A stretch of 64,000 nucleotides of DNA from contig JAAVVV010000001.1 of the NCBI GenBank assembly GCA_023910605.1, positions 2,470,698 to 2,534,697 of the forward strand. The letters run 5' to 3'. Source of the DNA: Bosea sp. (in: a-proteobacteria). Lineage in GTDB: Bacteria > Pseudomonadota > Alphaproteobacteria > Rhizobiales > Beijerinckiaceae. Every line of letters begins with the position of its first letter. The first letter of the stretch is position 1. This document shows positions 1 through 64,000 of the stretch, in pieces. Made by a program: the position numbers and the translations under genes. The notes under the pieces are model-generated. The model saw only the letters and a program-made list of their open reading frames with translations. It was not told the origin of the DNA and ran no database searches.

Positions 1-2
1 TT

Positions 3-812
3 CGCCGGCTTGTCGCTGGCTGGAACCATGCTGGCGAGCGCGTGGCGCTGGTTCCGACCATGGGCGCCCTGCACGAAGGGCACATTTCGCTGGTCAGGGC
101 CGCAAGACGCCGGGCCCACCGCGTCGTCGTATCGATCTTCGTCAATCCCACGCAATTCGCGCCCACCGAGGATCTCTCGAAATATCCCCGCACCTTCGCC
201 GCCGACCGCGACAAGCTGACAGAGGCCAAGGCTGACCTGATCTTCGCACCCGACGCGACGGAAATGTATCCGGCTGGCTTCGCCACCACCGTAAGCCTTG
301 CCGGTCCCGCCGCGGTCGGGCTCGAGGATGCGTTCAGACCGACCCATTTCGCAGGCGTCGCGACTGTGGTGTGCAAGCTCTTCACCCAGTGCCGTCCGCA
401 TGTCGCTCTGTTCGGGGAGAAGGATTTCCAGCAGCTCAAGGTCGTCACCCACATGGCGCGCGACCTCGATCTTGGCGTGCAGGTGATCGGCGCGCCAACG
501 GTGCGTGATCCCGATGGGCTCGCCATGTCCTCGCGCAACCGGTTCCTTGGGGCACAGGAACGCACCACCGCGCTGACCCTGCATCGCACCATGGTGACGG
601 AGGCGGCCGCCATCCGCGCGGGAGAGCCGGTCGAGGCGGCGCTGGCGCGCGGCCGGGCGGCCATCTGCAACGCAGGATTTGTCCTTGACTATCTCGCGTT
701 GCGTGAAGCGGAGAACCTGCTGCCGGTGGCGCTGGTGACGCAAGCGCCGCTGCGCCTGCTGGTCGCGGCCCGCATCGGCTCGACCCGGCTGATCGACAAC
801 ATCGGGGTGTGA
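3..812 (+). CDS. panC: Pantothenate synthetase, 5' end outside the window
   Basis: Condenses pantoate and beta-alanine with ATP to give pantothenate in cytoplasmic coenzyme A biosynthesis. The reading frame is open to the first base of the window, and the residues before the first possible internal start (GTG at 42) already match the family N-terminus, so the gene starts upstream and that GTG is not the true start. The HIGH-like nucleotidyl-transferase motif PTMGALHEGH and the downstream MSSRN loop are both present, as are the NPTQF and FGEKDFQQL blocks. About 270 residues are visible against a usual 280-290. A hairpin terminator follows at 883-906. Confidence 0.95.
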   Translation, partial: RRLVAGWNHAGERVALVPTMGALHEGHISLVRAARRRAHRVVVSIFVNPTQFAPTEDLSKYPRTFAADRDKLTEAKADLIFAPDATEMYPAGFATTVSLAGPAAVGLEDAFRPTHFAGVATVVCKLFTQCRPHVALFGEKDFQQLKVVTHMARDLDLGVQVIGAPTVRDPDGLAMSSRNRFLGAQERTTALTLHRTMVTEAAAIRAGEPVEAALARGRAAICNAGFVLDYLALREAENLLPVALVTQAPLRLLVAARIGSTRLIDNIGV

Positions 813-882
813 CGCACCCATGCCGGAGCAAAATCGCTTGACTTCGCCGGCTGCCGCGGTCAAAACGCAGCCAGATTTCGGT

Positions 883-906
883 CGGGACTCGTCCCGGCGT
901 TTTTTG
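883..906 (+). terminator. Intrinsic terminator downstream of panC
   Basis: A short GC hairpin (CGGGA/TCCCG around a CTCG loop) is followed closely by a run of six T. It lies 70 bases after the panC stop and 45 bases before rpmG, so it separates the two transcripts. Confidence 0.7.
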
Positions 907-950
907 TCGCGCGGCCCTCCCGGCGCGCCATTGAGATGAACGGGTGACCT

Positions 951-1118
951 ATGGCCAAGGCCGTGACGATCAAGATCAGGCTCGTGTCGACAGCCGACAC
1001 CGGTTATTTCTACGTGACGAAGAAGAACTCGCGCACGATGACCGAGAAGATGACGAAAAAGAAGTACGACCCGGTTGCGCGCAAGCACGTCGAGTTCAAG
1101 GAAGCCAAGATCAAGTGA
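951..1118 (+). CDS. rpmG: 50S ribosomal protein L33
   Basis: A 55-residue basic protein beginning [20 protein letters not shown] and ending [11 protein letters not shown], which is the usual length and sequence pattern of bacterial L33 in the large ribosomal subunit. It has no cysteine pairs, so it is the zinc-independent (C-minus) form. The gene is short and overlapped by longer spurious frames, but the match is clear across its whole length. It is flanked by terminators at 883-906 and 1161-1187, so it is probably a single-gene transcript. Confidence 0.95.
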
Positions 1119-1160
1119 TCTGGGAGCACTTCGCTTCAAGCGATTCTGGAACATGATGAA

Positions 1161-1187
1161 AAGCGCTCCCATGGGGCGCTTTTTGTG
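1161..1187 (+). terminator. Intrinsic terminator downstream of rpmG
   Basis: AGCGCTCCC-ATG-GGGCGCT hairpin (one bulge) followed by TTTTTG, 43 bases after the rpmG stop. Confidence 0.8.
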
Positions 1188-1268
1188 TTTCGGGCCTGAA
1201 GGAATGGCGGTTCACCGACGCCCTGACCGGCAAGGGCTCGCCTGCCCGGCGCCATCCATGACGACGGC

Positions 1269-1325
1269 AAAAAAGCCGGTTGGCTGCGGATCTGAGGAGG
1301 CCAGAAACTCCCGCAACCAACCGGC
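1269..1325 (-). terminator. Strong minus-strand terminator with no assigned gene
   Basis: Inverted repeat with 15-base arms (1275-1289 and 1311-1325, a single mismatch) and a 21-base loop. Read on the minus strand the stem is followed directly by six T, the form of an intrinsic terminator. No minus-strand protein gene ends here; the nearest minus-strand gene is exoR at 4.9 kb and the opposite strand of the dehydrogenase lies upstream. It may end a small RNA transcribed from about 1330-1650. Confidence 0.6.
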
Positions 1326-1665
1326 CGAGCCCACGAATTCCCAGGAGATGCGGCGGACCTGAGCATCCGGGGGCGTCTTTGCGGCGCTGTTTGCGCGCCG
1401 TCCGTAAAAAGATCCTAGCGAGCATTCGCGCCGTGAAGCAATGCGCGGGGAGCGCTCTTGGCAGATTCATTCGCTGTAAACCTTACCGCTTAAACAGGTC
1501 CGTTAGGCGTGGCGCAGAAAGGCGGCTGCCCGACAAGGTTACCGGCGTAAGCAGCGCGCTTCGGGTTGCCGCATTCGCGCACCAGGGTGGTGTCCCGGCG
1601 CGGCATGACAAATGCGCCTCACCTGCTAGAACAACCCAAATCACCCGGAAGATGCGCCCGAGGAC

Positions 1666-2844
1666 ATGATCATGCTCGCCAACGCCCCCCGCCCCTTCAA
1701 TTTCGACCTTGGCGAAACCGCCGAAGCCATCCGCGAGACCGTGCGCGACTTCTCGCAGGAGCAGATCGCCCCGCTGGCATCGAAGATCGACAGGGAAGAC
1801 TGGTTCCCACGCCATCTGTGGCCGGAGATGGGCGCGCTCGGCCTGCACGGCATCACGGTCGAGGAAGAATGGGGCGGCGCGGGCCTCGGCTATCTGGAGC
1901 ACTGCATCGCCATGGAGGAAATCTCGCGCGCATCCGCTTCGGTCGGCCTGTCCTATGGCGCGCATTCCAACCTCTGCGTGAATCAGCTTCGCCGCTGGGG
2001 CACGGATGCGCAGAAGAAGCGCTATCTGGGCAAACTCGTCTCGGGCGAGCATCTCGGGGCTCTGGCCATGTCCGAGCCCGGGGCCGGCTCCGATGTCGTC
2101 TCGATGCGCCTGCGCGCCGACAAGCGCGGCGACCATTACGTTCTCAACGGCTCCAAGATGTGGATCACCAACGGGCCAGGCGCCGACACGCTGATCATCT
2201 ATGCCAAGACCGACATGGAGGCAGGCTCGCGCGGCATCACTGCCTTTCTGGTCGAGAAGGGCTTCAAGGGCTTCTCCATCGCCCAGAAGCTCGACAAGCT
2301 CGGCATGCGCGGCTCGGAGACCGGTGAACTCGTCTTCGAGGATTGCGAAGTGCCGGAAGAGAACATCATGGGCGGGCTCGGCCGGGGCGTGAACGTGCTG
2401 ATGAGCGGGCTCGACTACGAGCGCGCGGTGCTGGCGGCTGGCTCGCTCGGCATCATGCAGGCCTGCATGGACGTGGTCATGCCCTACATCCATGAGCGCA
2501 AGCAGTTCGGCAAGGCAATCGGCGAGTTCCAGCTCGTCCAGGGCAAGGTCGCCGACATGTATGTCACGATGAACAGCTGCAAGGCCTATGTCTACGCCGT
2601 GGCCAAGGCCTGCGATCGCGGCGAGACGACCCGCGAGGACGCAGCCGGCGCCATCCTGATCGCGGCGGAGAAGGCTACGCAGATGGCGCTTGACGCCATC
2701 CAGCTGCTGGGCGGCAATGGCTACATCAATGATTACCCGACGGGGCGCCTGCTGCGCGACGCCAAGCTCTACGAGATCGGCGCCGGCACCAGCGAGATCC
2801 GCCGCATGCTGATCGGGCGCGAACTGTTCGAGAAGACGCGGTGA
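1666..2844 (+). CDS. ivd: Isovaleryl-CoA dehydrogenase-type acyl-CoA dehydrogenase
   Basis: A 392-residue FAD acyl-CoA dehydrogenase, the normal family length, most like isovaleryl-CoA dehydrogenase of leucine breakdown (isovaleryl-CoA to 3-methylcrotonyl-CoA, electrons to ETF). Both family signatures are visible: [13 protein letters not shown] near residue 135 and the C-terminal QLLGGNGY block. The LDYER motif places Glu252 where isovaleryl-CoA dehydrogenases carry their catalytic base; most other acyl-CoA dehydrogenases have it about 120 residues later, which supports the substrate call. The rest of a leucine catabolic operon (methylcrotonyl-CoA carboxylase and others) is not adjacent. The start could also be the ATG at 1672; a GAGGA box lies just upstream of 1666. 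Confidence 0.85.
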
Positions 2845-2948
2845 ACGACCACCGGCCTCGCGCGGTGAGGCTGGAGTTCGCAGCCCGATAGGCTCAGGAT
2901 GGGCGTGGATGCCGTTCTCGCATCCGATTCCCGCAGGGCCTTCCCTCC

Positions 2949-3329
2949 ATGATCGAAGCCATCCTTATCCTGATCGGCTGCCAGCTTGCCGGCGAGGCGC
3001 TGGCGCGCGGCCTGACGCTGCCCATTCCGGGGCCTGTGCTGGGCATGGCCTTGCTTTTCGCAGCGCTGCAAGGCCGCTCGCGCCTCCGGCCCGCCGCCGC
3101 TGCTGTCGAGACGCTGCCGCTGGGCGTCGTCTCCGCCTTCCTCATCGCGCATCTGTCTTTGCTGTTCGTGCCGGCCGGCGCGGGCATCGTCGCGCATCTG
3201 GGCACCTTGGCCCAGCACGGGGTGGGCCTGATCGCGGCGCTGGTGATCTCCACGCTGCTCACGCTGGCTGTCACGGCGCTCGTCTTCGACAAGGTGGCCG
3301 CGATGACGCGAGCACCAGGGGACGAGTGA
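2949..3329 (+). CDS. CidA/LrgA family membrane protein
   Basis: A 126-residue protein with four predicted membrane helices, of the CidA/LrgA holin-like family. The N-terminal LIGCQLAGEALARGLTLPIP and PGPVLGMALL blocks are typical. Family members act with an LrgB partner in the inner membrane and have been linked to murein hydrolase control and to export of small organic acids such as pyruvate or glycolate; which applies here cannot be seen. The stop codon overlaps the start of the lrgB-like gene (TGATG), so the two are translationally coupled. Confidence 0.85.
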   Translation: MIEAILILIGCQLAGEALARGLTLPIPGPVLGMALLFAALQGRSRLRPAAAAVETLPLGVVSAFLIAHLSLLFVPAGAGIVAHLGTLAQHGVGLIAALVISTLLTLAVTALVFDKVAAMTRAPGDE

Positions 3330-4042
3330 TGCAGCCCCAGTTCCTGTGGGTCTATCTCGCTGCAAGCCCGCTCCTCTGGCTTGCTGTCACGCTGGCGGCC
3401 TATGCGCTGGCCGATCGCCTTTCGCAGGCGGCAGGCCGCAATCCGGTCGTCAACCCCGTGCTGATCGCGGTGGCGATCCTGGCCCTCCTGCTCTGGCTCA
3501 CCGGCACGCCCTACAAGGTCTACTTTGACGGCGCGCAGTTCGTGCACTTCCTGCTCGGCCCCGCCACGGTGGCGCTCGCCATCCCGCTCCATCGCAACTG
3601 GCCCGTGGTGAGGCGTGCCTTCCTGCCCATTGCGGCCGCTCTGGTGGCCGGCGCCTTCACCGCCGTCATCTCCGCCGTCGGCATCGCCTGGGCCTTTGGC
3701 GCGCCCTTCGAGGTACTGGCCTCGCTGGCGCCCAAATCCGTGACGGCCGCCATCGCCATGGGCATTTCCGACGGGTTGGGCGGCAATCCATCCCTGACCG
3801 CGACGCTGGTGATCTCCACCGGCATACTGGGTGCGATCATGGTCACGCCGCTGATGAACGCGCTGAAGCTCACCGATTACCGCGCGCGCGGCTTCGCGGC
3901 CGGCGTCGCCTCGCACGGCATCGGCACCGCCCGCGCCTTCCAGGTCGATCCGGTGGCGGGCACCTTCGCCGGCATCGCGCTCGGCCTGAACGGCCTCATC
4001 ACCGCCCTCATCGTGCCTGTTCTGGTGAGCTGGCTGCGCTGA
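3329..4042 (+). CDS. LrgB family membrane protein
   Basis: A 237-residue integral membrane protein, the normal LrgB length, with about seven hydrophobic segments. It has the family blocks PKSVTAAIAMGIS and SHGIGTARAFQ. It forms a two-gene unit with the upstream LrgA-like protein, sharing one base with it. The frame stays open further upstream (to about 2909) but that extension overlaps the partner gene in another frame and has no family similarity, so the ATG at 3329 is preferred. Confidence 0.9.
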   Translation: MQPQFLWVYLAASPLLWLAVTLAAYALADRLSQAAGRNPVVNPVLIAVAILALLLWLTGTPYKVYFDGAQFVHFLLGPATVALAIPLHRNWPVVRRAFLPIAAALVAGAFTAVISAVGIAWAFGAPFEVLASLAPKSVTAAIAMGISDGLGGNPSLTATLVISTGILGAIMVTPLMNALKLTDYRARGFAAGVASHGIGTARAFQVDPVAGTFAGIALGLNGLITALIVPVLVSWLR

Positions 4043-4111
4043 GTTTGCGGTGGCGCGAAGCCGCCGCCGCTCCTATGACAGGCTGCCAGTCAGCCTTGCC
4101 GGAAGCACGCC

Positions 4112-4894
4112 ATGCGCATCACCACCTGGAACGTGAACTCCGTCCGCCAGCGCCTCGACCAGCTTTTGGCCTTCCTCAGCGAGGCGCAGCCTGACGCCAT
4201 CTGCCTGCAGGAGATCAAGACGCAGGACGAAGGCTTTCCCCGCGCCGGGATCGAGGCGGCCGGGTATCATGTAACCACCCATGGCCAGAGGGGCTTCAAC
4301 GGCGTGGCGATCCTGTCCAAGGCGAGGCTCGAGGATGTGCGCCGCGGCCTGCCCGGCGATCCGTCCGACGAACAGGCTCGCTATCTGGAGGGCGTCCTGC
4401 CTTTCGGCTCGGGCGTGCTGCGCCTCGCCTCGATCTATCTGCCGAACGGCAACCCTGTCGGCACCGACAAGTATCCCTACAAGCTCGCCTGGATGGATCG
4501 CCTGATCGCCCATGCGCGGGAACTCCTGACGCTTGAGGAGCCGCTTGTTCTCGCCGGCGATTACAACGTGATCCCCGAGCCGCGCGACTGCCACGACCCG
4601 GCCGTCTGGGCCAATGACGCACTGTTTGTGCCCGGCACCCGCGCCAAGTTCCGCGAGTTGCTGCATGTGGGCCTCACCGAGGCCGTGCGCGCCACCACCG
4701 ACGCAGACAGGCTCTATACCTTCTGGGACTATCAGGCCGGCGCCTGGCAGAAGAACAACGGCATCAGAATCGACCACATCCTGCTCTCGCCGCAGGCCAC
4801 GGACAGGTTGGCGGCGACGGCCATCCACAAGCACACGCGCGCCTGGGAGAAGCCGTCCGACCATGTGCCGGTGAGCGTGGAACTGCGGGCCTGA
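4112..4894 (+). CDS. xthA: Exodeoxyribonuclease III (AP endonuclease)
   Basis: A 260-residue cytoplasmic base-excision-repair nuclease that cuts at abasic sites and removes 3' blocking groups. It shows the exonuclease-endonuclease-phosphatase fold motifs in order: TWNVNSVR at the N-terminus, LQEIK with metal-binding Glu34, GDYNV near residue 150, RIDHIL near 224, and the terminal SDHVPV with the catalytic Asp250-His251 pair. Length matches the bacterial family. It is transcribed alone between lrgB and the convergent exoR-like gene. Confidence 0.95.
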   Translation: MRITTWNVNSVRQRLDQLLAFLSEAQPDAICLQEIKTQDEGFPRAGIEAAGYHVTTHGQRGFNGVAILSKARLEDVRRGLPGDPSDEQARYLEGVLPFGSGVLRLASIYLPNGNPVGTDKYPYKLAWMDRLIAHARELLTLEEPLVLAGDYNVIPEPRDCHDPAVWANDALFVPGTRAKFRELLHVGLTEAVRATTDADRLYTFWDYQAGAWQKNNGIRIDHILLSPQATDRLAATAIHKHTRAWEKPSDHVPVSVELRA

Positions 4895-4912
4895 ACGCCC
4901 GCCGGGGGTCGG

Positions 4913-5782
4913 TCAGCGCCGGTTCACCTGGCGCTGGAGGAAGAGCAGCGCAGCCTCGCGATCCTCGACCGACGCGCTCTCGAAGGCGGCGCGGTGCGCG
5001 TCGATGATCTCGGCATGGCGCTCGGGGTCAGCCCCATCGCGCGCCAGGGTCAGCCACATCAGGCCCAGCGCCGTCTGGCGCGGAACACCAGCCGCGCCCG
5101 TGAGCATGAGTTGTCCCAGCAGGGCCTGCGATTCGACATGTCCTTTCTCGGAGGACAGGTTGAGCCAGCGCGCCGCCTGCCGCGCATCCTTGGGCACGCC
5201 CCGGCCCTGCAGATAGAGCCGGCTGAGCTCGAACTGCGCATCCGCGTCGCCATAGTAGCTCGCCGCATACTGGAACAGCTCCACCGCGCGTGCGGCGTTC
5301 GCCTTCACATAGGAGCCCTGGATGCCGTCACGCATATAGATGCCAAGTTGCGTGAAGGCGGACGAAACGACACGGGCGTTCTGCGTTCCCGGTGTTTCGT
5401 CGACAAACTCGTCGGCGATGCGGGAGAAATACTCGAAGGCCTTGAGGTCGTCATGCGGCACGCCGTCGCCGATGGAGTGCATCTTGCCCAGCTTCCAAAG
5501 GGCGAGCACGTGCCCCTGCCCCGCCGCGAACTCCAGCGCCCGGGCGGCGCCGATCTTGTCGCCTGCATTGTAATCCTTCACACCCGACCTGATGGCGTCG
5601 CGCACCGAGGAGAAGGGCGCGAGCGGCACGGCCTGCGCCGCGCCAGCCGAAGGCGCCAGCACCGCGCGGGGCGCAGCCTTCAGCGCCGGCGACTGCACGA
5701 CCGACAGCGCATTGTCCTGCGCCAGCGCGGGAGCAGAGAACCCGATCACCAGGACAATGAGTGCAAGGTCAGATGTCCGCAT
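4913..5782 (-). CDS. exoR: ExoR-like Sel1/TPR-repeat periplasmic protein
   Basis: A 289-residue exported protein: signal peptide over about residues 1-21 (cleavage after ALA), an Ala/Pro-rich linker to about 60, then Sel1-type TPR repeats (AAGQGHVLALWKLGKMHSIG, DADAQFELSRLYLQGRGV and similar). Order and length match ExoR of rhizobia, a periplasmic inhibitor of the ExoS/ChvI two-component system that controls exopolysaccharide, motility and host entry. The first 14 bases of the gene lie inside the 3' end of ilvD, so translation of the two is probably coupled. The symbol is by family resemblance; exoS and chvI are not in the window. Confidence 0.75.
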   Translation of the reverse strand: MRTSDLALIVLVIGFSAPALAQDNALSVVQSPALKAAPRAVLAPSAGAAQAVPLAPFSSVRDAIRSGVKDYNAGDKIGAARALEFAAGQGHVLALWKLGKMHSIGDGVPHDDLKAFEYFSRIADEFVDETPGTQNARVVSSAFTQLGIYMRDGIQGSYVKANAARAVELFQYAASYYGDADAQFELSRLYLQGRGVPKDARQAARWLNLSSEKGHVESQALLGQLMLTGAAGVPRQTALGLMWLTLARDGADPERHAEIIDAHRAAFESASVEDREAALLFLQRQVNRR

Positions 5783-7499
5783 AGCAATGCTTTTCGTGGG
5801 CTCCGCCCGGATGTGTCACAGCCCCGTTCAGCGCCGACCCGACCTGATCGGCATACTTCCAGAGTGCGCCGGAGGTGTAATCCGTGCCGCGGGGCTTCCA
5901 GTCCTTCTTACGCGCCCGCAATTCGGCGGCCGTAAGGCGAACTTTGAGCGTTCCCTTGATGGCATCAAGATCAATGATGTCGCCATCGCGCACGAGTGCG
6001 ATCGGCCCGCCGACAGCCGCCTCGGGTCCGACATGGCCCACGCAGAACCCGCGCGTCGCTCCGGAGAACCGGCCATCGGTGATGAGGGCCACCTTGTCGC
6101 CCATGCCCTGGCCATAGAGTGCCGCCGTGGTCGCGAGCATCTCGCGCATTCCGGGGCCGCCCTTGGGGCCCTCGTAGCGGATCACGAGCACGTCGCCTTC
6201 CTTGTAGCGCTTGTTCTTCACCGCCTCGAAGCACTCTTCCTCGTTGTCGAAGCAGCGCGCCGGGCCGGAGAACTTCTGCGCCGAGCGCGGCATGCCGGCC
6301 ACCTTCACGATGGCGCCTTCGGGCGCGAGGTTGCCACGCAACCCGACGACGCCGCCGGTCCTGGTCAGCGGCTTGTTGGCGGGGTAGACCACATCCTGCT
6401 GGTCGTTCCATTTCACGGCAGCCATGTTCTCCGCCATGGTCCGGCCCGTCACGGTCATGCAGTCGCCATGCAGATAGCCATGGTCGAGCAGCGTCTTCAT
6501 CAGCAACGGAATGCCGCCGACCTCGAACATGTCCTTGGCGACGTACTTGCCGCCCGGCTTGAGGTCCGCGATGTAGGGTGTCTTCCTGAAGATCTCGGCC
6601 ACGTCGAAAAGGTCGAACTTGATGCCGCACTCATGCGCGATGGCCGGCAGGTGCAATGCAGCATTGGTGGAGCCGCCCGATGCTGCGACCACGGTCGCGG
6701 CGTTCTCGAGCGCCTTGAGTGTCACGATGTCACGCGGGCGGATATTGCTGGCGATGAGGTCCATCACCAGTTCGCCGGCGGTGTAGCAGAAGGTGTCACG
6801 AACTTCGTAAGGCGCTGGCGCGCCGCAGGAATACGGCATGGCGAGGCCGATGGCCTCGGCCACGGTGGCCATGGTGTTTGCGGTGAACTGGGCACCGCAG
6901 GAGCCGGCAGAGGGGCAGGCAGCCTGCTCGAGCTCCAGCAGGTCCTCGTCCGACATGGCGCCGACCGAGTGCTTGCCGACGGCCTCGAAAACATCCTGAA
7001 CGGTCACGGGCTTGCCCTTGAAGCGACCCGGCAGGATCGAGCCGCCATAGATGAAGACCGACGGCACGTTGAGGCGCACCATGGCCATCATCATGCCCGG
7101 AAGGGACTTGTCGCAGCCGGCAAGCCCCACCAACGCATCATAGGAATGCCCGCGCATGGTCAGCTCGACCGAGTCCGCAATGCACTCGCGGGAGGCCAGT
7201 GAGGACTTCATGCCCTGGTGGCCCATGGCGATGCCATCGGTCACGGAAATGGTGCAGAATTCGCGGGGGGTGCCGCCAGCAGAGGCGACGCCCTTCTTCA
7301 CGGCCTGGGCCTGGCGCATCAGGGCGATGTTGCAGGGGGCAGCCTCGTTCCAGCAGCTCGCGACGCCGACGAAGGGCTGCGAGATCTGCTTCGTGGTCAT
7401 GCCCATCGCGTAATAATAGGAGCGGTGGGGAGCGCGGGACGGTCCGACGGAAACGTGGCGGCTGGGCAGCTTGGCCTTGTCGAAAACCCGTTCGCTCAT
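5769..7499 (-). CDS. ilvD: Dihydroxy-acid dehydratase
   Basis: A 576-residue Fe-S dehydratase that converts 2,3-dihydroxy-isovalerate and its homologue to 2-keto acids in valine, leucine and isoleucine synthesis. Cluster-binding cysteines are visible in the APCN (Cys56), GCDKSLPG (Cys129) and CPSAGSCGAQFTANTM motifs, and GGSTNAALHLPA and GRFSGATRGFCVGH are present. The family also contains sugar-acid dehydratases; the lack of neighbouring sugar genes favours the ilvD role. Its last 14 bases overlap the exoR-like gene downstream. Confidence 0.85.
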   Translation of the reverse strand: MSERVFDKAKLPSRHVSVGPSRAPHRSYYYAMGMTTKQISQPFVGVASCWNEAAPCNIALMRQAQAVKKGVASAGGTPREFCTISVTDGIAMGHQGMKSSLASRECIADSVELTMRGHSYDALVGLAGCDKSLPGMMMAMVRLNVPSVFIYGGSILPGRFKGKPVTVQDVFEAVGKHSVGAMSDEDLLELEQAACPSAGSCGAQFTANTMATVAEAIGLAMPYSCGAPAPYEVRDTFCYTAGELVMDLIASNIRPRDIVTLKALENAATVVAASGGSTNAALHLPAIAHECGIKFDLFDVAEIFRKTPYIADLKPGGKYVAKDMFEVGGIPLLMKTLLDHGYLHGDCMTVTGRTMAENMAAVKWNDQQDVVYPANKPLTRTGGVVGLRGNLAPEGAIVKVAGMPRSAQKFSGPARCFDNEEECFEAVKNKRYKEGDVLVIRYEGPKGGPGMREMLATTAALYGQGMGDKVALITDGRFSGATRGFCVGHVGPEAAVGGPIALVRDGDIIDLDAIKGTLKVRLTAAELRARKKDWKPRGTDYTSGALWKYADQVGSALNGAVTHPGGAHEKHCYADI

Positions 7500-7778
7500 T
7501 TTTCGGTCCCCCAGACATCGTCTTGCGTTCAGCCGCTTTTCGGCCGGCGCTCATTTGCCATCAACGCGGATGAATCGGCAACACGACCGATGCGCTGGCG
7601 GACTGATGACGATCAGGCCGCGAGCAGGCAGAGGAGCGCGTAAACAGTCCGGTTATCAACGCCTTACGACCTACAGCAAAGCTCATGCTTTGTGGCGCAA
7701 TCGGGGCAAGGCGCCAGCGTCTGCGCCTCCGAATCTGAATCATTATGGGCTGTGCTAGTTTTGCAACAATTCGATCGC

Positions 7779-8357
7779 TCAAACCAGCGCGGGCAGCAGG
7801 AAGCCGCCCACGATGAAGAACAGCAAGATGCCTGTCGCGAGCGGCAGATGCTTCTCCATGAACAGGCGAATGTTCTCGCCGTAGAAGCGCAGCGCAACGG
7901 CGAACATCATGAAGAAGGTGATGCGCGAGACGAAGGCGCCGACCGTGAAGAGCGTAAGGTCGAAGTGGATGAAACCCGACATGATCGTCACGATCTTGAA
8001 CGGGATGGGCGTCAGCCCCTTGGTGAGCAGCACCCAGAACCAGATGTGCTTGGAGCTATCCACCATGGTGCTGGCCTGGTCGGCGAGCCCGTAGAGCGTG
8101 ATCAGCCACAGCCCCACCGTGTCGTAGAGCAGCCATCCGATAGCATAACCAAGATAGCCGCCCAGCAGCGCGCCGACCGAACAGACAAATGCGTAGTACC
8201 AGGAGCGCTCGGGCCGGGCGAGGCACATCGGTATCAGCAGCGGCAGCGGCGGAATTGGGCTGACCGAGCTTTCGAGGAAGGTGACAATGAAAAGGACCCA
8301 AACTGCGCGCGGGTGGCTCGCGTAGGACACAACCCAGTCATAGGCTCGCTTGAGCAT
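7779..8357 (-). CDS. YqaA-type VTT (DedA-like) membrane protein
   Basis: A 192-residue inner-membrane protein with several hydrophobic segments and the VTT/SNARE-associated pattern (FLESSVSPIPPLPLLIP near the N-terminus, KGLTPIPFKIVTIMSGF in the middle), as in the YqaA branch of the DedA superfamily. Members are linked to lipid flipping and membrane homeostasis; the substrate here is unknown. The frame is open to 8474, but the additional 39 residues are proline- and arginine-rich and do not match the family, so the ATG at 8357 is used. The 280 bases between this gene and ilvD contain no gene I can support. Confidence 0.8.
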   Translation of the reverse strand: MLKRAYDWVVSYASHPRAVWVLFIVTFLESSVSPIPPLPLLIPMCLARPERSWYYAFVCSVGALLGGYLGYAIGWLLYDTVGLWLITLYGLADQASTMVDSSKHIWFWVLLTKGLTPIPFKIVTIMSGFIHFDLTLFTVGAFVSRITFFMMFAVALRFYGENIRLFMEKHLPLATGILLFFIVGGFLLPALV

Positions 8358-8600
8358 GGTGGCAGACACATCCGTGCAGGATCGAGAATGATAGAACGGG
8401 CGTGCTGCCTTGGGCGGTGTCCCGGTTGCCCGCGTTGAGCGCGGGCGAGCGGGAGATAGCGCACTGCCGGTCAACTTGCCAGCGGCGCAAGGCGCCTGCG
8501 CAAGAAAAAAGCGGGCATGGCGCGCCGTATTTCATCCTTTCAGGACCCGGCCCAAACCGTGGCGACGCGCGTTTCGGCGGCGCACGGCCAGCGGGCTCGC

Positions 8601-11309
8601 TCAGCCCAGCCGGGCCTGCGCCTCGCGGATCTTGGCCTGCCGCGCGCGGGCGTCGGCAATCCGCTCGCGGTTCTCCTCGATCACCTCTTCAGGCGCCTTG
8701 GCGATAAAGTCCGCGTTCGAGAGCTTGCGCTCGACGCCGGCAATCTCGCCATCGAGCTTCGCCAGTTCCTTCGTCAGCCGCGCGGTTTCGGCGCCAAGGT
8801 CGATCACGCCCGCAAGCGGCATGGCCACGGTCTCGCCGCGGACCACGATCTGGGCGGAATGGGCCGGCGCAGCATCGGCGAAGCGGATCGCCGACGCCCT
8901 CGCCTGCCGGGCGATCATGGCCTCCCAGCGGCCCATGATGGCGCGCGTCGCCTCGCTGACGCCCACCAGCACGAGTTCGACCTGCGCGCCGCCAGGCACG
9001 TTGATCTCGGTGCGGACAGAACGGATCTCGGAAATCAGATCGACCACGAAGCCGATCTCGGCTTCCGCCTCCCCGTTCTCGAGCCCGTCCAGAGCCGGCC
9101 AGGGCGCATGGCAGAGCAAGCTCTCGCGGGCAGGCCCCTGCTCGCCCTTCACGGCCCAGAGTTCCTCGGTCATGAACGGCATGAACGGATGCAGCAGGGT
9201 CGCGATCAGATCGATGACATGGGCCACGGTGGCGCGTGTCTCATCCTTGGCCGCGCTTTCGCCCTCGGCCTGAAGCACGGGCTTGGAGAGTTCCACATAC
9301 CAGTCGCAGAAGGTGCCCCAGACAAAGCGGTAAGCCGCGTCGGCGGCATCATTGAAGCGGAAGGCCTCTATGGCCTGGCCGACGTCGCGCGCCGCCTTCG
9401 CCGCCTCGCCCAGAACCCAGCGGTTCAGGGTTTCGCGCACCGCAGCAGGATCGAAGCCAGCCACGCGGGCGCAGCCGTTCATCTCCGCGAAGCGCGCCGC
9501 GTTCCAGATCTTGGTCGCGAAGTTGCGGTAGCCCTCGACGCGCGCCATCGAGAGCTTGATGTCGCGCCCGGAGCTGGCCATAGCCGCCAGCGTGAAGCGC
9601 ATCGCATCGGCTCCATACTGGTCGATGACCGTAAGCGGGTCGATGACGTTGCCGGTCGTCTTCGACATCTTCTTGCCCTTCTCGTCGCGGACGATCCCGT
9701 GCAGGATCACATCCGCGAAAGGGGCTCCGCCCATGAAGGCCTCGCCCATCATCATCATGCGCGCCACCCAGAAGAACAGGATGTCGGCAGCGGTGACGAG
9801 CGTATTGGTCGGGTAGAACTTGGCGAGTTCGGGCGTGTTCTGCGGCCAGCCAAGCGTGGAGAACGGCCAGAGCGCCGACGAGAACCAGGTGTCCAGAACG
9901 TCAGGATCGCGCGTCAGCGTGACCTTGGCGCCGTAATGCGCCTCGGCTGCGTCCGCCGCGGACTGTTCATCCAGCGCGACGAATGGCGCGCCGTCAGGCC
10001 CATACCACGCAGGGATCTGATGGCCCCACCAGAGCTGGCGCGAGACGCACCACGGCTCGATGTTGTCCATCCACTGGAAGAAGATCTTCTCGCGCTCGGG
10101 CGGGTGCAGCCGTGTGCGGCGTTCCCGGACGGCGGCCATCGCCTTTTCGGCCAGGGGCTTCACATCCACATACCACTGCTCGGTCAGCCATGGCTCGATC
10201 GGCACGCCGGACCGGTCGCCATGCGGCACGGCATGGGCGTTCGGCTCGACCTTCCGGAGCAGCCCATTCTCCTCGAACCACGCCACCACCCGCTTGCGCG
10301 CCTCGAAGCGGTCGAGCCCGTCAAGATGGCGCAGGTCGTCGGCGAGCACGCCGCCCGGAATGCCGGTGACGAACTCGGGATTGTCGAGGATCGTGACCTT
10401 CGCATCGGCGGTGAGAATGTTCACCAGCGGCAGATCGTGGCGTTTACCGACCTCGAAGTCGTTGAAGTCGTGCGCCGGCGTGATCTTGACCGCGCCCGAC
10501 CCCTTTTCCGGGTCGGAATAGGCGTCGGCCACGATCGGGATCAGGCGTCCCACCAGCGGCAGGCGCACCATCTTGCCGATCAGAGGCTTCCAGCGATCGT
10601 CCTCGGGATGCACCGCTATGGCCGTGTCGCCCAGCATCGTCTCGGGCCGCGTCGTGCCGACGGTGATCGTCACGGACGGATCATCGGCAAGTGGATAGTC
10701 GAAATACCACATCTGCCCCTTGATCTCGCGCGGCTCAACCTCGAGATCGGAAATGGCCGTGAGCAGCCTGGGGTCCCAGTTCACCAGCCGCCTCGCCTTG
10801 TAGATAAGCCCCCTGGAGTGCAGGTCCACGAACACCTTGAGCACGGCCTCGCTCAGGCCCGGGTCCATCGTGAAGCGCTCGCGACCCCAGTCACAGGATG
10901 CGCCAAGGCGCTTGAGCTGCTTCACGATCGTGCCGCCGCTCTCCTCCTTCCACTTCCACACCTCGCCAAGGAAGGCCTCGCGGCCCATGGAGCGACGATC
11001 GGCACGGTTCTCGGACGCCAGCTTGCGCTCCACCATCATTTGCGTGGCGATGCCGGCATGGTCGGTGCCTGGCTGCCAGAGCACATCCTTGCCCTTCATG
11101 CGCCAGTATCGGCAGAGCACATCCTGCAGCGTGTTGTTGAGCGCGTGCCCGATATGCAGCGAGCCGGTGACGTTCGGCGGCGGAATCACGATGCAATAGG
11201 GTTCGGCCTGCTCCCGGCCGGGCCGCATGGCGGCGAAGGCGTTGGCCTCGGCCCAGCGCTGTGCAATGCGCGCCTCGACCGCAGCCGGCTCGAAACGGTT
11301 ATCCATCAT
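8601..11309 (-). CDS. valS: Valyl-tRNA synthetase
   Basis: A class I aminoacyl-tRNA synthetase of about 902 residues. The HIGH motif (NVTGSLHIGHAL), the GTDHAGIATQ block, the KMSKS-type loop (KKMSKTTGNVIDP) and the tail coiled coil (GVIDLGAETARLTKELAKLDGEI) appear in the right order. The frame extends upstream to 11411, but that part overlaps the popZ terminator; the tandem ATG at 11309/11306 gives the usual MMDNRFEPAAVE start. The gene forms its own transcription unit downstream of that terminator. Confidence 0.95.
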   Translation of the reverse strand: MMDNRFEPAAVEARIAQRWAEANAFAAMRPGREQAEPYCIVIPPPNVTGSLHIGHALNNTLQDVLCRYWRMKGKDVLWQPGTDHAGIATQMMVERKLASENRADRRSMGREAFLGEVWKWKEESGGTIVKQLKRLGASCDWGRERFTMDPGLSEAVLKVFVDLHSRGLIYKARRLVNWDPRLLTAISDLEVEPREIKGQMWYFDYPLADDPSVTITVGTTRPETMLGDTAIAVHPEDDRWKPLIGKMVRLPLVGRLIPIVADAYSDPEKGSGAVKITPAHDFNDFEVGKRHDLPLVNILTADAKVTILDNPEFVTGIPGGVLADDLRHLDGLDRFEARKRVVAWFEENGLLRKVEPNAHAVPHGDRSGVPIEPWLTEQWYVDVKPLAEKAMAAVRERRTRLHPPEREKIFFQWMDNIEPWCVSRQLWWGHQIPAWYGPDGAPFVALDEQSAADAAEAHYGAKVTLTRDPDVLDTWFSSALWPFSTLGWPQNTPELAKFYPTNTLVTAADILFFWVARMMMMGEAFMGGAPFADVILHGIVRDEKGKKMSKTTGNVIDPLTVIDQYGADAMRFTLAAMASSGRDIKLSMARVEGYRNFATKIWNAARFAEMNGCARVAGFDPAAVRETLNRWVLGEAAKAARDVGQAIEAFRFNDAADAAYRFVWGTFCDWYVELSKPVLQAEGESAAKDETRATVAHVIDLIATLLHPFMPFMTEELWAVKGEQGPARESLLCHAPWPALDGLENGEAEAEIGFVVDLISEIRSVRTEINVPGGAQVELVLVGVSEATRAIMGRWEAMIARQARASAIRFADAAPAHSAQIVVRGETVAMPLAGVIDLGAETARLTKELAKLDGEIAGVERKLSNADFIAKAPEEVIEENRERIADARARQAKIREAQARLG

Positions 11310-11328
11310 GGGGGCAGACCTCGAAACG

Positions 11329-11355
11329 GAAAAGCCGGGCTGGTTCAGCCCGGCT
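11329..11355 (-). terminator. Intrinsic terminator between popZ and valS
   Basis: Perfect 10-base arms (AGCCGGGCTG / CAGCCCGGCT) with a GTT loop. On the minus strand the stem is followed by a short T run. It lies about 85 bases after the popZ stop and directly before valS. Confidence 0.8.
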
Positions 11356-11438
11356 GGAAATCGTCTTTGCCGATGCCCGTTCCTAAAAGCCGAGGTCGCG
11401 GCGTTCGTCAATGAGCATTGTCAGGACGCCGCCCGGGC

Positions 11439-12032
11439 TCAGCGCCCGCCGCGCGCCACGCGCTCGATCTCGGCCTTGACCAGCCGTTCCACGATCATCG
11501 GGAGGTTGTCGTCGAGCCAGGCCTTGAGCATGGGCTTCATCATGTCCTTGACGAGGTCCTCGAGCGTCCGTGCATTGCCCGTCAGCAGCGTGTTCGACAG
11601 CGACGAGAAGGCGCCGGCGATGGAGGCGCTGGCAGCCGCCGAAAGAAGCTCGCCAGCCGGTTCGGGCACCGCATAGGCTGCGGGCGCAACAGGAGCCACC
11701 GGTTGGGGGGGCGGCGCAGGCGGCGGCGGCGGCGGAATGTCGGCCATGACCGGAGGTGGCGGGGGCGGAACCGGCTCAGGCTCAGGCTCAGGCTCAGCAT
11801 CGGAGAACATCAGATCGATGTCGTCCTGCCCCTGACTTTCCTCGGCGAGCGCCAACGGCTTCGCCTCCACGGCAAGGTCAAGAACGTCGGGGGCAGCCGG
11901 GACCGAGGCCGGCAAAGCCGCAGGCTCCTCCTTGTCGGCAGCCGCAACCTGCTCATCATCGGAGATGATGCGCCGGATCGAGGCGAGGATCTCCTCCATG
12001 GAGGGTTCGTTGCCTTTTGCGAGAGCCGTCAT
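11439..12032 (-). CDS. popZ: PopZ-like polar organizing protein (DUF2497)
   Basis: A 197-residue acidic protein with the three-part PopZ design: an N-terminal short helix (EPSMEEILASIRRIISDD, residues about 9-26), a disordered middle rich in Pro and Glu (about 45-120, including an EP repeat encoded by four GGCTCA hexamers), and a C-terminal helical oligomerisation domain (RTLEDLVKDMMKPMLKAWLD to the end). In alphaproteobacteria PopZ forms a scaffold at the cell pole that holds ParB and cell-cycle regulators. The ATG at 12032 is preferred to a TTG two codons upstream. Confidence 0.85.
   Translation of the reverse strand: MTALAKGNEPSMEEILASIRRIISDDEQVAAADKEEPAALPASVPAAPDVLDLAVEAKPLALAEESQGQDDIDLMFSDAEPEPEPEPVPPPPPPVMADIPPPPPPAPPPQPVAPVAPAAYAVPEPAGELLSAAASASIAGAFSSLSNTLLTGNARTLEDLVKDMMKPMLKAWLDDNLPMIVERLVKAEIERVARGGR
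11773..11796 (-). repeat. GGCTCA hexamer repeat inside popZ
   Basis: Four perfect tandem GGCTCA units encoding an alternating Glu-Pro stretch in the disordered linker of PopZ. Such hexamers can change copy number by slippage without breaking the frame. Confidence 0.8.
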
Positions 12033-12185
12033 AATCAACCCGGTGTGCCACGCGCCAAAACGCGGGAAGAATCAATTCCTGCGCCACTTGATTAGAGCAC
12101 GTCCCGGCGGTTTCACAACCTGGGGTCCAACGGCGCCCACAGGAAAATGCCGTCGGTCACGGGTGCTGCCTGCACTGTCGCCACG

Positions 12186-12209
12186 AAAAAGCCGGGCCTG
12201 AGCCCGGCT
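12186..12209 (-). terminator. Intrinsic terminator downstream of tolC
   Basis: AGCCGGGC / GCCCGGCT arms with a CTGA loop, followed on the minus strand by five T. It begins 23 bases after the tolC stop. Confidence 0.85.
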
Positions 12210-12231
12210 GACCCGATTCTGAAGCGTCGTC

Positions 12232-13629
12232 TCAGCGCCCGTCAGGCGTCTGCGTCCCGAGCCATTTGTCGCGAACCTGCTGATAATGCAGGCTCGGATC
12301 ATAGGTCGCCACCTTCAGCCCCAGCGTTCTGGCATTGAGCCGGCCGACGCTCGAGAGCACGTTGTACGAGGCCACCACCCGGTCGCGCTGCGCGCTGACC
12401 AGAGACGAGCGCGCCGCCAGCAACTCCTGCTGGGCGTTGAGTACGTCGAGCGTGGTCCGCTGACCGACTTTCGCCTCTTCGCGCACGCCATTGAGAGCCG
12501 TCGTGGCCGCAGCGACCTGCGCCTGCGCGGCCACGGTCTGCGCCCGCGAGGCTTCGAGCGCGCCCCAGGCCACCACCACCTGAGCGCGGACCTGCTCACG
12601 GGTGATGTCGGCCTCAAGCCGGCGCTGGCCAGCAAGTTCCTTGGCCTGCCGGGTGCGCGAATAGACCTGACCACCCTCGTAGATGGGAACGGTGAGGCGA
12701 GCGACAGCCGAGGCCGAGAATCGCTGGTCGTTGATGCTCTGGGTGTCGATCCGCTGGCTCACAGTGCCGCTCAGGCCAATGGTGGGATAGAGTTCGGCTT
12801 CGATCAGCTTCACGCCAATATCCGCAGCGTCGACATTGTGCAGCGAGGCGACGACGGCCGGATGGATGGTCTGGGAATAGCGCAGGCCTTCCTCCAGTGA
12901 GCGCGGCAGATTGCGTTCGATCGGCCGGGCAGGCGCAAGGCGGCGCGGGCTCACCCCGACGATCTGCCGGTAGCGCCCGAGGCTCGCCTTGAGGTTCGAC
13001 AGGGACAGCGCGGCCTGCGAACGGGATGCGGCCAGCCGCGCTTCTGACTGCGCCACGTCCGTGCGGGTGACCTCGCCGACATTGAACCGGTCACGCGTCT
13101 GGCGCAGTTGCTCTTCCAGAACCTCGACGTTGTTGGTGTTGAGGTTGAGGATCGCGGCGTCGCGCAGAACGTTCATGTAGGAGGTCGCGGCGTCCAGCAG
13201 CACGTTCTGTTCGGCGACGCGCAGATTCTCCCGACTGGCCAGCACCAGCGACTCGGCCTGGCTTACGGCGTTGCCGGTGCGGCCCGCATTCCACAGCGTC
13301 TGGTCGACCTGAAGGGCCACACCGCGCGGCAGCTGCCGCTGGTTTACCGAGTTCGCGCCCGGTCTATCGACCTGAAGGATCGAGCCGCCGATATCGGCGC
13401 TGCCGGTGATGCGCGGCCGATAGCCGGACAGAGCCTGAGGAACGTTTTCGTTGGACACGCGAAGGGAGGCGCGCTGCGCGTTCAGCGTCGGATTCGAGCC
13501 GTAAGCCTTGGCCAGCGCGCTTTCGAGCGTCTCTGCCGCATGGGCGGACCCCGCGGCAAGGCAGCCGGCGACCAGCAATGCGCAGGCGGCAGAACTCAAC
13601 ATCGTCAACCGATGGGAACTCGCAAGCAT
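12232..13629 (-). CDS. tolC: TolC-family outer membrane efflux protein
   Basis: A 465-residue exported protein with a signal peptide of about 31 residues (cleavage after AHA), followed by the two repeated outer-membrane-factor halves with their long helical segments (for example LRVAEQNVLLDAATSYMNVLRDAAILNLN and VGQRTTLDVLNAQQELLAARSSLV). It should trimerise as the outer-membrane duct for type I secretion and RND efflux pumps. No inner-membrane partner lies nearby, as is common for a shared TolC. Upstream are two identical 11-base sites 33 bases apart (13714 and 13747), a possible operator. Confidence 0.9.
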   Translation of the reverse strand: MLASSHRLTMLSSAACALLVAGCLAAGSAHAAETLESALAKAYGSNPTLNAQRASLRVSNENVPQALSGYRPRITGSADIGGSILQVDRPGANSVNQRQLPRGVALQVDQTLWNAGRTGNAVSQAESLVLASRENLRVAEQNVLLDAATSYMNVLRDAAILNLNTNNVEVLEEQLRQTRDRFNVGEVTRTDVAQSEARLAASRSQAALSLSNLKASLGRYRQIVGVSPRRLAPARPIERNLPRSLEEGLRYSQTIHPAVVASLHNVDAADIGVKLIEAELYPTIGLSGTVSQRIDTQSINDQRFSASAVARLTVPIYEGGQVYSRTRQAKELAGQRRLEADITREQVRAQVVVAWGALEASRAQTVAAQAQVAAATTALNGVREEAKVGQRTTLDVLNAQQELLAARSSLVSAQRDRVVASYNVLSSVGRLNARTLGLKVATYDPSLHYQQVRDKWLGTQTPDGR

Positions 13630-13713
13630 GACAGGTGCCTCGTTCTTGTGGCTTTACCTTGAGGCAAAGCGCCACGCAATCGGATTTGATCGAATGAATT
13701 GCCAGCCTGACGG

Positions 13714-13757
13714 CTGAATCAGTCCAATATCGCCTTCGCACTGACACTGAATCAGTC
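13714..13757. promoter_or_regulatory. Pair of CTGAATCAGTC sites upstream of tolC
   Basis: The 11-mer CTGAATCAGTC occurs at 13714-13724 and again at 13747-13757, exactly 33 bases apart (about three helical turns). Its core CTGAATCAG is a palindrome around one base, and each copy is preceded by CTGAC. The pair lies 85-130 bases before the tolC start in an AT-richer region. This looks like a paired binding site for a dimeric regulator; the regulator is unknown. Confidence 0.5.
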
Positions 13758-13810
13758 AGCCGATGCGGTAAAAAATAATACCTTATTAATTAACGAAATC
13801 TCACCAAGTC

Positions 13811-14461
13811 TCACAGCACGAAGGATGGCGGCTTGCGAAACTCGATCAGAACCGGCGCCGCGGCGTCAAAAATCGCCCTGGCTCCAACGACATCGCCGGA
13901 CCTTTGGTAAAGCATGACCCGCCCCGAGCGCCCCAGTCCCTCGACCGCGACCATCCGGCCGCCATCTGCGAGAAGGCCAGCGAGCGCATCGGGCCGCACC
14001 TCGCAGGCGCCATTGACGAAAATGTGGTCAAAAGGCCCCTGCCCTGCCGCGTCGACGATGCTGACATCGGCGAAGCCCGACTGGTCAAGCGCCGGACGCG
14101 CCGCAGCCCGCAGCGCAGCCGATGCTTCGCAGGCCGTTGCGCGGGCGCCCATCGCGGCGGCGAGCGCAGCCGTGTATCCGGTGCCGCTGGCGTAATCGAG
14201 AAAACTCTCGCCAGGCTGAACATCCAGCGTCTGCAGCATGCGCCCCGAGGTCATCGGCGCCAGCAGGGCCCTGCCGGGCGCGCCAAGCTCATCCAGCGCC
14301 ACCGGCTGGTCGAGATAGGCCATCGGGCGGCGCCCCTCGGGCACGAACAGCTCGCGCGCGACACTGTCCATGGCAGCCAGGACAGCGCGGTCCGTCACGT
14401 CGTAGGTACGGAGCTGGCAGTCCACCATGTTGCGGCGAAGTGCGAGGAAATCAGGTGTCAT
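13811..14461 (-). CDS. Protein-L-isoaspartate O-methyltransferase homologue
   Basis: A 216-residue SAM-dependent methyltransferase of the PCMT family, which repairs isomerised aspartyl residues in proteins. NMVDCQLRTYDVTD at the N-terminus and FLDYASGTGYTAALAA (SAM motif I) near residue 100 are visible. In alphaproteobacteria this shorter form is commonly found next to tolC, as here. The frame runs on to 14692 but those residues are the translation of the tRNA-Cys gene, so the ATG at 14461, preceded by GAGGGG, is the start. Motif I has YASGTGY instead of the common VGTGSGY, so activity on isoaspartate should be tested. Confidence 0.8.
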   Translation of the reverse strand: MTPDFLALRRNMVDCQLRTYDVTDRAVLAAMDSVARELFVPEGRRPMAYLDQPVALDELGAPGRALLAPMTSGRMLQTLDVQPGESFLDYASGTGYTAALAAAMGARATACEASAALRAAARPALDQSGFADVSIVDAAGQGPFDHIFVNGACEVRPDALAGLLADGGRMVAVEGLGRSGRVMLYQRSGDVVGARAIFDAAAPVLIEFRKPPSFVL

Positions 14462-14624
14462 CAAGCCCCTCATGCCGATCGGGTGCAGCGCTGGCGCAGC
14501 GGTGAGGTTTTGTGCGACGCAACGGTAAAACGCAAGCCCGGTTTGAGCACTCAGCCGGCCTGGCCCATCGCGGCGCAGGCCTGGCACGCCTCCGGCGCGA
14601 ATGCCGAAGGCTGCCTGATCGGCC

Positions 14625-14698
14625 TGGAGGCCTCGGAGGGAATCGAACCCCCGTACAAGGATTTGCAGTCCTCTGCGTAACCACTCCGCCACGAGGCC
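14625..14698 (-). tRNA. tRNA-Cys (GCA)
   Basis: A 74-base cloverleaf with encoded CCA. The acceptor stem pairs GGCCTCG with CGAGGCC, the T loop is GGTTCGATTCC, and the anticodon GCA follows GGACT. Confidence 0.95.
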
Positions 14699-14908
14699 GT
14701 CTGGGCGAGCCGCGCCGAAGCGCGAGCCGGCTTTAGCAGCACTCGCGCAAGGACCGCAAGGGATGATCGGCTAAATCGCGCGGCGTGTGTGCGGGCGCCC
14801 GAGTGATGGGTTGAGCGCAGGTGAACGGGATGGCCCACCGAATTCAGCCTTTGTCTGCAACAGGGCTTGCAAGCACCGCATCGGCTCTGTATGCACCCAT
14901 TCCGTTGA

Positions 14909-14983
14909 TCCCGGATAGCTCAGCGGTAGAGCAACCGGCTGTTAACCGGTTGGTCGCAGGTTCGAATCCTGCTCCGGGAGCCA
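14909..14983 (+). tRNA. tRNA-Asn (GTT)
   Basis: A 75-base cloverleaf with encoded CCA. The acceptor stem pairs TCCCGGA with TCCGGGA, the discriminator is G, and the anticodon loop is CTGTTAA. It is followed by a strong terminator at 14993-15020. Confidence 0.95.
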
Positions 14984-14992
14984 GTTTCGAGA

Positions 14993-15020
14993 GCCGGGCG
15001 TCGCAAGACGTCCGGCTTTT
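14993..15020 (+). terminator. Intrinsic terminator after tRNA-Asn
   Basis: GCCGGGCGTC / GACGTCCGGC arms (one G-T wobble) with a GCAA tetraloop, followed by TTTT. Confidence 0.85.
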
Positions 15021-15125
15021 CGTATCTGGAGCCTGTCCGCAGCAATCTTGTGGGCAGCCCGGCGGGTCTCATGCGGCGAAGCTGCGCACTGGTCTTTTGC
15101 CAGACAGGATTCTAGGTCTGGAGGC

Positions 15126-16607
15126 ATGTCCAGTTCACCACCCATCATCGTCTGGTTCCGCAACGATCTGCGCACGGCCGACAATCCGGCGCTGAGCGAG
15201 GCGGCCGCGAACGGCGCGCCTGTGCTTTGCATCTATATAGATCCGATCGGGCAAGATGGCTTGCGCCCCCTTGGCGCTGCGTCGCGATGGTGGCTGGCCG
15301 GCTCGCTCAGTGCGCTGGCTGTATCCCTGCGAGCGCTTGGCGGCAGCCTGACCGTGCTGCGCGGCGATCCGGCCAGAATCATTCCGCGCCTGGTGGAGGC
15401 GACCGGAGCGCGGGCGGTGTTCTGGAACCGCCGCTATGTCAGGGCCGAGACCGAGATCGATGCCGGCATCAAGGCCGCGCTGCTGCAGCGCGGCGTCGCG
15501 GCACGCAGCTTCAACGCCCATCTTCTGCACGAGCCCTGGACCATCGCCAGCAAGGCCGGCGGCCCGATGAAGGTGTTCACGCCATTCTGGCGCGCCGCGC
15601 TGGCAAGCGGGCCGCCGGACGCACCCTTGCCCGCGCCGTCAAGGCTGGCGGCCGCCTCGCTGCCGACCGGAGCGGGCATGGAACCCCTTGCGGTGGAGCA
15701 GCTCGGATTCGAGCCGACATCACCGGACTGGGCCGGCGGAATGCGGGCGGAATGGACCCGCGGCGAGTTGGGCGCGCGCGCCAGGCTCGACGCATTTCTC
15801 GATGCCGGGCTTGCTGGCTATGCCGAGGCGCGCAATCGCCCCGACCAGCCCGCCACCTCGATGTTGTCTCCGCACCTGCGCTTCGGCGAAATCAGCGTGC
15901 GGCAATGCTGGCACGCCGCCATTCAGGCTCAGGCCAGCCTCGGCGCCGCCAGTCAAGGCGACCTTGAGACCTTCCTCAAGGAACTGGGATGGCGCGAGTT
16001 CTCCTATCACCTGCTCCATCACAATCCGGGTCTGGCCGGCACGAACTACGCGCCGCGCTTCAATGCCTTTCCCTGGCGCGACGATGGCCGCAACCTTGCA
16101 GCGTGGCAGCGCGGGCTGACCGGCTACCCGATCGTGGATGCCGGGATGCGGCAGCTTTGGACCACGGGCTGGATGCACAACCGCGTGCGCATGATCGTGG
16201 GCTCCTTCCTGGTGAAGCATCTGCTCATCGACTGGCGGCGCGGCGAGGAATGGTTCTGGGATACGTTGGTCGACGCCGACCCCGCCAGCAATGCCGCCAG
16301 CTGGCAGTGGGTGGCCGGAACCGGCGCCGATGCCGCGCCCTATTTCCGCATCTTCAACCCGATCCTCCAGGGCGAGAAATTCGATCCCGACGGCGCCTAC
16401 GTGAAGCATTGGCTGCCTCGCCTGTCGCGCCTGCCGGCCAGCCTCGTGCACAAGCCCTGGACGGCGCCGCCCGCCATCCTCGCCGCGGCTGGCCTTCGCC
16501 TCGGTGAAACCTATCCCCAACCCATGGTGCAGCACGAATTCGCCCGGGCGCGCGCGCTGGAAGCCTTCCGCCAGATGGGCGGCGAAAATGCGTTGAATGA
16601 AGCTTAA
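15126..16607 (+). CDS. phr: Deoxyribodipyrimidine photolyase (class I)
   Basis: A 493-residue flavoprotein that repairs UV-induced pyrimidine dimers using light. It has the N-terminal alpha/beta antenna domain (IIVWFRNDLRTADNPAL at the start) and the C-terminal FAD-binding helical domain with ELGWREFSYHLLHH, WTTGWMHNRVRMIVGSFL and DADPASNAASWQWVAGTG. The frame is open to 15048, but the family starts at the ATG at 15126, directly after a GGAGG box. It heads the photo-oxidative stress block with the four downstream plus-strand genes. Confidence 0.92.
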   Translation: MSSSPPIIVWFRNDLRTADNPALSEAAANGAPVLCIYIDPIGQDGLRPLGAASRWWLAGSLSALAVSLRALGGSLTVLRGDPARIIPRLVEATGARAVFWNRRYVRAETEIDAGIKAALLQRGVAARSFNAHLLHEPWTIASKAGGPMKVFTPFWRAALASGPPDAPLPAPSRLAAASLPTGAGMEPLAVEQLGFEPTSPDWAGGMRAEWTRGELGARARLDAFLDAGLAGYAEARNRPDQPATSMLSPHLRFGEISVRQCWHAAIQAQASLGAASQGDLETFLKELGWREFSYHLLHHNPGLAGTNYAPRFNAFPWRDDGRNLAAWQRGLTGYPIVDAGMRQLWTTGWMHNRVRMIVGSFLVKHLLIDWRRGEEWFWDTLVDADPASNAASWQWVAGTGADAAPYFRIFNPILQGEKFDPDGAYVKHWLPRLSRLPASLVHKPWTAPPAILAAAGLRLGETYPQPMVQHEFARARALEAFRQMGGENALNEA

Positions 16608-16668
16608 ACCAAAGCGCAAGATGGCGCGTATCCCGTTCAGTTTCTGTCTTCAAAAGGACCACCACTGA

Positions 16669-17967
16669 ATGCGCATCGCGGTCATCGGCTCCGGCATTGC
16701 CGGAAATGCGGCAGCTTGGGCCCTTGTCAACGGTTCATCCCATCAGGTTACGGTGTATGAGAAGGACAGCCGCATCGGCGGCCACTCGGCCACGGTCGAC
16801 ATCGATTATGATGGCGCCAGATTATCGGTCGACACCGGCTTCATCGTCTACAATGAGCTGAATTACCCCAATCTGACCCAGCTTTTCGCCCATCTCGGCG
16901 TCGAGACGGAAGCCTCCGACATGGGCTTCTCGGTCTCGTCGAATGGCGGCGCGCTGGAGTGGGCCGGCCGGGCCACCGGGATACTGGACGGGTTGTTCGC
17001 GCGCCGGCGCAACCTTGTTTCCTGGTCTCACCTCAACATGATCCGGGAGATGTTCCGCTTCAACAGGACGGCGCTGGAAGATCGCGCGGCAGGGCGGCTG
17101 ACCGCCGAGAGCATCGGCGCCTATCTTGACCGCGGCAACTACTCGCGGCGCTTCCGCGAGGAATATCTGATCCCCATGGGCGCGGCCATCTGGTCGATGC
17201 CGCCGGCCTCGCTGATCGATTTTCCGGCTGACAGCTTCATCAGCTTCTTCGACAATCATCGGCTGCTGCACTGGAATCGGCCTGTCTGGCGCACCGTCAC
17301 CGGCGGCTCACGGCGCTATGTCGAGAAGCTGACCGGGAGCTTCGCCGACCGGATCCGCCTCGGCGCGGGCGTCAGCCGCGTGCAGCGGCACGATCTCGGC
17401 GTGACGATCACCGACACAGCCGGACTGAGCGAACGCTACGATCAGGTGGTGATCGCGGCGCATTCCGATCAGGCGCTGGCCATGCTGGCGGACCCCAGCG
17501 ACGAGGAACGCGCCGTGCTCGGCGCAATCGGCTACCGCGACAATGATGTCTGGCTGCATCGCGACCCTGCGCTGATGCCCAGGCGCAAGGCGGCATGGGC
17601 TGCCTGGAACGTGCTGCAATCGGGGGATGGCTCGGAACTCACCCTCACCTACTGGATGAACGCCCTGCAGAACATCGATCGCACCAAGCCGCTTTTCGTC
17701 ACGCTCAACCCGCCAAAGCGGCCGCGCGCCGACCTCACCTTCGGACGGTTCTCCTACGCTCATCCGCAATACAGGACGGGAGCGTCGGAAGGGCAGCGCG
17801 CCCTGCCGGCGCTCCAGGGGCAGAACCACACCTGGTATTGCGGCGCCTGGACCGGGTATGGCTTCCACGAGGACGGCCTGAGGTCGGGCCTTGATGTCGC
17901 CGAGACGCTTGGCGCAGTGATTCCCTGGCGCGTCAGCAGGCGTCAGCTTGCCGCGGCTGCCGAATGA
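16669..17967 (+). CDS. FAD-dependent amine-oxidase-like protein (COG2907 type)
   Basis: A 432-residue protein with an N-terminal Rossmann FAD motif (VIGSGIAGNAAAWAL, residues 4-18) and the COG2907 pattern GGHSATVDIDYDG, DTGFIVYNELNYPNLTQLF and WCGAWTGYGFHEDGL-like terminal block (here YCGAWTGYGFHEDG). Homologues travel with DUF1365 and a CFA-synthase-like protein and belong to the singlet-oxygen regulon in Rhodobacter, where flavoproteins and methylases of such clusters take part in unusual fatty-acid formation. The reaction here is not known. The stop overlaps the next start (ATGA). Confidence 0.8.
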   Translation: MRIAVIGSGIAGNAAAWALVNGSSHQVTVYEKDSRIGGHSATVDIDYDGARLSVDTGFIVYNELNYPNLTQLFAHLGVETEASDMGFSVSSNGGALEWAGRATGILDGLFARRRNLVSWSHLNMIREMFRFNRTALEDRAAGRLTAESIGAYLDRGNYSRRFREEYLIPMGAAIWSMPPASLIDFPADSFISFFDNHRLLHWNRPVWRTVTGGSRRYVEKLTGSFADRIRLGAGVSRVQRHDLGVTITDTAGLSERYDQVVIAAHSDQALAMLADPSDEERAVLGAIGYRDNDVWLHRDPALMPRRKAAWAAWNVLQSGDGSELTLTYWMNALQNIDRTKPLFVTLNPPKRPRADLTFGRFSYAHPQYRTGASEGQRALPALQGQNHTWYCGAWTGYGFHEDGLRSGLDVAETLGAVIPWRVSRRQLAAAAE

Positions 17968-18815
17968 ACCCGCCTGCCGTCGACGCACGACCCGGCGACT
18001 TCGCGCCGCCGGACGGAGCCGCAGCGCTTTACCCGGGCGATGTTATGCACGCGCGCATGAAGCCCAAGGCGCACCGCTTCGCCTACAAGGTGTTCTGCGT
18101 GCTGCTCGACCTTGACCGGCTTGATGAGGCCGGCCGCGCGAGCGCGCTGTTTTCGGTCGGGCGCTTCAACCTGCTCTCCTTCCAGCCGCGCGATCATGGC
18201 GGCGCCGAGGCTTCCGTGCGCGGAAGCCTCAGGGCGCATGTCGATGCGCTGTTGGCCCCCGCAGGTGTCGATGCGAGCGGCGGCCGCGTGCTGCTGCTCT
18301 GCTACCCGCGCCTGCTCGGCTTCGCCTTCAATCCGATCTCGGTCTATTTTGTCTACGGCCGCAACGGGGACCCTGTCGCCATGATCTACGAGGTGCGCAA
18401 CACCTTCGGCGACATGCACACCTATGTGTGCCCGGTCGTGGAAGGTGAGATGTCGGAGGCCGGAATCCGGCAGGAACGCGACAAGCTCTTCTACGTTTCT
18501 CCGTTCATGGACCAGGCGATGCGCTACCGGTTCCGGATCCGCCCCCCCGATGAGAGGGTTTCTGTCCGCATCCTCGAGACGGACAGTGAGGGCCCGATCC
18601 TGGCGGCGACCTTCACGGGCATGCGGCAGGACTTGACCTCGGCCGCAATCCTGAAAGCATGCCTTGCCATGCCGCTGATGACGCTCAAGGTCGTCGCCGG
18701 CATCCACTGGGAGGCGATGAAGCTCTGGTTCAAGGGCATCGCGTTTCATGCCCGGCCGTTGCCGCCACCCCCGGTTTCCTATGCGGACCCCGACGCCGGG
18801 CCAAGGCCGACCTGA
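17964..18815 (+). CDS. DUF1365 family protein
   Basis: A 283-residue protein of the DUF1365/COG3496 family. Typical blocks are YPGDVMHARMKPKAHRFAYK, LLCYPRLLGFAFNPISVYFVYG, MIYEVRNTFGDMH and the SPFMDQAMRYRF segment. No catalytic mechanism is established for the family; its fixed association with COG2907 flavoproteins and CFA-synthase homologues suggests a role in modifying membrane fatty acids. It overlaps the upstream gene by four bases (ATGA). Confidence 0.85.
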   Translation: MNPPAVDARPGDFAPPDGAAALYPGDVMHARMKPKAHRFAYKVFCVLLDLDRLDEAGRASALFSVGRFNLLSFQPRDHGGAEASVRGSLRAHVDALLAPAGVDASGGRVLLLCYPRLLGFAFNPISVYFVYGRNGDPVAMIYEVRNTFGDMHTYVCPVVEGEMSEAGIRQERDKLFYVSPFMDQAMRYRFRIRPPDERVSVRILETDSEGPILAATFTGMRQDLTSAAILKACLAMPLMTLKVVAGIHWEAMKLWFKGIAFHARPLPPPPVSYADPDAGPRPT

Positions 18816-18850
18816 CGGCGCCCTTGCCGGCGCCGGCTGTGACCACAGAA

Positions 18851-20134
18851 ATGAAGAGACTTGGACATAACTGCATGAGCGAAGTATCGAGCCGCCCCCA
18901 CGCCCCCGCAGCAGCAGCCCAGCGGGTCACGGCGCAGAACCTCGACGCTGTCGCCGGTTCGCTGCCGTCGATCATCCGGTCTGCGTTCCGCTATGGCACA
19001 CGCATCGAGCGCGGCAGCCTGACCGTGATCCTGCCAGGCGGCGCTCGCTACCTCTTCCAGGGGCAGCAGCGCGGTTGCGACGCTGTCTTCCAGATCAATG
19101 ATTTTGCCTTCGCTCGTCGTCTGGCCACTGGCGGGGACATCGGCTTCGCCGAGGCCTATCTGCGCGGCGAATGGGAAACCCCCAACCTCGCCCACTTCCT
19201 TGAACTGTTCGCCACCAACTACACGGCCATCCAGACCATGCTGGACGGCAAGCCGCTGGCCCGGCTGTGGCAGATCATCCGCCATTTTCTCAACCGCAAC
19301 ACCAGGGCCGGATCGCGCAAGAACATTTACGCGCATTACGACCTGGGCAACAGCTTCTACTCATCCTGGCTTGATCAGAGCATGACCTATTCGTCGGGCA
19401 TCTACGCGCCCGGCGACAATGACCTCTCCTCCGCCCAGGCCCGCAAATATCGCGAGCTTGCCTGTGAAACCGGAATCGGGCCGTCCGACCATGTGCTCGA
19501 GATCGGCTGCGGCTGGGGCGGCTTCGCCGAGTTCGCCGCACGTGAGATCGGCTGCCGCGTCACTGGCCTCACCATCTCCAGGGCGCAGCACGATTTCGCG
19601 GTGGCGCGGATCGCGGCCGCAGGTCTGTCTGACAAGGTCACGATCAAGCTCCAGGATTATCGCGACGAAACCGGCACCTATGACCGAATCGCCTCGATCG
19701 AAATGTTCGAGGCGGTGGGCGAACAATTCTGGCCGATCTATTTCCAGCAGGTGCGCGACCGGCTGCGCGATGGCGGCACCGCAGGCCTGCAGGTCATCAC
19801 GATCCGCGACGAGAGCTTCCAGTATTACAAGCGCGAGATGGATTTCATCCGCGCCTACATCTTCCCCGGCGGGATGCTGCCGACCCTGTCGCACATGCGC
19901 GATCTCGGCCAGCGCTTCAACGTGCCCATGGTCAACCAGCGCGCCTTCGGCCTCGACTACGCCCAGACCCTGTCGGACTGGCGCGACCGCTTCCGCGCTG
20001 CCTGGCCCAATCTCATGCCGCTTGGCTTCGACGAGCGCTTCCGGCGCATGTGGGAGTATTACCTCGCCTATTGCGAGGCGGGCTTCCGCTCCGGCAACAT
20101 CGACGTGAGGCAGATGGTGTTTCGCCGCGGCTGA
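18851..20134 (+). CDS. Cyclopropane-fatty-acid-synthase-like SAM methyltransferase
   Basis: About 427 residues, in the COG2230 family that transfers a methyl or methylene group from SAM to the double bond of membrane acyl chains. Visible are NIYAHYDLGNSFY, the SAM motif VLEIGCGWGGFAEFAA, QDYRDETGTYDRIASIEMFEAVGEQFW and FIFPGGMLPT-type block (IFPGGMLPTLSHMRDLG). The last gene partner set (COG2907, DUF1365) suggests a branched, cyclopropane or furan product rather than ordinary phase-of-growth cyclopropanation; this is inference. The start is uncertain: ATG at 18851 or 18875, neither with a strong ribosome site. Confidence 0.85.
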   Translation: MKRLGHNCMSEVSSRPHAPAAAAQRVTAQNLDAVAGSLPSIIRSAFRYGTRIERGSLTVILPGGARYLFQGQQRGCDAVFQINDFAFARRLATGGDIGFAEAYLRGEWETPNLAHFLELFATNYTAIQTMLDGKPLARLWQIIRHFLNRNTRAGSRKNIYAHYDLGNSFYSSWLDQSMTYSSGIYAPGDNDLSSAQARKYRELACETGIGPSDHVLEIGCGWGGFAEFAAREIGCRVTGLTISRAQHDFAVARIAAAGLSDKVTIKLQDYRDETGTYDRIASIEMFEAVGEQFWPIYFQQVRDRLRDGGTAGLQVITIRDESFQYYKREMDFIRAYIFPGGMLPTLSHMRDLGQRFNVPMVNQRAFGLDYAQTLSDWRDRFRAAWPNLMPLGFDERFRRMWEYYLAYCEAGFRSGNIDVRQMVFRRG

Positions 20135-20275
20135 TCCTGTCAGGCACGGCCGGGGCTGTCTTCCGCGCCCTGCCGTCAGATGTTGCCGAGATTACGCCAG
20201 AGAGAACCAAGCCACGCTGGCGCGCGTAAGCACAGCATGGCCAGCTTGCGGCCTCCTCTTTCGATAGACGCGGCC

Positions 20276-21601
20276 ATGTCCCCATCAGAACCCTCCGCCC
20301 GGCAGTTGTTCGGCTATGCGCTGCCTGCGCTCCCCGTGGCGGCGCTGAGCCTGCCCTTCTACGTGATGGTGCCTGAGTTCTACACGAGCGCGGTCGGCGT
20401 GCCGATCGCCACGGTGGGTCTCGTCCTGTTGCTCGTGCGGGTGCTCGATGCCGTGACCGATCCTCTGGCGGGCCTGCTGGCGGACGGCACGCGGATCGGC
20501 TTCGGCCGGCGGCGCGCCTGGGTGCTGGCCTCCGCGCCGCTGGTCGCGCTCACCGCCTGGTTCGTCATGCGTCCCCCTGATGGCGCCGGCGCGCTCTACC
20601 TGCTGCTCTGGGCGAGCGCGCTCTCGCTGGCCTGGACGGCGCTCTCCGTGCCCTATCAGGCCTGGGGCGCCGAGCTTTCGCGCAGCTATGAGGGGCGCAC
20701 CCGCGTCGCGGCCTTCCGCGAGAGCTTCACGGTGCTGGGCACGCTCATCGCGCTGCTGCTGCCGGCCCTGATCCAGCTGAGCGGCGGCACGAGTCGCGAC
20801 GGGCTCGCCGCGCTTGCGATTCTGATCGCCATTCTGCTGCCGCTTGGCGCCGTTCTGGCCGTGGCGTCGACGCCCGAGCCGGTTGCGCGCCTGTCGCTGC
20901 CAATGCCCTGGCGGACAGGGCTGGGGCATCTGGGCGCCAACCGCCCTTTCAGGCGTCTGCTGGTGGCTTTCTTCATCAACTCGCTGGCCAATGGCCTGCC
21001 CGCCAGCCTCTTTCTGTTTTTCGTGGCCGATCGGCTGGGCGCCGCCGACAGCGCGGGGCCGCTGCTGGTGCTGTATTTCCTGTGCGGCGTCGCAGGCGTG
21101 CCGCTCTGGCTCTGGCTGGCGCGCCGCCTCTCCAAGCACCGCGCCTGGGCGTTGGGGATGCTGCTCGCCTCAGCCGCCTTCGCTGTCGCGCCGCTGCTGG
21201 GCCCGGGCCAGGTCTGGCTGTTCGCCGCTGTGTGCGTGGTGACAGGCTTTGCGCTCGGCGCCGATGTGGTGCTGCCGGCGGCCGTTCAGGCCGATGTCAT
21301 CGACGTGGACACAGCCGCATCGGGACAGGAGCGCGCAGGGCTCTATCTCGGCCTGTGGGCGCTCGCGACCAAGCTCGCATTCGCGGGCGCGGTGGGCATC
21401 GCCTTCCCGCTTCTGGCCTTGGCTGGCTATGATCCGGGCGCCGGCATCCGCACCGAAGGCGGGCTCGCTGCCCTGGGCCTGCTCTATGCGGGCCTGCCGG
21501 TCGCGCTGAAGATCGGCGCCGTGGCCCTGATCTGGCGCTTTCCACTCGACAAGGACGAGTTGGCTGCCGTGGCGGCCACCATAGCGGCCAGACGTGGCTG
21601 A
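20276..21601 (+). CDS. GPH/MFS family permease
   Basis: A 441-residue inner-membrane protein with about twelve hydrophobic segments. LVRVLDAVTDPLAGLLADGTRIGFGRRRAWVL is the typical loop of the glycoside-pentoside-hexuronide:cation symporter branch, and the second half has QADVIDVDTAASGQERAGLYLGLWALATKLAFA. A GPH-type permease is also found in the comparable Rhodobacter cluster, so its cargo may be related to lipid modification rather than sugar. The frame is open to 20180, but the extra residues are not family-like. It ends three bases from the convergent SDR gene. Confidence 0.8.
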   Translation: MSPSEPSARQLFGYALPALPVAALSLPFYVMVPEFYTSAVGVPIATVGLVLLLVRVLDAVTDPLAGLLADGTRIGFGRRRAWVLASAPLVALTAWFVMRPPDGAGALYLLLWASALSLAWTALSVPYQAWGAELSRSYEGRTRVAAFRESFTVLGTLIALLLPALIQLSGGTSRDGLAALAILIAILLPLGAVLAVASTPEPVARLSLPMPWRTGLGHLGANRPFRRLLVAFFINSLANGLPASLFLFFVADRLGAADSAGPLLVLYFLCGVAGVPLWLWLARRLSKHRAWALGMLLASAAFAVAPLLGPGQVWLFAAVCVVTGFALGADVVLPAAVQADVIDVDTAASGQERAGLYLGLWALATKLAFAGAVGIAFPLLALAGYDPGAGIRTEGGLAALGLLYAGLPVALKIGAVALIWRFPLDKDELAAVAATIAARRG

Positions 21602-21604
21602 CGA

Positions 21605-22396
21605 TCAGCCCTTGCGGTTCCAGCCTGTCTGCCGCGCGATGAGCGGAAAATACCACGCATAGGGCAGGATCCGCATCACCTTGAGGATGAAGGCCAGCCG
21701 CCGCGGGAAGATGATCTCGAACCCTCCGCGCTCGAAACCATCGACGACGCGCCTGGCGGCATTGTCCATCGACATCAGGAACGGCATGGGAAAATCATTC
21801 TTCTGCGTGAGCGGCGTGTCGATGAAGCCCGGATTGACCACCTGCATCCGGATTCCGAGATTGTCGCAGTCGAACTTCAGCGCCTCGCACAGATGGATCG
21901 CAGCGGCCTTCGACGCGCCATAGGCGGCAGCCTTGGGCAGGCCGCGGTAACCCGCCACAGACGCATTGACGGCGACCTGTCCCTTGCCGCGCTCGCCCAT
22001 GCGCGCCAGCACGGGGGCAAGCCCATTGGCGACGCCGAGCACGTTGACCGCCATGGCCTGCCGGAAGGCCTGAACGTCAAGCGCGCCGGCCCGCGTGTAG
22101 GGCGCCACTCCGGCATTGAAGAAAGCCAGCGCGATAGGGCCGTGCACGCGCTCGATCCCGTCGACAAGCTGCGCCATGCCGGTCTCGTCCGTCACATCGC
22201 CCACATGCGCGATGATGCGGCCTGGCAACCCGGAAGCTTCGGCGCAGACCGCCTCCAGTTCCTCGATGCGCCGAGCCGTGATGCAAACGGTCCAGCCCCG
22301 CCTGGCAAGTTCAAGGGCGGTGGCCCGGCCTATGCCGGAGCTGGCGCCAGTGAGCCAGGCCACTCCGTCGGTTGGCGTCATGGCTTTGATGTTCAT
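21605..22396 (-). CDS. Short-chain dehydrogenase/reductase
   Basis: A 263-residue NAD(P)-dependent oxidoreductase. The nucleotide-binding TGASSGIG (residues 16-23), the NAG of AFFNAGV, the catalytic Ser in NASVAGY and the YGASK motif (about 158-162) are all present. A C-terminal stretch (FPRRLAFILKVMRILPYAWYFPLIARQTG) is hydrophobic and may attach the protein to the membrane, consistent with a lipid-linked substrate. It lies 73 bases downstream of the ChrR-like gene on the same strand and is probably co-transcribed with it. Confidence 0.85.
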   Translation of the reverse strand: MNIKAMTPTDGVAWLTGASSGIGRATALELARRGWTVCITARRIEELEAVCAEASGLPGRIIAHVGDVTDETGMAQLVDGIERVHGPIALAFFNAGVAPYTRAGALDVQAFRQAMAVNVLGVANGLAPVLARMGERGKGQVAVNASVAGYRGLPKAAAYGASKAAAIHLCEALKFDCDNLGIRMQVVNPGFIDTPLTQKNDFPMPFLMSMDNAARRVVDGFERGGFEIIFPRRLAFILKVMRILPYAWYFPLIARQTGWNRKG

Positions 22397-22469
22397 GGGT
22401 CACCTCAAGACAACGCCGCAATGGAGAGCGTTGCCCCATCGCGGCGCGACGATTGCGGCCAGACGACGA

Positions 22470-23132
22470 TCAGTTGCGGAAAATGCTCTGGAACACCTTG
22501 CCCACGGGGCCGGTGAGCTTGAGGGGCGCATCGGTCACAGCGAAGCAGATGCAATCCTCATCGCTGTCAGCCACCGGCTTGTGGTCCACATCCTCATCGG
22601 CGATGACCACGTCACCGCGACAGAAATGCCCGGAGACGTCGGTGAAGCCGCCCTTCAGAACGATGGTGAACTCCTGCCCCTCATGAGTGTGGGACGGGAT
22701 CTTCCGGCCTGCCTTGATCCAGTAGAGCTTGGCCTCGACGCCATCGGCATCGTGCACCACATGCTCGCGCACGCCCGGAAGAACCCGGCGCCACGGAACC
22801 TCGCTCGACGCCATGCCCAGATAACGCCGGAGCGCGGGCGTGAAAACCGGATCGGCCGGCGGTTCGTCGGAAGCGTGTGGCGTGGCGGCATCCACCGCAA
22901 GGATGCTCGCCAGCATCCGGTCGCGGGAGGAAACCGGCGCGGGAGACTCCTTCTCCATCTCGGCGCCACGCAGAAGCTCGAGACTGCCGACAAAACACTC
23001 GCTGTCAGGATTGAGGTCCAGATGCGCGCCAACCAGCGCGTGAAGCGGGCGCGGCAGCGTCCCCGCCGCATACTCGGCAAGGAGCGTGTCCAGCGGACGG
23101 GCCGACGACGATGCGGGCGCGTGATGATTCAC
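22470..23132 (-). CDS. ChrR-like cupin anti-sigma factor
   Basis: A 220-residue protein with the two ChrR domains: an N-terminal anti-sigma segment (LDTLLAEYAAGTLPRPLHALVGAHLDL, residues about 14-40) and a C-terminal cupin (HTHEGQEFTIVLKGGF, then HKPVADSDEDCICFAVTDAPL). ChrR binds and inhibits an ECF11 sigma factor and releases it under singlet oxygen. Odd here: the zinc-site His37 is kept but the positions of the two ChrR cysteines (H-x3-C-x2-C) are Asn41 and Ser44, with one cysteine at 46. The start is set at the GTG at 23132, eight bases after GAGGA; a TTG at 23147 is less likely. No sigma gene is adjacent. Confidence 0.8.
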   Translation of the reverse strand: MNHHAPASSSARPLDTLLAEYAAGTLPRPLHALVGAHLDLNPDSECFVGSLELLRGAEMEKESPAPVSSRDRMLASILAVDAATPHASDEPPADPVFTPALRRYLGMASSEVPWRRVLPGVREHVVHDADGVEAKLYWIKAGRKIPSHTHEGQEFTIVLKGGFTDVSGHFCRGDVVIADEDVDHKPVADSDEDCICFAVTDAPLKLTGPVGKVFQSIFRN

Positions 23133-23466
23133 AATCGCATTCCTCAAGACAGCGGACCCAAACCGGAAGGGGCTCCAGGGACGCCGCAGGTTTCCATAGT
23201 CTTTTACGCCGATTCAACAGGGATGGATCATTCCTTTTAAATCGTATGAAATTATTTTATTATCAGTGGGTTAAGCTATTTAAAACACGATATCGTATTT
23301 TTCCGTATATGACGCATGCGCTGGCTCGGAGACCCCGTCCCGGGGATCGCGCTCCGGCTTGGCCGGCCATCAATTCACCGCCCTTGCGGCGCCGCGATCA
23401 TCTCCGTAACGTGCCGCCGCTGACGGGCTGCCATGGCGGCTGGCCCTGCGCCCATGGACTGAGCCG
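23133..23466. other. Intergenic region between chrR-like gene and alaX
   Basis: About 330 bases without a gene. From the left it holds the chrR leader and promoter, then an AT-rich island (about 23231-23312) unusual for this GC-rich window and containing the 10-base palindrome ACGATATCGT (23287-23296), then a GC-rich stretch with a small GACCCCG/CGGGGATC hairpin at about 23331-23348. Confidence 0.6.
23201..23230 (-). promoter_or_regulatory. ECF11/RpoE-type promoter upstream of the chrR-like gene
   Basis: On the minus strand TGATCC (23230-23225) is followed after exactly 18 bases by TAAAAG (23206-23201). This fits the spacing and -35 box of promoters read by the singlet-oxygen sigma factor RpoE of Rhodobacter (TGATCC, 18-19 bases, TA-rich). 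The -10 box ends about 70 bases before the GTG start. Its presence implies that a cognate sigma factor exists elsewhere in the genome. Confidence 0.6.
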
Positions 23467-24186
23467 ATGCCCCCCACAGACCTGCTGTTTCGCGATGATG
23501 CCTATCTGGCGCAACATGGGGCGACAGTGATCTGCGTCAATGAAAGAGGCGCCATCATTCTTGACCGGACGGCATTTTACGCCAATGGCGGCGGCCAGCC
23601 TGGCGACGCCGGGGCCCTGCTCCGCGCCGACGGAAGCTCCATCGCCATCGGCGCGGCCGTCTACGATCCCGCCGACCGGTCGGTGGTGCTGCATGTTCCG
23701 CTCGAAGGCCAGCCCGCGCCTGCGGTGGGCGAGGCCGTAACCGCCGCAATCAACTGGGATCTTCGCCTCAAGCGCATGCGCGTGCACACCGCCCTGCATT
23801 TGCTCAGTTGCGTGCTCCCTTACCCCGTGACCGGCGGCGCCATCGGCGACGGCGATGGACGGCTCGATTTCGACATTCCGGAGGCCGGCCTCGACAAGGC
23901 CGACATAGCAGCCCGGCTGGCCGAGCTGATCGGCCGCAACGCGGCTGTGACGGATCGCTGGATCACCGATGCAGAACTCGATGCCAATCCCGGCCTCGTC
24001 AAGACCATGCGGGTCCAGCCCCCGCGCGGCTCGGGCCGCGTGCGTCTTGTCGAGATCGAGGGGATCGATCTCCAGCCCTGCGGCGGAACCCATGTGCGCA
24101 ACACCGCCGAGATCGGGCCGGTGCTCGTCACGGACATTCAGAGCAAGGGCAAGCAGAACCGGCGCGTCAGGATTACGCTGGGCTGA
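23467..24186 (+). CDS. Alanyl-tRNA editing protein AlaX
   Basis: A 239-residue free-standing editing domain that hydrolyses mischarged tRNA-Ala (Ser-tRNA-Ala or Gly-tRNA-Ala). The zinc ligands are complete: HTALH (His107 and His111) and CGGTH (Cys205 and His209). FYANGGGQPGDAG near residue 38 is the conserved glycine-rich block. Length fits the AlaX-M class. It is followed 80 bases later by the sulfurtransferase gene on the same strand. Confidence 0.92.
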   Translation: MPPTDLLFRDDAYLAQHGATVICVNERGAIILDRTAFYANGGGQPGDAGALLRADGSSIAIGAAVYDPADRSVVLHVPLEGQPAPAVGEAVTAAINWDLRLKRMRVHTALHLLSCVLPYPVTGGAIGDGDGRLDFDIPEAGLDKADIAARLAELIGRNAAVTDRWITDAELDANPGLVKTMRVQPPRGSGRVRLVEIEGIDLQPCGGTHVRNTAEIGPVLVTDIQSKGKQNRRVRITLG

Positions 24187-24266
24187 CAGGCAGCCATGCC
24201 CGCGCTCGCAAAACGCACCGCCTGAGCCTATCCTGCGGTAAACCTGCCACCATCCGGGAGCCTGCC

Positions 24267-25112
24267 ATGAGCCGCGCCGACATCTTCGTCTCCACCGAAT
24301 GGCTTGCCGAGCGGCTGGGCCAGCCCGGCCTCGTCGTCATCGACGGCACCTATTTCCTGCCGACGATGAACCGCGACGCGGAGGCGGAATACCATGCAGG
24401 TCACATACCGGGCGCCGTCCGCTTCGACATCGACTCGGTCAAGGACAAGGCCAGCGCGCTGCCGCACATGTTGCCTACGGCCGGGGAGTTCGCCGCACAG
24501 GTCGGCGCGCTCGGCATCGCCGACGACATGACGATCATCGTCTATGACGCCATCGGCCTTTTCTCGGCCCCGCGCGTGCGCTGGACCTTCCGCACCTTCG
24601 GGGCGAAGGATGTGCGCGTGCTTGATGGCGGGCTGCCGCGCTGGCGCGAAGAGCACCGTCCGCTGGAAACCGGGCCGGCGCATCCGCGCGCGCCGGCCCG
24701 GTTCAACGCCGCCTTCAACGAGGCGGCGGTGGCGAGCATGGCCGATGTGAAGGCCGCGCTCGGCGCCAGGAGCGCGCAGGTGGTCGATGCCCGTCCGGCA
24801 GGCCGTTTCACGGGCGCGGACCCGGAGCCCAGGCCTGGCCTGCCATCCGGCCACATGCCGGGCGCGGTGAACCTGCCCTTTGCGGCCATCATCGAGAACG
24901 GCCAGCTCAAGGACGAAACCGCCATCAAGGCGGCGATGGCGGCGGCGGGGGTCGATCTTGACCAGCCGGTGATCACCACCTGCGGCTCCGGCGTCTCCGC
25001 CGCGATCCTCTCGGCTGCGATGGAACTGGTCGGAAAGCCGCCAAAGGCGCTTTATGACGGGAGTTGGGCCGAATGGGCCTCACAGAAAAACGCCGCGATC
25101 GAGCAGGGCTGA
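24267..25112 (+). CDS. sseA: 3-mercaptopyruvate sulfurtransferase
   Basis: A 281-residue two-domain rhodanese protein that moves sulfur from mercaptopyruvate to thiol acceptors. The N-terminal inactive domain has VVIDGTYFLPTMNRDAEAEY and GHIPGAVRFDID, and the C-terminal domain has VVDARPAGRFTG and the active-site loop CGSGVS with nucleophile Cys239, the mercaptopyruvate-type rather than thiosulfate-type loop. The frame is open far upstream through alaX, but the family start is the ATG at 24267. Confidence 0.92.
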   Translation: MSRADIFVSTEWLAERLGQPGLVVIDGTYFLPTMNRDAEAEYHAGHIPGAVRFDIDSVKDKASALPHMLPTAGEFAAQVGALGIADDMTIIVYDAIGLFSAPRVRWTFRTFGAKDVRVLDGGLPRWREEHRPLETGPAHPRAPARFNAAFNEAAVASMADVKAALGARSAQVVDARPAGRFTGADPEPRPGLPSGHMPGAVNLPFAAIIENGQLKDETAIKAAMAAAGVDLDQPVITTCGSGVSAAILSAAMELVGKPPKALYDGSWAEWASQKNAAIEQG

Positions 25113-25229
25113 CCCAAAGACAGGCAGTTTGGCGCCCCGTCGATATCCTAAATCCATGTTTGTCCCCTCGGCTCAGGGACGCATCGCATGATGTTTCTCA
25201 ACGAGATACTGGTCAGCGGCGACGGCGCA

Positions 25230-25438
25230 CGGCGGCCCTTGCATCAGCGCCGATCTTCTTTGCGCGGCAACCCGGCGGCATGATCGTCGCCGAAGGCATG
25301 GAAATCGCCTCGGAACTCAGCGCCCTGCGCGGTCTTGGCGTCGACATGGGCCAGGGCTGTTTCTTCAGCCAACACGTTCCCATTGAAAAAACACTGGCGA
25401 CGGCGATGGAAACGCGGCTGCGGCAGCTCGCGAGTTGA
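25230..25438 (+). pseudogene. Remnant of an EAL-domain (cyclic-di-GMP phosphodiesterase) gene
   Basis: The last 50-odd residues of this frame (GGMIVAEGMEIASELSALRG, then LGVDMGQGCFFSQ) match the C-terminal end of EAL domains, where VAEGVET, a LRALGCDLAQGYLF-type block and a final P-rich loop occur. The catalytic EAL, NDFG and DxxK motifs that must precede it are missing, and the upstream sequence back to sseA does not encode them in any frame I can recognise. It is therefore a decayed 3' fragment. A hairpin (25449-25477) follows. Confidence 0.65.
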
Positions 25439-25448
25439 GCCGCAGGCT

Positions 25449-25477
25449 GCCGGCGCTACATCAATCAGCGCGCCGGC
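25449..25477 (-). terminator. Hairpin downstream of aapP, weak terminator candidate
   Basis: GCCGGCGCT and AGCGCGCCGGC pair across a nine-base loop with a two-base bulge, ten bases after the aapP stop. There is no T run, so it may act as an mRNA end or stabiliser rather than a canonical terminator. Confidence 0.35.
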
Positions 25478-25487
25478 AAGGCTTGCC

Positions 25488-26279
<792 letters not shown>

Positions 26280-26309
26280 CAGGTGAACTCCTCTGGATTG
26301 TTTGCATAT

Positions 26310-27632
26310 CTAGCGTTTTTGGCCGGCCGCAAGCTTACGCTCGACGGAAATCGAGTAGCGCGACATGCCCCAGCAGCAGATGAAGTAGAAGATGGCCGCG
26401 AAGGCGTAGCCCGTCGCGCGTGTGGTAGGCGTGGCCCATTCCGGGTCGACCAGCGACGCCTCGATCGTCTTCATGAAGTCGAAGATGCCGATGATCGTCA
26501 CCAGCGTCGTGTCCTTGAACAGGCCGATGAAGGTGTTGACGATGCCGGGGATGACGATTCGCAGCGCCTGCGGCAGCACGATGAAGCGCATCATCTGGCC
26601 ATAGCCGAGGCCCAGTGACATCGCCCCCTCATACTGGCCCTTAGGGATGGCCTGAAGGCCGCCGCGCACCACCTCCGCCATGTAGGCGGCGGCGAAGAGC
26701 GCGACACCGATCAGCGGACGCAGCAGCCGGTCCGGCGACCATTCGGCCGGCACGAACAGCGGCAGCATCACATTGGCCATGAACAGCACGGTGATGAGCG
26801 GCACGCCGCGCACGAACTCGATGAAGATCACCGAGAACATCTTGATGATGGGCAGCTTCGAGCGCCGCCCCAGCGCCAGCGCGATGCCGAGCGGCAAGGA
26901 GAACACGATGCCCGCCGAGGCGATCAGCAGCGTCACCAGAATGCCGCCCCAAAGCCCGGTCTCGACGACGGGCAGCCCCTGCCCGCCAACGGCAAGCCCG
27001 AAGACCAGCATTCCGGCAAGAATGCCGAACTTGAGCAGGCTGTCGAGGCGGGTGAACACCCCCGTTTCGCCCTTCCGCATGGCGATGACGTTGCCATAGA
27101 TGGCCCAGGCGAACAGCGCAGCTCCGATCACCATGTACCAGAACTCGGAGCGCGCCCCGCCATAGAGCAGCATCCAGGCGGTGACAGGCAGCACGCCGAA
27201 GAAGAAGAACAGGCCAACGGACCGCGCCGGCGCCTTCTCCCACAGGATCCAGAAGATCGAGATGAGGAACGCCGCAAAGATGATGTTCACGCGCCAGCGC
27301 TGATCGACCGGATAGGAGCCGTAGATGAAGTAGCGATAGCGATCGACCACGAAGGCCCAGCACGCGCCGACCTCGCGGCCGATCTTGTCGCGCAGGCAGG
27401 CGTCACGGTCGCTGCCCGTCCATACCGCGTCGATCACGTAGAACTTCACGAACGCGGGGATCGTCGTCGCGATGATGTAGAGCGCGATCAGCGTCAGGAT
27501 GGTGTTGAGGGGCGAGGAGAACAGGTTGGTCCTGATCCAGTGCACGGCGCCCTTCGTCCCGGCGGGCGCCGGAAGCTGCGGCAGCGCCTGACTCTGCACA
27601 TAGGCGGAATTGCTGGAGGCTATGACGTTCAT
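26310..27632 (-). CDS. aapM: General L-amino acid ABC transporter permease AapM
   Basis: A 440-residue inner-membrane permease of the HisMQ type. The N-terminal half carries extra membrane segments typical of AapM, and the C-terminal half has the ABC coupling loop (EVVRGGLQAIPKGQYEGAMSLGLG). It pairs with AapQ to form the pore. The start is ten bases after the aapQ stop. Confidence 0.93.
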   Translation of the reverse strand: MNVIASSNSAYVQSQALPQLPAPAGTKGAVHWIRTNLFSSPLNTILTLIALYIIATTIPAFVKFYVIDAVWTGSDRDACLRDKIGREVGACWAFVVDRYRYFIYGSYPVDQRWRVNIIFAAFLISIFWILWEKAPARSVGLFFFFGVLPVTAWMLLYGGARSEFWYMVIGAALFAWAIYGNVIAMRKGETGVFTRLDSLLKFGILAGMLVFGLAVGGQGLPVVETGLWGGILVTLLIASAGIVFSLPLGIALALGRRSKLPIIKMFSVIFIEFVRGVPLITVLFMANVMLPLFVPAEWSPDRLLRPLIGVALFAAAYMAEVVRGGLQAIPKGQYEGAMSLGLGYGQMMRFIVLPQALRIVIPGIVNTFIGLFKDTTLVTIIGIFDFMKTIEASLVDPEWATPTTRATGYAFAAIFYFICCWGMSRYSISVERKLAAGQKR

Positions 27633-27642
27633 GTCCGCATCC

Positions 27643-28827
27643 TCACCGTTCGACCAGCGCCATGCGGCTATTGTAGTAGTTCATGAACATCGAGGTCAGC
27701 AGGCTGATGGTGAGATAAACCGCCATGGTTATGCCGATGATCTCGACCGCCTGCCCCGTCTGATTCAGCACTGTGCCGGCGAAGACCTGCACCAGGTCCG
27801 GATAGCCGATCGCCACCGCCAGCGAAGAGTTCTTTGTCAGGTTGAGATAGTTCGAGGTCAGCGGCGGGATGATGACGCGCATCGCCTGCGGAATCACCAC
27901 CGCGCTCAGCGTGCGGCCATAGGGAATGCCCAGCGAATCCGCAGCCTCCCACTGCCCGCGCGACACCGCCAGGATGCCGGCGCGCACCACTTCCGCGATG
28001 AAGCCCGCGGTGTAGGTGACAAGGCCAAGCAGCAGGGCCACGAACTCCGGATAGACCGTGATGCCGCCGCGCACATTGAAGCCGGCCAGCGCCGGATAGT
28101 TGAATGATACGGGTCGGCCCATCACGAAATAGGCCAGCAAAGGCAGGAGCGTGAGGGCCGCGAACGTGACCCAGCCGACCGGATGGATCTTGCCGGTCTC
28201 CGCCTGGACCTTCTTCGCCCACATATAGAACGCAAGAGAGCCGAACACGGCCAGCAGGAAAGCCGCGCCGATAAGCCCTGCACCCGCACCGAAGACAGGC
28301 TCGGGCACAAACAGGCCGCGATTATTCAGCATCACGCCTGCCGGCATGGTGATGGACTGCCGCGGGCCGGGCAGCGGCTTGAGCACGGCATTGTACCAGA
28401 ACAGCAACTGCAGCAGCAGCGGCAGGTTGCGGATCACCTCGACATAGACCATCGCGGCCTTGGCGATGATCCAGTTGCGCGACAGCCGCGCGATGCCGAC
28501 GATGAAGCCGAGAATGGTGGCGAGCACGATGCCGATCGCCGCGACCAGCAGCGTGTTCAGCAAGCCGACCCAGAAGGCGTCGCCATAGCTCGAGGTCGAG
28601 GTGTAGGGGAAAAGCGCCTGGTTGATGTCAAAGCCGGCCGTGTTGTTCCAGAAGCCGAGGCCGCGCGCGATTTTCTGGCGTTCGAGGTTTTCAATGACAT
28701 TGCTGATGGCCTCATAGAAAATAAAGCCCACCACACCGATCAATAACACCTGGTAGACGTAGCCACGGATTTTTGGATCATACAGCAAAGAAGCTTTGCC
28801 GGTCTCCGGTGCATCTTGAATCGACAA
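27643..28827 (-). CDS. aapQ: General L-amino acid ABC transporter permease AapQ
   Basis: A permease of about 394 residues with the coupling loop EVVRAGILAVSRGQWEAADSLGIPYG and the VYVEVIRNLPLLLQLLFWY block of polar amino acid permeases. The frame extends to 28905, but there is no ATG near the conserved N-terminus; the TTG at 28827, directly behind a purine-rich GGGGCAGGA, gives a normal AapQ length. A 194-base gap with a strong hairpin separates it from the upstream aapJ gene. Confidence 0.9.
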   Translation of the reverse strand: MSIQDAPETGKASLLYDPKIRGYVYQVLLIGVVGFIFYEAISNVIENLERQKIARGLGFWNNTAGFDINQALFPYTSTSSYGDAFWVGLLNTLLVAAIGIVLATILGFIVGIARLSRNWIIAKAAMVYVEVIRNLPLLLQLLFWYNAVLKPLPGPRQSITMPAGVMLNNRGLFVPEPVFGAGAGLIGAAFLLAVFGSLAFYMWAKKVQAETGKIHPVGWVTFAALTLLPLLAYFVMGRPVSFNYPALAGFNVRGGITVYPEFVALLLGLVTYTAGFIAEVVRAGILAVSRGQWEAADSLGIPYGRTLSAVVIPQAMRVIIPPLTSNYLNLTKNSSLAVAIGYPDLVQVFAGTVLNQTGQAVEIIGITMAVYLTISLLTSMFMNYYNSRMALVER

Positions 28828-28982
28828 TGTCCTGCCCCTTCCTTCCGGAGGCTTGGGCTTTGCCTTTTCGGCGGCCGTGCCTCGTCTTGCTTTCCCGCTT
28901 CGCATGGATCATGCCAAGCGTCTCAATGCTGGCGCATGTCGCCTGTGCGCGCAACCACAGGCGCGCGCTGCCTGTGAAAGAA

Positions 28983-29009
28983 CAGCGTCCGGCCACGAAC
29001 CGGACGCTG
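28983..29009 (-). terminator. Hairpin between aapJ (proximal copy) and aapQ
   Basis: Perfect 10-base arms CAGCGTCCGG / CCGGACGCTG with a seven-base loop, 13 bases after the aapJ stop. On the minus strand it is followed by TTCTTTC, not a clean T run. Its place between the binding-protein gene and the membrane genes fits an attenuator or mRNA stabiliser that keeps binding protein in excess. Confidence 0.6.
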
Positions 29010-29021
29010 TCCAGATTGTCG

Positions 29022-29948
29022 TCAGCGGATCGGCGGCGCGTACTGCAGGCCGCCATTCGACCACAGCGCGTTCACGCCGCGGCCGATCTTCAGGCGCGAG
29101 CCCTGGCCGACATTGCGCTCGAAGCTCTCGCCGTAGTTGCCGATATGCTTGACGATGCGGGCGGCCCAGTCATTGGTCAGGCCGATGCCCTCGCCGAACT
29201 TGCCTTCGACGCCGAGCATGCGGCGGATCTCAGGGTTGGCGGATGTCAGCTGCTGCGCGAGGTTGGCCTTCGTCACGCCAAGCTCCTCGGCGTTGATCAT
29301 CGCGTAGTGCGTCCACTTCACGATGTTCGCCCACTGCTGGTCGCCATTGGCGCGCACGGAGGACGCCAGCGGCTCCTTCGAGATGACCTCCGGCAGGACG
29401 ATGTGGTCGTCTGGCTGCGACAGCTTGAGGCGCTCGGCATAAAGGCCCGAGACATCGGTGGTGAAGGCGTCGCAGCGGCCCGATTCATAGGCATTGCGCG
29501 TCTCGTCATTGGTGGCGAAGGTCACGGGCGTGTACTTCAGGTTGCTGCGCCGGAAGAAGTCCGCGAGGTTCAGTTCGGTCGTGGTGCCCTGCTGCACGCA
29601 GACAGTGGCGCCATCGAGCTTGAGCGCCGAGGTCACGCCCAGGCTCTTCTTGGCCATGAAGCCCTGGCCGTCATAATAGTTCGTGGCAAGGAAGCTGATG
29701 CCGAGCGCCGTGTCGCGCGACATGGTCCAGGTCGAGTTGCGGATCAGCACGTCCACTTCGCCCGACTGCAGCGCGGTGAAGCGCGACTGCGCGGTCAGCG
29801 GCACGAAACGGACCTTGCTCGGATCGTCGAAGATCGCGGCCGCGATGGCGCGGCAATAGTCGACATCAAGGCCCGACCAGTTGCCCTGCGCATCGGGAAT
29901 GCCGAAGCCGGCGAGGCCGGTGCCCACGCCGCAGACCAGCGCGCCGCG
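29022..29948 (-). repeat. 927-base direct repeat, unit 1 (aapJ copy 1)
   Basis: Near-identical to 30185-31111 at a constant offset of 1163 bases; by eye only base 29136 (G) versus 30299 (A) differs. The repeat begins exactly at the stop codon and ends inside the start of the mature domain, so it covers only coding sequence. Confidence 0.95.
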
Positions 29949-30047
29949 GTCGCGGACCTGCTTCAGCGCCGGGCCGGGCGCGGTCTGCGCCAGCGCGGAG
30001 CCGGCGACGGCCGTGCCGGCGGCCAAGGCTACGAGAAACTTCATCAT
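29022..30047 (-). CDS. aapJ: General L-amino acid-binding periplasmic protein, copy 1
   Basis: A 341-residue type 3 solute-binding protein: signal peptide of about 20 residues (MMKFLVALAAGTAVAGSALA, cleaved before QTAPG), then the AapJ mature domain (RGALVCGVGTGLAGFGIPDA, WSGLDVDYCRAIAAAIF). From codon for residue 33 to the stop its 927 bases are identical to copy 2 except for one silent base (29136). The signal peptide and first mature residues differ from copy 2. GGGGGAGA lies six bases before the ATG. It is the copy next to aapQMP. Confidence 0.93.
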   Translation of the reverse strand: MMKFLVALAAGTAVAGSALAQTAPGPALKQVRDRGALVCGVGTGLAGFGIPDAQGNWSGLDVDYCRAIAAAIFDDPSKVRFVPLTAQSRFTALQSGEVDVLIRNSTWTMSRDTALGISFLATNYYDGQGFMAKKSLGVTSALKLDGATVCVQQGTTTELNLADFFRRSNLKYTPVTFATNDETRNAYESGRCDAFTTDVSGLYAERLKLSQPDDHIVLPEVISKEPLASSVRANGDQQWANIVKWTHYAMINAEELGVTKANLAQQLTSANPEIRRMLGVEGKFGEGIGLTNDWAARIVKHIGNYGESFERNVGQGSRLKIGRGVNALWSNGGLQYAPPIR

Positions 30048-30120
30048 GTTGATCTCCCCCAGGAGCGTTGGAAAATAATCGATGCATTGGACACTGCGGG
30101 ATGCAGTCATCCGCTGGTAC

Positions 30121-30155
30121 AAAAAACGGGTGTCAGACGAACTGTCCGACACCCG
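30121..30155 (-). terminator. Intrinsic terminator between the two aapJ genes
   Basis: CGGGTGTC / GACACCCG arms with an additional inner GAC/GTC pairing; on the minus strand the stem is followed by six T. The plus-strand side also ends in CTTTTG, so it may work in both directions. It follows aapJ copy 2 by about 30 bases and separates it from copy 1 and the rest of the operon. Confidence 0.85.
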
Positions 30156-30184
30156 GCTTTTGTCATGCGCGAAGCCGCGATCTC

Positions 30185-31111
30185 TCAGCGGATCGGCGGC
30201 GCGTACTGCAGGCCGCCATTCGACCACAGCGCGTTCACGCCGCGGCCGATCTTCAGGCGCGAGCCCTGGCCGACATTGCGCTCGAAGCTCTCGCCGTAAT
30301 TGCCGATATGCTTGACGATGCGGGCGGCCCAGTCATTGGTCAGGCCGATGCCCTCGCCGAACTTGCCTTCGACGCCGAGCATGCGGCGGATCTCAGGGTT
30401 GGCGGATGTCAGCTGCTGCGCGAGGTTGGCCTTCGTCACGCCAAGCTCCTCGGCGTTGATCATCGCGTAGTGCGTCCACTTCACGATGTTCGCCCACTGC
30501 TGGTCGCCATTGGCGCGCACGGAGGACGCCAGCGGCTCCTTCGAGATGACCTCCGGCAGGACGATGTGGTCGTCTGGCTGCGACAGCTTGAGGCGCTCGG
30601 CATAAAGGCCCGAGACATCGGTGGTGAAGGCGTCGCAGCGGCCCGATTCATAGGCATTGCGCGTCTCGTCATTGGTGGCGAAGGTCACGGGCGTGTACTT
30701 CAGGTTGCTGCGCCGGAAGAAGTCCGCGAGGTTCAGTTCGGTCGTGGTGCCCTGCTGCACGCAGACAGTGGCGCCATCGAGCTTGAGCGCCGAGGTCACG
30801 CCCAGGCTCTTCTTGGCCATGAAGCCCTGGCCGTCATAATAGTTCGTGGCAAGGAAGCTGATGCCGAGCGCCGTGTCGCGCGACATGGTCCAGGTCGAGT
30901 TGCGGATCAGCACGTCCACTTCGCCCGACTGCAGCGCGGTGAAGCGCGACTGCGCGGTCAGCGGCACGAAACGGACCTTGCTCGGATCGTCGAAGATCGC
31001 GGCCGCGATGGCGCGGCAATAGTCGACATCAAGGCCCGACCAGTTGCCCTGCGCATCGGGAATGCCGAAGCCGGCGAGGCCGGTGCCCACGCCGCAGACC
31101 AGCGCGCCGCG
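30185..31111 (-). repeat. 927-base direct repeat, unit 2 (aapJ copy 2)
   Basis: Partner of 29022-29948. The flanks (terminator side and signal-peptide side) are unrelated between the copies, which points to gene conversion or strong homogenisation of the mature domain rather than a fresh tandem duplication of the whole gene. Confidence 0.95.
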
Positions 31112-31213
31112 CGCCTTGACCTGTTCAAGCTGGGAACGCTGCTGCGCGCTGGCGGCTGAAACGGCCATGGCCATCGCCGCGCCGGCGACGAGCCCGGTCA
31201 TCAAAATCTTCAT
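30185..31213 (-). CDS. aapJ: General L-amino acid-binding periplasmic protein, copy 2
   Basis: A 342-residue solute-binding protein with its own signal peptide (MKILMTGLVAGAAMAMAVSA, about 22 residues) and the same mature domain as copy 1; the last 308 residues are identical. Three ATG codons stand in tandem; the third (31213) has the GGGAG box at the same six-base spacing as copy 1. It is promoter-proximal and followed by a terminator, so it may be expressed in excess over the transporter. It is divergent from metC. Confidence 0.93.
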   Translation of the reverse strand: MKILMTGLVAGAAMAMAVSAASAQQRSQLEQVKARGALVCGVGTGLAGFGIPDAQGNWSGLDVDYCRAIAAAIFDDPSKVRFVPLTAQSRFTALQSGEVDVLIRNSTWTMSRDTALGISFLATNYYDGQGFMAKKSLGVTSALKLDGATVCVQQGTTTELNLADFFRRSNLKYTPVTFATNDETRNAYESGRCDAFTTDVSGLYAERLKLSQPDDHIVLPEVISKEPLASSVRANGDQQWANIVKWTHYAMINAEELGVTKANLAQQLTSANPEIRRMLGVEGKFGEGIGLTNDWAARIVKHIGNYGESFERNVGQGSRLKIGRGVNALWSNGGLQYAPPIR

Positions 31214-31422
31214 CATCATCTCCCGATATGTGCGCATGGCCTTGCGGCCTGCGGCTTTGATGCCTCTTGCCCCCAAAAGCTCGATCATTCCCGTCACGCC
31301 GCAGCGGACAGTCGACTTTTGTATCATATGCACCTGCCAGAGCGTTTCCCCCCCGTCAAGCACGCGCAGCGATCAGCCAATGAGATCATTGTCCATCGCC
31401 TCGATCGTGATTGCAGGCCAGT

Positions 31423-31457
31423 TTGACGTTCACGTCAAGCGCCGCCACAGTGGCGGC
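31423..31457. promoter_or_regulatory. TTGACGT-TC-ACGTCAA palindrome and adjacent hairpin before metC
   Basis: A perfect 7-base inverted repeat with a two-base spacer (31423-31438) resembles operators of MerR-family regulators such as the LiuR type (consensus near TTTACGTNNACGTAAA). It is followed directly by GCCGCCAC-A-GTGGCGGC (31441-31457), another perfect palindrome, 33 bases before the metC start. The region is shared with the divergent aapJ, so either gene could be the target. Confidence 0.45.
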
Positions 31458-31489
31458 CCGCCAGTTTTGATGAAAAAGAAGTCATCCAC

Positions 31490-32680
31490 ATGAAGAAAGT
31501 CTCGCTCGAAGGCCTCAAGCGCTTCAGGGAGCGCACCCGCATCGTCATGGCGGGCCGCGACCCCGAGGACAGCTACGGCTTCGTGAACCCGCCCATCGTC
31601 CGGGGCTCGACCGTTGTCTACCAGTCGCTCGACGCCTTCCTTGAGCGCAAGGCGCGCTATATGTACGGCACCCTGGGCAATCCCACCCTGGATGCGCTGG
31701 AACTGGCCCTTAACGCGATGGAAGGCGGCGCGGGCGTGGTGGTCTGCCCCTCGGGCCTTCTGGCCTGCACCCTGCCGCTGCTCGCCACGCTCTCGGCAGG
31801 CGACCACATGCTCGTCACCGACAGCGTCTACCGCCCCACCCGCACATTCTGCGAAGGCATGCTGAAGCGCATGGGCGTTGAGGTGACCTATTACGATCCG
31901 CTGCTAGGCGCTGACATCGCCGCGCTGTTCCGGCCGAACACGAGGGTCGTCTTCACAGAGGCGCCGGGCTCGCAGACCTTCGAGATGCAGGACATCCCCG
32001 CGATCGCGGCCGTCGCGCATGAGCGCGGCGCGCTTGTGATCATGGACAACACCTGGGCGACGCCGCTCTATTTCGACAGCCACGAAGCCGGCGTCGATCT
32101 CTCCATACAGGCCGGCACGAAATACTATGCCGGCCATTCCGACGTGCTCATCGGCACGGTCTCGGCGCGGACGCCGGAACTCTACAAGCGCCTGCGCGAC
32201 GCCTGGGAGCAACTCGGCGTGATCGTCGCCCCGGAGGACGCCTTCCTGACCCTGCGCGGCATCCGGACCATGCCCCTGCGCCTGCGCGAGCAGGAGAAGG
32301 CCGGCCTTGAGATCGCCCGCTGGCTAGCCGAGCGTCCCGAGGTGCGGCAGGTGCTCCACCCGGCGCTCGAAAGCGACCCGGGCCATGCCATCTGGAAGCG
32401 CGATTTCACTGGCGCCTCCTCGCTTTTCTCGATCGTGCTCAACCCCGCGCCGCGGCAGGCAGTGGCCGCGATGGTGGATCATCTGGCGCTGTTCGGCATG
32501 GGCGCGTCATGGGGCGGCTATGAGAGCCTCGTCCTGCCCTTCGATTGCAGCACCTATCGCACCGTGACGAAATGGGAGCCCGGCGGCCCCTGCATCCGCA
32601 TCCACATCGGCCTCGAGGATGTCGAAGACCTCAAGGAGGATCTCGACGCCGGCTTCGCACGCCTGAGGGCGGCGATGTGA
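31490..32680 (+). CDS. metC: Cystathionine beta-lyase
   Basis: A 396-residue PLP enzyme of the Cys/Met metabolism family that splits cystathionine to homocysteine, pyruvate and ammonia in methionine synthesis. The PLP lysine is Lys211 in QAGTKYYAGHSD, with Asp186 (MDNTWATP) contacting the cofactor and YGTLGNPT contacting its phosphate. Divergent placement next to aapJ matches the arrangement known from rhizobia. The related gamma-lyases are possible but the sequence looks like MetC of alphaproteobacteria. Confidence 0.88.
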   Translation: MKKVSLEGLKRFRERTRIVMAGRDPEDSYGFVNPPIVRGSTVVYQSLDAFLERKARYMYGTLGNPTLDALELALNAMEGGAGVVVCPSGLLACTLPLLATLSAGDHMLVTDSVYRPTRTFCEGMLKRMGVEVTYYDPLLGADIAALFRPNTRVVFTEAPGSQTFEMQDIPAIAAVAHERGALVIMDNTWATPLYFDSHEAGVDLSIQAGTKYYAGHSDVLIGTVSARTPELYKRLRDAWEQLGVIVAPEDAFLTLRGIRTMPLRLREQEKAGLEIARWLAERPEVRQVLHPALESDPGHAIWKRDFTGASSLFSIVLNPAPRQAVAAMVDHLALFGMGASWGGYESLVLPFDCSTYRTVTKWEPGGPCIRIHIGLEDVEDLKEDLDAGFARLRAAM

Positions 32681-32711
32681 GGCTTCCCGGCTCTCTCCGT
32701 GAGGCGGCGCT

Positions 32712-33311
32712 TCAGGGCGAGAGCCAGCGTCCCGGATGCTCCGAGGCGAGATCGAAATGCGCACGCCGGTGGCCCGAGGCTGCCAGGTAAAGCCATTCGA
32801 GGCTGGCGACATGGAGCTGCACCGCGCAGAAATTGGCGCGACCCGCGGCGATGTCGTTATCGGCCGAGGGCAAGGTGAATGCCCCCGCTTCGGCCAGTTC
32901 CGAGCCAGGTCCGGGATGGGTGCCATAGCAGATGCGGCTGAACTGGCGCGAGCCTTCCCAGGCCGCGTCAGCAACCGAATCGTCGACATGCAGCGTCACG
33001 GCGCCTTCGACCCGGACCTGGATCTTGGCGGCGGCGTCATAGCCCGTCATCGCGGCTTCGGCACGTGCCGACAATTCGGCGAACTTGGCGCTGCGCCGGT
33101 CGGTGTGGAAGCGCAGCAATCCCCGTGCCGGCTCGCAGCCGCGCAGGATCACGACCCGGACGCGCGGGCGCCCCTCTGGCGAGACGCTGGCGATCATGGG
33201 CGAATGGAAGGGCGAGCGCCTGTTGGTGACGCCCTCGCAGAACCGCGCCCACGCATCGGCGCGGGCGGCGGCGAGAGTGTCCGCAAATGCTGCAATCCCT
33301 GAAATATCCAT
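32712..33311 (-). CDS. Pyridoxamine 5'-phosphate oxidase-like flavoprotein
   Basis: A 199-residue protein with the split-barrel FMN fold of the PNPOx family: ASVSPEGRPRVRVVILRGC, FHTDRRSAKFAEL and a C-terminal EWLYLAASGHRRAHFD segment in place of the true PNPOx tail. This matches the Alr4036 type of uncharacterised family members rather than PdxH, so the substrate is unknown. Confidence 0.75.
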   Translation of the reverse strand: MDISGIAAFADTLAAARADAWARFCEGVTNRRSPFHSPMIASVSPEGRPRVRVVILRGCEPARGLLRFHTDRRSAKFAELSARAEAAMTGYDAAAKIQVRVEGAVTLHVDDSVADAAWEGSRQFSRICYGTHPGPGSELAEAGAFTLPSADNDIAAGRANFCAVQLHVASLEWLYLAASGHRRAHFDLASEHPGRWLSP

Positions 33312-33388
33312 GCGATCGGCGCCTTTTCGCGATGTCGCGCGAAGCGAGCGGCGGCCATGCCGGCCACGCTCGGTGCGGACTGGGAAAT

Positions 33389-33465
33389 TGGCGACCCCGG
33401 CAGGGCTCGAACCTGCGACCCGCAGCTTAGAAGGCTGCTGCTCTATCCAACTGAGCTACGGAGTC
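33389..33465 (-). tRNA. tRNA-Arg (TCT)
   Basis: A 77-base cloverleaf with encoded CCA. The acceptor stem pairs GACTCCG with CGGGGTC (one wobble), and the anticodon loop is CTTCTAA, anticodon TCT reading AGA/AGG. Confidence 0.95.
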
Positions 33466-33490
33466 GTAACGCGCCCTGGTCAGGCTCTGC

Positions 33491-33793
33491 TCAATGCGTC
33501 CACTGGCCGACACGCGTGAACTTGAAGTTGTCCGAATAGGACATGCCCTTGCGAGACGACTCCGCCGTGCGCTCGACGCAATAGGCGATGCCGTTGCGCT
33601 CGGCATAGGCGATGGCCTCTTCGGCGCTGTCGAACCAGAGCTTGATCTGGGATTTCATATCGCCTGACGAGGTCCAGCCCATCAGTGGCTCCACCTGGCG
33701 CGGCGACTCCGGCTCATGCTCGAGCAGCCAGCGCGTCTTGGCCGCGCCCGATTGCATCGCTGTCTTCGCGGGTCGATAAATCCGTGCGGTCAT
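33491..33793 (-). CDS. NDUFS4-type NADH dehydrogenase accessory subunit
   Basis: A 100-residue protein of the complex I 18-kDa (NDUFS4/AQDQ) family: MTARIYRPAKTAMQSG, TRWLLEHEP and the terminal GMSYSDNFKFTRVGQWTH block are diagnostic. In alphaproteobacteria this supernumerary subunit sits at the N-module of respiratory complex I and is encoded away from the nuo operon. It lies between tRNA-Arg and tRNA-Pro. Confidence 0.9.
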   Translation of the reverse strand: MTARIYRPAKTAMQSGAAKTRWLLEHEPESPRQVEPLMGWTSSGDMKSQIKLWFDSAEEAIAYAERNGIAYCVERTAESSRKGMSYSDNFKFTRVGQWTH

Positions 33794-33842
33794 GGGCGTC
33801 AGGCGCTTTGCGAAAAGGTCGCGGGCAAAGGATCCCGGTCGA

Positions 33843-33919
33843 TGGTCGGGGTACTAGGATTCGAACCTAGGACCTCAAGTACCCAAAACTCGCGCGCTAC
33901 CAGACTGCGCCACACCCCG
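33843..33919 (-). tRNA. tRNA-Pro (TGG)
   Basis: A 77-base cloverleaf with encoded CCA. The acceptor stem pairs CGGGGTG with TACCCCG, and the anticodon TGG lies in TTTGGGT. Confidence 0.95.
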
Positions 33920-34022
33920 AGGCATCGACCGGGATCATGCGAGTAACATGCAGCGTTTGCGCGGGCAAGCATCGCGATGGGCCGAACGGCATCAAAGCCG
34001 CGCAATCCCCGGCGGGAGCGGC

Positions 34023-34499
34023 TCAGCGCCGCGTGAAGAGCGGATGGTCGACCTTGTCGCCAGGCTTGAGCCCGATGCGCGCGGCCATCCCGCCATTGAC
34101 CTCAAGCACACCCAGCACCGGCTCGCCGGAGGGAATCGTGCGCGTCGAGAGCGGCTCGGTCTGCTCGGCGATCCGCGCCACGGTTCCGTCCGCACGGATG
34201 AAGACCATATCGAGCGGGATGTAGGTGTTCTGCATCCACATGGAAACGGGCTCGACGCGCTGGAAATCAAACAGCATGCCACGATCCTGGGGCATGAACC
34301 GGCGAAACATGAGCCCCCTCGCCAGTTGTTCGGGCGTACGCATGACTTCAACCTGGAAATCGTGGCGGCCGCTGGCGGTCACCAGCGTCAAGGTCTCCAG
34401 CGCCTGGGCAAGGGCAGCCCCCGGCAGCGCAACCAGCGCAACCGCCGCGACCATCAGCCATGCGCGCCGCCGTGTCGGTCCCGCAGCATGGCGGCTCAT
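34023..34499 (-). CDS. DUF192 exported protein
   Basis: A 158-residue protein with an N-terminal signal or anchor (about residues 13-31, cleavage after ALA) and one DUF192 domain (MRTPEQLARGLMFRR, GMLFDF, MWMQNTYIPLDMVFI, GEPVLGVLEVNGG). The function of the family is not known; some members are found with secreted or envelope proteins. It begins two bases after the stop of the cold-shock gene, so the two form an operon, an association seen widely in alphaproteobacteria. Confidence 0.85.
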   Translation of the reverse strand: MSRHAAGPTRRRAWLMVAAVALVALPGAALAQALETLTLVTASGRHDFQVEVMRTPEQLARGLMFRRFMPQDRGMLFDFQRVEPVSMWMQNTYIPLDMVFIRADGTVARIAEQTEPLSTRTIPSGEPVLGVLEVNGGMAARIGLKPGDKVDHPLFTRR

Positions 34500-34500
34500 C

Positions 34501-35079
34501 TCAGCTGACCGGTGGCCCGTTCGCGGTGCCGTCAAGGCGCACCTCGGCAGCCATCTGCCCCTTTGGCCCGTCGCCGAAACGCACGAACACGAACTGGCCC
34601 GGAGTCAGATCCTGGATGCCGTAGCGACGCAGCACTTCCATATGCACGAATATGTCCGGGTGGCCTTCGCCGCGCGTGACGAAGCCGAAGCCGCGCAGTC
34701 GGTTGAACCACTTCACCATCACACGCTCATAGCCGGAGGTCGGCGTGACCTGCACATGGGTGCGCGGCAGGGGCAGTTCAGCCGGATGCAGAGCGGTGGA
34801 GTTATCCACCGAAATCACGCGCACCGCCTGCCGCCCCTTCTGCCGCGGCACGGCCTCGACCACCACGCGGGAGCCCTCCGACACCGTTCCGAAGCCATCG
34901 CGCTTGAGGATGGTCACATGCAGCAGGATGTCGGAGCCGCCCTGGTCCGGAACGAGGAAGCCGAAGCCCTTGGTCACGTCGAACCACTTCACGCGACCAC
35001 CGATCTCGATGCCCTGCTCCAGCTCGCCCCCATGCGCGGAATCCCCGGAGTCCAACAGACCTGTTCGGACATAACTCAT
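34501..35079 (-). CDS. Cold-shock protein with two CSD domains
   Basis: A 192-residue protein with two cold-shock domains. Domain 1 (about 28-92) has GRVKWFDVTKGFGFLVPD and DILLHV; domain 2 (about 119-185) has VMVKWFNRLRGFGFVTR and DIFVHM. Both keep the RNA-binding RNP1 and RNP2 motifs, so it is likely a nucleic-acid chaperone. The second of two tandem ATG codons (35079) is chosen because it has AGGA at a five-base spacing; the frame is open to 35154. The leader to 35210 is about 130 bases and could carry temperature control, which cannot be judged from sequence alone. Confidence 0.88.
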   Translation of the reverse strand: MSYVRTGLLDSGDSAHGGELEQGIEIGGRVKWFDVTKGFGFLVPDQGGSDILLHVTILKRDGFGTVSEGSRVVVEAVPRQKGRQAVRVISVDNSTALHPAELPLPRTHVQVTPTSGYERVMVKWFNRLRGFGFVTRGEGHPDIFVHMEVLRRYGIQDLTPGQFVFVRFGDGPKGQMAAEVRLDGTANGPPVS

Positions 35080-35210
35080 CATTTTCCTGTCCCGATCGTC
35101 GATCATCGACTGCCGCCCCACTGCACAACGCGATTCGTCGACTAACGATAGCATTGTTGTTGGCAGCGCACATGTCTCGCCACAAACTGCCTGTCACTGT
35201 CGACGTAACG

Positions 35211-35978
35211 TCACTCAACCCTTAGGAGTGGTTCGAGGGCCTCGCCGATGTCGCTGCGCACCACCAGATCCGCGATCGGATCATAGTCTGTAGGCTCACC
35301 GTTGACGATCACCAGCGCGGCACCCGCCCGCTTGGCGAGCAGCGGCAGCGTGGCGGCTGGATAGACCACCAGCGAAGAGCCGATGGCGAGGAACAGGTCG
35401 CATGCCTCCGCAACGTCGCGGGCGCGCCGCAGTTCCGCCTGCGGCATGGGCTGGCCGAAGCTGATCGTCGCGCTCTTGACGATTCCGTCGCAGGCCTCGC
35501 AGCGCGGCGGCGTTCCCGCCCGCTCATAGGCCGCGCGAAGCGGCGGCAATTCGTGGCGCCGCTCGCAGTCGAGGCAGGCGGCATAGGTGCCGTTGCCATG
35601 CAGCTCGATCACGCGGACGGGCTCGACGCCCGCATCCTGATGCAGCCCGTCGATGTTCTGGGTGATGATGGCGGGCATCCGGCCGGTGTTGACCAGATGC
35701 GCCAGCGCCCTGTGGCCGCGCCCCGGGCGCGCGCCGGCGAATGCGTCGTCCATGGCGAACTTGCGCCGCCAGGCTTCCTTGCGCGCCTCTGGGCTCGCGA
35801 CGAAGGCATCGAAGGGAATCGGCTTGTTCTGCATCCAAGGGCTGCCCGGCGAGCGGAAATCGGGCACGCCGCACTCGGTCGAGATGCCGGCGCCGGTGAA
35901 CGCCACCACGCTCCTGGCCTGCCGCACCATTGCCGCAAGCCGCTCGATCTGCGCTGCGGCGTCTGCGCTCGCCACCAT
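35211..35978 (-). CDS. cobB: Sir2-family NAD-dependent protein deacylase
   Basis: A 255-residue sirtuin that removes acyl groups from lysine using NAD. The NAD motifs GAGIS and TQNIDGLH, the catalytic His in IELHGNG, the zinc ligands CLDC and CEAC, and the terminal IGSSLVVYPA block are all present. The frame stays open to 37217 opposite the aminotransferase, but the ATG at 35978 is where family similarity begins and it has GAGGAAG upstream. Confidence 0.9.
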   Translation of the reverse strand: MVASADAAAQIERLAAMVRQARSVVAFTGAGISTECGVPDFRSPGSPWMQNKPIPFDAFVASPEARKEAWRRKFAMDDAFAGARPGRGHRALAHLVNTGRMPAIITQNIDGLHQDAGVEPVRVIELHGNGTYAACLDCERRHELPPLRAAYERAGTPPRCEACDGIVKSATISFGQPMPQAELRRARDVAEACDLFLAIGSSLVVYPAATLPLLAKRAGAALVIVNGEPTDYDPIADLVVRSDIGEALEPLLRVE

Positions 35979-36122
35979 TCCCGCTTCCTCGTTCTTGCGG
36001 CGTGTGTCCCCGCGCCTGGCCTGATGCCATAGCTGGCATCGCGGACGCGAAGCGCAAGATGGGTTTCGCGGCTTGCAGGCGCGGCTTGCGCATTGCGCGG
36101 CCGTCAGCTTCAGTGTCGCCCC

Positions 36123-37298
36123 ATGAGCTTTTCCATCAATCCGCTGCTGGTCGACACCGGCACCCCGCCCATCCCCGAGGCCAAGAGCTGGCTGGCCGCG
36201 TATGACGGACGGCACGGCCCCGCAATAGACCTGTCGCAGGCAGCGCCCGGCTCCGCGCCGCCCTCCGCACTGCTGGAGCGGGCCGCGCTCTTGGGCGGCA
36301 GCGCCGATGCGGCGCGCTATGGCCCGATCCAGGGCGACATGATCCTGCGCGAGGCGCTGGCGCGAGACCTGAGCACAACCTATGGCGGCGCGTTCTCGCC
36401 GGCCGACATCGCCATCACCGCCGGCTGCAACCAGGCCTTTGTCACCGTGATGATGGCCTTGGCCTGCGCTCAGGACGCGGTGATCGTGCCTACGCCATGG
36501 TATTTCAACCATCAGATGACCCTTGGCATGCTCGGCATCGCGGTCCAGCCGCTCGCCACGAGCGCTTCCTGCGGCTTCGCGCCCGATGTCGAGGCGGCCC
36601 GCGCGCTCATTGACCACCGCACCCGGGCCATCGTCCTCGTCACGCCCAACAATCCGACCGGCGCGGTCTATCCCGCCGTCCTCATCGCTGCCTTCGCCGA
36701 CCTGTGCCGGCAATCCGGCATCGCGCTCGTGCTCGACGAAACCTATCGCGATTTCATGCCGGCGGGCGCGGACCAGCCTCACGCGCTGTTCGGCAGCGCC
36801 GATTGGCGTGACACTCTGATCCACCTCTACAGCTTCTCGAAAGCCTGGGCCGTCCCGGGCTGGCGGCTGGGCGCCATCGTGGCCGGAGAGGAACGGCAGG
36901 CGCAGATCGGCAAGGTGCTTGACTGCATCCAGATCTGCCCCGCCCGCCCCGGCCAGGCGGCCCTGGGCTGGGGCATCGACGCGCTGCCCGGTTTTCGCGA
37001 GACGAACCGGCAGGACATCAACAGCCGCGCCGCAGCCTTCCGCCGCGCCATGAGCGAGCTCAATGACTGGTCCGTCGACCAGTCCGGCGCCTATTTCGCC
37101 TATGTGCGCCATCCCTTTGCGGATACGCATGCCGTGCAGGTGGCCGAGATGCTGGCGCGGCGTTGGGGGGTTCTGGCGCTGCCGGGTTCCTATTTCGGGC
37201 CAGGACAGGATGGCCACCTGCGCATGGCCTTCGCCAATGTCGGCCGGGGCCAGATCGCCGAAGCTGTGTCCCGTCTGGCGCTCGCCAGCCGGCGCTGA
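36123..37298 (+). CDS. Class I/II PLP aminotransferase
   Basis: A 391-residue fold-type I aminotransferase. VTPNNPTGAVY, VLDETYRDF and the PLP lysine motif LYSFSKAWAVPGWRLG are visible, followed by the C-terminal Arg region RMAFANVG. The amino acid substrate cannot be read from the sequence. It is divergent from the sirtuin gene and stands alone. Confidence 0.85.
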   Translation: MSFSINPLLVDTGTPPIPEAKSWLAAYDGRHGPAIDLSQAAPGSAPPSALLERAALLGGSADAARYGPIQGDMILREALARDLSTTYGGAFSPADIAITAGCNQAFVTVMMALACAQDAVIVPTPWYFNHQMTLGMLGIAVQPLATSASCGFAPDVEAARALIDHRTRAIVLVTPNNPTGAVYPAVLIAAFADLCRQSGIALVLDETYRDFMPAGADQPHALFGSADWRDTLIHLYSFSKAWAVPGWRLGAIVAGEERQAQIGKVLDCIQICPARPGQAALGWGIDALPGFRETNRQDINSRAAAFRRAMSELNDWSVDQSGAYFAYVRHPFADTHAVQVAEMLARRWGVLALPGSYFGPGQDGHLRMAFANVGRGQIAEAVSRLALASRR

Positions 37299-37307
37299 AG
37301 CCCCGGC

Positions 37308-38924
37308 TCAGCCCAGGCCGAAGCCGAAGCCGCGCCCCGGCGCCGCTTCCAGCAACGCCTTGCTGTACGGATGCTGCGGGTTGGCATAGAGCGCGCCGGT
37401 GGGGCCCTGCTCCACCACCTGCCCCTTGCTCATCACCACGATGCGATCGCAGATCTGCGCGGCGACGCGCAGGTCATGCGTGATGAACAGCACAGCGAGA
37501 TCGAAGCGCTTGCGCACGTCATCGAGCAGTTCCAACACCTGTGCCTGCACGGAAACGTCCAGCGCGGACACAGCTTCATCAGCGATCAGCAGCTCCGGCT
37601 CCATCATCAGGGCGCGCGCGATGCAGATGCGCTGGCGCTGCCCGCCGGAGAACTGGTGCGGAAACCTGTCGAGTGCGTCGGCCTTGAGCCCGACGAGCGC
37701 CATCAATTCGCCGGCCTTGCGCACGGCTGCGTCCCGCGCCATGCCGAAGTTCATGGGTCCCTCGACCATGCTGGCCCCGACGCTGCGGCGCGGATTGAGC
37801 GAGCGATACGGGTCCTGGAACACGATCTGCACCTTGCGCCGATAGGGGCGCAATTCGCGCTGCCCCATCCGCGCCACGTCAACGCCCGCGATCCTGATCT
37901 CGCCGGAGCTGGGATCGATCAGCCGCGCCACGCAGCGGGCGACAGTGGATTTGCCCGAGCCCGACTCGCCCACGATGCCAAGGGTCTCGCCCCGCCGCAC
38001 CTCGATCGTGACGTCGCTGGCGGCCTTCACCACGCGACCTTTGCGGAAGAGCCCCGTCTCGCCATAGGTCTTGGCGAGCGCGGTGGTCTTCAGCGCAACC
38101 TCCCCCGTGGTGATGGCGCTGCGCTGGGGTGGCGTGAGGCTCGGCACCGAGCCGATCAGCATCTTGGTGTAATCCTCGCGCGGGCGGCGCAGCACCTCCT
38201 GGACCGGCCCGTGCTCGACGAGCTTGCCATGCCGCATCACGGCCACGCGGTCCGCGATCTCGGCCACAACTCCGAAGTCATGGGTGATGAAGAGCACGCC
38301 CGTGCCGCGCCGCTGCTGAAGCTCGCGGATCAGCTGGAGGATCTGCTTTTGGGTGGTGACGTCGAGCGCGGTCGTCGGCTCGTCGGCAATCAGCAGCGCC
38401 GGGTCCATCACCAGCGCCGAGGCGATCATGACGCGCTGCCGCTGGCCGCCTGAAAGCTGGTGCGGATAGGCGTTGTAGAGCTGTTCGACATCCGGAAGAT
38501 GAGTGGCCCGCATCACCTCCAGGACGCGGGCCTTGCGCTCATCGGCGCCAAGCGCGGTGTGGATCGACAGCACCTCATCGACCTGGTCGCCGCAGGTCAT
38601 CACCGGGTTGAGCGCGGTCATCGGCTCCTGGAAGATCATCGCCATGCGGCTGCCGCGCAGGTCGCGCAGGCGGTCCATCGAGACGTTGGAGATGTCCTCG
38701 CCTTCGAGCACGATGCGCCCGCCGCTGCGCGTGAGCTGGCCCCTGGGCAGCAGTCCCATCACTGCCTGCGCGGTGACGGATTTGCCCGAGCCGCTTTCGC
38801 CCACGACGCAGACGATCTCGCCGCGCGCCACGTTCAGGCTCACGCCTTCGACCGCATGGGTGCGGTCGCCGCTGCGGGGCAGCTCGACCCGCAGATCCTC
38901 GATGCTCAGAACCGGCTCAGGCAT
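37308..38924 (-). CDS. Peptide ABC transporter ATP-binding protein, fused DppD-DppF
   Basis: A 538-residue protein with two complete ABC ATPase domains in one chain: Walker A GESGSGKS occurs twice (near residues 42 and 316), with two [16 protein letters not shown] signatures and two DEP Walker B sites, plus oligopeptide-type C-terminal extensions after each. The design is that of GsiA/YejF-like fused ATPases and powers the neighbouring DppB/DppC-type permeases. It starts two bases after the dppC-like stop. Confidence 0.9.
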
Positions 38925-38926
38925 GC

Positions 38927-39796
38927 TCACATCCGCTTCGCCAGCTTGGGATCGAGCCGGTCGCGCAGACCGTCGCCCAGAATGTTCACCGACAGGATCG
39001 TCACGGCCAGCGCCACGCCGGGCCACAGCAGGTTCCACGGCGCGATCTGGAAGAGAAGGCGTCCCTCGGCCACCATGTTGCCCCAGCTCGGAATCGTCGG
39101 CGGAGTGCCCGCGCCGAGGAAGGACAGGATGGCCTCGGTCAGCATCGCCGAGGCGGCCACATAGGTGGCCTGCACGATCAGCGGCGGAATGCAGTTGGGC
39201 AGGATATGGCGGATAAGGATGAGCGGCATCGGCGTGCCGATCGACACGGCGGCCTCCACATAGGGCTCCTCGCGCACCGTCAGCACCACCGAGCGGACGA
39301 GGCGCACCACGCGCGGGATCTCCGGAACCATGATGGCGATGATCACGGTCATCAGGCTGGCGCCGGACACCGACACCAGCGCGATCGCCAGCAGAATGCC
39401 GGGAATGGCCATGAGGCCGTCCATGACTCGCATCACCACCGCATCGAGCCAGCGGATGTAGCCGGCCACAAGGCCGATCACGAGGCCGATGAAGATCGAC
39501 AGCCCGGCCACCGCAAGCCCGACCACCACGGACACGCGCGCGCCATAGACAAGCCGGCTCCAGACGTCGCGGCCGAGATGGTCGGTGCCAAGCCAGTAGA
39601 CATCCGATGCCGGACGCAGGCGCTGAAGCGGCGACATGGATGTCGGGTCACGCGTGCCCATCAGGGGCGCGAGCACGGCCGCCAGCACGATGGCGCCCAG
39701 TATGGCCCCTGCGATCGCCACGAGCGGGTAGCGCTTGAGGAACGGAAAAAGGCCGCTCAGGCGCGCCCGCGGCATCGGGATGGCTGGCGTGCTCAA
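38927..39796 (-). CDS. Peptide/nickel-type ABC permease (DppC-like)
   Basis: About 289 residues with an N-terminal cytoplasmic stretch and the OppC/DppC domains (GTDHLGRDVWSRLVYGARVSL-type block, coupling loop EEPYVEAAVSIGTPMPLILIRHILPN). The frame extends upstream through dppB, but TTG at 39796 overlaps the dppB stop (ATTGA) and has AAGGA seven bases before it; ATG at 39775 has no ribosome site. It pairs with the DppB-like permease. Confidence 0.9.
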   Translation of the reverse strand: MSTPAIPMPRARLSGLFPFLKRYPLVAIAGAILGAIVLAAVLAPLMGTRDPTSMSPLQRLRPASDVYWLGTDHLGRDVWSRLVYGARVSVVVGLAVAGLSIFIGLVIGLVAGYIRWLDAVVMRVMDGLMAIPGILLAIALVSVSGASLMTVIIAIMVPEIPRVVRLVRSVVLTVREEPYVEAAVSIGTPMPLILIRHILPNCIPPLIVQATYVAASAMLTEAILSFLGAGTPPTIPSWGNMVAEGRLLFQIAPWNLLWPGVALAVTILSVNILGDGLRDRLDPKLAKRM

Positions 39797-40731
39797 TAGC
39801 GGATCCTTGGGTCGACCAGCGTGTAGATGATGTCGATGATGAGGTTCAGCACGACATAGATCAGGGCGAAGAACAGGATGAGCCCCTGAATGATGGGATA
39901 GTCGCGCCGGGTTATGGCATCGACGACGAGGCGGCCGAGGCCGGGGATGTTGTAGACGCTTTCCGTCACCACCACACCGCCGATCAGCAGCGCCACGCCC
40001 AGCCCGATGACGGTCACGATCGGCACGGCCGCATTCTTCAGCGCGTGGCGGAACAGCACCTTGAGCTCGATCTGACCCTTGGCGCGCGCGGTGCGGATGT
40101 AGTCCTCGCCCAGCACCTCGATCACGCTGGCGCGGGTGATGCGGGCGATCAGCGCGACATAGATGAACGACAGCGTCAGCGTCGGCAGCGTGATCTGGCT
40201 GACGAACCGGCCGAAATCGACAAAGGGGCTGGTGTAGCCCTGGACGGGGAACCAGCGCAGCGTTATCGCGAAGTTGAAGATCAGGAAGTAGCCCATCACG
40301 AAGACGGGCACCGAAAAGCCCATCACGCAGATGACCATCACCAGCCGGTCGATCCAGCCGCCCGATTTCCATGCGGCCAGCACGCCCATCGGCACGGCGA
40401 CCAGCACCGAGAAGATGATGGTCGTCAGCGCCAGCATGGCCGTCGGCTCTATCCGCTGGGCTATCAGGGTCGTCACCGGCAGCCCGGTGAACAGCGAGGT
40501 GCCAAGGTCGAAACGCAGCAACTGCACGATCCAGCCGAAGAACTGCTCGTAGAGCGGTTTGGTGAGGCCAAGGGAAATGCGGATGCGCTCGACCTGATCG
40601 GGCGAGGCCGTGTCGCCGGCCAGGATCGCGGCCGGATCGCCCGACAGGCGCAGCATGAAGAAGACGATCAGCGCCACCACCCCCATGACGGGGATGGTGG
40701 ACAAAACGCGCGTGGCGATAAGCTTGAGCAT
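39793..40731 (-). CDS. Peptide/nickel-type ABC permease (DppB-like)
   Basis: About 312 residues with the OppB/DppB pattern: an N-terminal helix (LIATRVLSTIPVMGVVALIVFFMLRLSGDP), SLGLTKPLYEQF, and the coupling loop GEDYIRTARAKGQIELKVLFRHALKN. The frame extends to 40776, but the ATG at 40731 matches the family start. A hairpin (40798-40825) lies between it and the binding-protein gene. Confidence 0.9.
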   Translation of the reverse strand: MLKLIATRVLSTIPVMGVVALIVFFMLRLSGDPAAILAGDTASPDQVERIRISLGLTKPLYEQFFGWIVQLLRFDLGTSLFTGLPVTTLIAQRIEPTAMLALTTIIFSVLVAVPMGVLAAWKSGGWIDRLVMVICVMGFSVPVFVMGYFLIFNFAITLRWFPVQGYTSPFVDFGRFVSQITLPTLTLSFIYVALIARITRASVIEVLGEDYIRTARAKGQIELKVLFRHALKNAAVPIVTVIGLGVALLIGGVVVTESVYNIPGLGRLVVDAITRRDYPIIQGLILFFALIYVVLNLIIDIIYTLVDPRIRY

Positions 40732-40797
40732 GGGAGAGACGTCGTTCCGGTCATTCCGTTTCAGGCTCTTGCGCAAGCCTCAACCCCGGCCGCATTG

Positions 40798-40825
40798 CCC
40801 GCCGGCCCCATGGGGAGTCGGCGGG
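40798..40825 (-). repeat. Intercistronic hairpin between the binding-protein and permease genes
   Basis: CCCGCCG / CGGCGGG arms around an inner CCCC-AT-GGGG pairing. It lies 36 bases after the binding-protein stop with no T run, so it likely stabilises the upstream message and lowers permease expression. Confidence 0.55.
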
Positions 40826-40861
40826 ATCATGGCGCCCGTCGTGATGGCGACGAGCCTGGCC

Positions 40862-42463
40862 TCAGCCCTTCTTGATGTTCCAGAAGAAGGGCGGAGCCTG
40901 GAGGATTCCGGAGATGTTGTCGCGGAAGCCGGTCGGCACATAGAACATGCCGGTGTAGACGCTGAAGCTCTGCTCGAAGGCGCGGGCCTGCACCTGCGCC
41001 GCGATCTTCTTCTGATCGTCGAGAGTGGCCGCCTCGGCATAGGCCGTGCGCAGCTTTTCCATATCGTCGTCCTTCGACCAGCCCACCCAGGCGCCCTGCT
41101 CGCCAAGCCCGGACAAGGCAAACTGGATGACGGGATCGAGCAGATCCGCCCCTTCCCACCATGTGAAGAACATGCTCCAGCCGCCCTGATCGATCGGATT
41201 CTTGCTGGTCCGGCGCTGCAGAACGGTGGCCCAGTCCATCGCCTGCGCGTCGACATTCATGCCGATGCGCTTCAGCACATCCGCCGTGTACTGCGCCATG
41301 GCGCTCTGCACGGGAATATCGGTCGTAGCCAGCAGCACGATCTTTTCGCCATTGTAGCCTGCTGCCCGGAGCATAGCGCGCGCCTCGTCGAGCGAGGACT
41401 TCGACACCAGTTCGGAACCGGAGGTGTTTTCGAATGTCGTCCCGCATGGATAGACCGATGCGCAGGTCTTGTAGAACTCCGGATTGCCAATCGCGACCTT
41501 CAGCAACTCGCTCTGGTTGATCGCCTTGGCGATTGCGCGGCGGATGCCTGCATTTGCCGTCGGACCCTGCAGTGAATTGAACCTCCCCATGCCGAGGTTG
41601 CCGAGCGGATTGAAGTTCTGGACCTTCACCCCGGGAGCGCGGCTGATGATGGGCAGCAGATCAGCGGGCACCTGCTCATAATAATCGACCTCGCCCGAGA
41701 TCAGTGCGTTCAGCGCGGTGTTCGGATCGGGGAAATTGACCCATTCGACCCGTTCGAGATGCACCACCTTGCCGCCGGCGGCGTTGGAGGCCGGCTCCGA
41801 ACGCGGGACATACCTGGCATTGCGGTCATAGACCACGCGCGCACCGGGGCGATACTCTGCCTTGTTCCAGCGGAACGGGCCCGAGCCCATCATGTCGTCC
41901 GCGCCGAGCCGGTCGGTGACGGGCTTCTCGGCGAAGCGCTTGGGCATCATGAAAGGCACGTTGGTTGAAAGCTTGCCGATCGATTCCAGCACGAGGCCGT
42001 AAGGGCGCTTGAGCTTGATGACGATGACCTTGGGGCCATCGGTCGTCACGCTCTCGATATAGGTGAACAGGCGCCGGCCCATGCCATCCGCCTGGCCCCA
42101 GCGAATGAGCGAGGGCGCGCAGTCGGCAGATGTCACGGGCGTGTCGTCATGCCAGGCGAGGCCGTCGCGCAGCGTGATCCGGTAGGTCAGCTTGTCGGCC
42201 GAAACCTCGACACCGCTGGCCATCTGCGGCTTCACGGCAAGCTGCTCATCCTGCGCGAACAGCGTGTCCCAGATCATGTAGCCATGATTGCGCACGATGT
42301 AGCCGGTGGTGGCGACCGGATCGAGCGTGGTGAGCGCTGCGTGCGGAATCACGCGTAGCGTGCCCCGTGACGAGGCCTGCGCCATGGCCTGACCTTTCGG
42401 AAGGGCAAGGCCGCCGGTCAGCGCGGCAGCGCCGGCCATCAGTTCGCGCCGTGAAATGCTCAT
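40862..42463 (-). CDS. Peptide-type ABC substrate-binding protein
   Basis: A 533-residue family 5 solute-binding protein. The N-terminus is a Tat-type signal (SRRELMAGAAALTGG, residues about 4-18, with cleavage after AMA). It has the family pattern LDPVATTGYIVRNHGYMIWDTL, YRITLRDGLAWHDD and KTCASVYPCGTTF. It is the first gene of the dpp-like operon. The start at 42463 sets the twin-arginine signal at the N-terminus; the frame extends to 42571. Confidence 0.88.
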   Translation of the reverse strand: MSISRRELMAGAAALTGGLALPKGQAMAQASSRGTLRVIPHAALTTLDPVATTGYIVRNHGYMIWDTLFAQDEQLAVKPQMASGVEVSADKLTYRITLRDGLAWHDDTPVTSADCAPSLIRWGQADGMGRRLFTYIESVTTDGPKVIVIKLKRPYGLVLESIGKLSTNVPFMMPKRFAEKPVTDRLGADDMMGSGPFRWNKAEYRPGARVVYDRNARYVPRSEPASNAAGGKVVHLERVEWVNFPDPNTALNALISGEVDYYEQVPADLLPIISRAPGVKVQNFNPLGNLGMGRFNSLQGPTANAGIRRAIAKAINQSELLKVAIGNPEFYKTCASVYPCGTTFENTSGSELVSKSSLDEARAMLRAAGYNGEKIVLLATTDIPVQSAMAQYTADVLKRIGMNVDAQAMDWATVLQRRTSKNPIDQGGWSMFFTWWEGADLLDPVIQFALSGLGEQGAWVGWSKDDDMEKLRTAYAEAATLDDQKKIAAQVQARAFEQSFSVYTGMFYVPTGFRDNISGILQAPPFFWNIKKG

Positions 42464-42639
42464 CGTTAAACCCCTTCCGAGATCATCGCCCTGTGGCGCC
42501 GACAGACACAGCGCGTCATGCGCCTGCATCACGCGCCATCCATGAAAAACGATTACAGGACGCCATTGCACCTGCTGTCAACTTGGCTTCCAATCGCACG
42601 GTGAAGCCCGATCGTCCGGGCAGTCTCGGGAAACTGTCG

Positions 42640-44109
42640 ATGCGCCTGCTCCTTGCCATGATGAAGCACGAGACCAACACGTTTTCGCCGGTCCCGACGC
42701 CGCTTCAACGTTTCAGGGATTGGGGCCTTCAGGAGGGCGAGGACGTGGTCCGCGCCTATCGCGGCACGAATCATCCGCTCGCCGCCTATATCGATCTGGC
42801 GGCCGAGGCCGGCGCGGAAATCGTCACGCCCATCGCCGCCGAAGGCATGCCGTCCGGCTTCGTGGAACGCGAGGCCTATGATTACCTGACGGGCCGCATC
42901 CTCTCGGCGCTCGAGAACGAGGGGCCGTTCGATGCAGCCCTGCTCGATCTGCACGGCGCTATGGTTCCCGCTGGCATGGTCGATGGCGAGGGACCGCTTC
43001 TGAAGCGCATGCGCGAGATCGCGCCTGATCTGCCGATCGCGGTCACCTTCGATCCGCATGGCAACATGACCGGCGACATCATGGACAACGCCACCGTCGT
43101 CGTCAGCTACAAGACCTATCCCCACGTCGACATGTACAAGGCCGGCGAGCAGTGCGGGCGCATCATGATGCGGGCGCTCAAGGGCGAGGTGAAACCCGTG
43201 ATCGTCTGGGGCCAGGCCGGCATCCTGGCCCAGACCCTGCGCATGGGCACCGATGAGGAGCCGATGGCCGGCGCCATCGCACTATGCCGGGCCGAGGAAA
43301 GCCGCGAGGGCATCCTCGCCGCGTCGATCTTCGGCGGATTTCCCATGGCCGACATCCCGGATGCGGGGCTGTCGATCGTGGTGGTGGCCGATGCCAGCCG
43401 CCACGCCGGAGTCGAGGCGCGCGACAGGCTTCTGGCCTATGCCCGCGATCATCGGACGGACTGGTTCCATGTGCACCAGCCGCTCGAAGAGGCGGTGGCG
43501 CGGGCCAAATCGATCGTCGATGGCCCCGTGGTGCTGCTCGACCATGCCGACAATGTCGGCTCGGGCGGCTCGTCGGACGTCATGACCGTCATCGCCGAAG
43601 TGCTTCGTCAGGGGCTGGAGGGCGTCGCGATGGCGGCCCTCTGGGACCCGGAAGCCGTGAAGCTGATGCAGCAGGCGGGCGTCGGCGCCACGATCACGCT
43701 CGATCTGGGCGGCAAGACCGAACTGCCTTCGATCGGCTTTCCAGCCAGGCCGCTGCGCCTCACAGGGCGCGTGCGGCGTCTGTCGGATGGCGAGTGGACG
43801 GTGCGCGGGCCGATGTACACCGGCTCAAAGGTGACGGCAGGACCCTGTGCGGTGTTCGAGACGGGCGGCATGCAGATCGTCGTCACCAGCCTGCACCACG
43901 AACCCTGGGACGCGGGCATCCTGACCCATATCGGCATCGAGCCGGCGCATTGTCGCTACATCCTGCTCAAGAGCCGGGTGCATTACCGGGCCGGCTTCCG
44001 ACCCTTCGAGAAGCACCGCATCACCCTTGACGGCGACGGCGTCACAACTTCGGACAACACCCGCCTGACCTATAGCCATCTCAAGCCGGGCATCTATCCG
44101 TTCAATTAG
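42640..44109 (+). CDS. M81 family metallopeptidase (MlrC-like)
   Basis: A 489-residue protein of the M81/DUF1485 family, named for microcystinase C of Sphingomonas. MMKHETNTFSPVPT at the N-terminus, DLHGAMV, DPHGN, SYKTYPHVDM and DHADNVGSGGSSD are the conserved metal- and substrate-site blocks. Many genomes without microcystin degradation have such genes next to peptide ABC importers, as here, so the substrate is probably an unusual small peptide or amide taken up by the divergent transporter. The frame is open to 42367, over the divergent promoter region; the ATG at 42640 matches the family start. Confidence 0.85.
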   Translation: MRLLLAMMKHETNTFSPVPTPLQRFRDWGLQEGEDVVRAYRGTNHPLAAYIDLAAEAGAEIVTPIAAEGMPSGFVEREAYDYLTGRILSALENEGPFDAALLDLHGAMVPAGMVDGEGPLLKRMREIAPDLPIAVTFDPHGNMTGDIMDNATVVVSYKTYPHVDMYKAGEQCGRIMMRALKGEVKPVIVWGQAGILAQTLRMGTDEEPMAGAIALCRAEESREGILAASIFGGFPMADIPDAGLSIVVVADASRHAGVEARDRLLAYARDHRTDWFHVHQPLEEAVARAKSIVDGPVVLLDHADNVGSGGSSDVMTVIAEVLRQGLEGVAMAALWDPEAVKLMQQAGVGATITLDLGGKTELPSIGFPARPLRLTGRVRRLSDGEWTVRGPMYTGSKVTAGPCAVFETGGMQIVVTSLHHEPWDAGILTHIGIEPAHCRYILLKSRVHYRAGFRPFEKHRITLDGDGVTTSDNTRLTYSHLKPGIYPFN

Positions 44110-44210
44110 GCCCATTTGCCCCACCCGGGCTGGCCGCCGGCTTTGTGCTTCAACCTGTCGCGGGCGCAAGGATCAGTTAACAATATCCTTTAGCAGCAGA
44201 TTCACCCAAG

Positions 44211-44237
44211 GCGTTCACGATAACTTCCTGTGAACGC
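44211..44237. promoter_or_regulatory. Inverted repeat upstream of the mipA-like gene
   Basis: Perfect 8-base arms GCGTTCAC / GTGAACGC with an 11-base spacer, 72 bases before the start of the MipA/OmpV gene. It could be an operator or a leader hairpin. Confidence 0.4.
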
Positions 44238-44308
44238 GCCATCCGGCCGTTCGCCTGGCGACATGTCGCAGCTCTGAGCCAGCGGCCCCATCACGGTGAA
44301 TCTCGACC

Positions 44309-45115
44309 ATGTCAAGACAGCGTGCGTTTTTACCCCTTCTGGCCACGCTGACGGTCTGCGCAGCCTCTGGCGCCCTCGCGCAATCCGCAGCGCAGCCCGG
44401 CGCCTGGCAGGCCACGGTCGGCGCAGGCGTGCGGATGGAGCCCACCTACGAGGGATCGGACCGTTTCTCCATCGCCTTCCGGCCCATCATCCGCTTCGGC
44501 CGGGCAGGCGCTGTCCGCTGGTGGTCGGCGGAGGATGATGCCATCAGCATCGGGCTGGTCAATGGCGAAAACTGGCGCTTCGGCGCGGGCGGCGCGCTGG
44601 TGATGCCGCGCAGCCGCAAGGATGACCGCCGCCTTTCTGGCCTCGAGAAGGTGCCGTTCGGCATCGAGATCGGCGGCTTCGGCGAGTTTTATCCGACATC
44701 ATGGCTCCGCCTGCGTGGCGACATGCGTCAGGGAATCGGCGGCCACAAGGGCTTGGTGGGCGAGCTGAAACTGGATGCCTTCACTGATCCCAACGCGGTC
44801 TGGTCCTTCGGCGCCGGCCCGCGCATGACGATCGTGAGCGAGCGCTATGTCGACAGCTACTTCTCGGTCAGCCCGGCCGAGTCTGCCGCTTCCGGCTATC
44901 CGGTCTACAATGGCAAGGGCGGCGTCCACTCGGTCGGTGCGACCGCGCAGGCGAGCTATCGCTGGACGCCGGCCGTGAAATCCACGGCCTATGTGAAGTA
45001 TGACTATCTCACCGGCGGCGCCTCGCGTGCGCCGGTTGTGGTCAGCCCGCTCGGCTCGCGCCACCAGATCGAGCTTGGTTTCTCCACGGCCTGGACCTTC
45101 AACCTGACGCAGTGA
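44309..45115 (+). CDS. MipA/OmpV family outer membrane protein
   Basis: A 268-residue exported beta-barrel protein with a signal peptide of about 24 residues (cleavage after ALA). VGAGVRMEPTYEGSDRF near the start, alternating hydrophobic strands and the terminal RHQIELGFSTAWTFNL ending in an aromatic-rich strand match the family, first described as a scaffold for murein enzymes and as an osmosis-related porin. It is convergent with the amidase gene. Confidence 0.85.
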   Translation: MSRQRAFLPLLATLTVCAASGALAQSAAQPGAWQATVGAGVRMEPTYEGSDRFSIAFRPIIRFGRAGAVRWWSAEDDAISIGLVNGENWRFGAGGALVMPRSRKDDRRLSGLEKVPFGIEIGGFGEFYPTSWLRLRGDMRQGIGGHKGLVGELKLDAFTDPNAVWSFGAGPRMTIVSERYVDSYFSVSPAESAASGYPVYNGKGGVHSVGATAQASYRWTPAVKSTAYVKYDYLTGGASRAPVVVSPLGSRHQIELGFSTAWTFNLTQ

Positions 45116-45139
45116 GCGTGGCGATGAGCCTATCGCTCA

Positions 45140-46546
45140 TCAGGCTTGAAGGTGGCGATATCCGACGACGCTTTCCAGCGCCCTGGCGGCGCGCATCACC
45201 AGCATATCCTGGCGCGCCGGCCCCACGATCTGTAGCCCCACGGGCAGCCCGGCCTTCGTCCTGCCCACGGGCACGGAAGCGGCAGGCTGGCCGGTGAGGT
45301 TGAACGGATAGGTATAGGGCGACCAGTTCACCCAATCGTTGCCGAAGGACCCGTCAATGGGCGTGTCGCGGCCCGCTTCGATGGCGGGAATCGGCATGGT
45401 CGGCGTCACCAGCAGGTCATGCCGCTCATGGAAGCGCCGCATCGTCTCTGCGATCGCCGCGCGCGTCGTCAACGCGCCGATCAGCGCTGTCGCGGCGTGC
45501 TTCGTCCCTGCAAGGCCTGCGGCGACGAAGCCGGGATCCTGTTCCGGCCGGCGCCCCTCGGGCAAGGTCGCGAGCACGGCGGCGGCGCCCGATTGCCACA
45601 TGATGTCGGCGGCGGCGCGGGCATCCTCTCCTGAAAAGCCCGGATCGGCTTCCTCGACGCGCGCATCCAGGCCTTCGAACAGCCGGACCGCTGCGGCGCA
45701 GATCGCCTCCACCTCCGGGTCGAGCCCGCGCACATGGCCCATGCGCGGCGACCAGGCGATGCGCAGCCCGCGCACACCATCATCCAGCCCGATCCGGTAA
45801 TCCGGCGGCGGGCTGTTCCATGCCAGCATGTCGCGTTCATCGGGCTGCGCCAGAACGTTGAGCATGGCGGCGGCATCGGCGACGCTGCGCGCCATGGGCC
45901 CGAGATGGGCGAGCACGCCAAAGGGTGAAGCGGGATAGGCCGGCACGCGGCCGAAGCTGGGCTTGAGCCCGAAAACGCCGGAAAAGCTGCACGGAATGCG
46001 CACCGAACCCAACCCGTCAGTGCCGAGGTGCAGATGGCCGATGCCTAGCGCGGCCAGCACCGCAGCCCCGGCCGACGAGCCGCCCGTCGTGCGCGACGGA
46101 TCATGCGGATTGCGAGTGATCCCCGTGAGCGGGCTGTCGCCGACGCCCTTCCAGCCGAACTCCGGCATGGTCGTCTGGCACAGGATCACGGCGCCGGCGC
46201 GGTCGAGGCTGGCCGCGGCAGGGCTGTCGAACAGCATCGGCGCCGCCGACCCCAGATGCGAGCCGCGCCGCATGGGCCAGCCATTGCGCGCGATATTGGC
46301 CTTGATGCTGGTCACCACGCCATCGATCGCGCCACGCGGCTCGCCCCGCATCCACCTCGCCTCGGAAGCGCGGGCCGCGTCGAAGGCGGCGTCCCGGTCC
46401 TCGTGCGACACAGGGTTGAGCGCGGCCGCGATCGTGTCGAGCCTGCGGCAGGCGTCCGTCAGGATCTCGACTGGCGAGACCGCCCGCCGCCGATAGGCAT
46501 CGGTCAATCCGGCGACATCGAACCATTGTTCCCAACCCGTTGCCAT
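45140..46546 (-). CDS. Amidase (amidase signature family)
   Basis: A 468-residue hydrolase of amide bonds. The catalytic Lys82 is in SIKANIARNGWP, the cis-Ser is in TTGGSSAGAA (157/158) and the nucleophile Ser181 is in DGLGSVRIP. One change from the usual signature is DGLGS instead of DGGGS. The substrate is unknown; GatA is unlikely since gatB/gatC are absent. The ATG at 46546 overlaps the stop of the glpD remnant by one base. Confidence 0.85.
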   Translation of the reverse strand: MATGWEQWFDVAGLTDAYRRRAVSPVEILTDACRRLDTIAAALNPVSHEDRDAAFDAARASEARWMRGEPRGAIDGVVTSIKANIARNGWPMRRGSHLGSAAPMLFDSPAAASLDRAGAVILCQTTMPEFGWKGVGDSPLTGITRNPHDPSRTTGGSSAGAAVLAALGIGHLHLGTDGLGSVRIPCSFSGVFGLKPSFGRVPAYPASPFGVLAHLGPMARSVADAAAMLNVLAQPDERDMLAWNSPPPDYRIGLDDGVRGLRIAWSPRMGHVRGLDPEVEAICAAAVRLFEGLDARVEEADPGFSGEDARAAADIMWQSGAAAVLATLPEGRRPEQDPGFVAAGLAGTKHAATALIGALTTRAAIAETMRRFHERHDLLVTPTMPIPAIEAGRDTPIDGSFGNDWVNWSPYTYPFNLTGQPAASVPVGRTKAGLPVGLQIVGPARQDMLVMRAARALESVVGYRHLQA

Positions 46547-46629
46547 CAGTTCTGCTCCAGCCAGCGCGCGAGTGCGTCGCGCTCGTTCTCGCTCATGTGC
46601 AGGCCCAGCTTGCTGCGCCTCCACAGGTT
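46546..46629 (-). pseudogene. 3' remnant of glpD (glycerol-3-phosphate dehydrogenase)
   Basis: Directly after the GST stop, in the same frame, 27 codons encode NLWRRSKLGLHMSENERDAL and a further ARWLEQN before a stop. The LWRRSKLGL block and its position 20 residues from a stop match the C-terminal tail of aerobic glycerol-3-phosphate dehydrogenases (LWRRTKxG in GlpD). No other part of GlpD is present, so this is a deletion scar. It lies between the GST and amidase genes and has no start of its own. Confidence 0.6.
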
Positions 46630-47325
46630 TCAGCGGGCCGTCTGCCCGAACAGCACCGCCCGTGCCGCAGGATCGTGCAGAGCTGCCGGGTCCCGCAACT
46701 CCGCAGCCATGCCCAGACCGCGCGCCACTGCCGGCCGCGCCAGCATCGTGTCCAGCCAGCGCTTCACATGCGGGAAATCCGCGATGTTCTGGCTCTGGCG
46801 CTCCCAGCCCTTGGCCCAGCCAACCATGGCCATGTCAGCGATCGAGTAATCCCCGGCCACGAACTCATGGGACGCGAGCTGCTTGTTCAGCACCCCGTAG
46901 AGCCTGTTCGTTTCCTTGATGTAGCGCTCCATCGCGTAGGGAATCTTCTCGGGAGCATAATGGTTGAAATGGTGGTTCTGACCGAGCATCGGGCCAAAAC
47001 CGCCCATCTGCCACATCAGCCACTGCTCGACGAGGACGCGCTTGCGCTCGTCGGCAGGATAGAACTGTCCGGTCTTGCGGCCGAGATATTGCAAGATTGC
47101 GCCTGACTCGAAGACGGAGATGGGCTGCCCGCCCGGCCCCTCGGGATCGATGATGGCGGGTATACGGTTATTGGGCGAAATCGCCAGGAATTCGGGCCTG
47201 AACTGGTCGCCCTTCGAGATGTTCACTGGTGTGATGGCGTAGGGCAGCCCCATCTCTTCCAGCGCGATGGTGATTTTCCAGCCGTTCGGCGTTGGCCAGT
47301 AGAACAGTTCGATGGGCGCGGGCAT
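46630..47325 (-). CDS. Glutathione S-transferase (YfcG/Ure2-like)
   Basis: A 231-residue protein with an N-terminal thioredoxin-like domain (LFYWPTPNGWKITIALEEMGLPY, then PNNRIPAIIDPEGPGGQPISVFESGAILQYL) and an all-helical C-terminal domain (SIADMAMVGWAKGWERQ). The PNNRIP and ESGAI motifs bind glutathione. The pattern is the Ure2p/YfcG (nu) type, often a disulfide-bond reductase. Its stop is directly followed by the glpD remnant. Confidence 0.88.
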   Translation of the reverse strand: MPAPIELFYWPTPNGWKITIALEEMGLPYAITPVNISKGDQFRPEFLAISPNNRIPAIIDPEGPGGQPISVFESGAILQYLGRKTGQFYPADERKRVLVEQWLMWQMGGFGPMLGQNHHFNHYAPEKIPYAMERYIKETNRLYGVLNKQLASHEFVAGDYSIADMAMVGWAKGWERQSQNIADFPHVKRWLDTMLARPAVARGLGMAAELRDPAALHDPAARAVLFGQTAR

Positions 47326-47533
47326 GGGGTCCAGTCTCCGTTTTCGGTGTCCGTCATGGCCATTTTAGTCGCTGGCCAGCAATTCTGCGATGCCTGGCAC
47401 GCCCAACGCCGGCGCGAAAGCCAGGCGATCGGCTCAGTTGCAATTCACATCAGCGAGATTACACATTTGCACCGTGGCACTCCACAACGGCAACTGGCGG
47501 GGCAGCCAGGCCGCAGCCTCTCTCAGGGGAAAG

Positions 47534-47920
47534 ATGACATCCATGTTGATCCGCAACGCCCTCGTTTGCGCGGGCCTTATCCTGAGCGCCGGTGGCGCGC
47601 TGGCCCAGGTTCCTTCCGCTATGCAAGGCAACCCGCTGCAGCCCCGCGTGGCGCGCCCTCAGCCGGCGGCGCCAGCCCAGGCTCCGGCCGCGGCTGCGGC
47701 TGCGGCTGCGGCCGGGGCTGCGGCTGCGGCTGCGCCCGCCCAGGCGGATACCGCCAAGCCAAGGCGCCAGCGTTCGGCAGCCCAGCTTGCCAATGATGAC
47801 CGCATGCGCAAGTGCGGCGCGGAATGGCGCGCCAACAAGGCCGCCCTCGGCGCGCAGGGAAAGACATGGCGTGCATTCAACGTCGAGTGCCGCGCGCGCC
47901 TGAAGGCTGCGCGCCAGTGA
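47534..47920 (+). CDS. Small secreted Ala/Pro-rich protein with PsiF-like C-terminus
   Basis: A 128-residue protein: signal peptide of about 25 residues (cleavage after ALA), a linker of Ala and Pro encoded by GCGGCT-type hexamers, then a basic C-terminal part with two cysteines (KCGAEWRANKAAL and FNVECRARLKAA) that resembles the short repeat of PsiF-like periplasmic proteins common in rhizobia. Function unknown. The ATG at 47534 has AGGGGA upstream; ATG at 47543 is possible. Translation of the Ala stretch is likely tolerant to length change. Confidence 0.65.
   Translation: MTSMLIRNALVCAGLILSAGGALAQVPSAMQGNPLQPRVARPQPAAPAQAPAAAAAAAAAGAAAAAAPAQADTAKPRRQRSAAQLANDDRMRKCGAEWRANKAALGAQGKTWRAFNVECRARLKAARQ
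47690..47735 (+). repeat. GCGGCT-type hexamer tract
   Basis: Imperfect tandem CGGCTG hexamers (interrupted by CGGCCG and CGGGGC) encode the poly-Ala linker of the small secreted protein. It is coding and in frame, and not a CRISPR or tandem non-coding array. Confidence 0.7.
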
Positions 47921-47985
47921 AGCGCGCGCCGGGGCCGGCATGCGCAGTCGCGGTTTGGCCCCGGCTTTTTCTGCACGACAGGTCC

Positions 47986-48576
47986 TCAGCGCAAACCATC
48001 CCATTTGCTGATCGCGCCGGCTTCCAGCCCGCCCATCCGCGCATGGGGTCGCCCGCCGGTGGACATGCATAGCGCGAACAGGATCTCGTTGGGCCTGGGA
48101 CCATCGGGCACCACGCACGTCATCGCGTCGAAATGCGAGCGCACATAGGCCGCATCCTTGTGGTGGATCGGCAGGTCGATGGGCGTGCCCATGGCCGCCA
48201 CCTTCGCAGCGGACGGCACGATCGCCAGCGCCTGGCCAATCAGTTCCCGCATCGCATAGCCGCCCGGCACGTGCCACAGCGCGCCATGCTCGACCTCCCC
48301 TGCCACGCCGACGATCGAGCCCTTTCCATAGGCCTCGACCTCGGAAGGCTTGATGCCCATCGCGGCGCACAGGCGGGTGGAGCATTCGAGGCCGAGCGGC
48401 TTCAGCTCATCCATGAACCACTGCAGATCAGGCTCGTAGCGCCCTGCGAAGGGGTTGTGGATGATCGCCGCCACCCAGCCCTTGAGCGCGGGCTTCGCAC
48501 GATCCGGGCCGCCATCATGGCGGATCTCCTCCACGTAGGTCACGATCTTGCGCAGCTTCACGGTCATTTCAGGCAT
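47986..48576 (-). CDS. DUF1185 (amino acid synthesis family) protein
   Basis: A 196-residue cytoplasmic protein of the DUF1185 family, annotated loosely as amino acid synthesis; no reaction is established. Conserved parts are VTYVEEIRHDGG, AAIIHNPFAGRYEPDL, YGKGSIVGVAGEVEHGALWHVPGGYAMR and PIHHKDAAYVRSHFDA. The histidine- and glutamate-rich centre suggests a metal or phosphate site. It overlaps the end of the UPF0280 gene (stop 48564) and is the last gene of the heterocycle operon. The start could also be the ATG at 48567. Confidence 0.85.
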   Translation of the reverse strand: MPEMTVKLRKIVTYVEEIRHDGGPDRAKPALKGWVAAIIHNPFAGRYEPDLQWFMDELKPLGLECSTRLCAAMGIKPSEVEAYGKGSIVGVAGEVEHGALWHVPGGYAMRELIGQALAIVPSAAKVAAMGTPIDLPIHHKDAAYVRSHFDAMTCVVPDGPRPNEILFALCMSTGGRPHARMGGLEAGAISKWDGLR

Positions 48577-49433
48577 TCCAGTTCGGGTTGAAGACGATCG
48601 ACAAGGGTCAGGCTCTGGCCCTGGAGATGAAGCGCCGCATCCGCGATGAGCCCTCGGGCGCGATAAAGGCGGGCGCGGTGCAGCCCTGCCGACAGCGCTC
48701 GCATCACGCTGTCAGGCGGCAAGGGCGGCACTGCGACGGTGACCGGCAGCGCGCCAAGGTCGCTGTCCGGGTCGAGCAAGGTGGCGGGCCGGCGGATGAT
48801 GCCGGGGTGGTCGCAATCGACCGCATTCGCGATCAGCGTCGCAGCGACATCTGCCGTGGCGGCATCGCGCGCCAGCACCGTGACCCCGTCCGCGATGCCG
48901 AGCGAGAAGGATCGTCCACCCGCGCCTGACGTGGCGATGCCGCGCGCTGTGTCGGCGCTGCGCAGCACAAGGCCGGCGCTGGCCTGCGGCACGCCGGCGC
49001 CCGAGGCATGGCCCATGACGCCGATAGCCAGCGAATGCCCTGCCGCAAGATGCACCGCGATGTCGCCGCCATCATTGACGAAAGCCTTGTCGAGCGGCGC
49101 GGCCGCGATCATGGCGGCCAGGATTTCATCCGCCACCGCCCCGGCGACAGCAGCCATCGGCGTCACAAAGAGGCCGGCGAAGGGCTGGCAGGCCCGCTGC
49201 ATCCTGAGCGCCACCCCGCCGTGCAGCCGGGCGCCCTCGCCCATGGGCCGGCGCAGGGCAGCAAGCTCGGAGCACAGCTCGGACAGGATTGTGGCGAAGC
49301 GCGCCTGGGCGGCCTGCCGCGCCGCGGCCACGGCGCTTGCCTCGCCCCAGGCCCTCAGCACGATGTCGATGGGTCCTTGCTGCATGTGCAGCCGGTCCCC
49401 GGAAAGGTTACGGATGGCCGGGCGCTCCCGCAT
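48564..49433 (-). CDS. UPF0280 family protein
   Basis: A 289-residue protein of the UPF0280/COG2122 family, distantly similar to ApbE flavin transferases. Conserved blocks are PMAAVAGAVADEILAAM, KAFVNDGGDIAVHLAAGHSLAIGV and RGIATSGAGGRSFSLGIADGVTVLA. No enzymatic role is known; an ApbE-like fold could mean flavin attachment or FAD hydrolysis, which would fit the flavoproteins of this operon. It starts five bases after the MarR stop. Confidence 0.85.
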   Translation of the reverse strand: MRERPAIRNLSGDRLHMQQGPIDIVLRAWGEASAVAAARQAAQARFATILSELCSELAALRRPMGEGARLHGGVALRMQRACQPFAGLFVTPMAAVAGAVADEILAAMIAAAPLDKAFVNDGGDIAVHLAAGHSLAIGVMGHASGAGVPQASAGLVLRSADTARGIATSGAGGRSFSLGIADGVTVLARDAATADVAATLIANAVDCDHPGIIRRPATLLDPDSDLGALPVTVAVPPLPPDSVMRALSAGLHRARLYRARGLIADAALHLQGQSLTLVDRLQPELECLK

Positions 49434-49438
49434 GGCCT

Positions 49439-49903
49439 TCAGCCTAACCGGGCAAGCAGGGCGACAAAGCGCGCCGCCTCTGCCGCAGACAACGGCGCGA
49501 GCGTGCGGGCCGACACCTCCGCAGCGACAGCCTTCATCGCGCTGGCGGCGCTGGCCCCATCGTCTGTCAGGGCCACGATCACCAGCCTCGCATCCTCAGG
49601 CGCAGGCGTAAGCTGGACCCAGCCCCGTCGCGCCAGCCGCCCGACCACGCTGAAGATCGTGGCAGGATCCATCGCCGTCAGCCGCCCGAGCTGGTTCTGC
49701 GATTGCGGGCCGAGATCATCGAGCTTGGCCAGCGCCGCGAACTGGGTGGGCGTTACGCCGAAGGGTGCCATGACCGCATTGAACTGCTCCGTCGCGCGCT
49801 GCTGCGCCTTGCGAAGCAGGAAGCCCACCTGCTCCTCGAGCACATAGCGCGCGGGGGCGTCATCAGCGGCAGCCGGCTCCGGCAGCTTGCCCGCCCGTCT
49901 CAT
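49439..49903 (-). CDS. MarR family transcriptional regulator
   Basis: A 154-residue winged-helix regulator. The DNA-binding core is visible (VTPTQFAALAKLDDLGPQSQNQLGRL, DPATIFSVVGRLARRGWV with the wing at RLVIVALTDDG). It lies inside the operon, overlapping the reductase gene by four bases, so it is probably autoregulated and controls the whole unit. NicR, which senses 6-hydroxynicotinate in Pseudomonas putida, is also a MarR protein; this parallel is suggestive only. Confidence 0.9.
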   Translation of the reverse strand: MRRAGKLPEPAAADDAPARYVLEEQVGFLLRKAQQRATEQFNAVMAPFGVTPTQFAALAKLDDLGPQSQNQLGRLTAMDPATIFSVVGRLARRGWVQLTPAPEDARLVIVALTDDGASAASAMKAVAAEVSARTLAPLSAAEAARFVALLARLG

Positions 49904-51396
49904 CCCCGCTCCTTGGGCCAGGGATTGCCGTCCATCCAGGACTCGAACCGCGCCTCCCGCGCCAGCGCAATCAGCACGTCATCCATGGAGACGATATCTC
50001 CCATATGGCCGCCAAGCCGGGCATAAAGGCTGCGCGGCAGCGTGAATTCGATCGGCGCGACGATGGCAGGGGTCGGCACATAGCCGAACGAGCCCTTCGG
50101 CATCCGCGTCACGTCCGCCATCACCGTGATCCCGCCGCCCGCCCAGATATGCGCAGGCGCGCCGCCCAACGTCACCCGCGTCTCGCCTGCCGCGACCGAG
50201 CGCGTCAGCAGCACCGGGTTTTCGCTGACGCCGGCCCTGAGGCTACCTCCGGCTCCGGCCATGAACAGCACTGAGCACAGCGACGGCTCGCAATTCTCGC
50301 CGATGCGGTCGACGACAGCCTGCACAGCGGCCGGCATCGCGGCGGGAACGGGAACCAGTCGATCGTCGAGGATGCAATAGAGCGCATCCTCTCCCGTCGT
50401 CGAGGTGAGCAGCAGCCGCAAGCCGGGCCAGGCGGCTTCAGCGTCGATCCTGGCGATGACCGACAGCGGATCGCTGATGTCCGTCCCGCCCCATCCAAGC
50501 CCCGGGTTGGCCACCTGGAAATAGCGCCCCGGCGTGGATTTGCGGCCGCGCACCCGCACGCCCGCCCCCTTCATGCCCAGCACCTTGCCGGCCTGATGCT
50601 CGGTGAGCACGCCCGTGATGTGGTCATCCACCACAATCACCTCGTCCACATGCCCGAGCCATTGCCTGGCGAAGATTCCGATCGTGGCAGAGCCGCAGCC
50701 GACCCGCATGCGCTGCTCCGGCTTGCCATCGACGATGGGGGCCATCCCGGCCTGCACGATCACCTCGTGGCCGCCTGCGATGTTCATCGTCACCGGCTCG
50801 CCCGAGCACAGCTTCAGCAGGGCGTCGCAGGTGACATTGCCCTCACGCTTGCTGCCGCCCGTAAGGTGCCGCACGCCGCCGATCGACAGCATCTGGGAGC
50901 CGTATTCGGCCGTGGTGACATGACCCACCGGCTCGCCCTCGACCAGGATGGTCGCCGCCTCCGGCCCCAGATGCCGGTCGGTGTCGATCTTCACCTTGAC
51001 GCCGCAATAGCTGAAAATGCCCTCAGTCACGACAGTGACGGTGTCGACCCCCTCATGTTCCGAGGCGACGATGAAGGGCGCCGGCTTGTAGTCGGGATAG
51101 GTCGTTCCGGAACCCACACCGGTGATGAAGGTGCGCGAGGGATCGAGCGGCTGTCCGTTCCAGTCCGTCCCGGCGAATTCGACGAGCTTGCCGCCCCCTT
51201 CAACCGTCTGGTGGAGCAGCAGAACCGGGTCCGTGCGAACGAGTTCTCCCGCCACATTGGCATAGCGCGAGCACGCCCCGGACCGGCCGGGCCGGATGCG
51301 GCACAGCACGGGGCAGGCATCGCAACGGACGATGCCGTCGCCCTCGGAAACGCCGAGCTTCGCGGATCGCGCGGCGGTGGATAGCGCGTCGCTCAT
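49900..51396 (-). CDS. 6-hydroxynicotinate reductase-like Fe-S protein
   Basis: A 498-residue protein resembling 6-hydroxynicotinate reductase of Eubacterium barkeri, which reduces the pyridone ring to 1,4,5,6-tetrahydro-6-oxonicotinate. An N-terminal Cys cluster (Cys25, 28, 32 and 42 in CDACPVLCRIRPGRSGAC) should bind one 4Fe-4S centre; the rest is a large domain with many Gly-rich loops (ITGVGSGTTYPDYKPAPF, YCGVKVKIDTDRHLG). It overlaps the molybdenum hydroxylase gene and the MarR gene by four bases each. The call is from remembered family similarity without an alignment, so the exact substrate is open. Confidence 0.7.
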   Translation of the reverse strand: MSDALSTAARSAKLGVSEGDGIVRCDACPVLCRIRPGRSGACSRYANVAGELVRTDPVLLLHQTVEGGGKLVEFAGTDWNGQPLDPSRTFITGVGSGTTYPDYKPAPFIVASEHEGVDTVTVVTEGIFSYCGVKVKIDTDRHLGPEAATILVEGEPVGHVTTAEYGSQMLSIGGVRHLTGGSKREGNVTCDALLKLCSGEPVTMNIAGGHEVIVQAGMAPIVDGKPEQRMRVGCGSATIGIFARQWLGHVDEVIVVDDHITGVLTEHQAGKVLGMKGAGVRVRGRKSTPGRYFQVANPGLGWGGTDISDPLSVIARIDAEAAWPGLRLLLTSTTGEDALYCILDDRLVPVPAAMPAAVQAVVDRIGENCEPSLCSVLFMAGAGGSLRAGVSENPVLLTRSVAAGETRVTLGGAPAHIWAGGGITVMADVTRMPKGSFGYVPTPAIVAPIEFTLPRSLYARLGGHMGDIVSMDDVLIALAREARFESWMDGNPWPKERG

Positions 51397-54173
51397 GCCC
51401 TGCCCTCTTCCCCATGCAGGGCGGCCCACAGCCTGTGCGGCAGGACCGGCACCTGCGTCATGCGCACGCCGCAGGCATGGCGGATCGCGCCGAGTATCGC
51501 AGGCGCCGTGGCCACGAGCGCAGGTTCGCCCACGCCTTTGGCGCCGTAAGGCCCGGTGAGTTCGGGATCTTCGATCAGGTAGGTCCTGATCGGAGGCATG
51601 TCCCCCGCTGTCGGGATCAGGTAATCATGCAGGTTCTCGGTGCGGCCTGGTATGAACTCCTCCATCAGCGCGAGCCCCAGTCCCTGTGCGATGCCGCCAT
51701 GGATCTGGCCCTCGACGAGGACCGGGTTGATGGCGCGGCCGACATCATGGGCCGCGATGATGTTGAGCACCTTCACGGTGCCCAGCGCTGTGTCCACCTC
51801 CACCTCGGCGATCTGCGCCGCGAAGCCATAGGTGCCGTAAGGCATGCCCTGCCCGTCCGCATCAAGGCCTGTGGTCGGCGGATCCCAGCTGCCTGTGCCT
51901 TCCAGCACGGTTCCATCCTCGCCGGCAGGCAGGCTTGGCAGATCGAGGGTCCGAACGACCTCGCCATCGTGCACCGACAAGGTGGCGCCCGAGAGCGCGA
52001 GCCGTGCGTCGGGGCCGGCATTGGCGAGCTTGAGGATGCGCGCCCGCAAGGCCTCGCCGGCCAGGCGCGCGGCATTGCCCGACACATAGGTCTGGCGCGA
52101 GGCCGATGTCTTGCCGGCATCGGCGGTGAGGTCGGTGTCGCCGACCACGAGGCTGAAGGCCTCGACGGCAAGGCCCGCCGCATCGGCCGCGATCTGCGTC
52201 AGAATCGTGCTTGAACCTTGGCCGATATCGACGGCGCCGTTGAAGAAGGTCAGCGTTCCGTCGCGTCGAAGCGCAAGCCGCATCGTCGAGGGGTTCGACA
52301 ACGAGGTGTTGCCGCAGCCATACCACATGCAGGCGATGCCAGCGCCACGCCGCTGCCGCCGCGGCGATGATTCATTATGCGAGGCGCAGCGCGCAAGCGC
52401 CTGATCCCAATCCTCTTTCAGCACATCAAGACACTGCGGCAGGCCGGCCGAGCTTGCGAGCACATGGCCCGAATAGGTCGTGTCGCCGGTCGCCAGCGCA
52501 TTGGCGCGGCGGATCGCCCAGCGGTCCATGCCGAGCTGGTCGGCGAGATCATCCATCAGGCTTTCGTTGGCGATGGCGGCCTGCGGCACGCCGAAGCCCC
52601 GAAAGGCGCCTGCCGGCGTCTCGTTGGTGTAGACCGCCCGCGTGCGGTTCCAGACATTCGGCACGCGGTAAGGCCCGGCCCCGTGCACGGGCACGCGGTT
52701 GGCCACTGTGGGACCCCAGGAGGCATAGGCGCCGGTGTTGAAGTCGCCCTCCAGCTCATAGGCCGTGAGCCGCCCCGCCGCATCGGCGGAAGCTTTTGCC
52801 TTGATCCGGGCCGGGTGGCGCTTGGTCGAGGACGCCATGCTCTCGATGCGGCTGTAGATGATCCGCACGGGCCGCTTAAGCCTCCAGGCCGCGACCGCAA
52901 GCAAGGGCTGCACGGATACGTCGAGCTTGCCGCCAAAGCCGCCGCCGCAGGCGCTGGGCCTTATGCGAACCGCGTCCTGCGCGATGCCGAGCACCCGGGC
53001 CACCTCGTCACGATCCATGTAAGGCGCCTGGGTGCAGGCGGTGATTTCGATCCGGTCGCCGATGCGCTCCGCGAAACCGGCCTCAGGCTCGATATAGGCA
53101 TGCTCGACGAATGCCGTCGTGAAATCGCCCTCGGCCGTCGCGGCGGCTTCGGCATGTCCCCTGCCGACATCACCGTAGCGCAGAAGGCCGCGGGCCAGCA
53201 CATTGTCAGGCGCGAAAGCGTGCAAGACCGGCGCGTCGTGGCTGAGCCCCTGCTCCGCGCCCTTTACTGCCGGCTCCACGCTCCACTGGATCGGCAGGGC
53301 GCTGTCGGCGAGGCCTTCGACCGCAGCCCGCGAGCCGACCAGCGCCAGCACCGCCTCGCCGCGATAGCGGACATGGCCTGGCGCCAGAACCGGTTGATCC
53401 TTAAGATGAGGGAATATCCCGAAGCTGTTTTCGCCGGGCACATCGGCATGGCTGAGAATGGCCTCAAGACCGGGCATCAAGGCCTTCACGGCTTCCAGTT
53501 CGCCCAGGATGAAGCGGGCACGCGCATGGGGCGAGCGCACCACCCGCATCCACAGCGCATCGGCCGGAGCGGCATCGGCCCCGAACAGCTCGGCGCCCGC
53601 CACCTTCGCCCAGCCGTCGAGGCGGGGAATGGACTGACCGACCGCAGGGATGGGGGCCTCGCTCTGCGCCGCCTGTTCCGCGCGATTGGCAGAGCTCCCG
53701 GTCGCCGTCGCCAGAACGGCCTCGATGATCTTCACATAGCCCGTGCAGCGGCAGAGCACGCCGCCTATCGCATCCTCGACCGCGCGCGCATCCGGCGCCG
53801 GGTTGCGCGCCAGCAGCGCGGCGGCCGCCATCAGCATGCCCGGCGTGCAGATGCCGCACTGGGCCGCGCCATGGGCAAGGAAGGCTGCCCTCAGCCTGTC
53901 CGTGATCCCTCCCGGGCCCGCCCCCTCCACCGTATCGATCACGCAGCCCTCGGCCTGCGCTGTCGACACCAGGCAGGCGCAGACAGGGTCTCCATCGAGC
54001 AGCACGGTGCAGGCCCCGCAATCGCCTGCCTCGCAGCCGATCTTGGTGCCGGTCAGGCCAAGCCCCTCGCGCAGCGTGTCGGAAAGCGGCCGGAACGGGT
54101 CGGCGGCAACGCGGTGGCTCTCCCCATTCACGATGAGAAGGGTGGAGGCCATGTCCTGAAGCGCCGGGCTCAT
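51393..54173 (-). CDS. Xanthine dehydrogenase-family Mo hydroxylase, fused 2Fe-2S and Mo domains
   Basis: A 926-residue protein. Residues about 8-165 form the ferredoxin and 2Fe-2S part (GCEAGDCGACTVLLDGDPVC, then CGICTPGML and CRCTGY); the rest is the molybdopterin-binding domain (GGGFGGKLDVS, AFRGFGVPQAAIANE, ADAGKTSASRQTYVSG, and GPYGAKGVGEPAL with the catalytic Glu). It should hydroxylate an N-heterocycle with water as oxygen source. The FAD domain is absent here and supplied by the upstream gene. ATGA overlaps join it to both neighbours. The frame is open to 54395 but similarity starts at 54173 or 54152. Confidence 0.88.
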   Translation of the reverse strand: MSPALQDMASTLLIVNGESHRVAADPFRPLSDTLREGLGLTGTKIGCEAGDCGACTVLLDGDPVCACLVSTAQAEGCVIDTVEGAGPGGITDRLRAAFLAHGAAQCGICTPGMLMAAAALLARNPAPDARAVEDAIGGVLCRCTGYVKIIEAVLATATGSSANRAEQAAQSEAPIPAVGQSIPRLDGWAKVAGAELFGADAAPADALWMRVVRSPHARARFILGELEAVKALMPGLEAILSHADVPGENSFGIFPHLKDQPVLAPGHVRYRGEAVLALVGSRAAVEGLADSALPIQWSVEPAVKGAEQGLSHDAPVLHAFAPDNVLARGLLRYGDVGRGHAEAAATAEGDFTTAFVEHAYIEPEAGFAERIGDRIEITACTQAPYMDRDEVARVLGIAQDAVRIRPSACGGGFGGKLDVSVQPLLAVAAWRLKRPVRIIYSRIESMASSTKRHPARIKAKASADAAGRLTAYELEGDFNTGAYASWGPTVANRVPVHGAGPYRVPNVWNRTRAVYTNETPAGAFRGFGVPQAAIANESLMDDLADQLGMDRWAIRRANALATGDTTYSGHVLASSAGLPQCLDVLKEDWDQALARCASHNESSPRRQRRGAGIACMWYGCGNTSLSNPSTMRLALRRDGTLTFFNGAVDIGQGSSTILTQIAADAAGLAVEAFSLVVGDTDLTADAGKTSASRQTYVSGNAARLAGEALRARILKLANAGPDARLALSGATLSVHDGEVVRTLDLPSLPAGEDGTVLEGTGSWDPPTTGLDADGQGMPYGTYGFAAQIAEVEVDTALGTVKVLNIIAAHDVGRAINPVLVEGQIHGGIAQGLGLALMEEFIPGRTENLHDYLIPTAGDMPPIRTYLIEDPELTGPYGAKGVGEPALVATAPAILGAIRHACGVRMTQVPVLPHRLWAALHGEEGRA

Positions 54174-55045
54174 GCGCACCCCCTTCCCGTAACCGAAGTC
54201 TGCGCAAGTCCGGCGAGGCAATCTCGGGTCAACATCTGAGCCGCCGCGCGGCGATGGGCCGCCGAACTGCGCACATCGTCGATTGGCGCAAGCGCCTTGA
54301 AGTGGCTGGCTTCCACGACCTCGGGAGCAGCGGCAAGCGGCTGGCCGGCCAGCGCGGCCTCCAGCCCCGTCAGCCGCTTCGCAACAGCCGAGCACGCGCC
54401 CACCGCCACGCGCGCCGCCACGATCCGCCCCGCCTCATCCACGGCAAGGCTCGCCGCCACCATGGCGATGGAGATCACGAGATAGCGCCGCGCGCCGAGC
54501 TTCACGAAATGGCTGCGTGCGGATGCTCCGAACGGCGGGATCAGCACAGCCGTGACGATCTCGTCGGCGGCCAGCGCCGTGCGCCGGTAATCGAGATTGA
54601 AGTCCGCGAGCGGCAGGACGCGCCGCCCCCTCAGGCTCGCCAACTCCACCGAGGCATCGAGCGCCATCAGGCAGGCGATGCCGTCGCCGGCCGGCGAGGC
54701 GGTGCACAGATTGCCCGCAAGGGTCCCTCTTGCCTGGATCTGCACGCCGCCCACCTCACGCGCCGCGGCTTTCAGCCCGTCAAACAAAGGCGGCAATCCC
54801 GCGCCGATCACATCGCTCCAGCGGGTCAGCGCACCGATCCGCCAGCCTGCATCGCTGGCCGCGATGCCCCGCAGGCCAGGCAGGGCCGAGATGTCGAGCA
54901 CATCCCTGTGGACCGGATCGCCCCACGCGGCGCGCGTCACCTTGGCGGGATAGACGTCCGTGCCGCCGGCCAGCACAGTGACGTCATGCGCCGCGCGAAC
55001 CGCCAGCGCCTCGTCCAGCGTCGAGGGGCGGTGATAACCGATCAT
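54170..55045 (-). CDS. FAD-binding subunit of the molybdenum hydroxylase
   Basis: A 291-residue protein of the CoxM/XdhB family that carries electrons from the Mo/Fe-S subunit to an acceptor. The FAD motifs VLAGGTDVYP (residues about 24-33) and RGTLAGNLCTASPAGDG (about 106-122) are clear. Four-base ATGA overlaps with HyuB-like and Mo-hydroxylase genes indicate a single coupled transcript. Confidence 0.9.
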   Translation of the reverse strand: MIGYHRPSTLDEALAVRAAHDVTVLAGGTDVYPAKVTRAAWGDPVHRDVLDISALPGLRGIAASDAGWRIGALTRWSDVIGAGLPPLFDGLKAAAREVGGVQIQARGTLAGNLCTASPAGDGIACLMALDASVELASLRGRRVLPLADFNLDYRRTALAADEIVTAVLIPPFGASARSHFVKLGARRYLVISIAMVAASLAVDEAGRIVAARVAVGACSAVAKRLTGLEAALAGQPLAAAPEVVEASHFKALAPIDDVRSSAAHRRAAAQMLTRDCLAGLAQTSVTGRGCA

Positions 55046-56745
55046 GACGCCTCCCTCCAGCCGAACAGCCGCGCCGCCTCATCGGCGGTGTAGTAGCCCC
55101 GCGCCACATCGCGGGCGATCAGCGCGGGCGCCCTTTCGCAAGGCGGGCCATAGCCGCCGCCGCCTGGCGTCATCACCTCGACCCGGTCGCCGGCGCTCAG
55201 CGGTATGTCCTGGTCCTTCGACAGATGCTCGGGCGTATAGACGACGCCGCCACGATGGATGCGCACCACGTTCGGCGCGCCATCCGCGCCGCCCTGCACG
55301 CCCGGCGGGCCGAAGCGGCCATGGTCCATCACGAAGGAGGCCCTCGCCTGTCCGCGCAGCAACTCGACCTCGTAATGGACGCCGAAGCCGCCGCGATGCC
55401 GGCCAGCCCCGCCAGACCCCTCGCGCAGCGCGAACCGGCGGAACAGGATGGGGTAATACTGCTCCATCACCTCCACAGGCGCGGTCTTGGAGATGCCGAT
55501 GGTCGAGCAGCCATTGCTGAGCCCATCATGCTCGACATTGCCGCCATAGCCGCCGCCCGAGATCTGATACATCACATAGGCCGCGCCCTTGGCCGGATCG
55601 AAGCCGCCGAGCGCGAAATTGCCCGAGGACCCCGCAGGGGCCGCCGTGACCTTGTCCGGTATGGCCTGGGCCAGCGCAAGGAACACGGCCTCCGCAATGC
55701 GCTGCGAGACCTCCGCGGCGCAGCCCGAAACCGGGCGCGGATAGCGCGCATCGAGGAAGGTGCCCTCCGGCCTGAGGACATTGAGCGGCTCGAACGCGCC
55801 CGCATTGAGGGGCGTGTCAGGGAAGATATGCCGCACCGCCAGATAGACGGCTGACAAGGTGGTTGCGATCACCGAGTTCATCGGCCCCCGGCAAGGCGGG
55901 GACGATCCCGTGAAATCAAATCCGAGTTCAGAGCCTTGCACGGTGATTTTCAATGCGATTTTGAGCGGCTCGTTGACGACGCCGTCCGAGTCGACGAAGG
56001 CCTCCGAGGCATAGACCCCATCAGGTATGGTCGCGATGTGGGCGCGCATCAGATCGGCAGCCCTGACGCGGATATCGCCGATCGCGGCCTTCACGGTCGA
56101 CGCGCCATGACGCTCGATCAGTTCGCGCAGCCGCTGCGCCCCGACCTTCAGCGCCGAGGCCTGGGCCTTGATGTCGCCGATGCGCTGGTCGGCCACGCGG
56201 ATGTTGCTGCAAATGATCGAATGGATCTCACGGTCCATGACGCCGCGCTTGAAGAGCTTCACGGGCGGAAGCCGCAGCCCTTCCTGTTCGACCTCCGTCG
56301 CCTTGGCCGAAAACCCGCCCGGCACCATCCCGCCGATATCCGGCCAGTGGCCGGTGTTTTGCAGCCAGCAGAACAGCGCGCCGTCAACGAAGAACGGCAT
56401 GGCGAAGCGGACATCCATGAGATGGGTGCCGCCCAGATAAGGGTCGTTGACGATGTAGATGTCGTCAGCGTCCGGACCGGCCACCGCGCCCTCGCCGATC
56501 AGCCGAGTGAGCTCGGCGGTCGAATACTGCATGGTGCCGACGAAGACCGGCAGGCCGAACTCGCCCTGCGCGATCAAGGCGCCATCGGTGCTGGCATAGA
56601 TCCCCGATGAGCGATCATCGGCCTCGGCGATCACCGGCGAGAAGGCGGCGCGCGTGAAGGCGATGTCCATCTCGTTGCAGACCTGGGTCAGGCCGGCCTG
56701 AATCACCGCCACCGTGAGCGGGTCGAGCATGGGATGCGTCGTCAT
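55042..56745 (-). CDS. Hydantoinase B/oxoprolinase family protein
   Basis: A 567-residue HyuB-type subunit of ATP-dependent lactam hydrolases (N-methylhydantoinase, 5-oxoprolinase, acetophenone carboxylase). MDIAFTRAAFSPVIAEADDRS, DIYIVNDPYLGGTHLMDV and GGGGYGPPCERAP-type end (TPGGGGYGPP) are typical. It works with the HyuA-like ATPase encoded just upstream, overlapping it by four bases. Confidence 0.92.
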   Translation of the reverse strand: MTTHPMLDPLTVAVIQAGLTQVCNEMDIAFTRAAFSPVIAEADDRSSGIYASTDGALIAQGEFGLPVFVGTMQYSTAELTRLIGEGAVAGPDADDIYIVNDPYLGGTHLMDVRFAMPFFVDGALFCWLQNTGHWPDIGGMVPGGFSAKATEVEQEGLRLPPVKLFKRGVMDREIHSIICSNIRVADQRIGDIKAQASALKVGAQRLRELIERHGASTVKAAIGDIRVRAADLMRAHIATIPDGVYASEAFVDSDGVVNEPLKIALKITVQGSELGFDFTGSSPPCRGPMNSVIATTLSAVYLAVRHIFPDTPLNAGAFEPLNVLRPEGTFLDARYPRPVSGCAAEVSQRIAEAVFLALAQAIPDKVTAAPAGSSGNFALGGFDPAKGAAYVMYQISGGGYGGNVEHDGLSNGCSTIGISKTAPVEVMEQYYPILFRRFALREGSGGAGRHRGGFGVHYEVELLRGQARASFVMDHGRFGPPGVQGGADGAPNVVRIHRGGVVYTPEHLSKDQDIPLSAGDRVEVMTPGGGGYGPPCERAPALIARDVARGYYTADEAARLFGWREAS

Positions 56746-58811
56746 GAGGGCGCTCCGGGCGTGATCCTGAGATTGCCGATCGCGTCGACGCGCGCCGTCC
56801 AGCCCGGCTCCACCACGGTCGTCGCATCAAGCTGCTGGATCACGGCTGGCCCCGGCACCACGGCATCGATCGGCAGCCATTCGCGCTGGTAGATCCTCGC
56901 CGCGCGCCACTCCCCATCGGCATGGAGCGGGCGCGAGCTGACCACGGCCTCAGCCGTGCTGGCCTTCCGGCCTGCGGCATCTATCAGGCTGCCCAGCGGC
57001 AGGCGCCGGCGCTTGCCCACAACCGACGTCACGAGGTTGACCAGCACCGCCCTGATCTCCGGCAAGGACACCTGGAAGCGCTGGAAATAGGCAGCCTCGA
57101 ACAGGGCCTGCAATTGCTCGCGGCTTACATCCATCGAGGGAAGCGCCACGCGGATGAGATGGGTCTGCCCGCGGAACTGCATGTCGGCCCCGTGGAGCAC
57201 GATCGTCTCGACGATCTCGTCCTGCTCCGCGGCATTGATCTTGAGGCCCTGCTCGACCTGCTCGGCCAGCACGCGCGCCACAAGGCCCATGTCCGCCCCG
57301 TCGAGCGGCACGTTGATCGTCTGCACGAAGTCCTGCCTGAGATCCGCCACGAGGCAGCCCAGCGCATTGGTGAGCCCCGGACGCGCCGGAACCAGCACTT
57401 CGGCCAGCCCCAGCTCCCGCGCCAGCGCCACGGCATGAAGCGGGCCGGCGCCGCCAAAGGCAAAGAGAGCGAAATCGCGCGGATCATGCCCACGCGAAAG
57501 CGAGACCATCCGGATCGCGCCTGCCATGTGGGTATTGCCCAGCGTCAGCACCGCAGCCGCCGCAGCCTCGACGCTGAGCCCGAGCGGCCGGGCAAGCTGC
57601 TCATCGACCAGAGCGCGCACATGCTCGACCGTGACGGGATTGCGCACGGCAAGGAGCTTGCCGGGATCGAGCCGGCCCAGCACGAGGTTCGCATCCGTGA
57701 TCGTCACCGCGCGCCCGCCCCGGCCATAGCAGATCGGGCCTGGCTCCGAGCCGGCCGAATGCGGCCCCACGGTCAGCATTCCGGCGGCGTTGAGCGAGGC
57801 GATGGAACCGCCGCCCGCGCCCACGGTGCGCACATCGACCATGGGCACATGGATTGGCAGGCCGTAGGCGATGGTCAGTTCAGCCGACACCTCCGGCACG
57901 CCGCCATGAATCAGCGCGACGTCGGTGGAGGTGCCGCCCATGTCATAGGTGATCGCGTTGGCGAGGCTGCTCTGCTCCAGCGTCGCAGCAGCCGCCATCA
58001 CGCCCGATGCCGGCCCGCTCATCACGGTCTTGGCGGCCTCGCGCGCCACCAGCCGGGCGGAGACCGTGCCGCCATTGCCGTTCATGACAAGCAGGTCGCG
58101 CCGGAAGCCGCGGCCCTCCAGCTCGCCCTGCAAACGCCGGACATAGCGGTCGAGGATAGGCTGCACGGCGGCGTTCACGCTCGCCGTCGTGCCCCGCTCG
58201 TACTCGCGGTATTCCGAGAGCAGCGCATGGCCGAGCGTGACATAGCCATTGGGCCAGACCTCGCGCGCGATCGCGCCGGCGCGCATCTCATGGGCGGGGT
58301 TGGCGTAGGCGTGCAGGAAGTGGATCACCAGCGCCTCGCAGCCCTCCGCAACCAGCCGCCCGGCCGCTTCGCGCACGGCTCGTTCGTCGAGCGCCGTCAC
58401 GATCTGCCCGCGCGCATCCATGCGCTCGGGCACCTCGATGCGCAGCTCACGCGGAATCAGCGGCTCGAACGTGCCGAAAAGGCCATAGGGCCTGGGCCGG
58501 GTGCGTCGCCCAAGCTCCAGCGTGTCGCGAAAGCCCATGGTGGTGATGAGGCCGACGCGCGCCAGCTTGCGCTCCAGCACCGCATTGGTGGTCGCTGTCG
58601 TGCCATGGATGATGAGGTCGAGATCGGCCGGCGAAACCCCGGCCGCCTCGATGGCGGCGATCACGCCATGCGCCTGATTCTCGGTCGTCGTCGGAATCTT
58701 GGCCAGCCGGATCGCGCCTGCCGGCTCCTGCCCGGCCAATCCCGCCGCCGCTTCATAGAGCAGCAGATCGGTGAACGTGCCCCCCACATCGATTCCTGCA
58801 ACGCGGCGCAA
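56742..58811 (-). CDS. Hydantoinase A/oxoprolinase family protein
   Basis: A 689-residue HyuA-type ATPase subunit. The N-terminal phosphate-binding GIDVGGTFTDLLL, IIHGTTATTNAVLERK, YDMGGTSTDVALIHGG, GAGGGSIASLN and FAFGGAGPLHAVALARELG blocks are all present. The start is set at the TTG at 58811, which has GGGGGG eight bases upstream and places the VGGTF motif at the normal distance; an ATG at 58841 lacks a ribosome site. Together with HyuB it should open a lactam or cyclic imide with ATP. Confidence 0.92.
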   Translation of the reverse strand: MRRVAGIDVGGTFTDLLLYEAAAGLAGQEPAGAIRLAKIPTTTENQAHGVIAAIEAAGVSPADLDLIIHGTTATTNAVLERKLARVGLITTMGFRDTLELGRRTRPRPYGLFGTFEPLIPRELRIEVPERMDARGQIVTALDERAVREAAGRLVAEGCEALVIHFLHAYANPAHEMRAGAIAREVWPNGYVTLGHALLSEYREYERGTTASVNAAVQPILDRYVRRLQGELEGRGFRRDLLVMNGNGGTVSARLVAREAAKTVMSGPASGVMAAAATLEQSSLANAITYDMGGTSTDVALIHGGVPEVSAELTIAYGLPIHVPMVDVRTVGAGGGSIASLNAAGMLTVGPHSAGSEPGPICYGRGGRAVTITDANLVLGRLDPGKLLAVRNPVTVEHVRALVDEQLARPLGLSVEAAAAAVLTLGNTHMAGAIRMVSLSRGHDPRDFALFAFGGAGPLHAVALARELGLAEVLVPARPGLTNALGCLVADLRQDFVQTINVPLDGADMGLVARVLAEQVEQGLKINAAEQDEIVETIVLHGADMQFRGQTHLIRVALPSMDVSREQLQALFEAAYFQRFQVSLPEIRAVLVNLVTSVVGKRRRLPLGSLIDAAGRKASTAEAVVSSRPLHADGEWRAARIYQREWLPIDAVVPGPAVIQQLDATTVVEPGWTARVDAIGNLRITPGAPS

Positions 58812-58888
58812 TCGGCAGACCCCCCAAGCTTGCACGATCATTTGTGCACGAATGAGTTTGCCGGGCAAGTGCCCGTCAGGGCTCGCCC

Positions 58889-59602
58889 TCACACCGTCAG
58901 ATAGGCTTCTCGCACCGCGTCATTGGCCTCCAGCTCGGCCATCGTGCCCTCATAGCGGATCGCGCCCTTCTCGATGACAAAGGCGCGGTCGGAGACGGCG
59001 GCGGCGAAATGCAGGTTCTGCTCGCACAGCAGCACGGCGATGCCCGTGGCCTTCATGGCGATGACGGCCTCCGCCATCTGCTCGACGATGACGGGCGCGA
59101 GGCCCTCGGAGGGCTCGTCCAGCAGCACCATGTCCGGGTTGCCCATCAGCGTGCGCGCGATGGTGAGCATCTGCTGCTCGCCGCCCGACATGGCCGAGGC
59201 GCGGCGTCCCTCCATCTCGGCGAGGTTGGGGAAGATCGCGTAGAGCCGTTCCAGCGTCCAGGCCGGGCGGCCCTCGCGTGCGGGCCGGCGTCCGACTTCG
59301 AGGTTCTCCTGCACGGTGAGGTCCGTGAAGATGCGGCGCTCTTCGGGCACATAGCCCAGCCCCAGCCGCGCGATCCGGAAGCTCGGCAGTCGCCTGATGT
59401 CCTGGCCGGCAAACTGCACCCGATCGGCGCGGGCCTCGATCAGCCCCATGATCGCCTTGAGGGTCGTCGTCTTGCCTGCGCCATTGCGGCCCATCAACGC
59501 CGCGACCTCGCCGCGCCTGACCTCCAGCGTCACGTCGAACAGCACCGAGGCCTGGCCATAGGCGGCCGTGAGGCGCTGCACGGAGAGAAGCGGCTCGCTC
59601 AT
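58889..59602 (-). CDS. Branched-chain-type ABC transporter ATPase LivF-like
   Basis: A 237-residue ATPase with Walker A MGRNGAGKT, signature MSGGEQQM and Walker B MVLLDEPSEGLAP, the LivF pattern. It overlaps the LivG-like gene by four bases and ends 77 bases before the HyuA-like gene. In this context the importer probably brings in the heterocycle rather than leucine. Confidence 0.9.
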   Translation of the reverse strand: MSEPLLSVQRLTAAYGQASVLFDVTLEVRRGEVAALMGRNGAGKTTTLKAIMGLIEARADRVQFAGQDIRRLPSFRIARLGLGYVPEERRIFTDLTVQENLEVGRRPAREGRPAWTLERLYAIFPNLAEMEGRRASAMSGGEQQMLTIARTLMGNPDMVLLDEPSEGLAPVIVEQMAEAVIAMKATGIAVLLCEQNLHFAAAVSDRAFVIEKGAIRYEGTMAELEANDAVREAYLTV

Positions 59603-60378
59603 GCCCGCCCCCGGCGCGCGCGCATGGCCGCCTCAACGCCCATATCGCCGAGATAGACCTGCTTCACCCGCGCATTCGCCCTCACCTCGTCGGGCTTGCC
59701 TTCGGCGATGATCTCGCCGCGCACAAGGACGAGAATACGATCGGCATGGGCGAAGACGGCGTCCATGTCGTGTTCGGTGAAGAGCACGCCGATCCCGCGC
59801 GCCCTGGCGATGCCGGCGGTCAGTTCCATGAGCTGCGCCCGCTCGCGCGGGGCCATGCCGGCGGTGGGCTCATCCATCAGCAGCAATCGTGGCTTGGATG
59901 CGAGCGCGATGGCCAGCTCCACGCGCTTGACGTCGCCATAGGCGAGCTCGCGCACCGGCCTGTCCGCATCCTCGCGCATGCCGACAAGGGCGAGCAGGTC
60001 CAGCGCCTCGTCCCGGTGCAGCGTCGCCGCAGGCGCGCCGAACGACATCAGCTGCCCGTGCCATGAGATCAGAGCCATCTGCACGTTCTCGGCCACGCTC
60101 ATCGACACGAAGGTCTGCGCGATCTGGAAGGTGCGCCCGATGCCGCGCCGCCAGACCTCCCGCGGCTGAAGCCCGGAAATCGGCTGCCCGTCGAACAGCA
60201 CCTGGCCTGAATCAGGCCTCAGCTGGCCGCCCACCATGTTGAAGGTGGTGGACTTGCCCGCCCCGTTCGGCCCGATGATGGCGAGCATGTCGCCCGCCTC
60301 GAGCGAAAAACGAACGTCGCGTGCGGCCACCACGCCGCCAAACCGCTTGTTGAGGCCTTCGACTCTCAGCAGGCTCAT
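59599..60378 (-). CDS. Branched-chain-type ABC transporter ATPase LivG-like
   Basis: A 259-residue ATPase with Walker A IGPNGAGKST, the LivG-type GIGRTFQIAQTF block, signature LAYGDVKRVE (a LivG variant) and Walker B LLLMDEPTAGMAP. The frame extends to 60957 over the permease gene, but the ATG at 60378, overlapping the permease stop, is the family start. Confidence 0.9.
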   Translation of the reverse strand: MSLLRVEGLNKRFGGVVAARDVRFSLEAGDMLAIIGPNGAGKSTTFNMVGGQLRPDSGQVLFDGQPISGLQPREVWRRGIGRTFQIAQTFVSMSVAENVQMALISWHGQLMSFGAPAATLHRDEALDLLALVGMREDADRPVRELAYGDVKRVELAIALASKPRLLLMDEPTAGMAPRERAQLMELTAGIARARGIGVLFTEHDMDAVFAHADRILVLVRGEIIAEGKPDEVRANARVKQVYLGDMGVEAAMRARRGRA

Positions 60379-62285
60379 GGCCGTGCGCCTGCCTCGGCCG
60401 GAGGCGGACTTGCAGCACGGGCCCTGGCGTCGGTGAGCAGCGCGCTTGCGCCGGCAATGCCCCGCGGGAAGGCCAGCACCATGGTGATGATGGACAGCCC
60501 GAGGAACAGCCGCCAGAAATCCGTAAGCGGCATGAAGAAATCCTTGATCGAGTGGAAGGCCGCCGCGCCCACGATCGGGCCAATCACTGTCTGGATGCCG
60601 CCGAGCAGAACCATCACGAGAAAGTCCACCGACATCGGAATCGAGATCATGGTCGGGTCTATCGAGCCCTTGGAGAAGGAATACAGGCCGCCCGCCAGGC
60701 CCGCCGCCGCACCCGAGAGGGTGAAGGCGAACCAGCGGATGCGGCGCACATCGATGCCGATGGCGTCGGCCCGCACGGCGCTGTCGCGCGCGGCCCTCAG
60801 CGCATAGCCGAAAGGCGCGTAGATGGAATGGCGCAGCGCGATGATCGCGCTGAGGGTGAAGGCCAGCACGAGATAAAAATAGACCTGCCGGTTCGAGGCC
60901 CAGGCCGAGGGCCAGACGCCGACCACGCCATTGTCCCCGCCCGTGACCTCGACCCACTGGAAGCAGACCGCATAGACGATCTGCGCGAAGGCCAGCGTCA
61001 ACATGGCGAGATAGATGCCAGACAGGCGCACGATGAAATAGCCGAACAAGGCTGCAAAGGCGCCGGCGATCAGGGGCGCCAGCAGGATAGCCGGCTCCAT
61101 GGACAGCCCGCCCTTGGTGACGAGCAGCCCCGCCGCGTAGGCGCCCAGCCCGAAATAGGCCGCGTGGCCGAACGACACGATGCCGCCCACACCGATCAGG
61201 AAATGCAGTGAGAACGCCGCAAGCGCCAGCACAAGCACCTCGATGCCGACCTTGACCATATAGTTGTCCCCGACGACCGGCAGCGCCAGCAGCAAACAGA
61301 TCGCCACCGCCGCCACGATCCTGTCGACCCGGCCGAAACGCTTCAGCGAGAGGATGCCTTCGGGCAGGATGGCGCGGCCCGCAGCCGCATCGGGGCGGCC
61401 GAACAGGCCCCAGGGCTTCACGACAAGCACCACCGCCATCAGCAGGAACACCAGCACGAGCGTGATCTTGGGAAAGATCAGGATGCCGAAGGCCTGCAAC
61501 TGCCCGATGATCAGCGCGGCGACGAAGGCGCCGGGGATCGAACCCATCCCGCCGATCACCGTCACCACGAAAACCTCGGTGATGATGGAGATGTCCATCT
61601 GCGTGTTGACCGCCACGCGCGGTATCTGCAGCGCGCCGCCAAGCCCGGCGAGGAAGGCCCCCAGGAACAGCGTGCCGGTGAACAGCCAGGCCTGGTTGAC
61701 GCCCAAGGCGCCGACCATCTCGCGGTCCTGCGTGGCGGCGCGGATCAGCACGCCGAAGCGCGTCTTCTGCATCAGGAGCCAGAGGCCAAGCAGCACGACA
61801 AGCCCCGCCCCGATCAGGAACAGTTCATAGGCCGGGAAGCGCTGGTCCATGATGTAGACGCCGTGCCGAAGCGAAGGAGCGCGGGGGCCGGGGATCTCGA
61901 CCGCGCCCCAGAGCTTGATCACGAGATCCTGCACGATCAGCACGACGCCGAAAGTGGCAAGCAACTGAAAGAGTTCCGGCACCTTGTAGATTCGGCGCAG
62001 GAGCACGATCTCCATCGCCGCGCCGATCACGCCGACAATGAGCGCGGACACAAGCACGCCGAGCAGGAACATGGGCAGCGAGCGGTCGACCTCAAGCAGC
62101 ATCGGCACAATGGTGACGGCCAGATACGCACCCAGCATATAGAGCGAGCCATGCGCGAAGTTCACGATCCGCGTCACGCCGAACACGATCGTCAAGCCGG
62201 AGGCGATGATGAACAGCGACGCCGCGCTGGCAAGCCCGGACAGCGACTGGATGACGATGAAGGAAAGATCCATGGCGGTCGTCAT
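60375..62285 (-). CDS. Fused LivH-LivM ABC permease
   Basis: A 636-residue inner-membrane protein combining both permease subunits. The LivH half (about 1-300) has FGVTRIVNFAHGSLYMLGAY and IGGMGSIPGAFVAALIIG; the LivM half (about 315-620) has GGIVSFGHAAYFGLGAYAAG and LLGGIQTVIGPIVGAAAF. These genes are separate in E. coli liv, so the fusion fixes a 1:1 ratio. The start codon lies at the edge of a palindromic repeat (62285-62356). Confidence 0.9.
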   Translation of the reverse strand: MTTAMDLSFIVIQSLSGLASAASLFIIASGLTIVFGVTRIVNFAHGSLYMLGAYLAVTIVPMLLEVDRSLPMFLLGVLVSALIVGVIGAAMEIVLLRRIYKVPELFQLLATFGVVLIVQDLVIKLWGAVEIPGPRAPSLRHGVYIMDQRFPAYELFLIGAGLVVLLGLWLLMQKTRFGVLIRAATQDREMVGALGVNQAWLFTGTLFLGAFLAGLGGALQIPRVAVNTQMDISIITEVFVVTVIGGMGSIPGAFVAALIIGQLQAFGILIFPKITLVLVFLLMAVVLVVKPWGLFGRPDAAAGRAILPEGILSLKRFGRVDRIVAAVAICLLLALPVVGDNYMVKVGIEVLVLALAAFSLHFLIGVGGIVSFGHAAYFGLGAYAAGLLVTKGGLSMEPAILLAPLIAGAFAALFGYFIVRLSGIYLAMLTLAFAQIVYAVCFQWVEVTGGDNGVVGVWPSAWASNRQVYFYLVLAFTLSAIIALRHSIYAPFGYALRAARDSAVRADAIGIDVRRIRWFAFTLSGAAAGLAGGLYSFSKGSIDPTMISIPMSVDFLVMVLLGGIQTVIGPIVGAAAFHSIKDFFMPLTDFWRLFLGLSIITMVLAFPRGIAGASALLTDARARAASPPPAEAGARP

Positions 62286-62356
62286 TCTCGGGCGGAGCGA
62301 AGCGGAGACCCGAGAACCCCAGCCCCGGACGGGATGGCCGGGTCAGGCCCGGCCAT
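62285..62356. repeat. Palindromic REP-like element before the LivHM gene
   Basis: Two adjacent hairpins: TTCTCGGG/CCCGAGAA (62285-62292 with 62309-62316, inner CGGAGCGAAGCGG pairing) and ATGGCCGGG/CCCGGCCAT (62334-62342 with 62348-62356). The first includes the last bases of the permease start codon. Sequences of this type are dispersed in many Hyphomicrobiales genomes. Confidence 0.55.
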
Positions 62357-62370
62357 GACGGTGAATGCCC

Positions 62371-63594
62371 TCACGCCTTACGCGCCGCCCTGACCTCGGC
62401 CTCGCTGAACATGTATTTCGCCCCATCCTCGAAGCGCCAGTTCTTCATGGCGCCGGCCTTGCCCTTCAGCGTGGTCTCCCCGACCCAGGCGCCCATGGTT
62501 GCCTGCTTGTCGATGCCGCGCATGGTGACAGACCCGGAGATCGTCTCGAACTTCATGTCGTCAAAGGTCTTGAGCAGCGCTTCGGTCTCGAGCGAGCCTG
62601 CCTTGGCGATCAGATCGCGGCTCATATAGGCGAAGACGTAGCCAAGGAACGAGCCAAGCCGCGGCGTGTCGTTGAAGCGGGAACGATAGGCGTTGACGAA
62701 GGCCGCATGCGCCGGATCGGTGATCTGCTCCCAGGGGTAGCCGGTCACGATCCAGCCCTCCGGCGTCTCCTCGCCCAACGGGATCATGTATTCCGGCTCG
62801 CCGGTCAGCAGGCTCACCACAGTGCGCCGCTCGAACAGGCCGCGCGTGTTGCCCTCACGCACGAACTGGGTCAGGTCCGCGCCGAAGGTCACGTTGAAGA
62901 TGCCGTCGGGCCGCGACTGGGCGAGCGCGCCCACGGTCGCGCCGGCATCGATGCGCCCCAGAGCCGGGAACTGCTCGGCCACCACCTCGAAGCCAGGCGT
63001 CGCCTCGGCCATCAGCTTCCTGAAGTTGGCGGCCGCCGACTGGCCATACTCGTAGTTGGGCGCGACGATGGCCCAGCGCTTGATGCCGCGGGCCTTCACC
63101 GCCTCCACCAGCATCCTGGTCTGCATGTAGGTGGAGGGCCGTAGGCGGTAAGTGTAGCGATTGCCCTGCGCCATGGTGAGCGCGTCGGTCAGCGGCTCGG
63201 TGGCCATGAACATGATCTTGCGCTGATTGGCGAAGTCGGACACCGCAAGCCCTACATTGGACAGGAAGGTGCCGGCGATGAACGAGACATTCTCGCGCGT
63301 CACCAGTTCCTCGGCCACACGCACCGCATCGCCCGGCGTCGAGCCGTCATCGCGGAACACGAACTCAAGCGGCCGGCCAAGCGCCCCGCCCTTGGCGTTG
63401 ATCTCGTCCTGCGCCATCTGGATGGCGTTGCGGTAGGGCAGCGCGAAGGCGGCCATGCGGCTGTAGGAATTGATTTCTCCGATCCGGATCGGCGCGCCCG
63501 AAGCCGGCGTCTGCGCCCTCGCCCCGAATGGCGCGGCCAGCGCCGCCGCAGCCATGCCGCCCACCACCGTGCGGCGCGTCGTCTTGATCGTCAT
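62371..63594 (-). CDS. Branched-chain-type ABC substrate-binding protein
   Basis: A 407-residue periplasmic type I binding protein with a Tat-like signal (TTRRTVVGGMAAAALAAPFG, cleavage after ARA near residue 27). INSYSRMAAFALPYRNAIQMAQDEINAKGGALGRPLEF and FIAGTFLSNVGLAVSDFA are typical LivK-family segments. It is the first gene of the twelve-gene unit, so its ligand probably equals the substrate of the downstream enzymes. The ATG at 63594 has GGAG eight bases upstream; the open frame to 63831 is not family-like. Confidence 0.88.
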   Translation of the reverse strand: MTIKTTRRTVVGGMAAAALAAPFGARAQTPASGAPIRIGEINSYSRMAAFALPYRNAIQMAQDEINAKGGALGRPLEFVFRDDGSTPGDAVRVAEELVTRENVSFIAGTFLSNVGLAVSDFANQRKIMFMATEPLTDALTMAQGNRYTYRLRPSTYMQTRMLVEAVKARGIKRWAIVAPNYEYGQSAAANFRKLMAEATPGFEVVAEQFPALGRIDAGATVGALAQSRPDGIFNVTFGADLTQFVREGNTRGLFERRTVVSLLTGEPEYMIPLGEETPEGWIVTGYPWEQITDPAHAAFVNAYRSRFNDTPRLGSFLGYVFAYMSRDLIAKAGSLETEALLKTFDDMKFETISGSVTMRGIDKQATMGAWVGETTLKGKAGAMKNWRFEDGAKYMFSEAEVRAARKA

Positions 63595-63779
63595 CGAACC
63601 ATCTCCAGCCTTGGTGCCCAACCCGGGCAGGATGATATCTGGCCCCGCAGCCGCTGCAAGCGTTATGCTTGAACGAGCGTGGGCGAAGGTTTCAGGCAGG
63701 CCAGGAGCCTGTCCGCGCCGCCGGCCTTCCCTTGCCGCCGCCCGCAAGCCCGAACCGGGATGGCTACGCGCCCAGACCG

Positions 63780-63810
63780 CATTGTTTCGGCCTCGCCTCG
63801 CAATGAGGGC
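63780..63810. repeat. Degenerate REP-like sequence
   Basis: Read on the minus strand it gives CTCATTGCGAGGCGAGG followed by an AACAAT end, close to the TCATTGCGAG...AAGCAAT palindromic repeats dispersed in rhizobial genomes. Based on pattern memory only. Confidence 0.3.
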
Positions 63811-63827
63811 AAGGCAGGCGACCAGCC

Positions 63828-64000
63828 TCACTTCTCGACGAAGGCCTTCTCGATCACGTAATGGCCGGCGCTCGACGAGGAACCTTCGGCAAAGCCGCGC
63901 TGCTTCATCATCACGACCATGTCCTTGAGCATGGCCTCGGAGCCGCAGATCATCACGCGGTCCACGGCCGGATCCAGGAGGCCCAGTCCGGCCTTTGCCG
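63828..64000 (-). CDS. fpr: Ferredoxin-NADP reductase, 3' part only
   Basis: The last 57 codons of the gene are in the window; the rest lies beyond base 64000. DRVMICGSEAMLKDM is the NADP-binding C-terminal motif of bacterial (subclass I) ferredoxin/flavodoxin-NADP reductases, and the tail GSSSSAGHYVIEKAFVEK matches the family end. The enzyme moves electrons between NADPH and ferredoxin. It could supply reduced carriers to the Fe-S reductase of the neighbouring operon, but this is speculation. Confidence 0.85.
   Translation of the reverse strand, partial: AKAGLGLLDPAVDRVMICGSEAMLKDMVVMMKQRGFAEGSSSSAGHYVIEKAFVEK

Follow-up and report, generated by a model that had tools for sequence, protein, structure and literature searches.

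A likely reductive nicotinate operon with a predicted ATP-dependent lactamase in a Bosea-like alphaproteobacterium

Organization of the locus

The window analyzed here is a stretch of 64,000 nucleotides from Bosea sp. (JAAVVV010000001.1), in which all twelve genes between positions 47986 and 63594 lie on the minus strand, as the initial annotation had described. The run begins with a Liv-type ABC importer, assigned by family matches and comprising a periplasmic binding protein (Peripla_BP_6, 62371–63594) proposed as its nicotinate receptor, then, after a gap of 85 bp, a fused LivH-LivM permease (60375–62285) and the LivG-type (59599–60378) and LivF-type (58889–59602) ATPases. The gap between LivF and HyuA amounts to 47–80 bp, depending on whether HyuA starts at the TTG at 58811 or at the ATG at 58841. 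HyuA (56742–58811, start uncertain) is the ATP-binding subunit of a predicted ATP-dependent lactamase and HyuB (55042–56745) its predicted metal-binding hydrolytic subunit. They are followed by the FAD subunit of a Mo hydroxylase (54170–55045, family match), its fused [2Fe-2S]-molybdopterin subunit (51393–54173, domain matches), a homologue of 6-hydroxynicotinate reductase, Hnr (49900–51396), and a MarR-family regulator (49439–49903, family match). After a gap of 5 bp comes a UPF0280/DUF375 protein of predicted ApbE flavin-transferase fold (48564–49433), which overlaps by 13 bases with AA_synth (DUF1185, PF06684; 47986–48576, family match). All seven ATGA overlaps claimed earlier (LivHM/LivG, LivG/LivF, HyuA/HyuB, HyuB/FAD, FAD/Mo, Mo/reductase and reductase/MarR) are present, each downstream gene beginning with ATGA and sharing four bases with its predecessor.

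While the genes and overlaps of this span are real, a gene adjoining it upstream had been missed, namely that of a ferredoxin-NADP reductase (electron supply), also on the minus strand. Its 3′ part occupies positions 63828–64000, the full gene (63828–64601) being cut by the window end; its end is separated from the downstream binding protein gene by 233 bp, and it scores 136 bits with NF008178, below the cut-off of 390. The next gene upstream, beyond the window at 64682–65974 in window numbering, encodes a nicotinate phosphoribosyltransferase (NF003704, 494.7 bits, above the cut-off of 379). In a scan for promoters and terminators, hits were no more numerous than in a shuffled sequence.

A search for the same gene order elsewhere, suggested as a check, found Hnr with UPF0280 after it and the Mo subunit before it in most loci. 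Where the sequence suffices, UPF0280 lies within 800 bp after Hnr in 70 of 75 genome-contig loci (from the best 80 of at least 447) and in 62/62 loci of the class sample, while the Mo subunit lies within 600 bp before Hnr in 68/78 and 55/65 loci of these sets, respectively; the two samples overlap, some genomes being in both. Because both genes recur beside Hnr across loci, the arrangement is not due to chance. Genes for ferredoxin-NADP reductase, ferredoxin or KorAB-like proteins recur beside Hnr as well.

Proposed nicotinate hydroxylation and reduction

The FAD, [2Fe-2S] and Mo domains of the hydroxylase are all detected by Pfam, and the enzyme is proposed, from its family and context, to be a nicotinate 6-hydroxylase. 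When the Mo subunit is compared with the PDB, nicotinate dehydrogenase (3HRD) scores below both aldehyde oxidoreductase and 4-hydroxybenzoyl-CoA reductase, and specificity is not readable from sequence. Hnr shares 60–79% identity with proteins of 26 plasmid loci, 17 of which are annotated as 6-hydroxynicotinate reductase. It is assigned to this type by its likeness to homologues other than the Eubacterium barkeri sequence itself, and it has eight invariant cysteines (C25, C28, C32, C42, C131, C190, C234 and C369). The window Hnr has no Pfam or NCBIfam match at E ≤ 0.001 and no PDB match by sequence even at E ≤ 10, and with its predicted model (pLDDT 78.9) Foldseek likewise finds nothing at E ≤ 0.001. 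The best VIA match, the glycine-cleavage T-protein, has a Z of 4.2. No known fold is detected for Hnr in this model, which does not amount to a new fold.

Nicotinate is supported as the substrate by context, because annotated nicA-nicB stand together with hnr, UPF0280, AA_synth, hyuA and hyuB on a Neorhizobium plasmid, a nicotinate phosphoribosyltransferase gene lies upstream of the Bosea genes, and a homologous cluster is tied to growth on nicotinate and 6-hydroxynicotinate in one strain (PMC3511419). A different substrate for the Mo enzyme, the Hnr homologue and HyuAB, either another hydroxypyridine or a pyrimidine, is unlikely; Hnr would in that case owe its name to a distant relative. Such a substrate would be compatible with the unreadable specificity of the Mo enzyme, with the dependence of the Hnr likeness on homologues other than E. 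barkeri Hnr and with the presence of window-clade HyuAB in stretches without Hnr. It is at odds with the three observations just given and with the E. barkeri-type enamidase of 29 of the 68 Hnr genomes, an enzyme that in E. barkeri acts on the Hnr product (excerpts of PMC9304392). There is good reason for confidence that the cluster is a reductive nicotinate catabolic operon opening the ring by an ATP-dependent lactamase. The initial annotation had proposed a complete reductive pathway for an N-heterocycle; the reductive nicotinate operon is supported, while completeness is not borne out because the steps beyond ring opening have no identified genes.

HyuAB as the proposed ring-opening enzyme

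Hydantoinase_A and Hydantoinase_B subunits are both present, with PF01968, PF05378 and PF02538 above cut-off. HyuB residues D44, H108, D111 and H133 align with D41, H99, D102 and H124 of the caprolactamase subunit CapB, and this D-H-D-H metal tetrad is kept in 52/52 orthologous sequences. R45, beside a metal ligand, is equally constant (52/52) and is replaced by alanine in the one paralogue compared. HyuA, whose best NCBIfam match is CapA, scores 486 bits and HyuB 306 bits against the caprolactamase equivalogs, both below the cut-off of 1000. By these profile comparisons, HyuAB is a predicted member of the lactamase family and not a caprolactamase. The related OplAB opens a six-membered lactam using ATP, according to excerpts of PMC11033972, and members of the hydantoinase/oxoprolinase family act on varied substrates, according to excerpts of PMC8453981.

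The distribution of HyuB across genomes is complementary to that of enamidase. Hnr is present in 68 of 385 alphaproteobacterial genomes, of which 38 carry a HyuB of the window clade, 29 an enamidase, none both and a single one, 68% complete, neither (Fisher p 2e-18, phylogeny ignored). In these class searches, scoring covered the top 3 to 6 candidates that a first look gave for each genome, so that absence means not being among the scored candidates, and genome-wide Hyu counts rest on the HyuB subunit, not on HyuA. The orthologue cut-offs (at least 64% identity for HyuB and 52% for enamidase) were chosen after seeing the data; the class sample has no HyuB between 60 and 64% and no enamidase between 41 and 52%. 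A HyuB of 55% identity in G098, outside that genome's Hnr contig, was not counted as an orthologue. Among 101 near relatives, Hnr occurs in 43, with enamidase in 33, HyuB in nine, both in none and neither in one. The best 80 of at least 447 confirmed genome-contig loci, which include some genomes of the other samples, comprise 30 with Hyu, 19 with enamidase, none with both and 31 with neither, many loci being incomplete. With loose cut-offs, enamidase-like proteins also appear in the HyuB genomes G204 and G389 of the class (39% identity) and in the relatives G064 and G080 (41–43%).

The gene swapped for HyuAB has the E. barkeri enamidase 2VUN as its sole PDB match at E ≤ 1e-10 (E 1.9e-99), and the Bosea source genome has no enamidase match at E ≤ 1e-30, HyuAB being present instead. 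On an Hnr tree, the HyuB/enamidase label changes eight times, at least five of these changes being forced by well-supported branches. Independent pairs run in the expected direction in a mean of 4.4 out of 5, with none against (p 0.06–0.25, the pairs being too few). The tree was built by a quick method with SH-aLRT support only. It holds 101 of the 109 genomes with Hnr in the two samples; six relatives are left out, as are G331 (partial) and G128 (in two pieces), which did not pass the length filter. HyuAB thus appears, from this genome comparison, to take the place of enamidase as ring opener, and the earlier proposal to this effect is strongly supported: with the cut-offs used, 0/68 Hnr genomes have both and 67/68 have one.

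A different division of labor, in which HyuAB is an accessory of hydantoin, oxoproline or carboxylase chemistry and the ring is opened by an unrecognized hydrolase such as AA_synth, is very improbable. It would draw on the varied substrates of the family (excerpts of PMC8453981) and on AA_synth, a protein without known activity (excerpts of PMC2954203). AA_synth is found with enamidase clusters as well as with HyuAB clusters, and is therefore not a substitute for enamidase. HyuB is, moreover, missing where enamidase is present (with the cut-offs used), and Hnr genomes such as G166, G458 and G479 retain it even where it lies at a distance from Hnr on a shared contig. Outside Hnr genomes, the window-clade HyuB occurs in four of 317 Hnr-less class genomes, all of one family, and in G016 among the relatives; its substrates may therefore be wider than 1,4,5,6-tetrahydro-6-oxonicotinate (THON). 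Within the open-licence PMC literature, the matches listed contain no HyuAB lactam-opening step in nicotinate breakdown.

UPF0280, a putative flavin transferase

The 6-hydroxynicotinate reductase of E. barkeri carries a covalent flavin, and UPF0280 is probably the enzyme that attaches the flavin of Hnr, given its exact co-occurrence with Hnr and the ApbE fold of its model. It is found in 68/68 genomes with Hnr and in 0/317 without, among the candidates scored in the 385 alphaproteobacterial genomes. Its predicted model (pLDDT 92.7) superposes on ApbE 1vrm with a Z of 16.7 and an rmsd of 3.2 over 218 aligned residues; ApbE proteins range from 14.5 to 16.7, and the next family reaches 7.7. The GGD, ATSG and D-x3-T motifs align with canonical ApbE in a profile alignment, which pairs ADVAATL of UPF0280 with ADAWATA. 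The D-x3-T motif of ApbE provides Mg ligands, and in 60 homologues of UPF0280 its aspartate (D195) is constant and its last position is always T or S.

It is doubtful, if of appreciable probability, that UPF0280 is instead a structural partner, chaperone or FAD-binding subunit of Hnr. The window protein lies below the Pfam ApbE gathering score (11.9 vs 25.6 bits), and the covalent flavin is background on the E. barkeri reductase. Against this, the canonical motifs and the invariant D195 are retained, ApbE is by far the best fold match outside UPF0280's own family, and canonical ApbE is absent from 28 of the 43 Hnr genomes among the relatives. Half of the homologues (30/60) match Pfam ApbE at E ≤ 1, the best at 1.3e-6, and the UPF0280 of G026, within which the match is placed by its coordinates, stands just above the cut-off with 26 bits. 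For the putative flavin transferase, a target on Hnr was sought in SAT at residues 236–238, which we take to resemble the ApbE target motif. It was rejected, T238 being alanine in 12/60 sequences, and no flavin site is assigned on Hnr because T238 varies and several other S/T positions are invariant. No role for UPF0280 was found in print among the matches listed in the open-licence PMC literature; the titles listed for DUF375, a term that also matches longer DUF numbers, point to other subjects.

Proposed pathway and significance

In the proposed mechanism, the Liv-type importer would take up nicotinate, which the FAD and [2Fe-2S]-Mo enzyme would convert to 6-hydroxynicotinate. Hnr, its flavin attached by UPF0280, would reduce 6-hydroxynicotinate to THON with reduced ferredoxin as donor, the electrons presumably passing through the adjacent ferredoxin-NADP reductase. 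HyuA would activate the THON lactam with ATP and the HyuB metal site would hydrolyze it, a task performed elsewhere by enamidase, to yield an enamine decaying to 2-formylglutarate and ammonia. AA_synth may act in a later step common to the HyuAB and enamidase versions, and MarR would regulate the operon. The initial annotation had assigned no role to UPF0280 or AA_synth.

On balance, we favor the view that reductive nicotinate catabolism exists in two interchangeable versions, one with enamidase and one with ATP-dependent HyuAB acting on THON, and that Hnr is matured by a private ApbE-like UPF0280. A widespread HyuAB group within the hydantoinase/oxoprolinase family would thereby receive a specific function, and the pathway would illustrate non-orthologous replacement in catabolism at an energetic price, one version spending ATP and the other none. 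UPF0280 could be tested as a flavin transferase dedicated to a single client, DUF1185 would gain a place in a pathway, and it would become possible to test how electrons reach an aerobic 6-hydroxynicotinate reductase.

Comparison with known systems

The nicotinate fermentation cluster of E. barkeri, reportedly described by Alhapel in 2006 and cited in PMC3511419 and PMC9304392, resembles the Bosea operon in its Mo nicotinate dehydrogenase, its 6-hydroxynicotinate reductase and the THON intermediate predicted for Bosea. It differs in that enamidase opens the ring there, whereas the Bosea cluster has HyuAB in a genome without detected enamidase; the Liv-type importer also sets the Bosea operon apart.

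The cluster of Azorhizobium and Bradyrhizobiaceae strain SG-6C, with genes for the first three steps, was found by BLAST with E. barkeri genes (PMC3511419). It shares with Bosea the hydroxylase, Hnr, an ABC transporter and two conserved uncharacterized proteins (PMC3511419), presumably UPF0280 and AA_synth. The words ‘enamidase’ and ‘hydantoin’ are absent from the main text of PMC3511419, and in Bosea HyuAB would take the third step. The initial annotation knew of no described pathway with this gene set; the core cluster was in fact published in 2012 (PMC3511419), while the HyuAB version is absent from that text.

CapAB, OplAB and N-methylhydantoinase share with HyuAB the Pfam Hydantoinase_A/B domains, the ATP motifs and the D-H-D-H tetrad (excerpts of PMC8453981 and PMC11033972). 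The Bosea enzyme is set apart from the CapAB family by its scores below the equivalog cut-offs and by R45 next to the metal ligand, and, unlike these three enzymes, it would act on a six-membered lactam that is both acidic and unsaturated. Similarly, UPF0280 shares its predicted fold and the GGD, ATSG and D-x3-T motifs with the FAD:protein FMN transferases ApbE, FmnB and Ftp, but forms a separate family that scores under the cut-off of Pfam ApbE and apparently has Hnr as its single client.

Composition and surroundings of the operon

The twelve genes of the operon (47986-63594) lie on a single strand, the minus strand, and their order and seven ATGA overlaps all match the initial annotation. 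Pfam and NCBIfam searches recognize import genes (a binding protein, a fused LivH-LivM permease, LivG and LivF), enzyme genes (HyuA, HyuB, an FAD subunit and a fused [2Fe-2S]-Mo subunit) and, among the remainder, a MarR regulator, UPF0280 and AA_synth (DUF1185). The UPF0280 protein scores 348 bits against NF003322, exceeding the cut-off of 290; the 6-hydroxynicotinate reductase homologue (Hnr, 49900-51396) matches nothing in Pfam and NCBIfam at E≤0.001. The GC content of the operon is close to that of the remainder of the window. A ferredoxin-NADP reductase gene, which extends past the window, ends 233 bp upstream of the binding-protein gene on the same strand, and the next gene, also on this strand and beyond the window, encodes a nicotinate phosphoribosyltransferase. 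Downstream neighbors (42367-47325) comprise an MlrC-like protein (42367-44109, plus strand, below its cut-off), an amidase (45140-46624, over the NF004815 cut-off) and a glutathione-dependent oxidoreductase-like protein (46630-47325), with no clear tie to the operon.

Probable exchange of ring-opening enzymes

The proposal that HyuAB replaces enamidase is strongly supported by a near-perfect either/or pattern across whole genomes containing Hnr. Hnr is present in 68 of 385 alphaproteobacterial genomes, and with scoring restricted to the 3 to 6 top first-look candidates per genome, at cut-offs chosen after identity gaps were seen (at least 64% for HyuB, at least 52% for enamidase), 38 of these carry HyuB of the window's clade, 29 carry enamidase, none carries both and one, 68% complete, carries neither. 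Hnr-less genomes of this sample contain enamidase in 1/317 and HyuB in 4/317 cases. Among 101 relatives, a sample sharing the window's own genome (G000) and G095 with the first, the same cut-offs and 13 to 18 candidates per genome give 43 genomes with Hnr: 33 with enamidase, 9 with HyuB, none with both and one, a 770-contig assembly, with neither. The 58 relatives without Hnr include one with enamidase (G032) and one with HyuB (G016). All these genome-wide Hyu counts derive from HyuB searches only. The window's own genome has HyuB and no enamidase. At the level of loci, the best 80 of 447 confirmed Hnr loci comprise 30 with HyuA or HyuB, 19 with an amidohydrolase, none with both and 31 with neither, in many cases owing to a contig end. 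Searched against the PDB, the exchanged amidohydrolase matches a single entry at E≤1e-10: 2VUN, the enamidase of E. barkeri (E 1.9e-99). A genome sharing the genus code of the window's genome (G011) has an enamidase 100% identical to that of a Bosea sp. Leaf344 locus (L033), by which the window's genome is classed as Bosea-like.

The Fisher value for the complementarity of HyuB and enamidase (2e-18) ignores relatedness and is to be read beside the Hnr tree. In a quick tree of 101 proteins, the HyuB/enamidase label requires 8 changes, at least 5 of these changes being forced by well-supported branches. Independent pairs follow the expected HyuB direction in 4.4 of 5 cases on average and never the opposite, five pairs being too few to reach significance. 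Operon hitch-hiking is unlikely, since HyuB is retained on the same contig though distant from Hnr in several genomes (G166, G458 and G479).

The sequences suggest that HyuAB could carry out the lactam opening. HyuB aligns along its length with the caprolactamase CapB (6YRA), whose metal ligands are given as Asp41, His99, Asp102 and His124 in PMC8453981. The equivalents D44, H108, D111 and H133 are kept in 52/52 orthologous sequences, some of them from one genome under two names. HyuA possesses DVGGTFTD, DMGGT and GSEPGP, the ATP motifs named in the same source. OplAB, a relative, is described as driving with ATP the opening of delta-valerolactam, a six-membered lactam (PMC11033972). The residue adjoining D44, R45, is invariant in the 52 orthologues and could bind the substrate carboxylate.

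There are exceptions. Loose cut-offs reveal enamidase-like proteins in G204 and G389 (39% identity) and in G064 and G080 (41-43%), and G182 has enamidase without Hnr. In the absence of Hnr, HyuAB of the window's clade is present in a single family (f154), next to a Mo-type protein of another kind, and in G016. HyuAB therefore probably has relatives acting on other lactam substrates. Three loci from f154 genomes (L187, L188 and L200) hold HyuAB of the window's clade and no Hnr, together with a 299-aa protein and, in each of the three, a 426-429-aa protein; a Mo-hydroxylase-like protein, 27-28% identical to the window's Mo subunit, is called in two of them. These loci possibly represent another heterocycle pathway with a lactam. 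The window's own genome harbors a second, diverged Liv transporter with HyuB (42%) and HyuA (44%) and no Hnr (positions 1542-11026 of L102, G000:C1:2748000-2766000). Two loci, L118 (G080:C24) and L119 (G064:C2), the latter with Mo-hydroxylase subunits close by, pair an enamidase-like protein (about 40-43%) with AA_synth, without Hnr in the stretch, and represent a further cluster.

UPF0280, AA_synth and possible electron supply

UPF0280, proposed to attach the flavin of Hnr, has the same distribution as Hnr: of the 385 genomes, the 68 with one are exactly those with the other. It lies within 800 bp after Hnr in all 62 class loci with room for it, and in 70 of 75 such genome-contig loci among the best 80 of 447. 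Its predicted model (pLDDT 92.7) has structural matches at E≤0.001 only to 2O34, a structure of its own family, and to ApbE/FmnB/Ftp flavin transferases, with Z 16.7 for ApbE 1VRM, dropping to 7.7 for the family that comes next. When it is aligned as a profile with eight canonical ApbE proteins, its GGD, ATSG and ADxxAT motifs are paired with theirs (probability 64; E 6.7e-5 as a single comparison), and Pfam ApbE is matched at E≤1 by 30 of 60 UPF0280 homologues (best 1.3e-6); the sequence profile searched against the PDB finds 2O34 and not ApbE. Canonical ApbE was not found in the window's genome, nor in 28 of the 43 relatives with Hnr, a weak match within the UPF0280 of G026 being counted as no ApbE.

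AA_synth accompanies both HyuAB and enamidase and is therefore part of a shared step. In 40/69 and 29/50 testable loci of the two locus sets (the genome-contig set being the best 80 of 447), it lies no more than 3 kb downstream of Hnr, and is thus less tightly bound to Hnr than UPF0280. PMC2954203 describes the DUF1185 fold as chorismate-mutase-like and takes Liv-type neighbors as a sign of branched-chain amino-acid metabolism. The gene neighborhoods suggest nicotinate catabolism as the context of at least part of the family. The Liv-type neighbors behind the branched-chain amino-acid assignment, at SPO0822-SPO0826, may encode a nicotinate importer, judging by analogy with the AA_synth-Liv neighborhood of this operon.

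Among the best 80 of 447 Hnr loci, ferredoxin-NADP reductase (FNR)-like genes occur in 4, KorA-like genes in 4 and ferredoxins in 6, the KorAB labels here and below resting on our own reading of the sequences. In the window's genome, FNR adjoins the cluster and a 66%-identical ferredoxin is encoded elsewhere. One Hnr operon (L109, G080:C18, 1384-7883) includes genes for a KorAB-like 2-oxoacid:ferredoxin oxidoreductase, a hint to the electron donor of Hnr. The recurrence of these genes fits a ferredoxin-dependent Hnr.

Substrate and Hnr

Homologues of Hnr are found on plasmids in 26 records (60-79% identity), 17 of them annotated as 6-hydroxynicotinate reductase. A Neorhizobium plasmid groups nicA, nicB, fpr, an importer, MarR, hnr, UPF0280, hyuA and hyuB with two additional small proteins of AA_synth length, NicA and NicB (1185 aa) being nicotinate dehydrogenase by the depositors' annotation. 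On a Sulfitobacter plasmid, Hnr, UPF0280 and two AA_synth are accompanied by FAD and Mo subunits, ferredoxin-NADP reductase and a gene of the amidohydrolase family. That a single Hnr-UPF0280 core is combined with two hydroxylase types and two ring-opener types is an argument for nicotinate to 1,4,5,6-tetrahydro-6-oxonicotinate as the middle of the pathway.

Eight cysteines are invariant in 60 Hnr sequences, fewer than three Fe-S clusters would need by cysteine alone; the E. barkeri reductase reportedly contains a covalent flavin and three such clusters. Residues about 131-218 of Hnr show a weak, consistent resemblance to the C-terminal barrel of glycine-cleavage T-protein. Of 60 Hnr proteins, 59 match Pfam GCV_T_C at E≤1 (the best at E 1.4e-4), and T-proteins are the top rows of the VIA comparison (Z 4.2).

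Comparison with the known pathway

In a literature search of open-licence PMC papers, neither the HyuAB variant of the pathway nor a role for UPF0280 was found in print, and the words 'hydantoin' and 'enamidase' are absent from the main text of PMC3511419. According to that text, Azorhizobium, Bradyrhizobium, Rhodopseudomonas and strain SG-6C share a conserved cluster for nicotinate degradation, and SG-6C grows on nicotinate and 6-hydroxynicotinate. Genes for the first three steps were identified via BLAST with E. barkeri genes, the Hnr being 42% identical to that of E. barkeri, and the cluster also encodes two conserved unknown proteins as well as an ABC transporter. Most of the cluster, and the pathway itself, were thus already known. 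The initial interpretation of the operon as a reductive pathway is supported by genome comparison and structure prediction; its remark that no pathway with this gene set had been described is only partly right, the core being already in print (PMC3511419).
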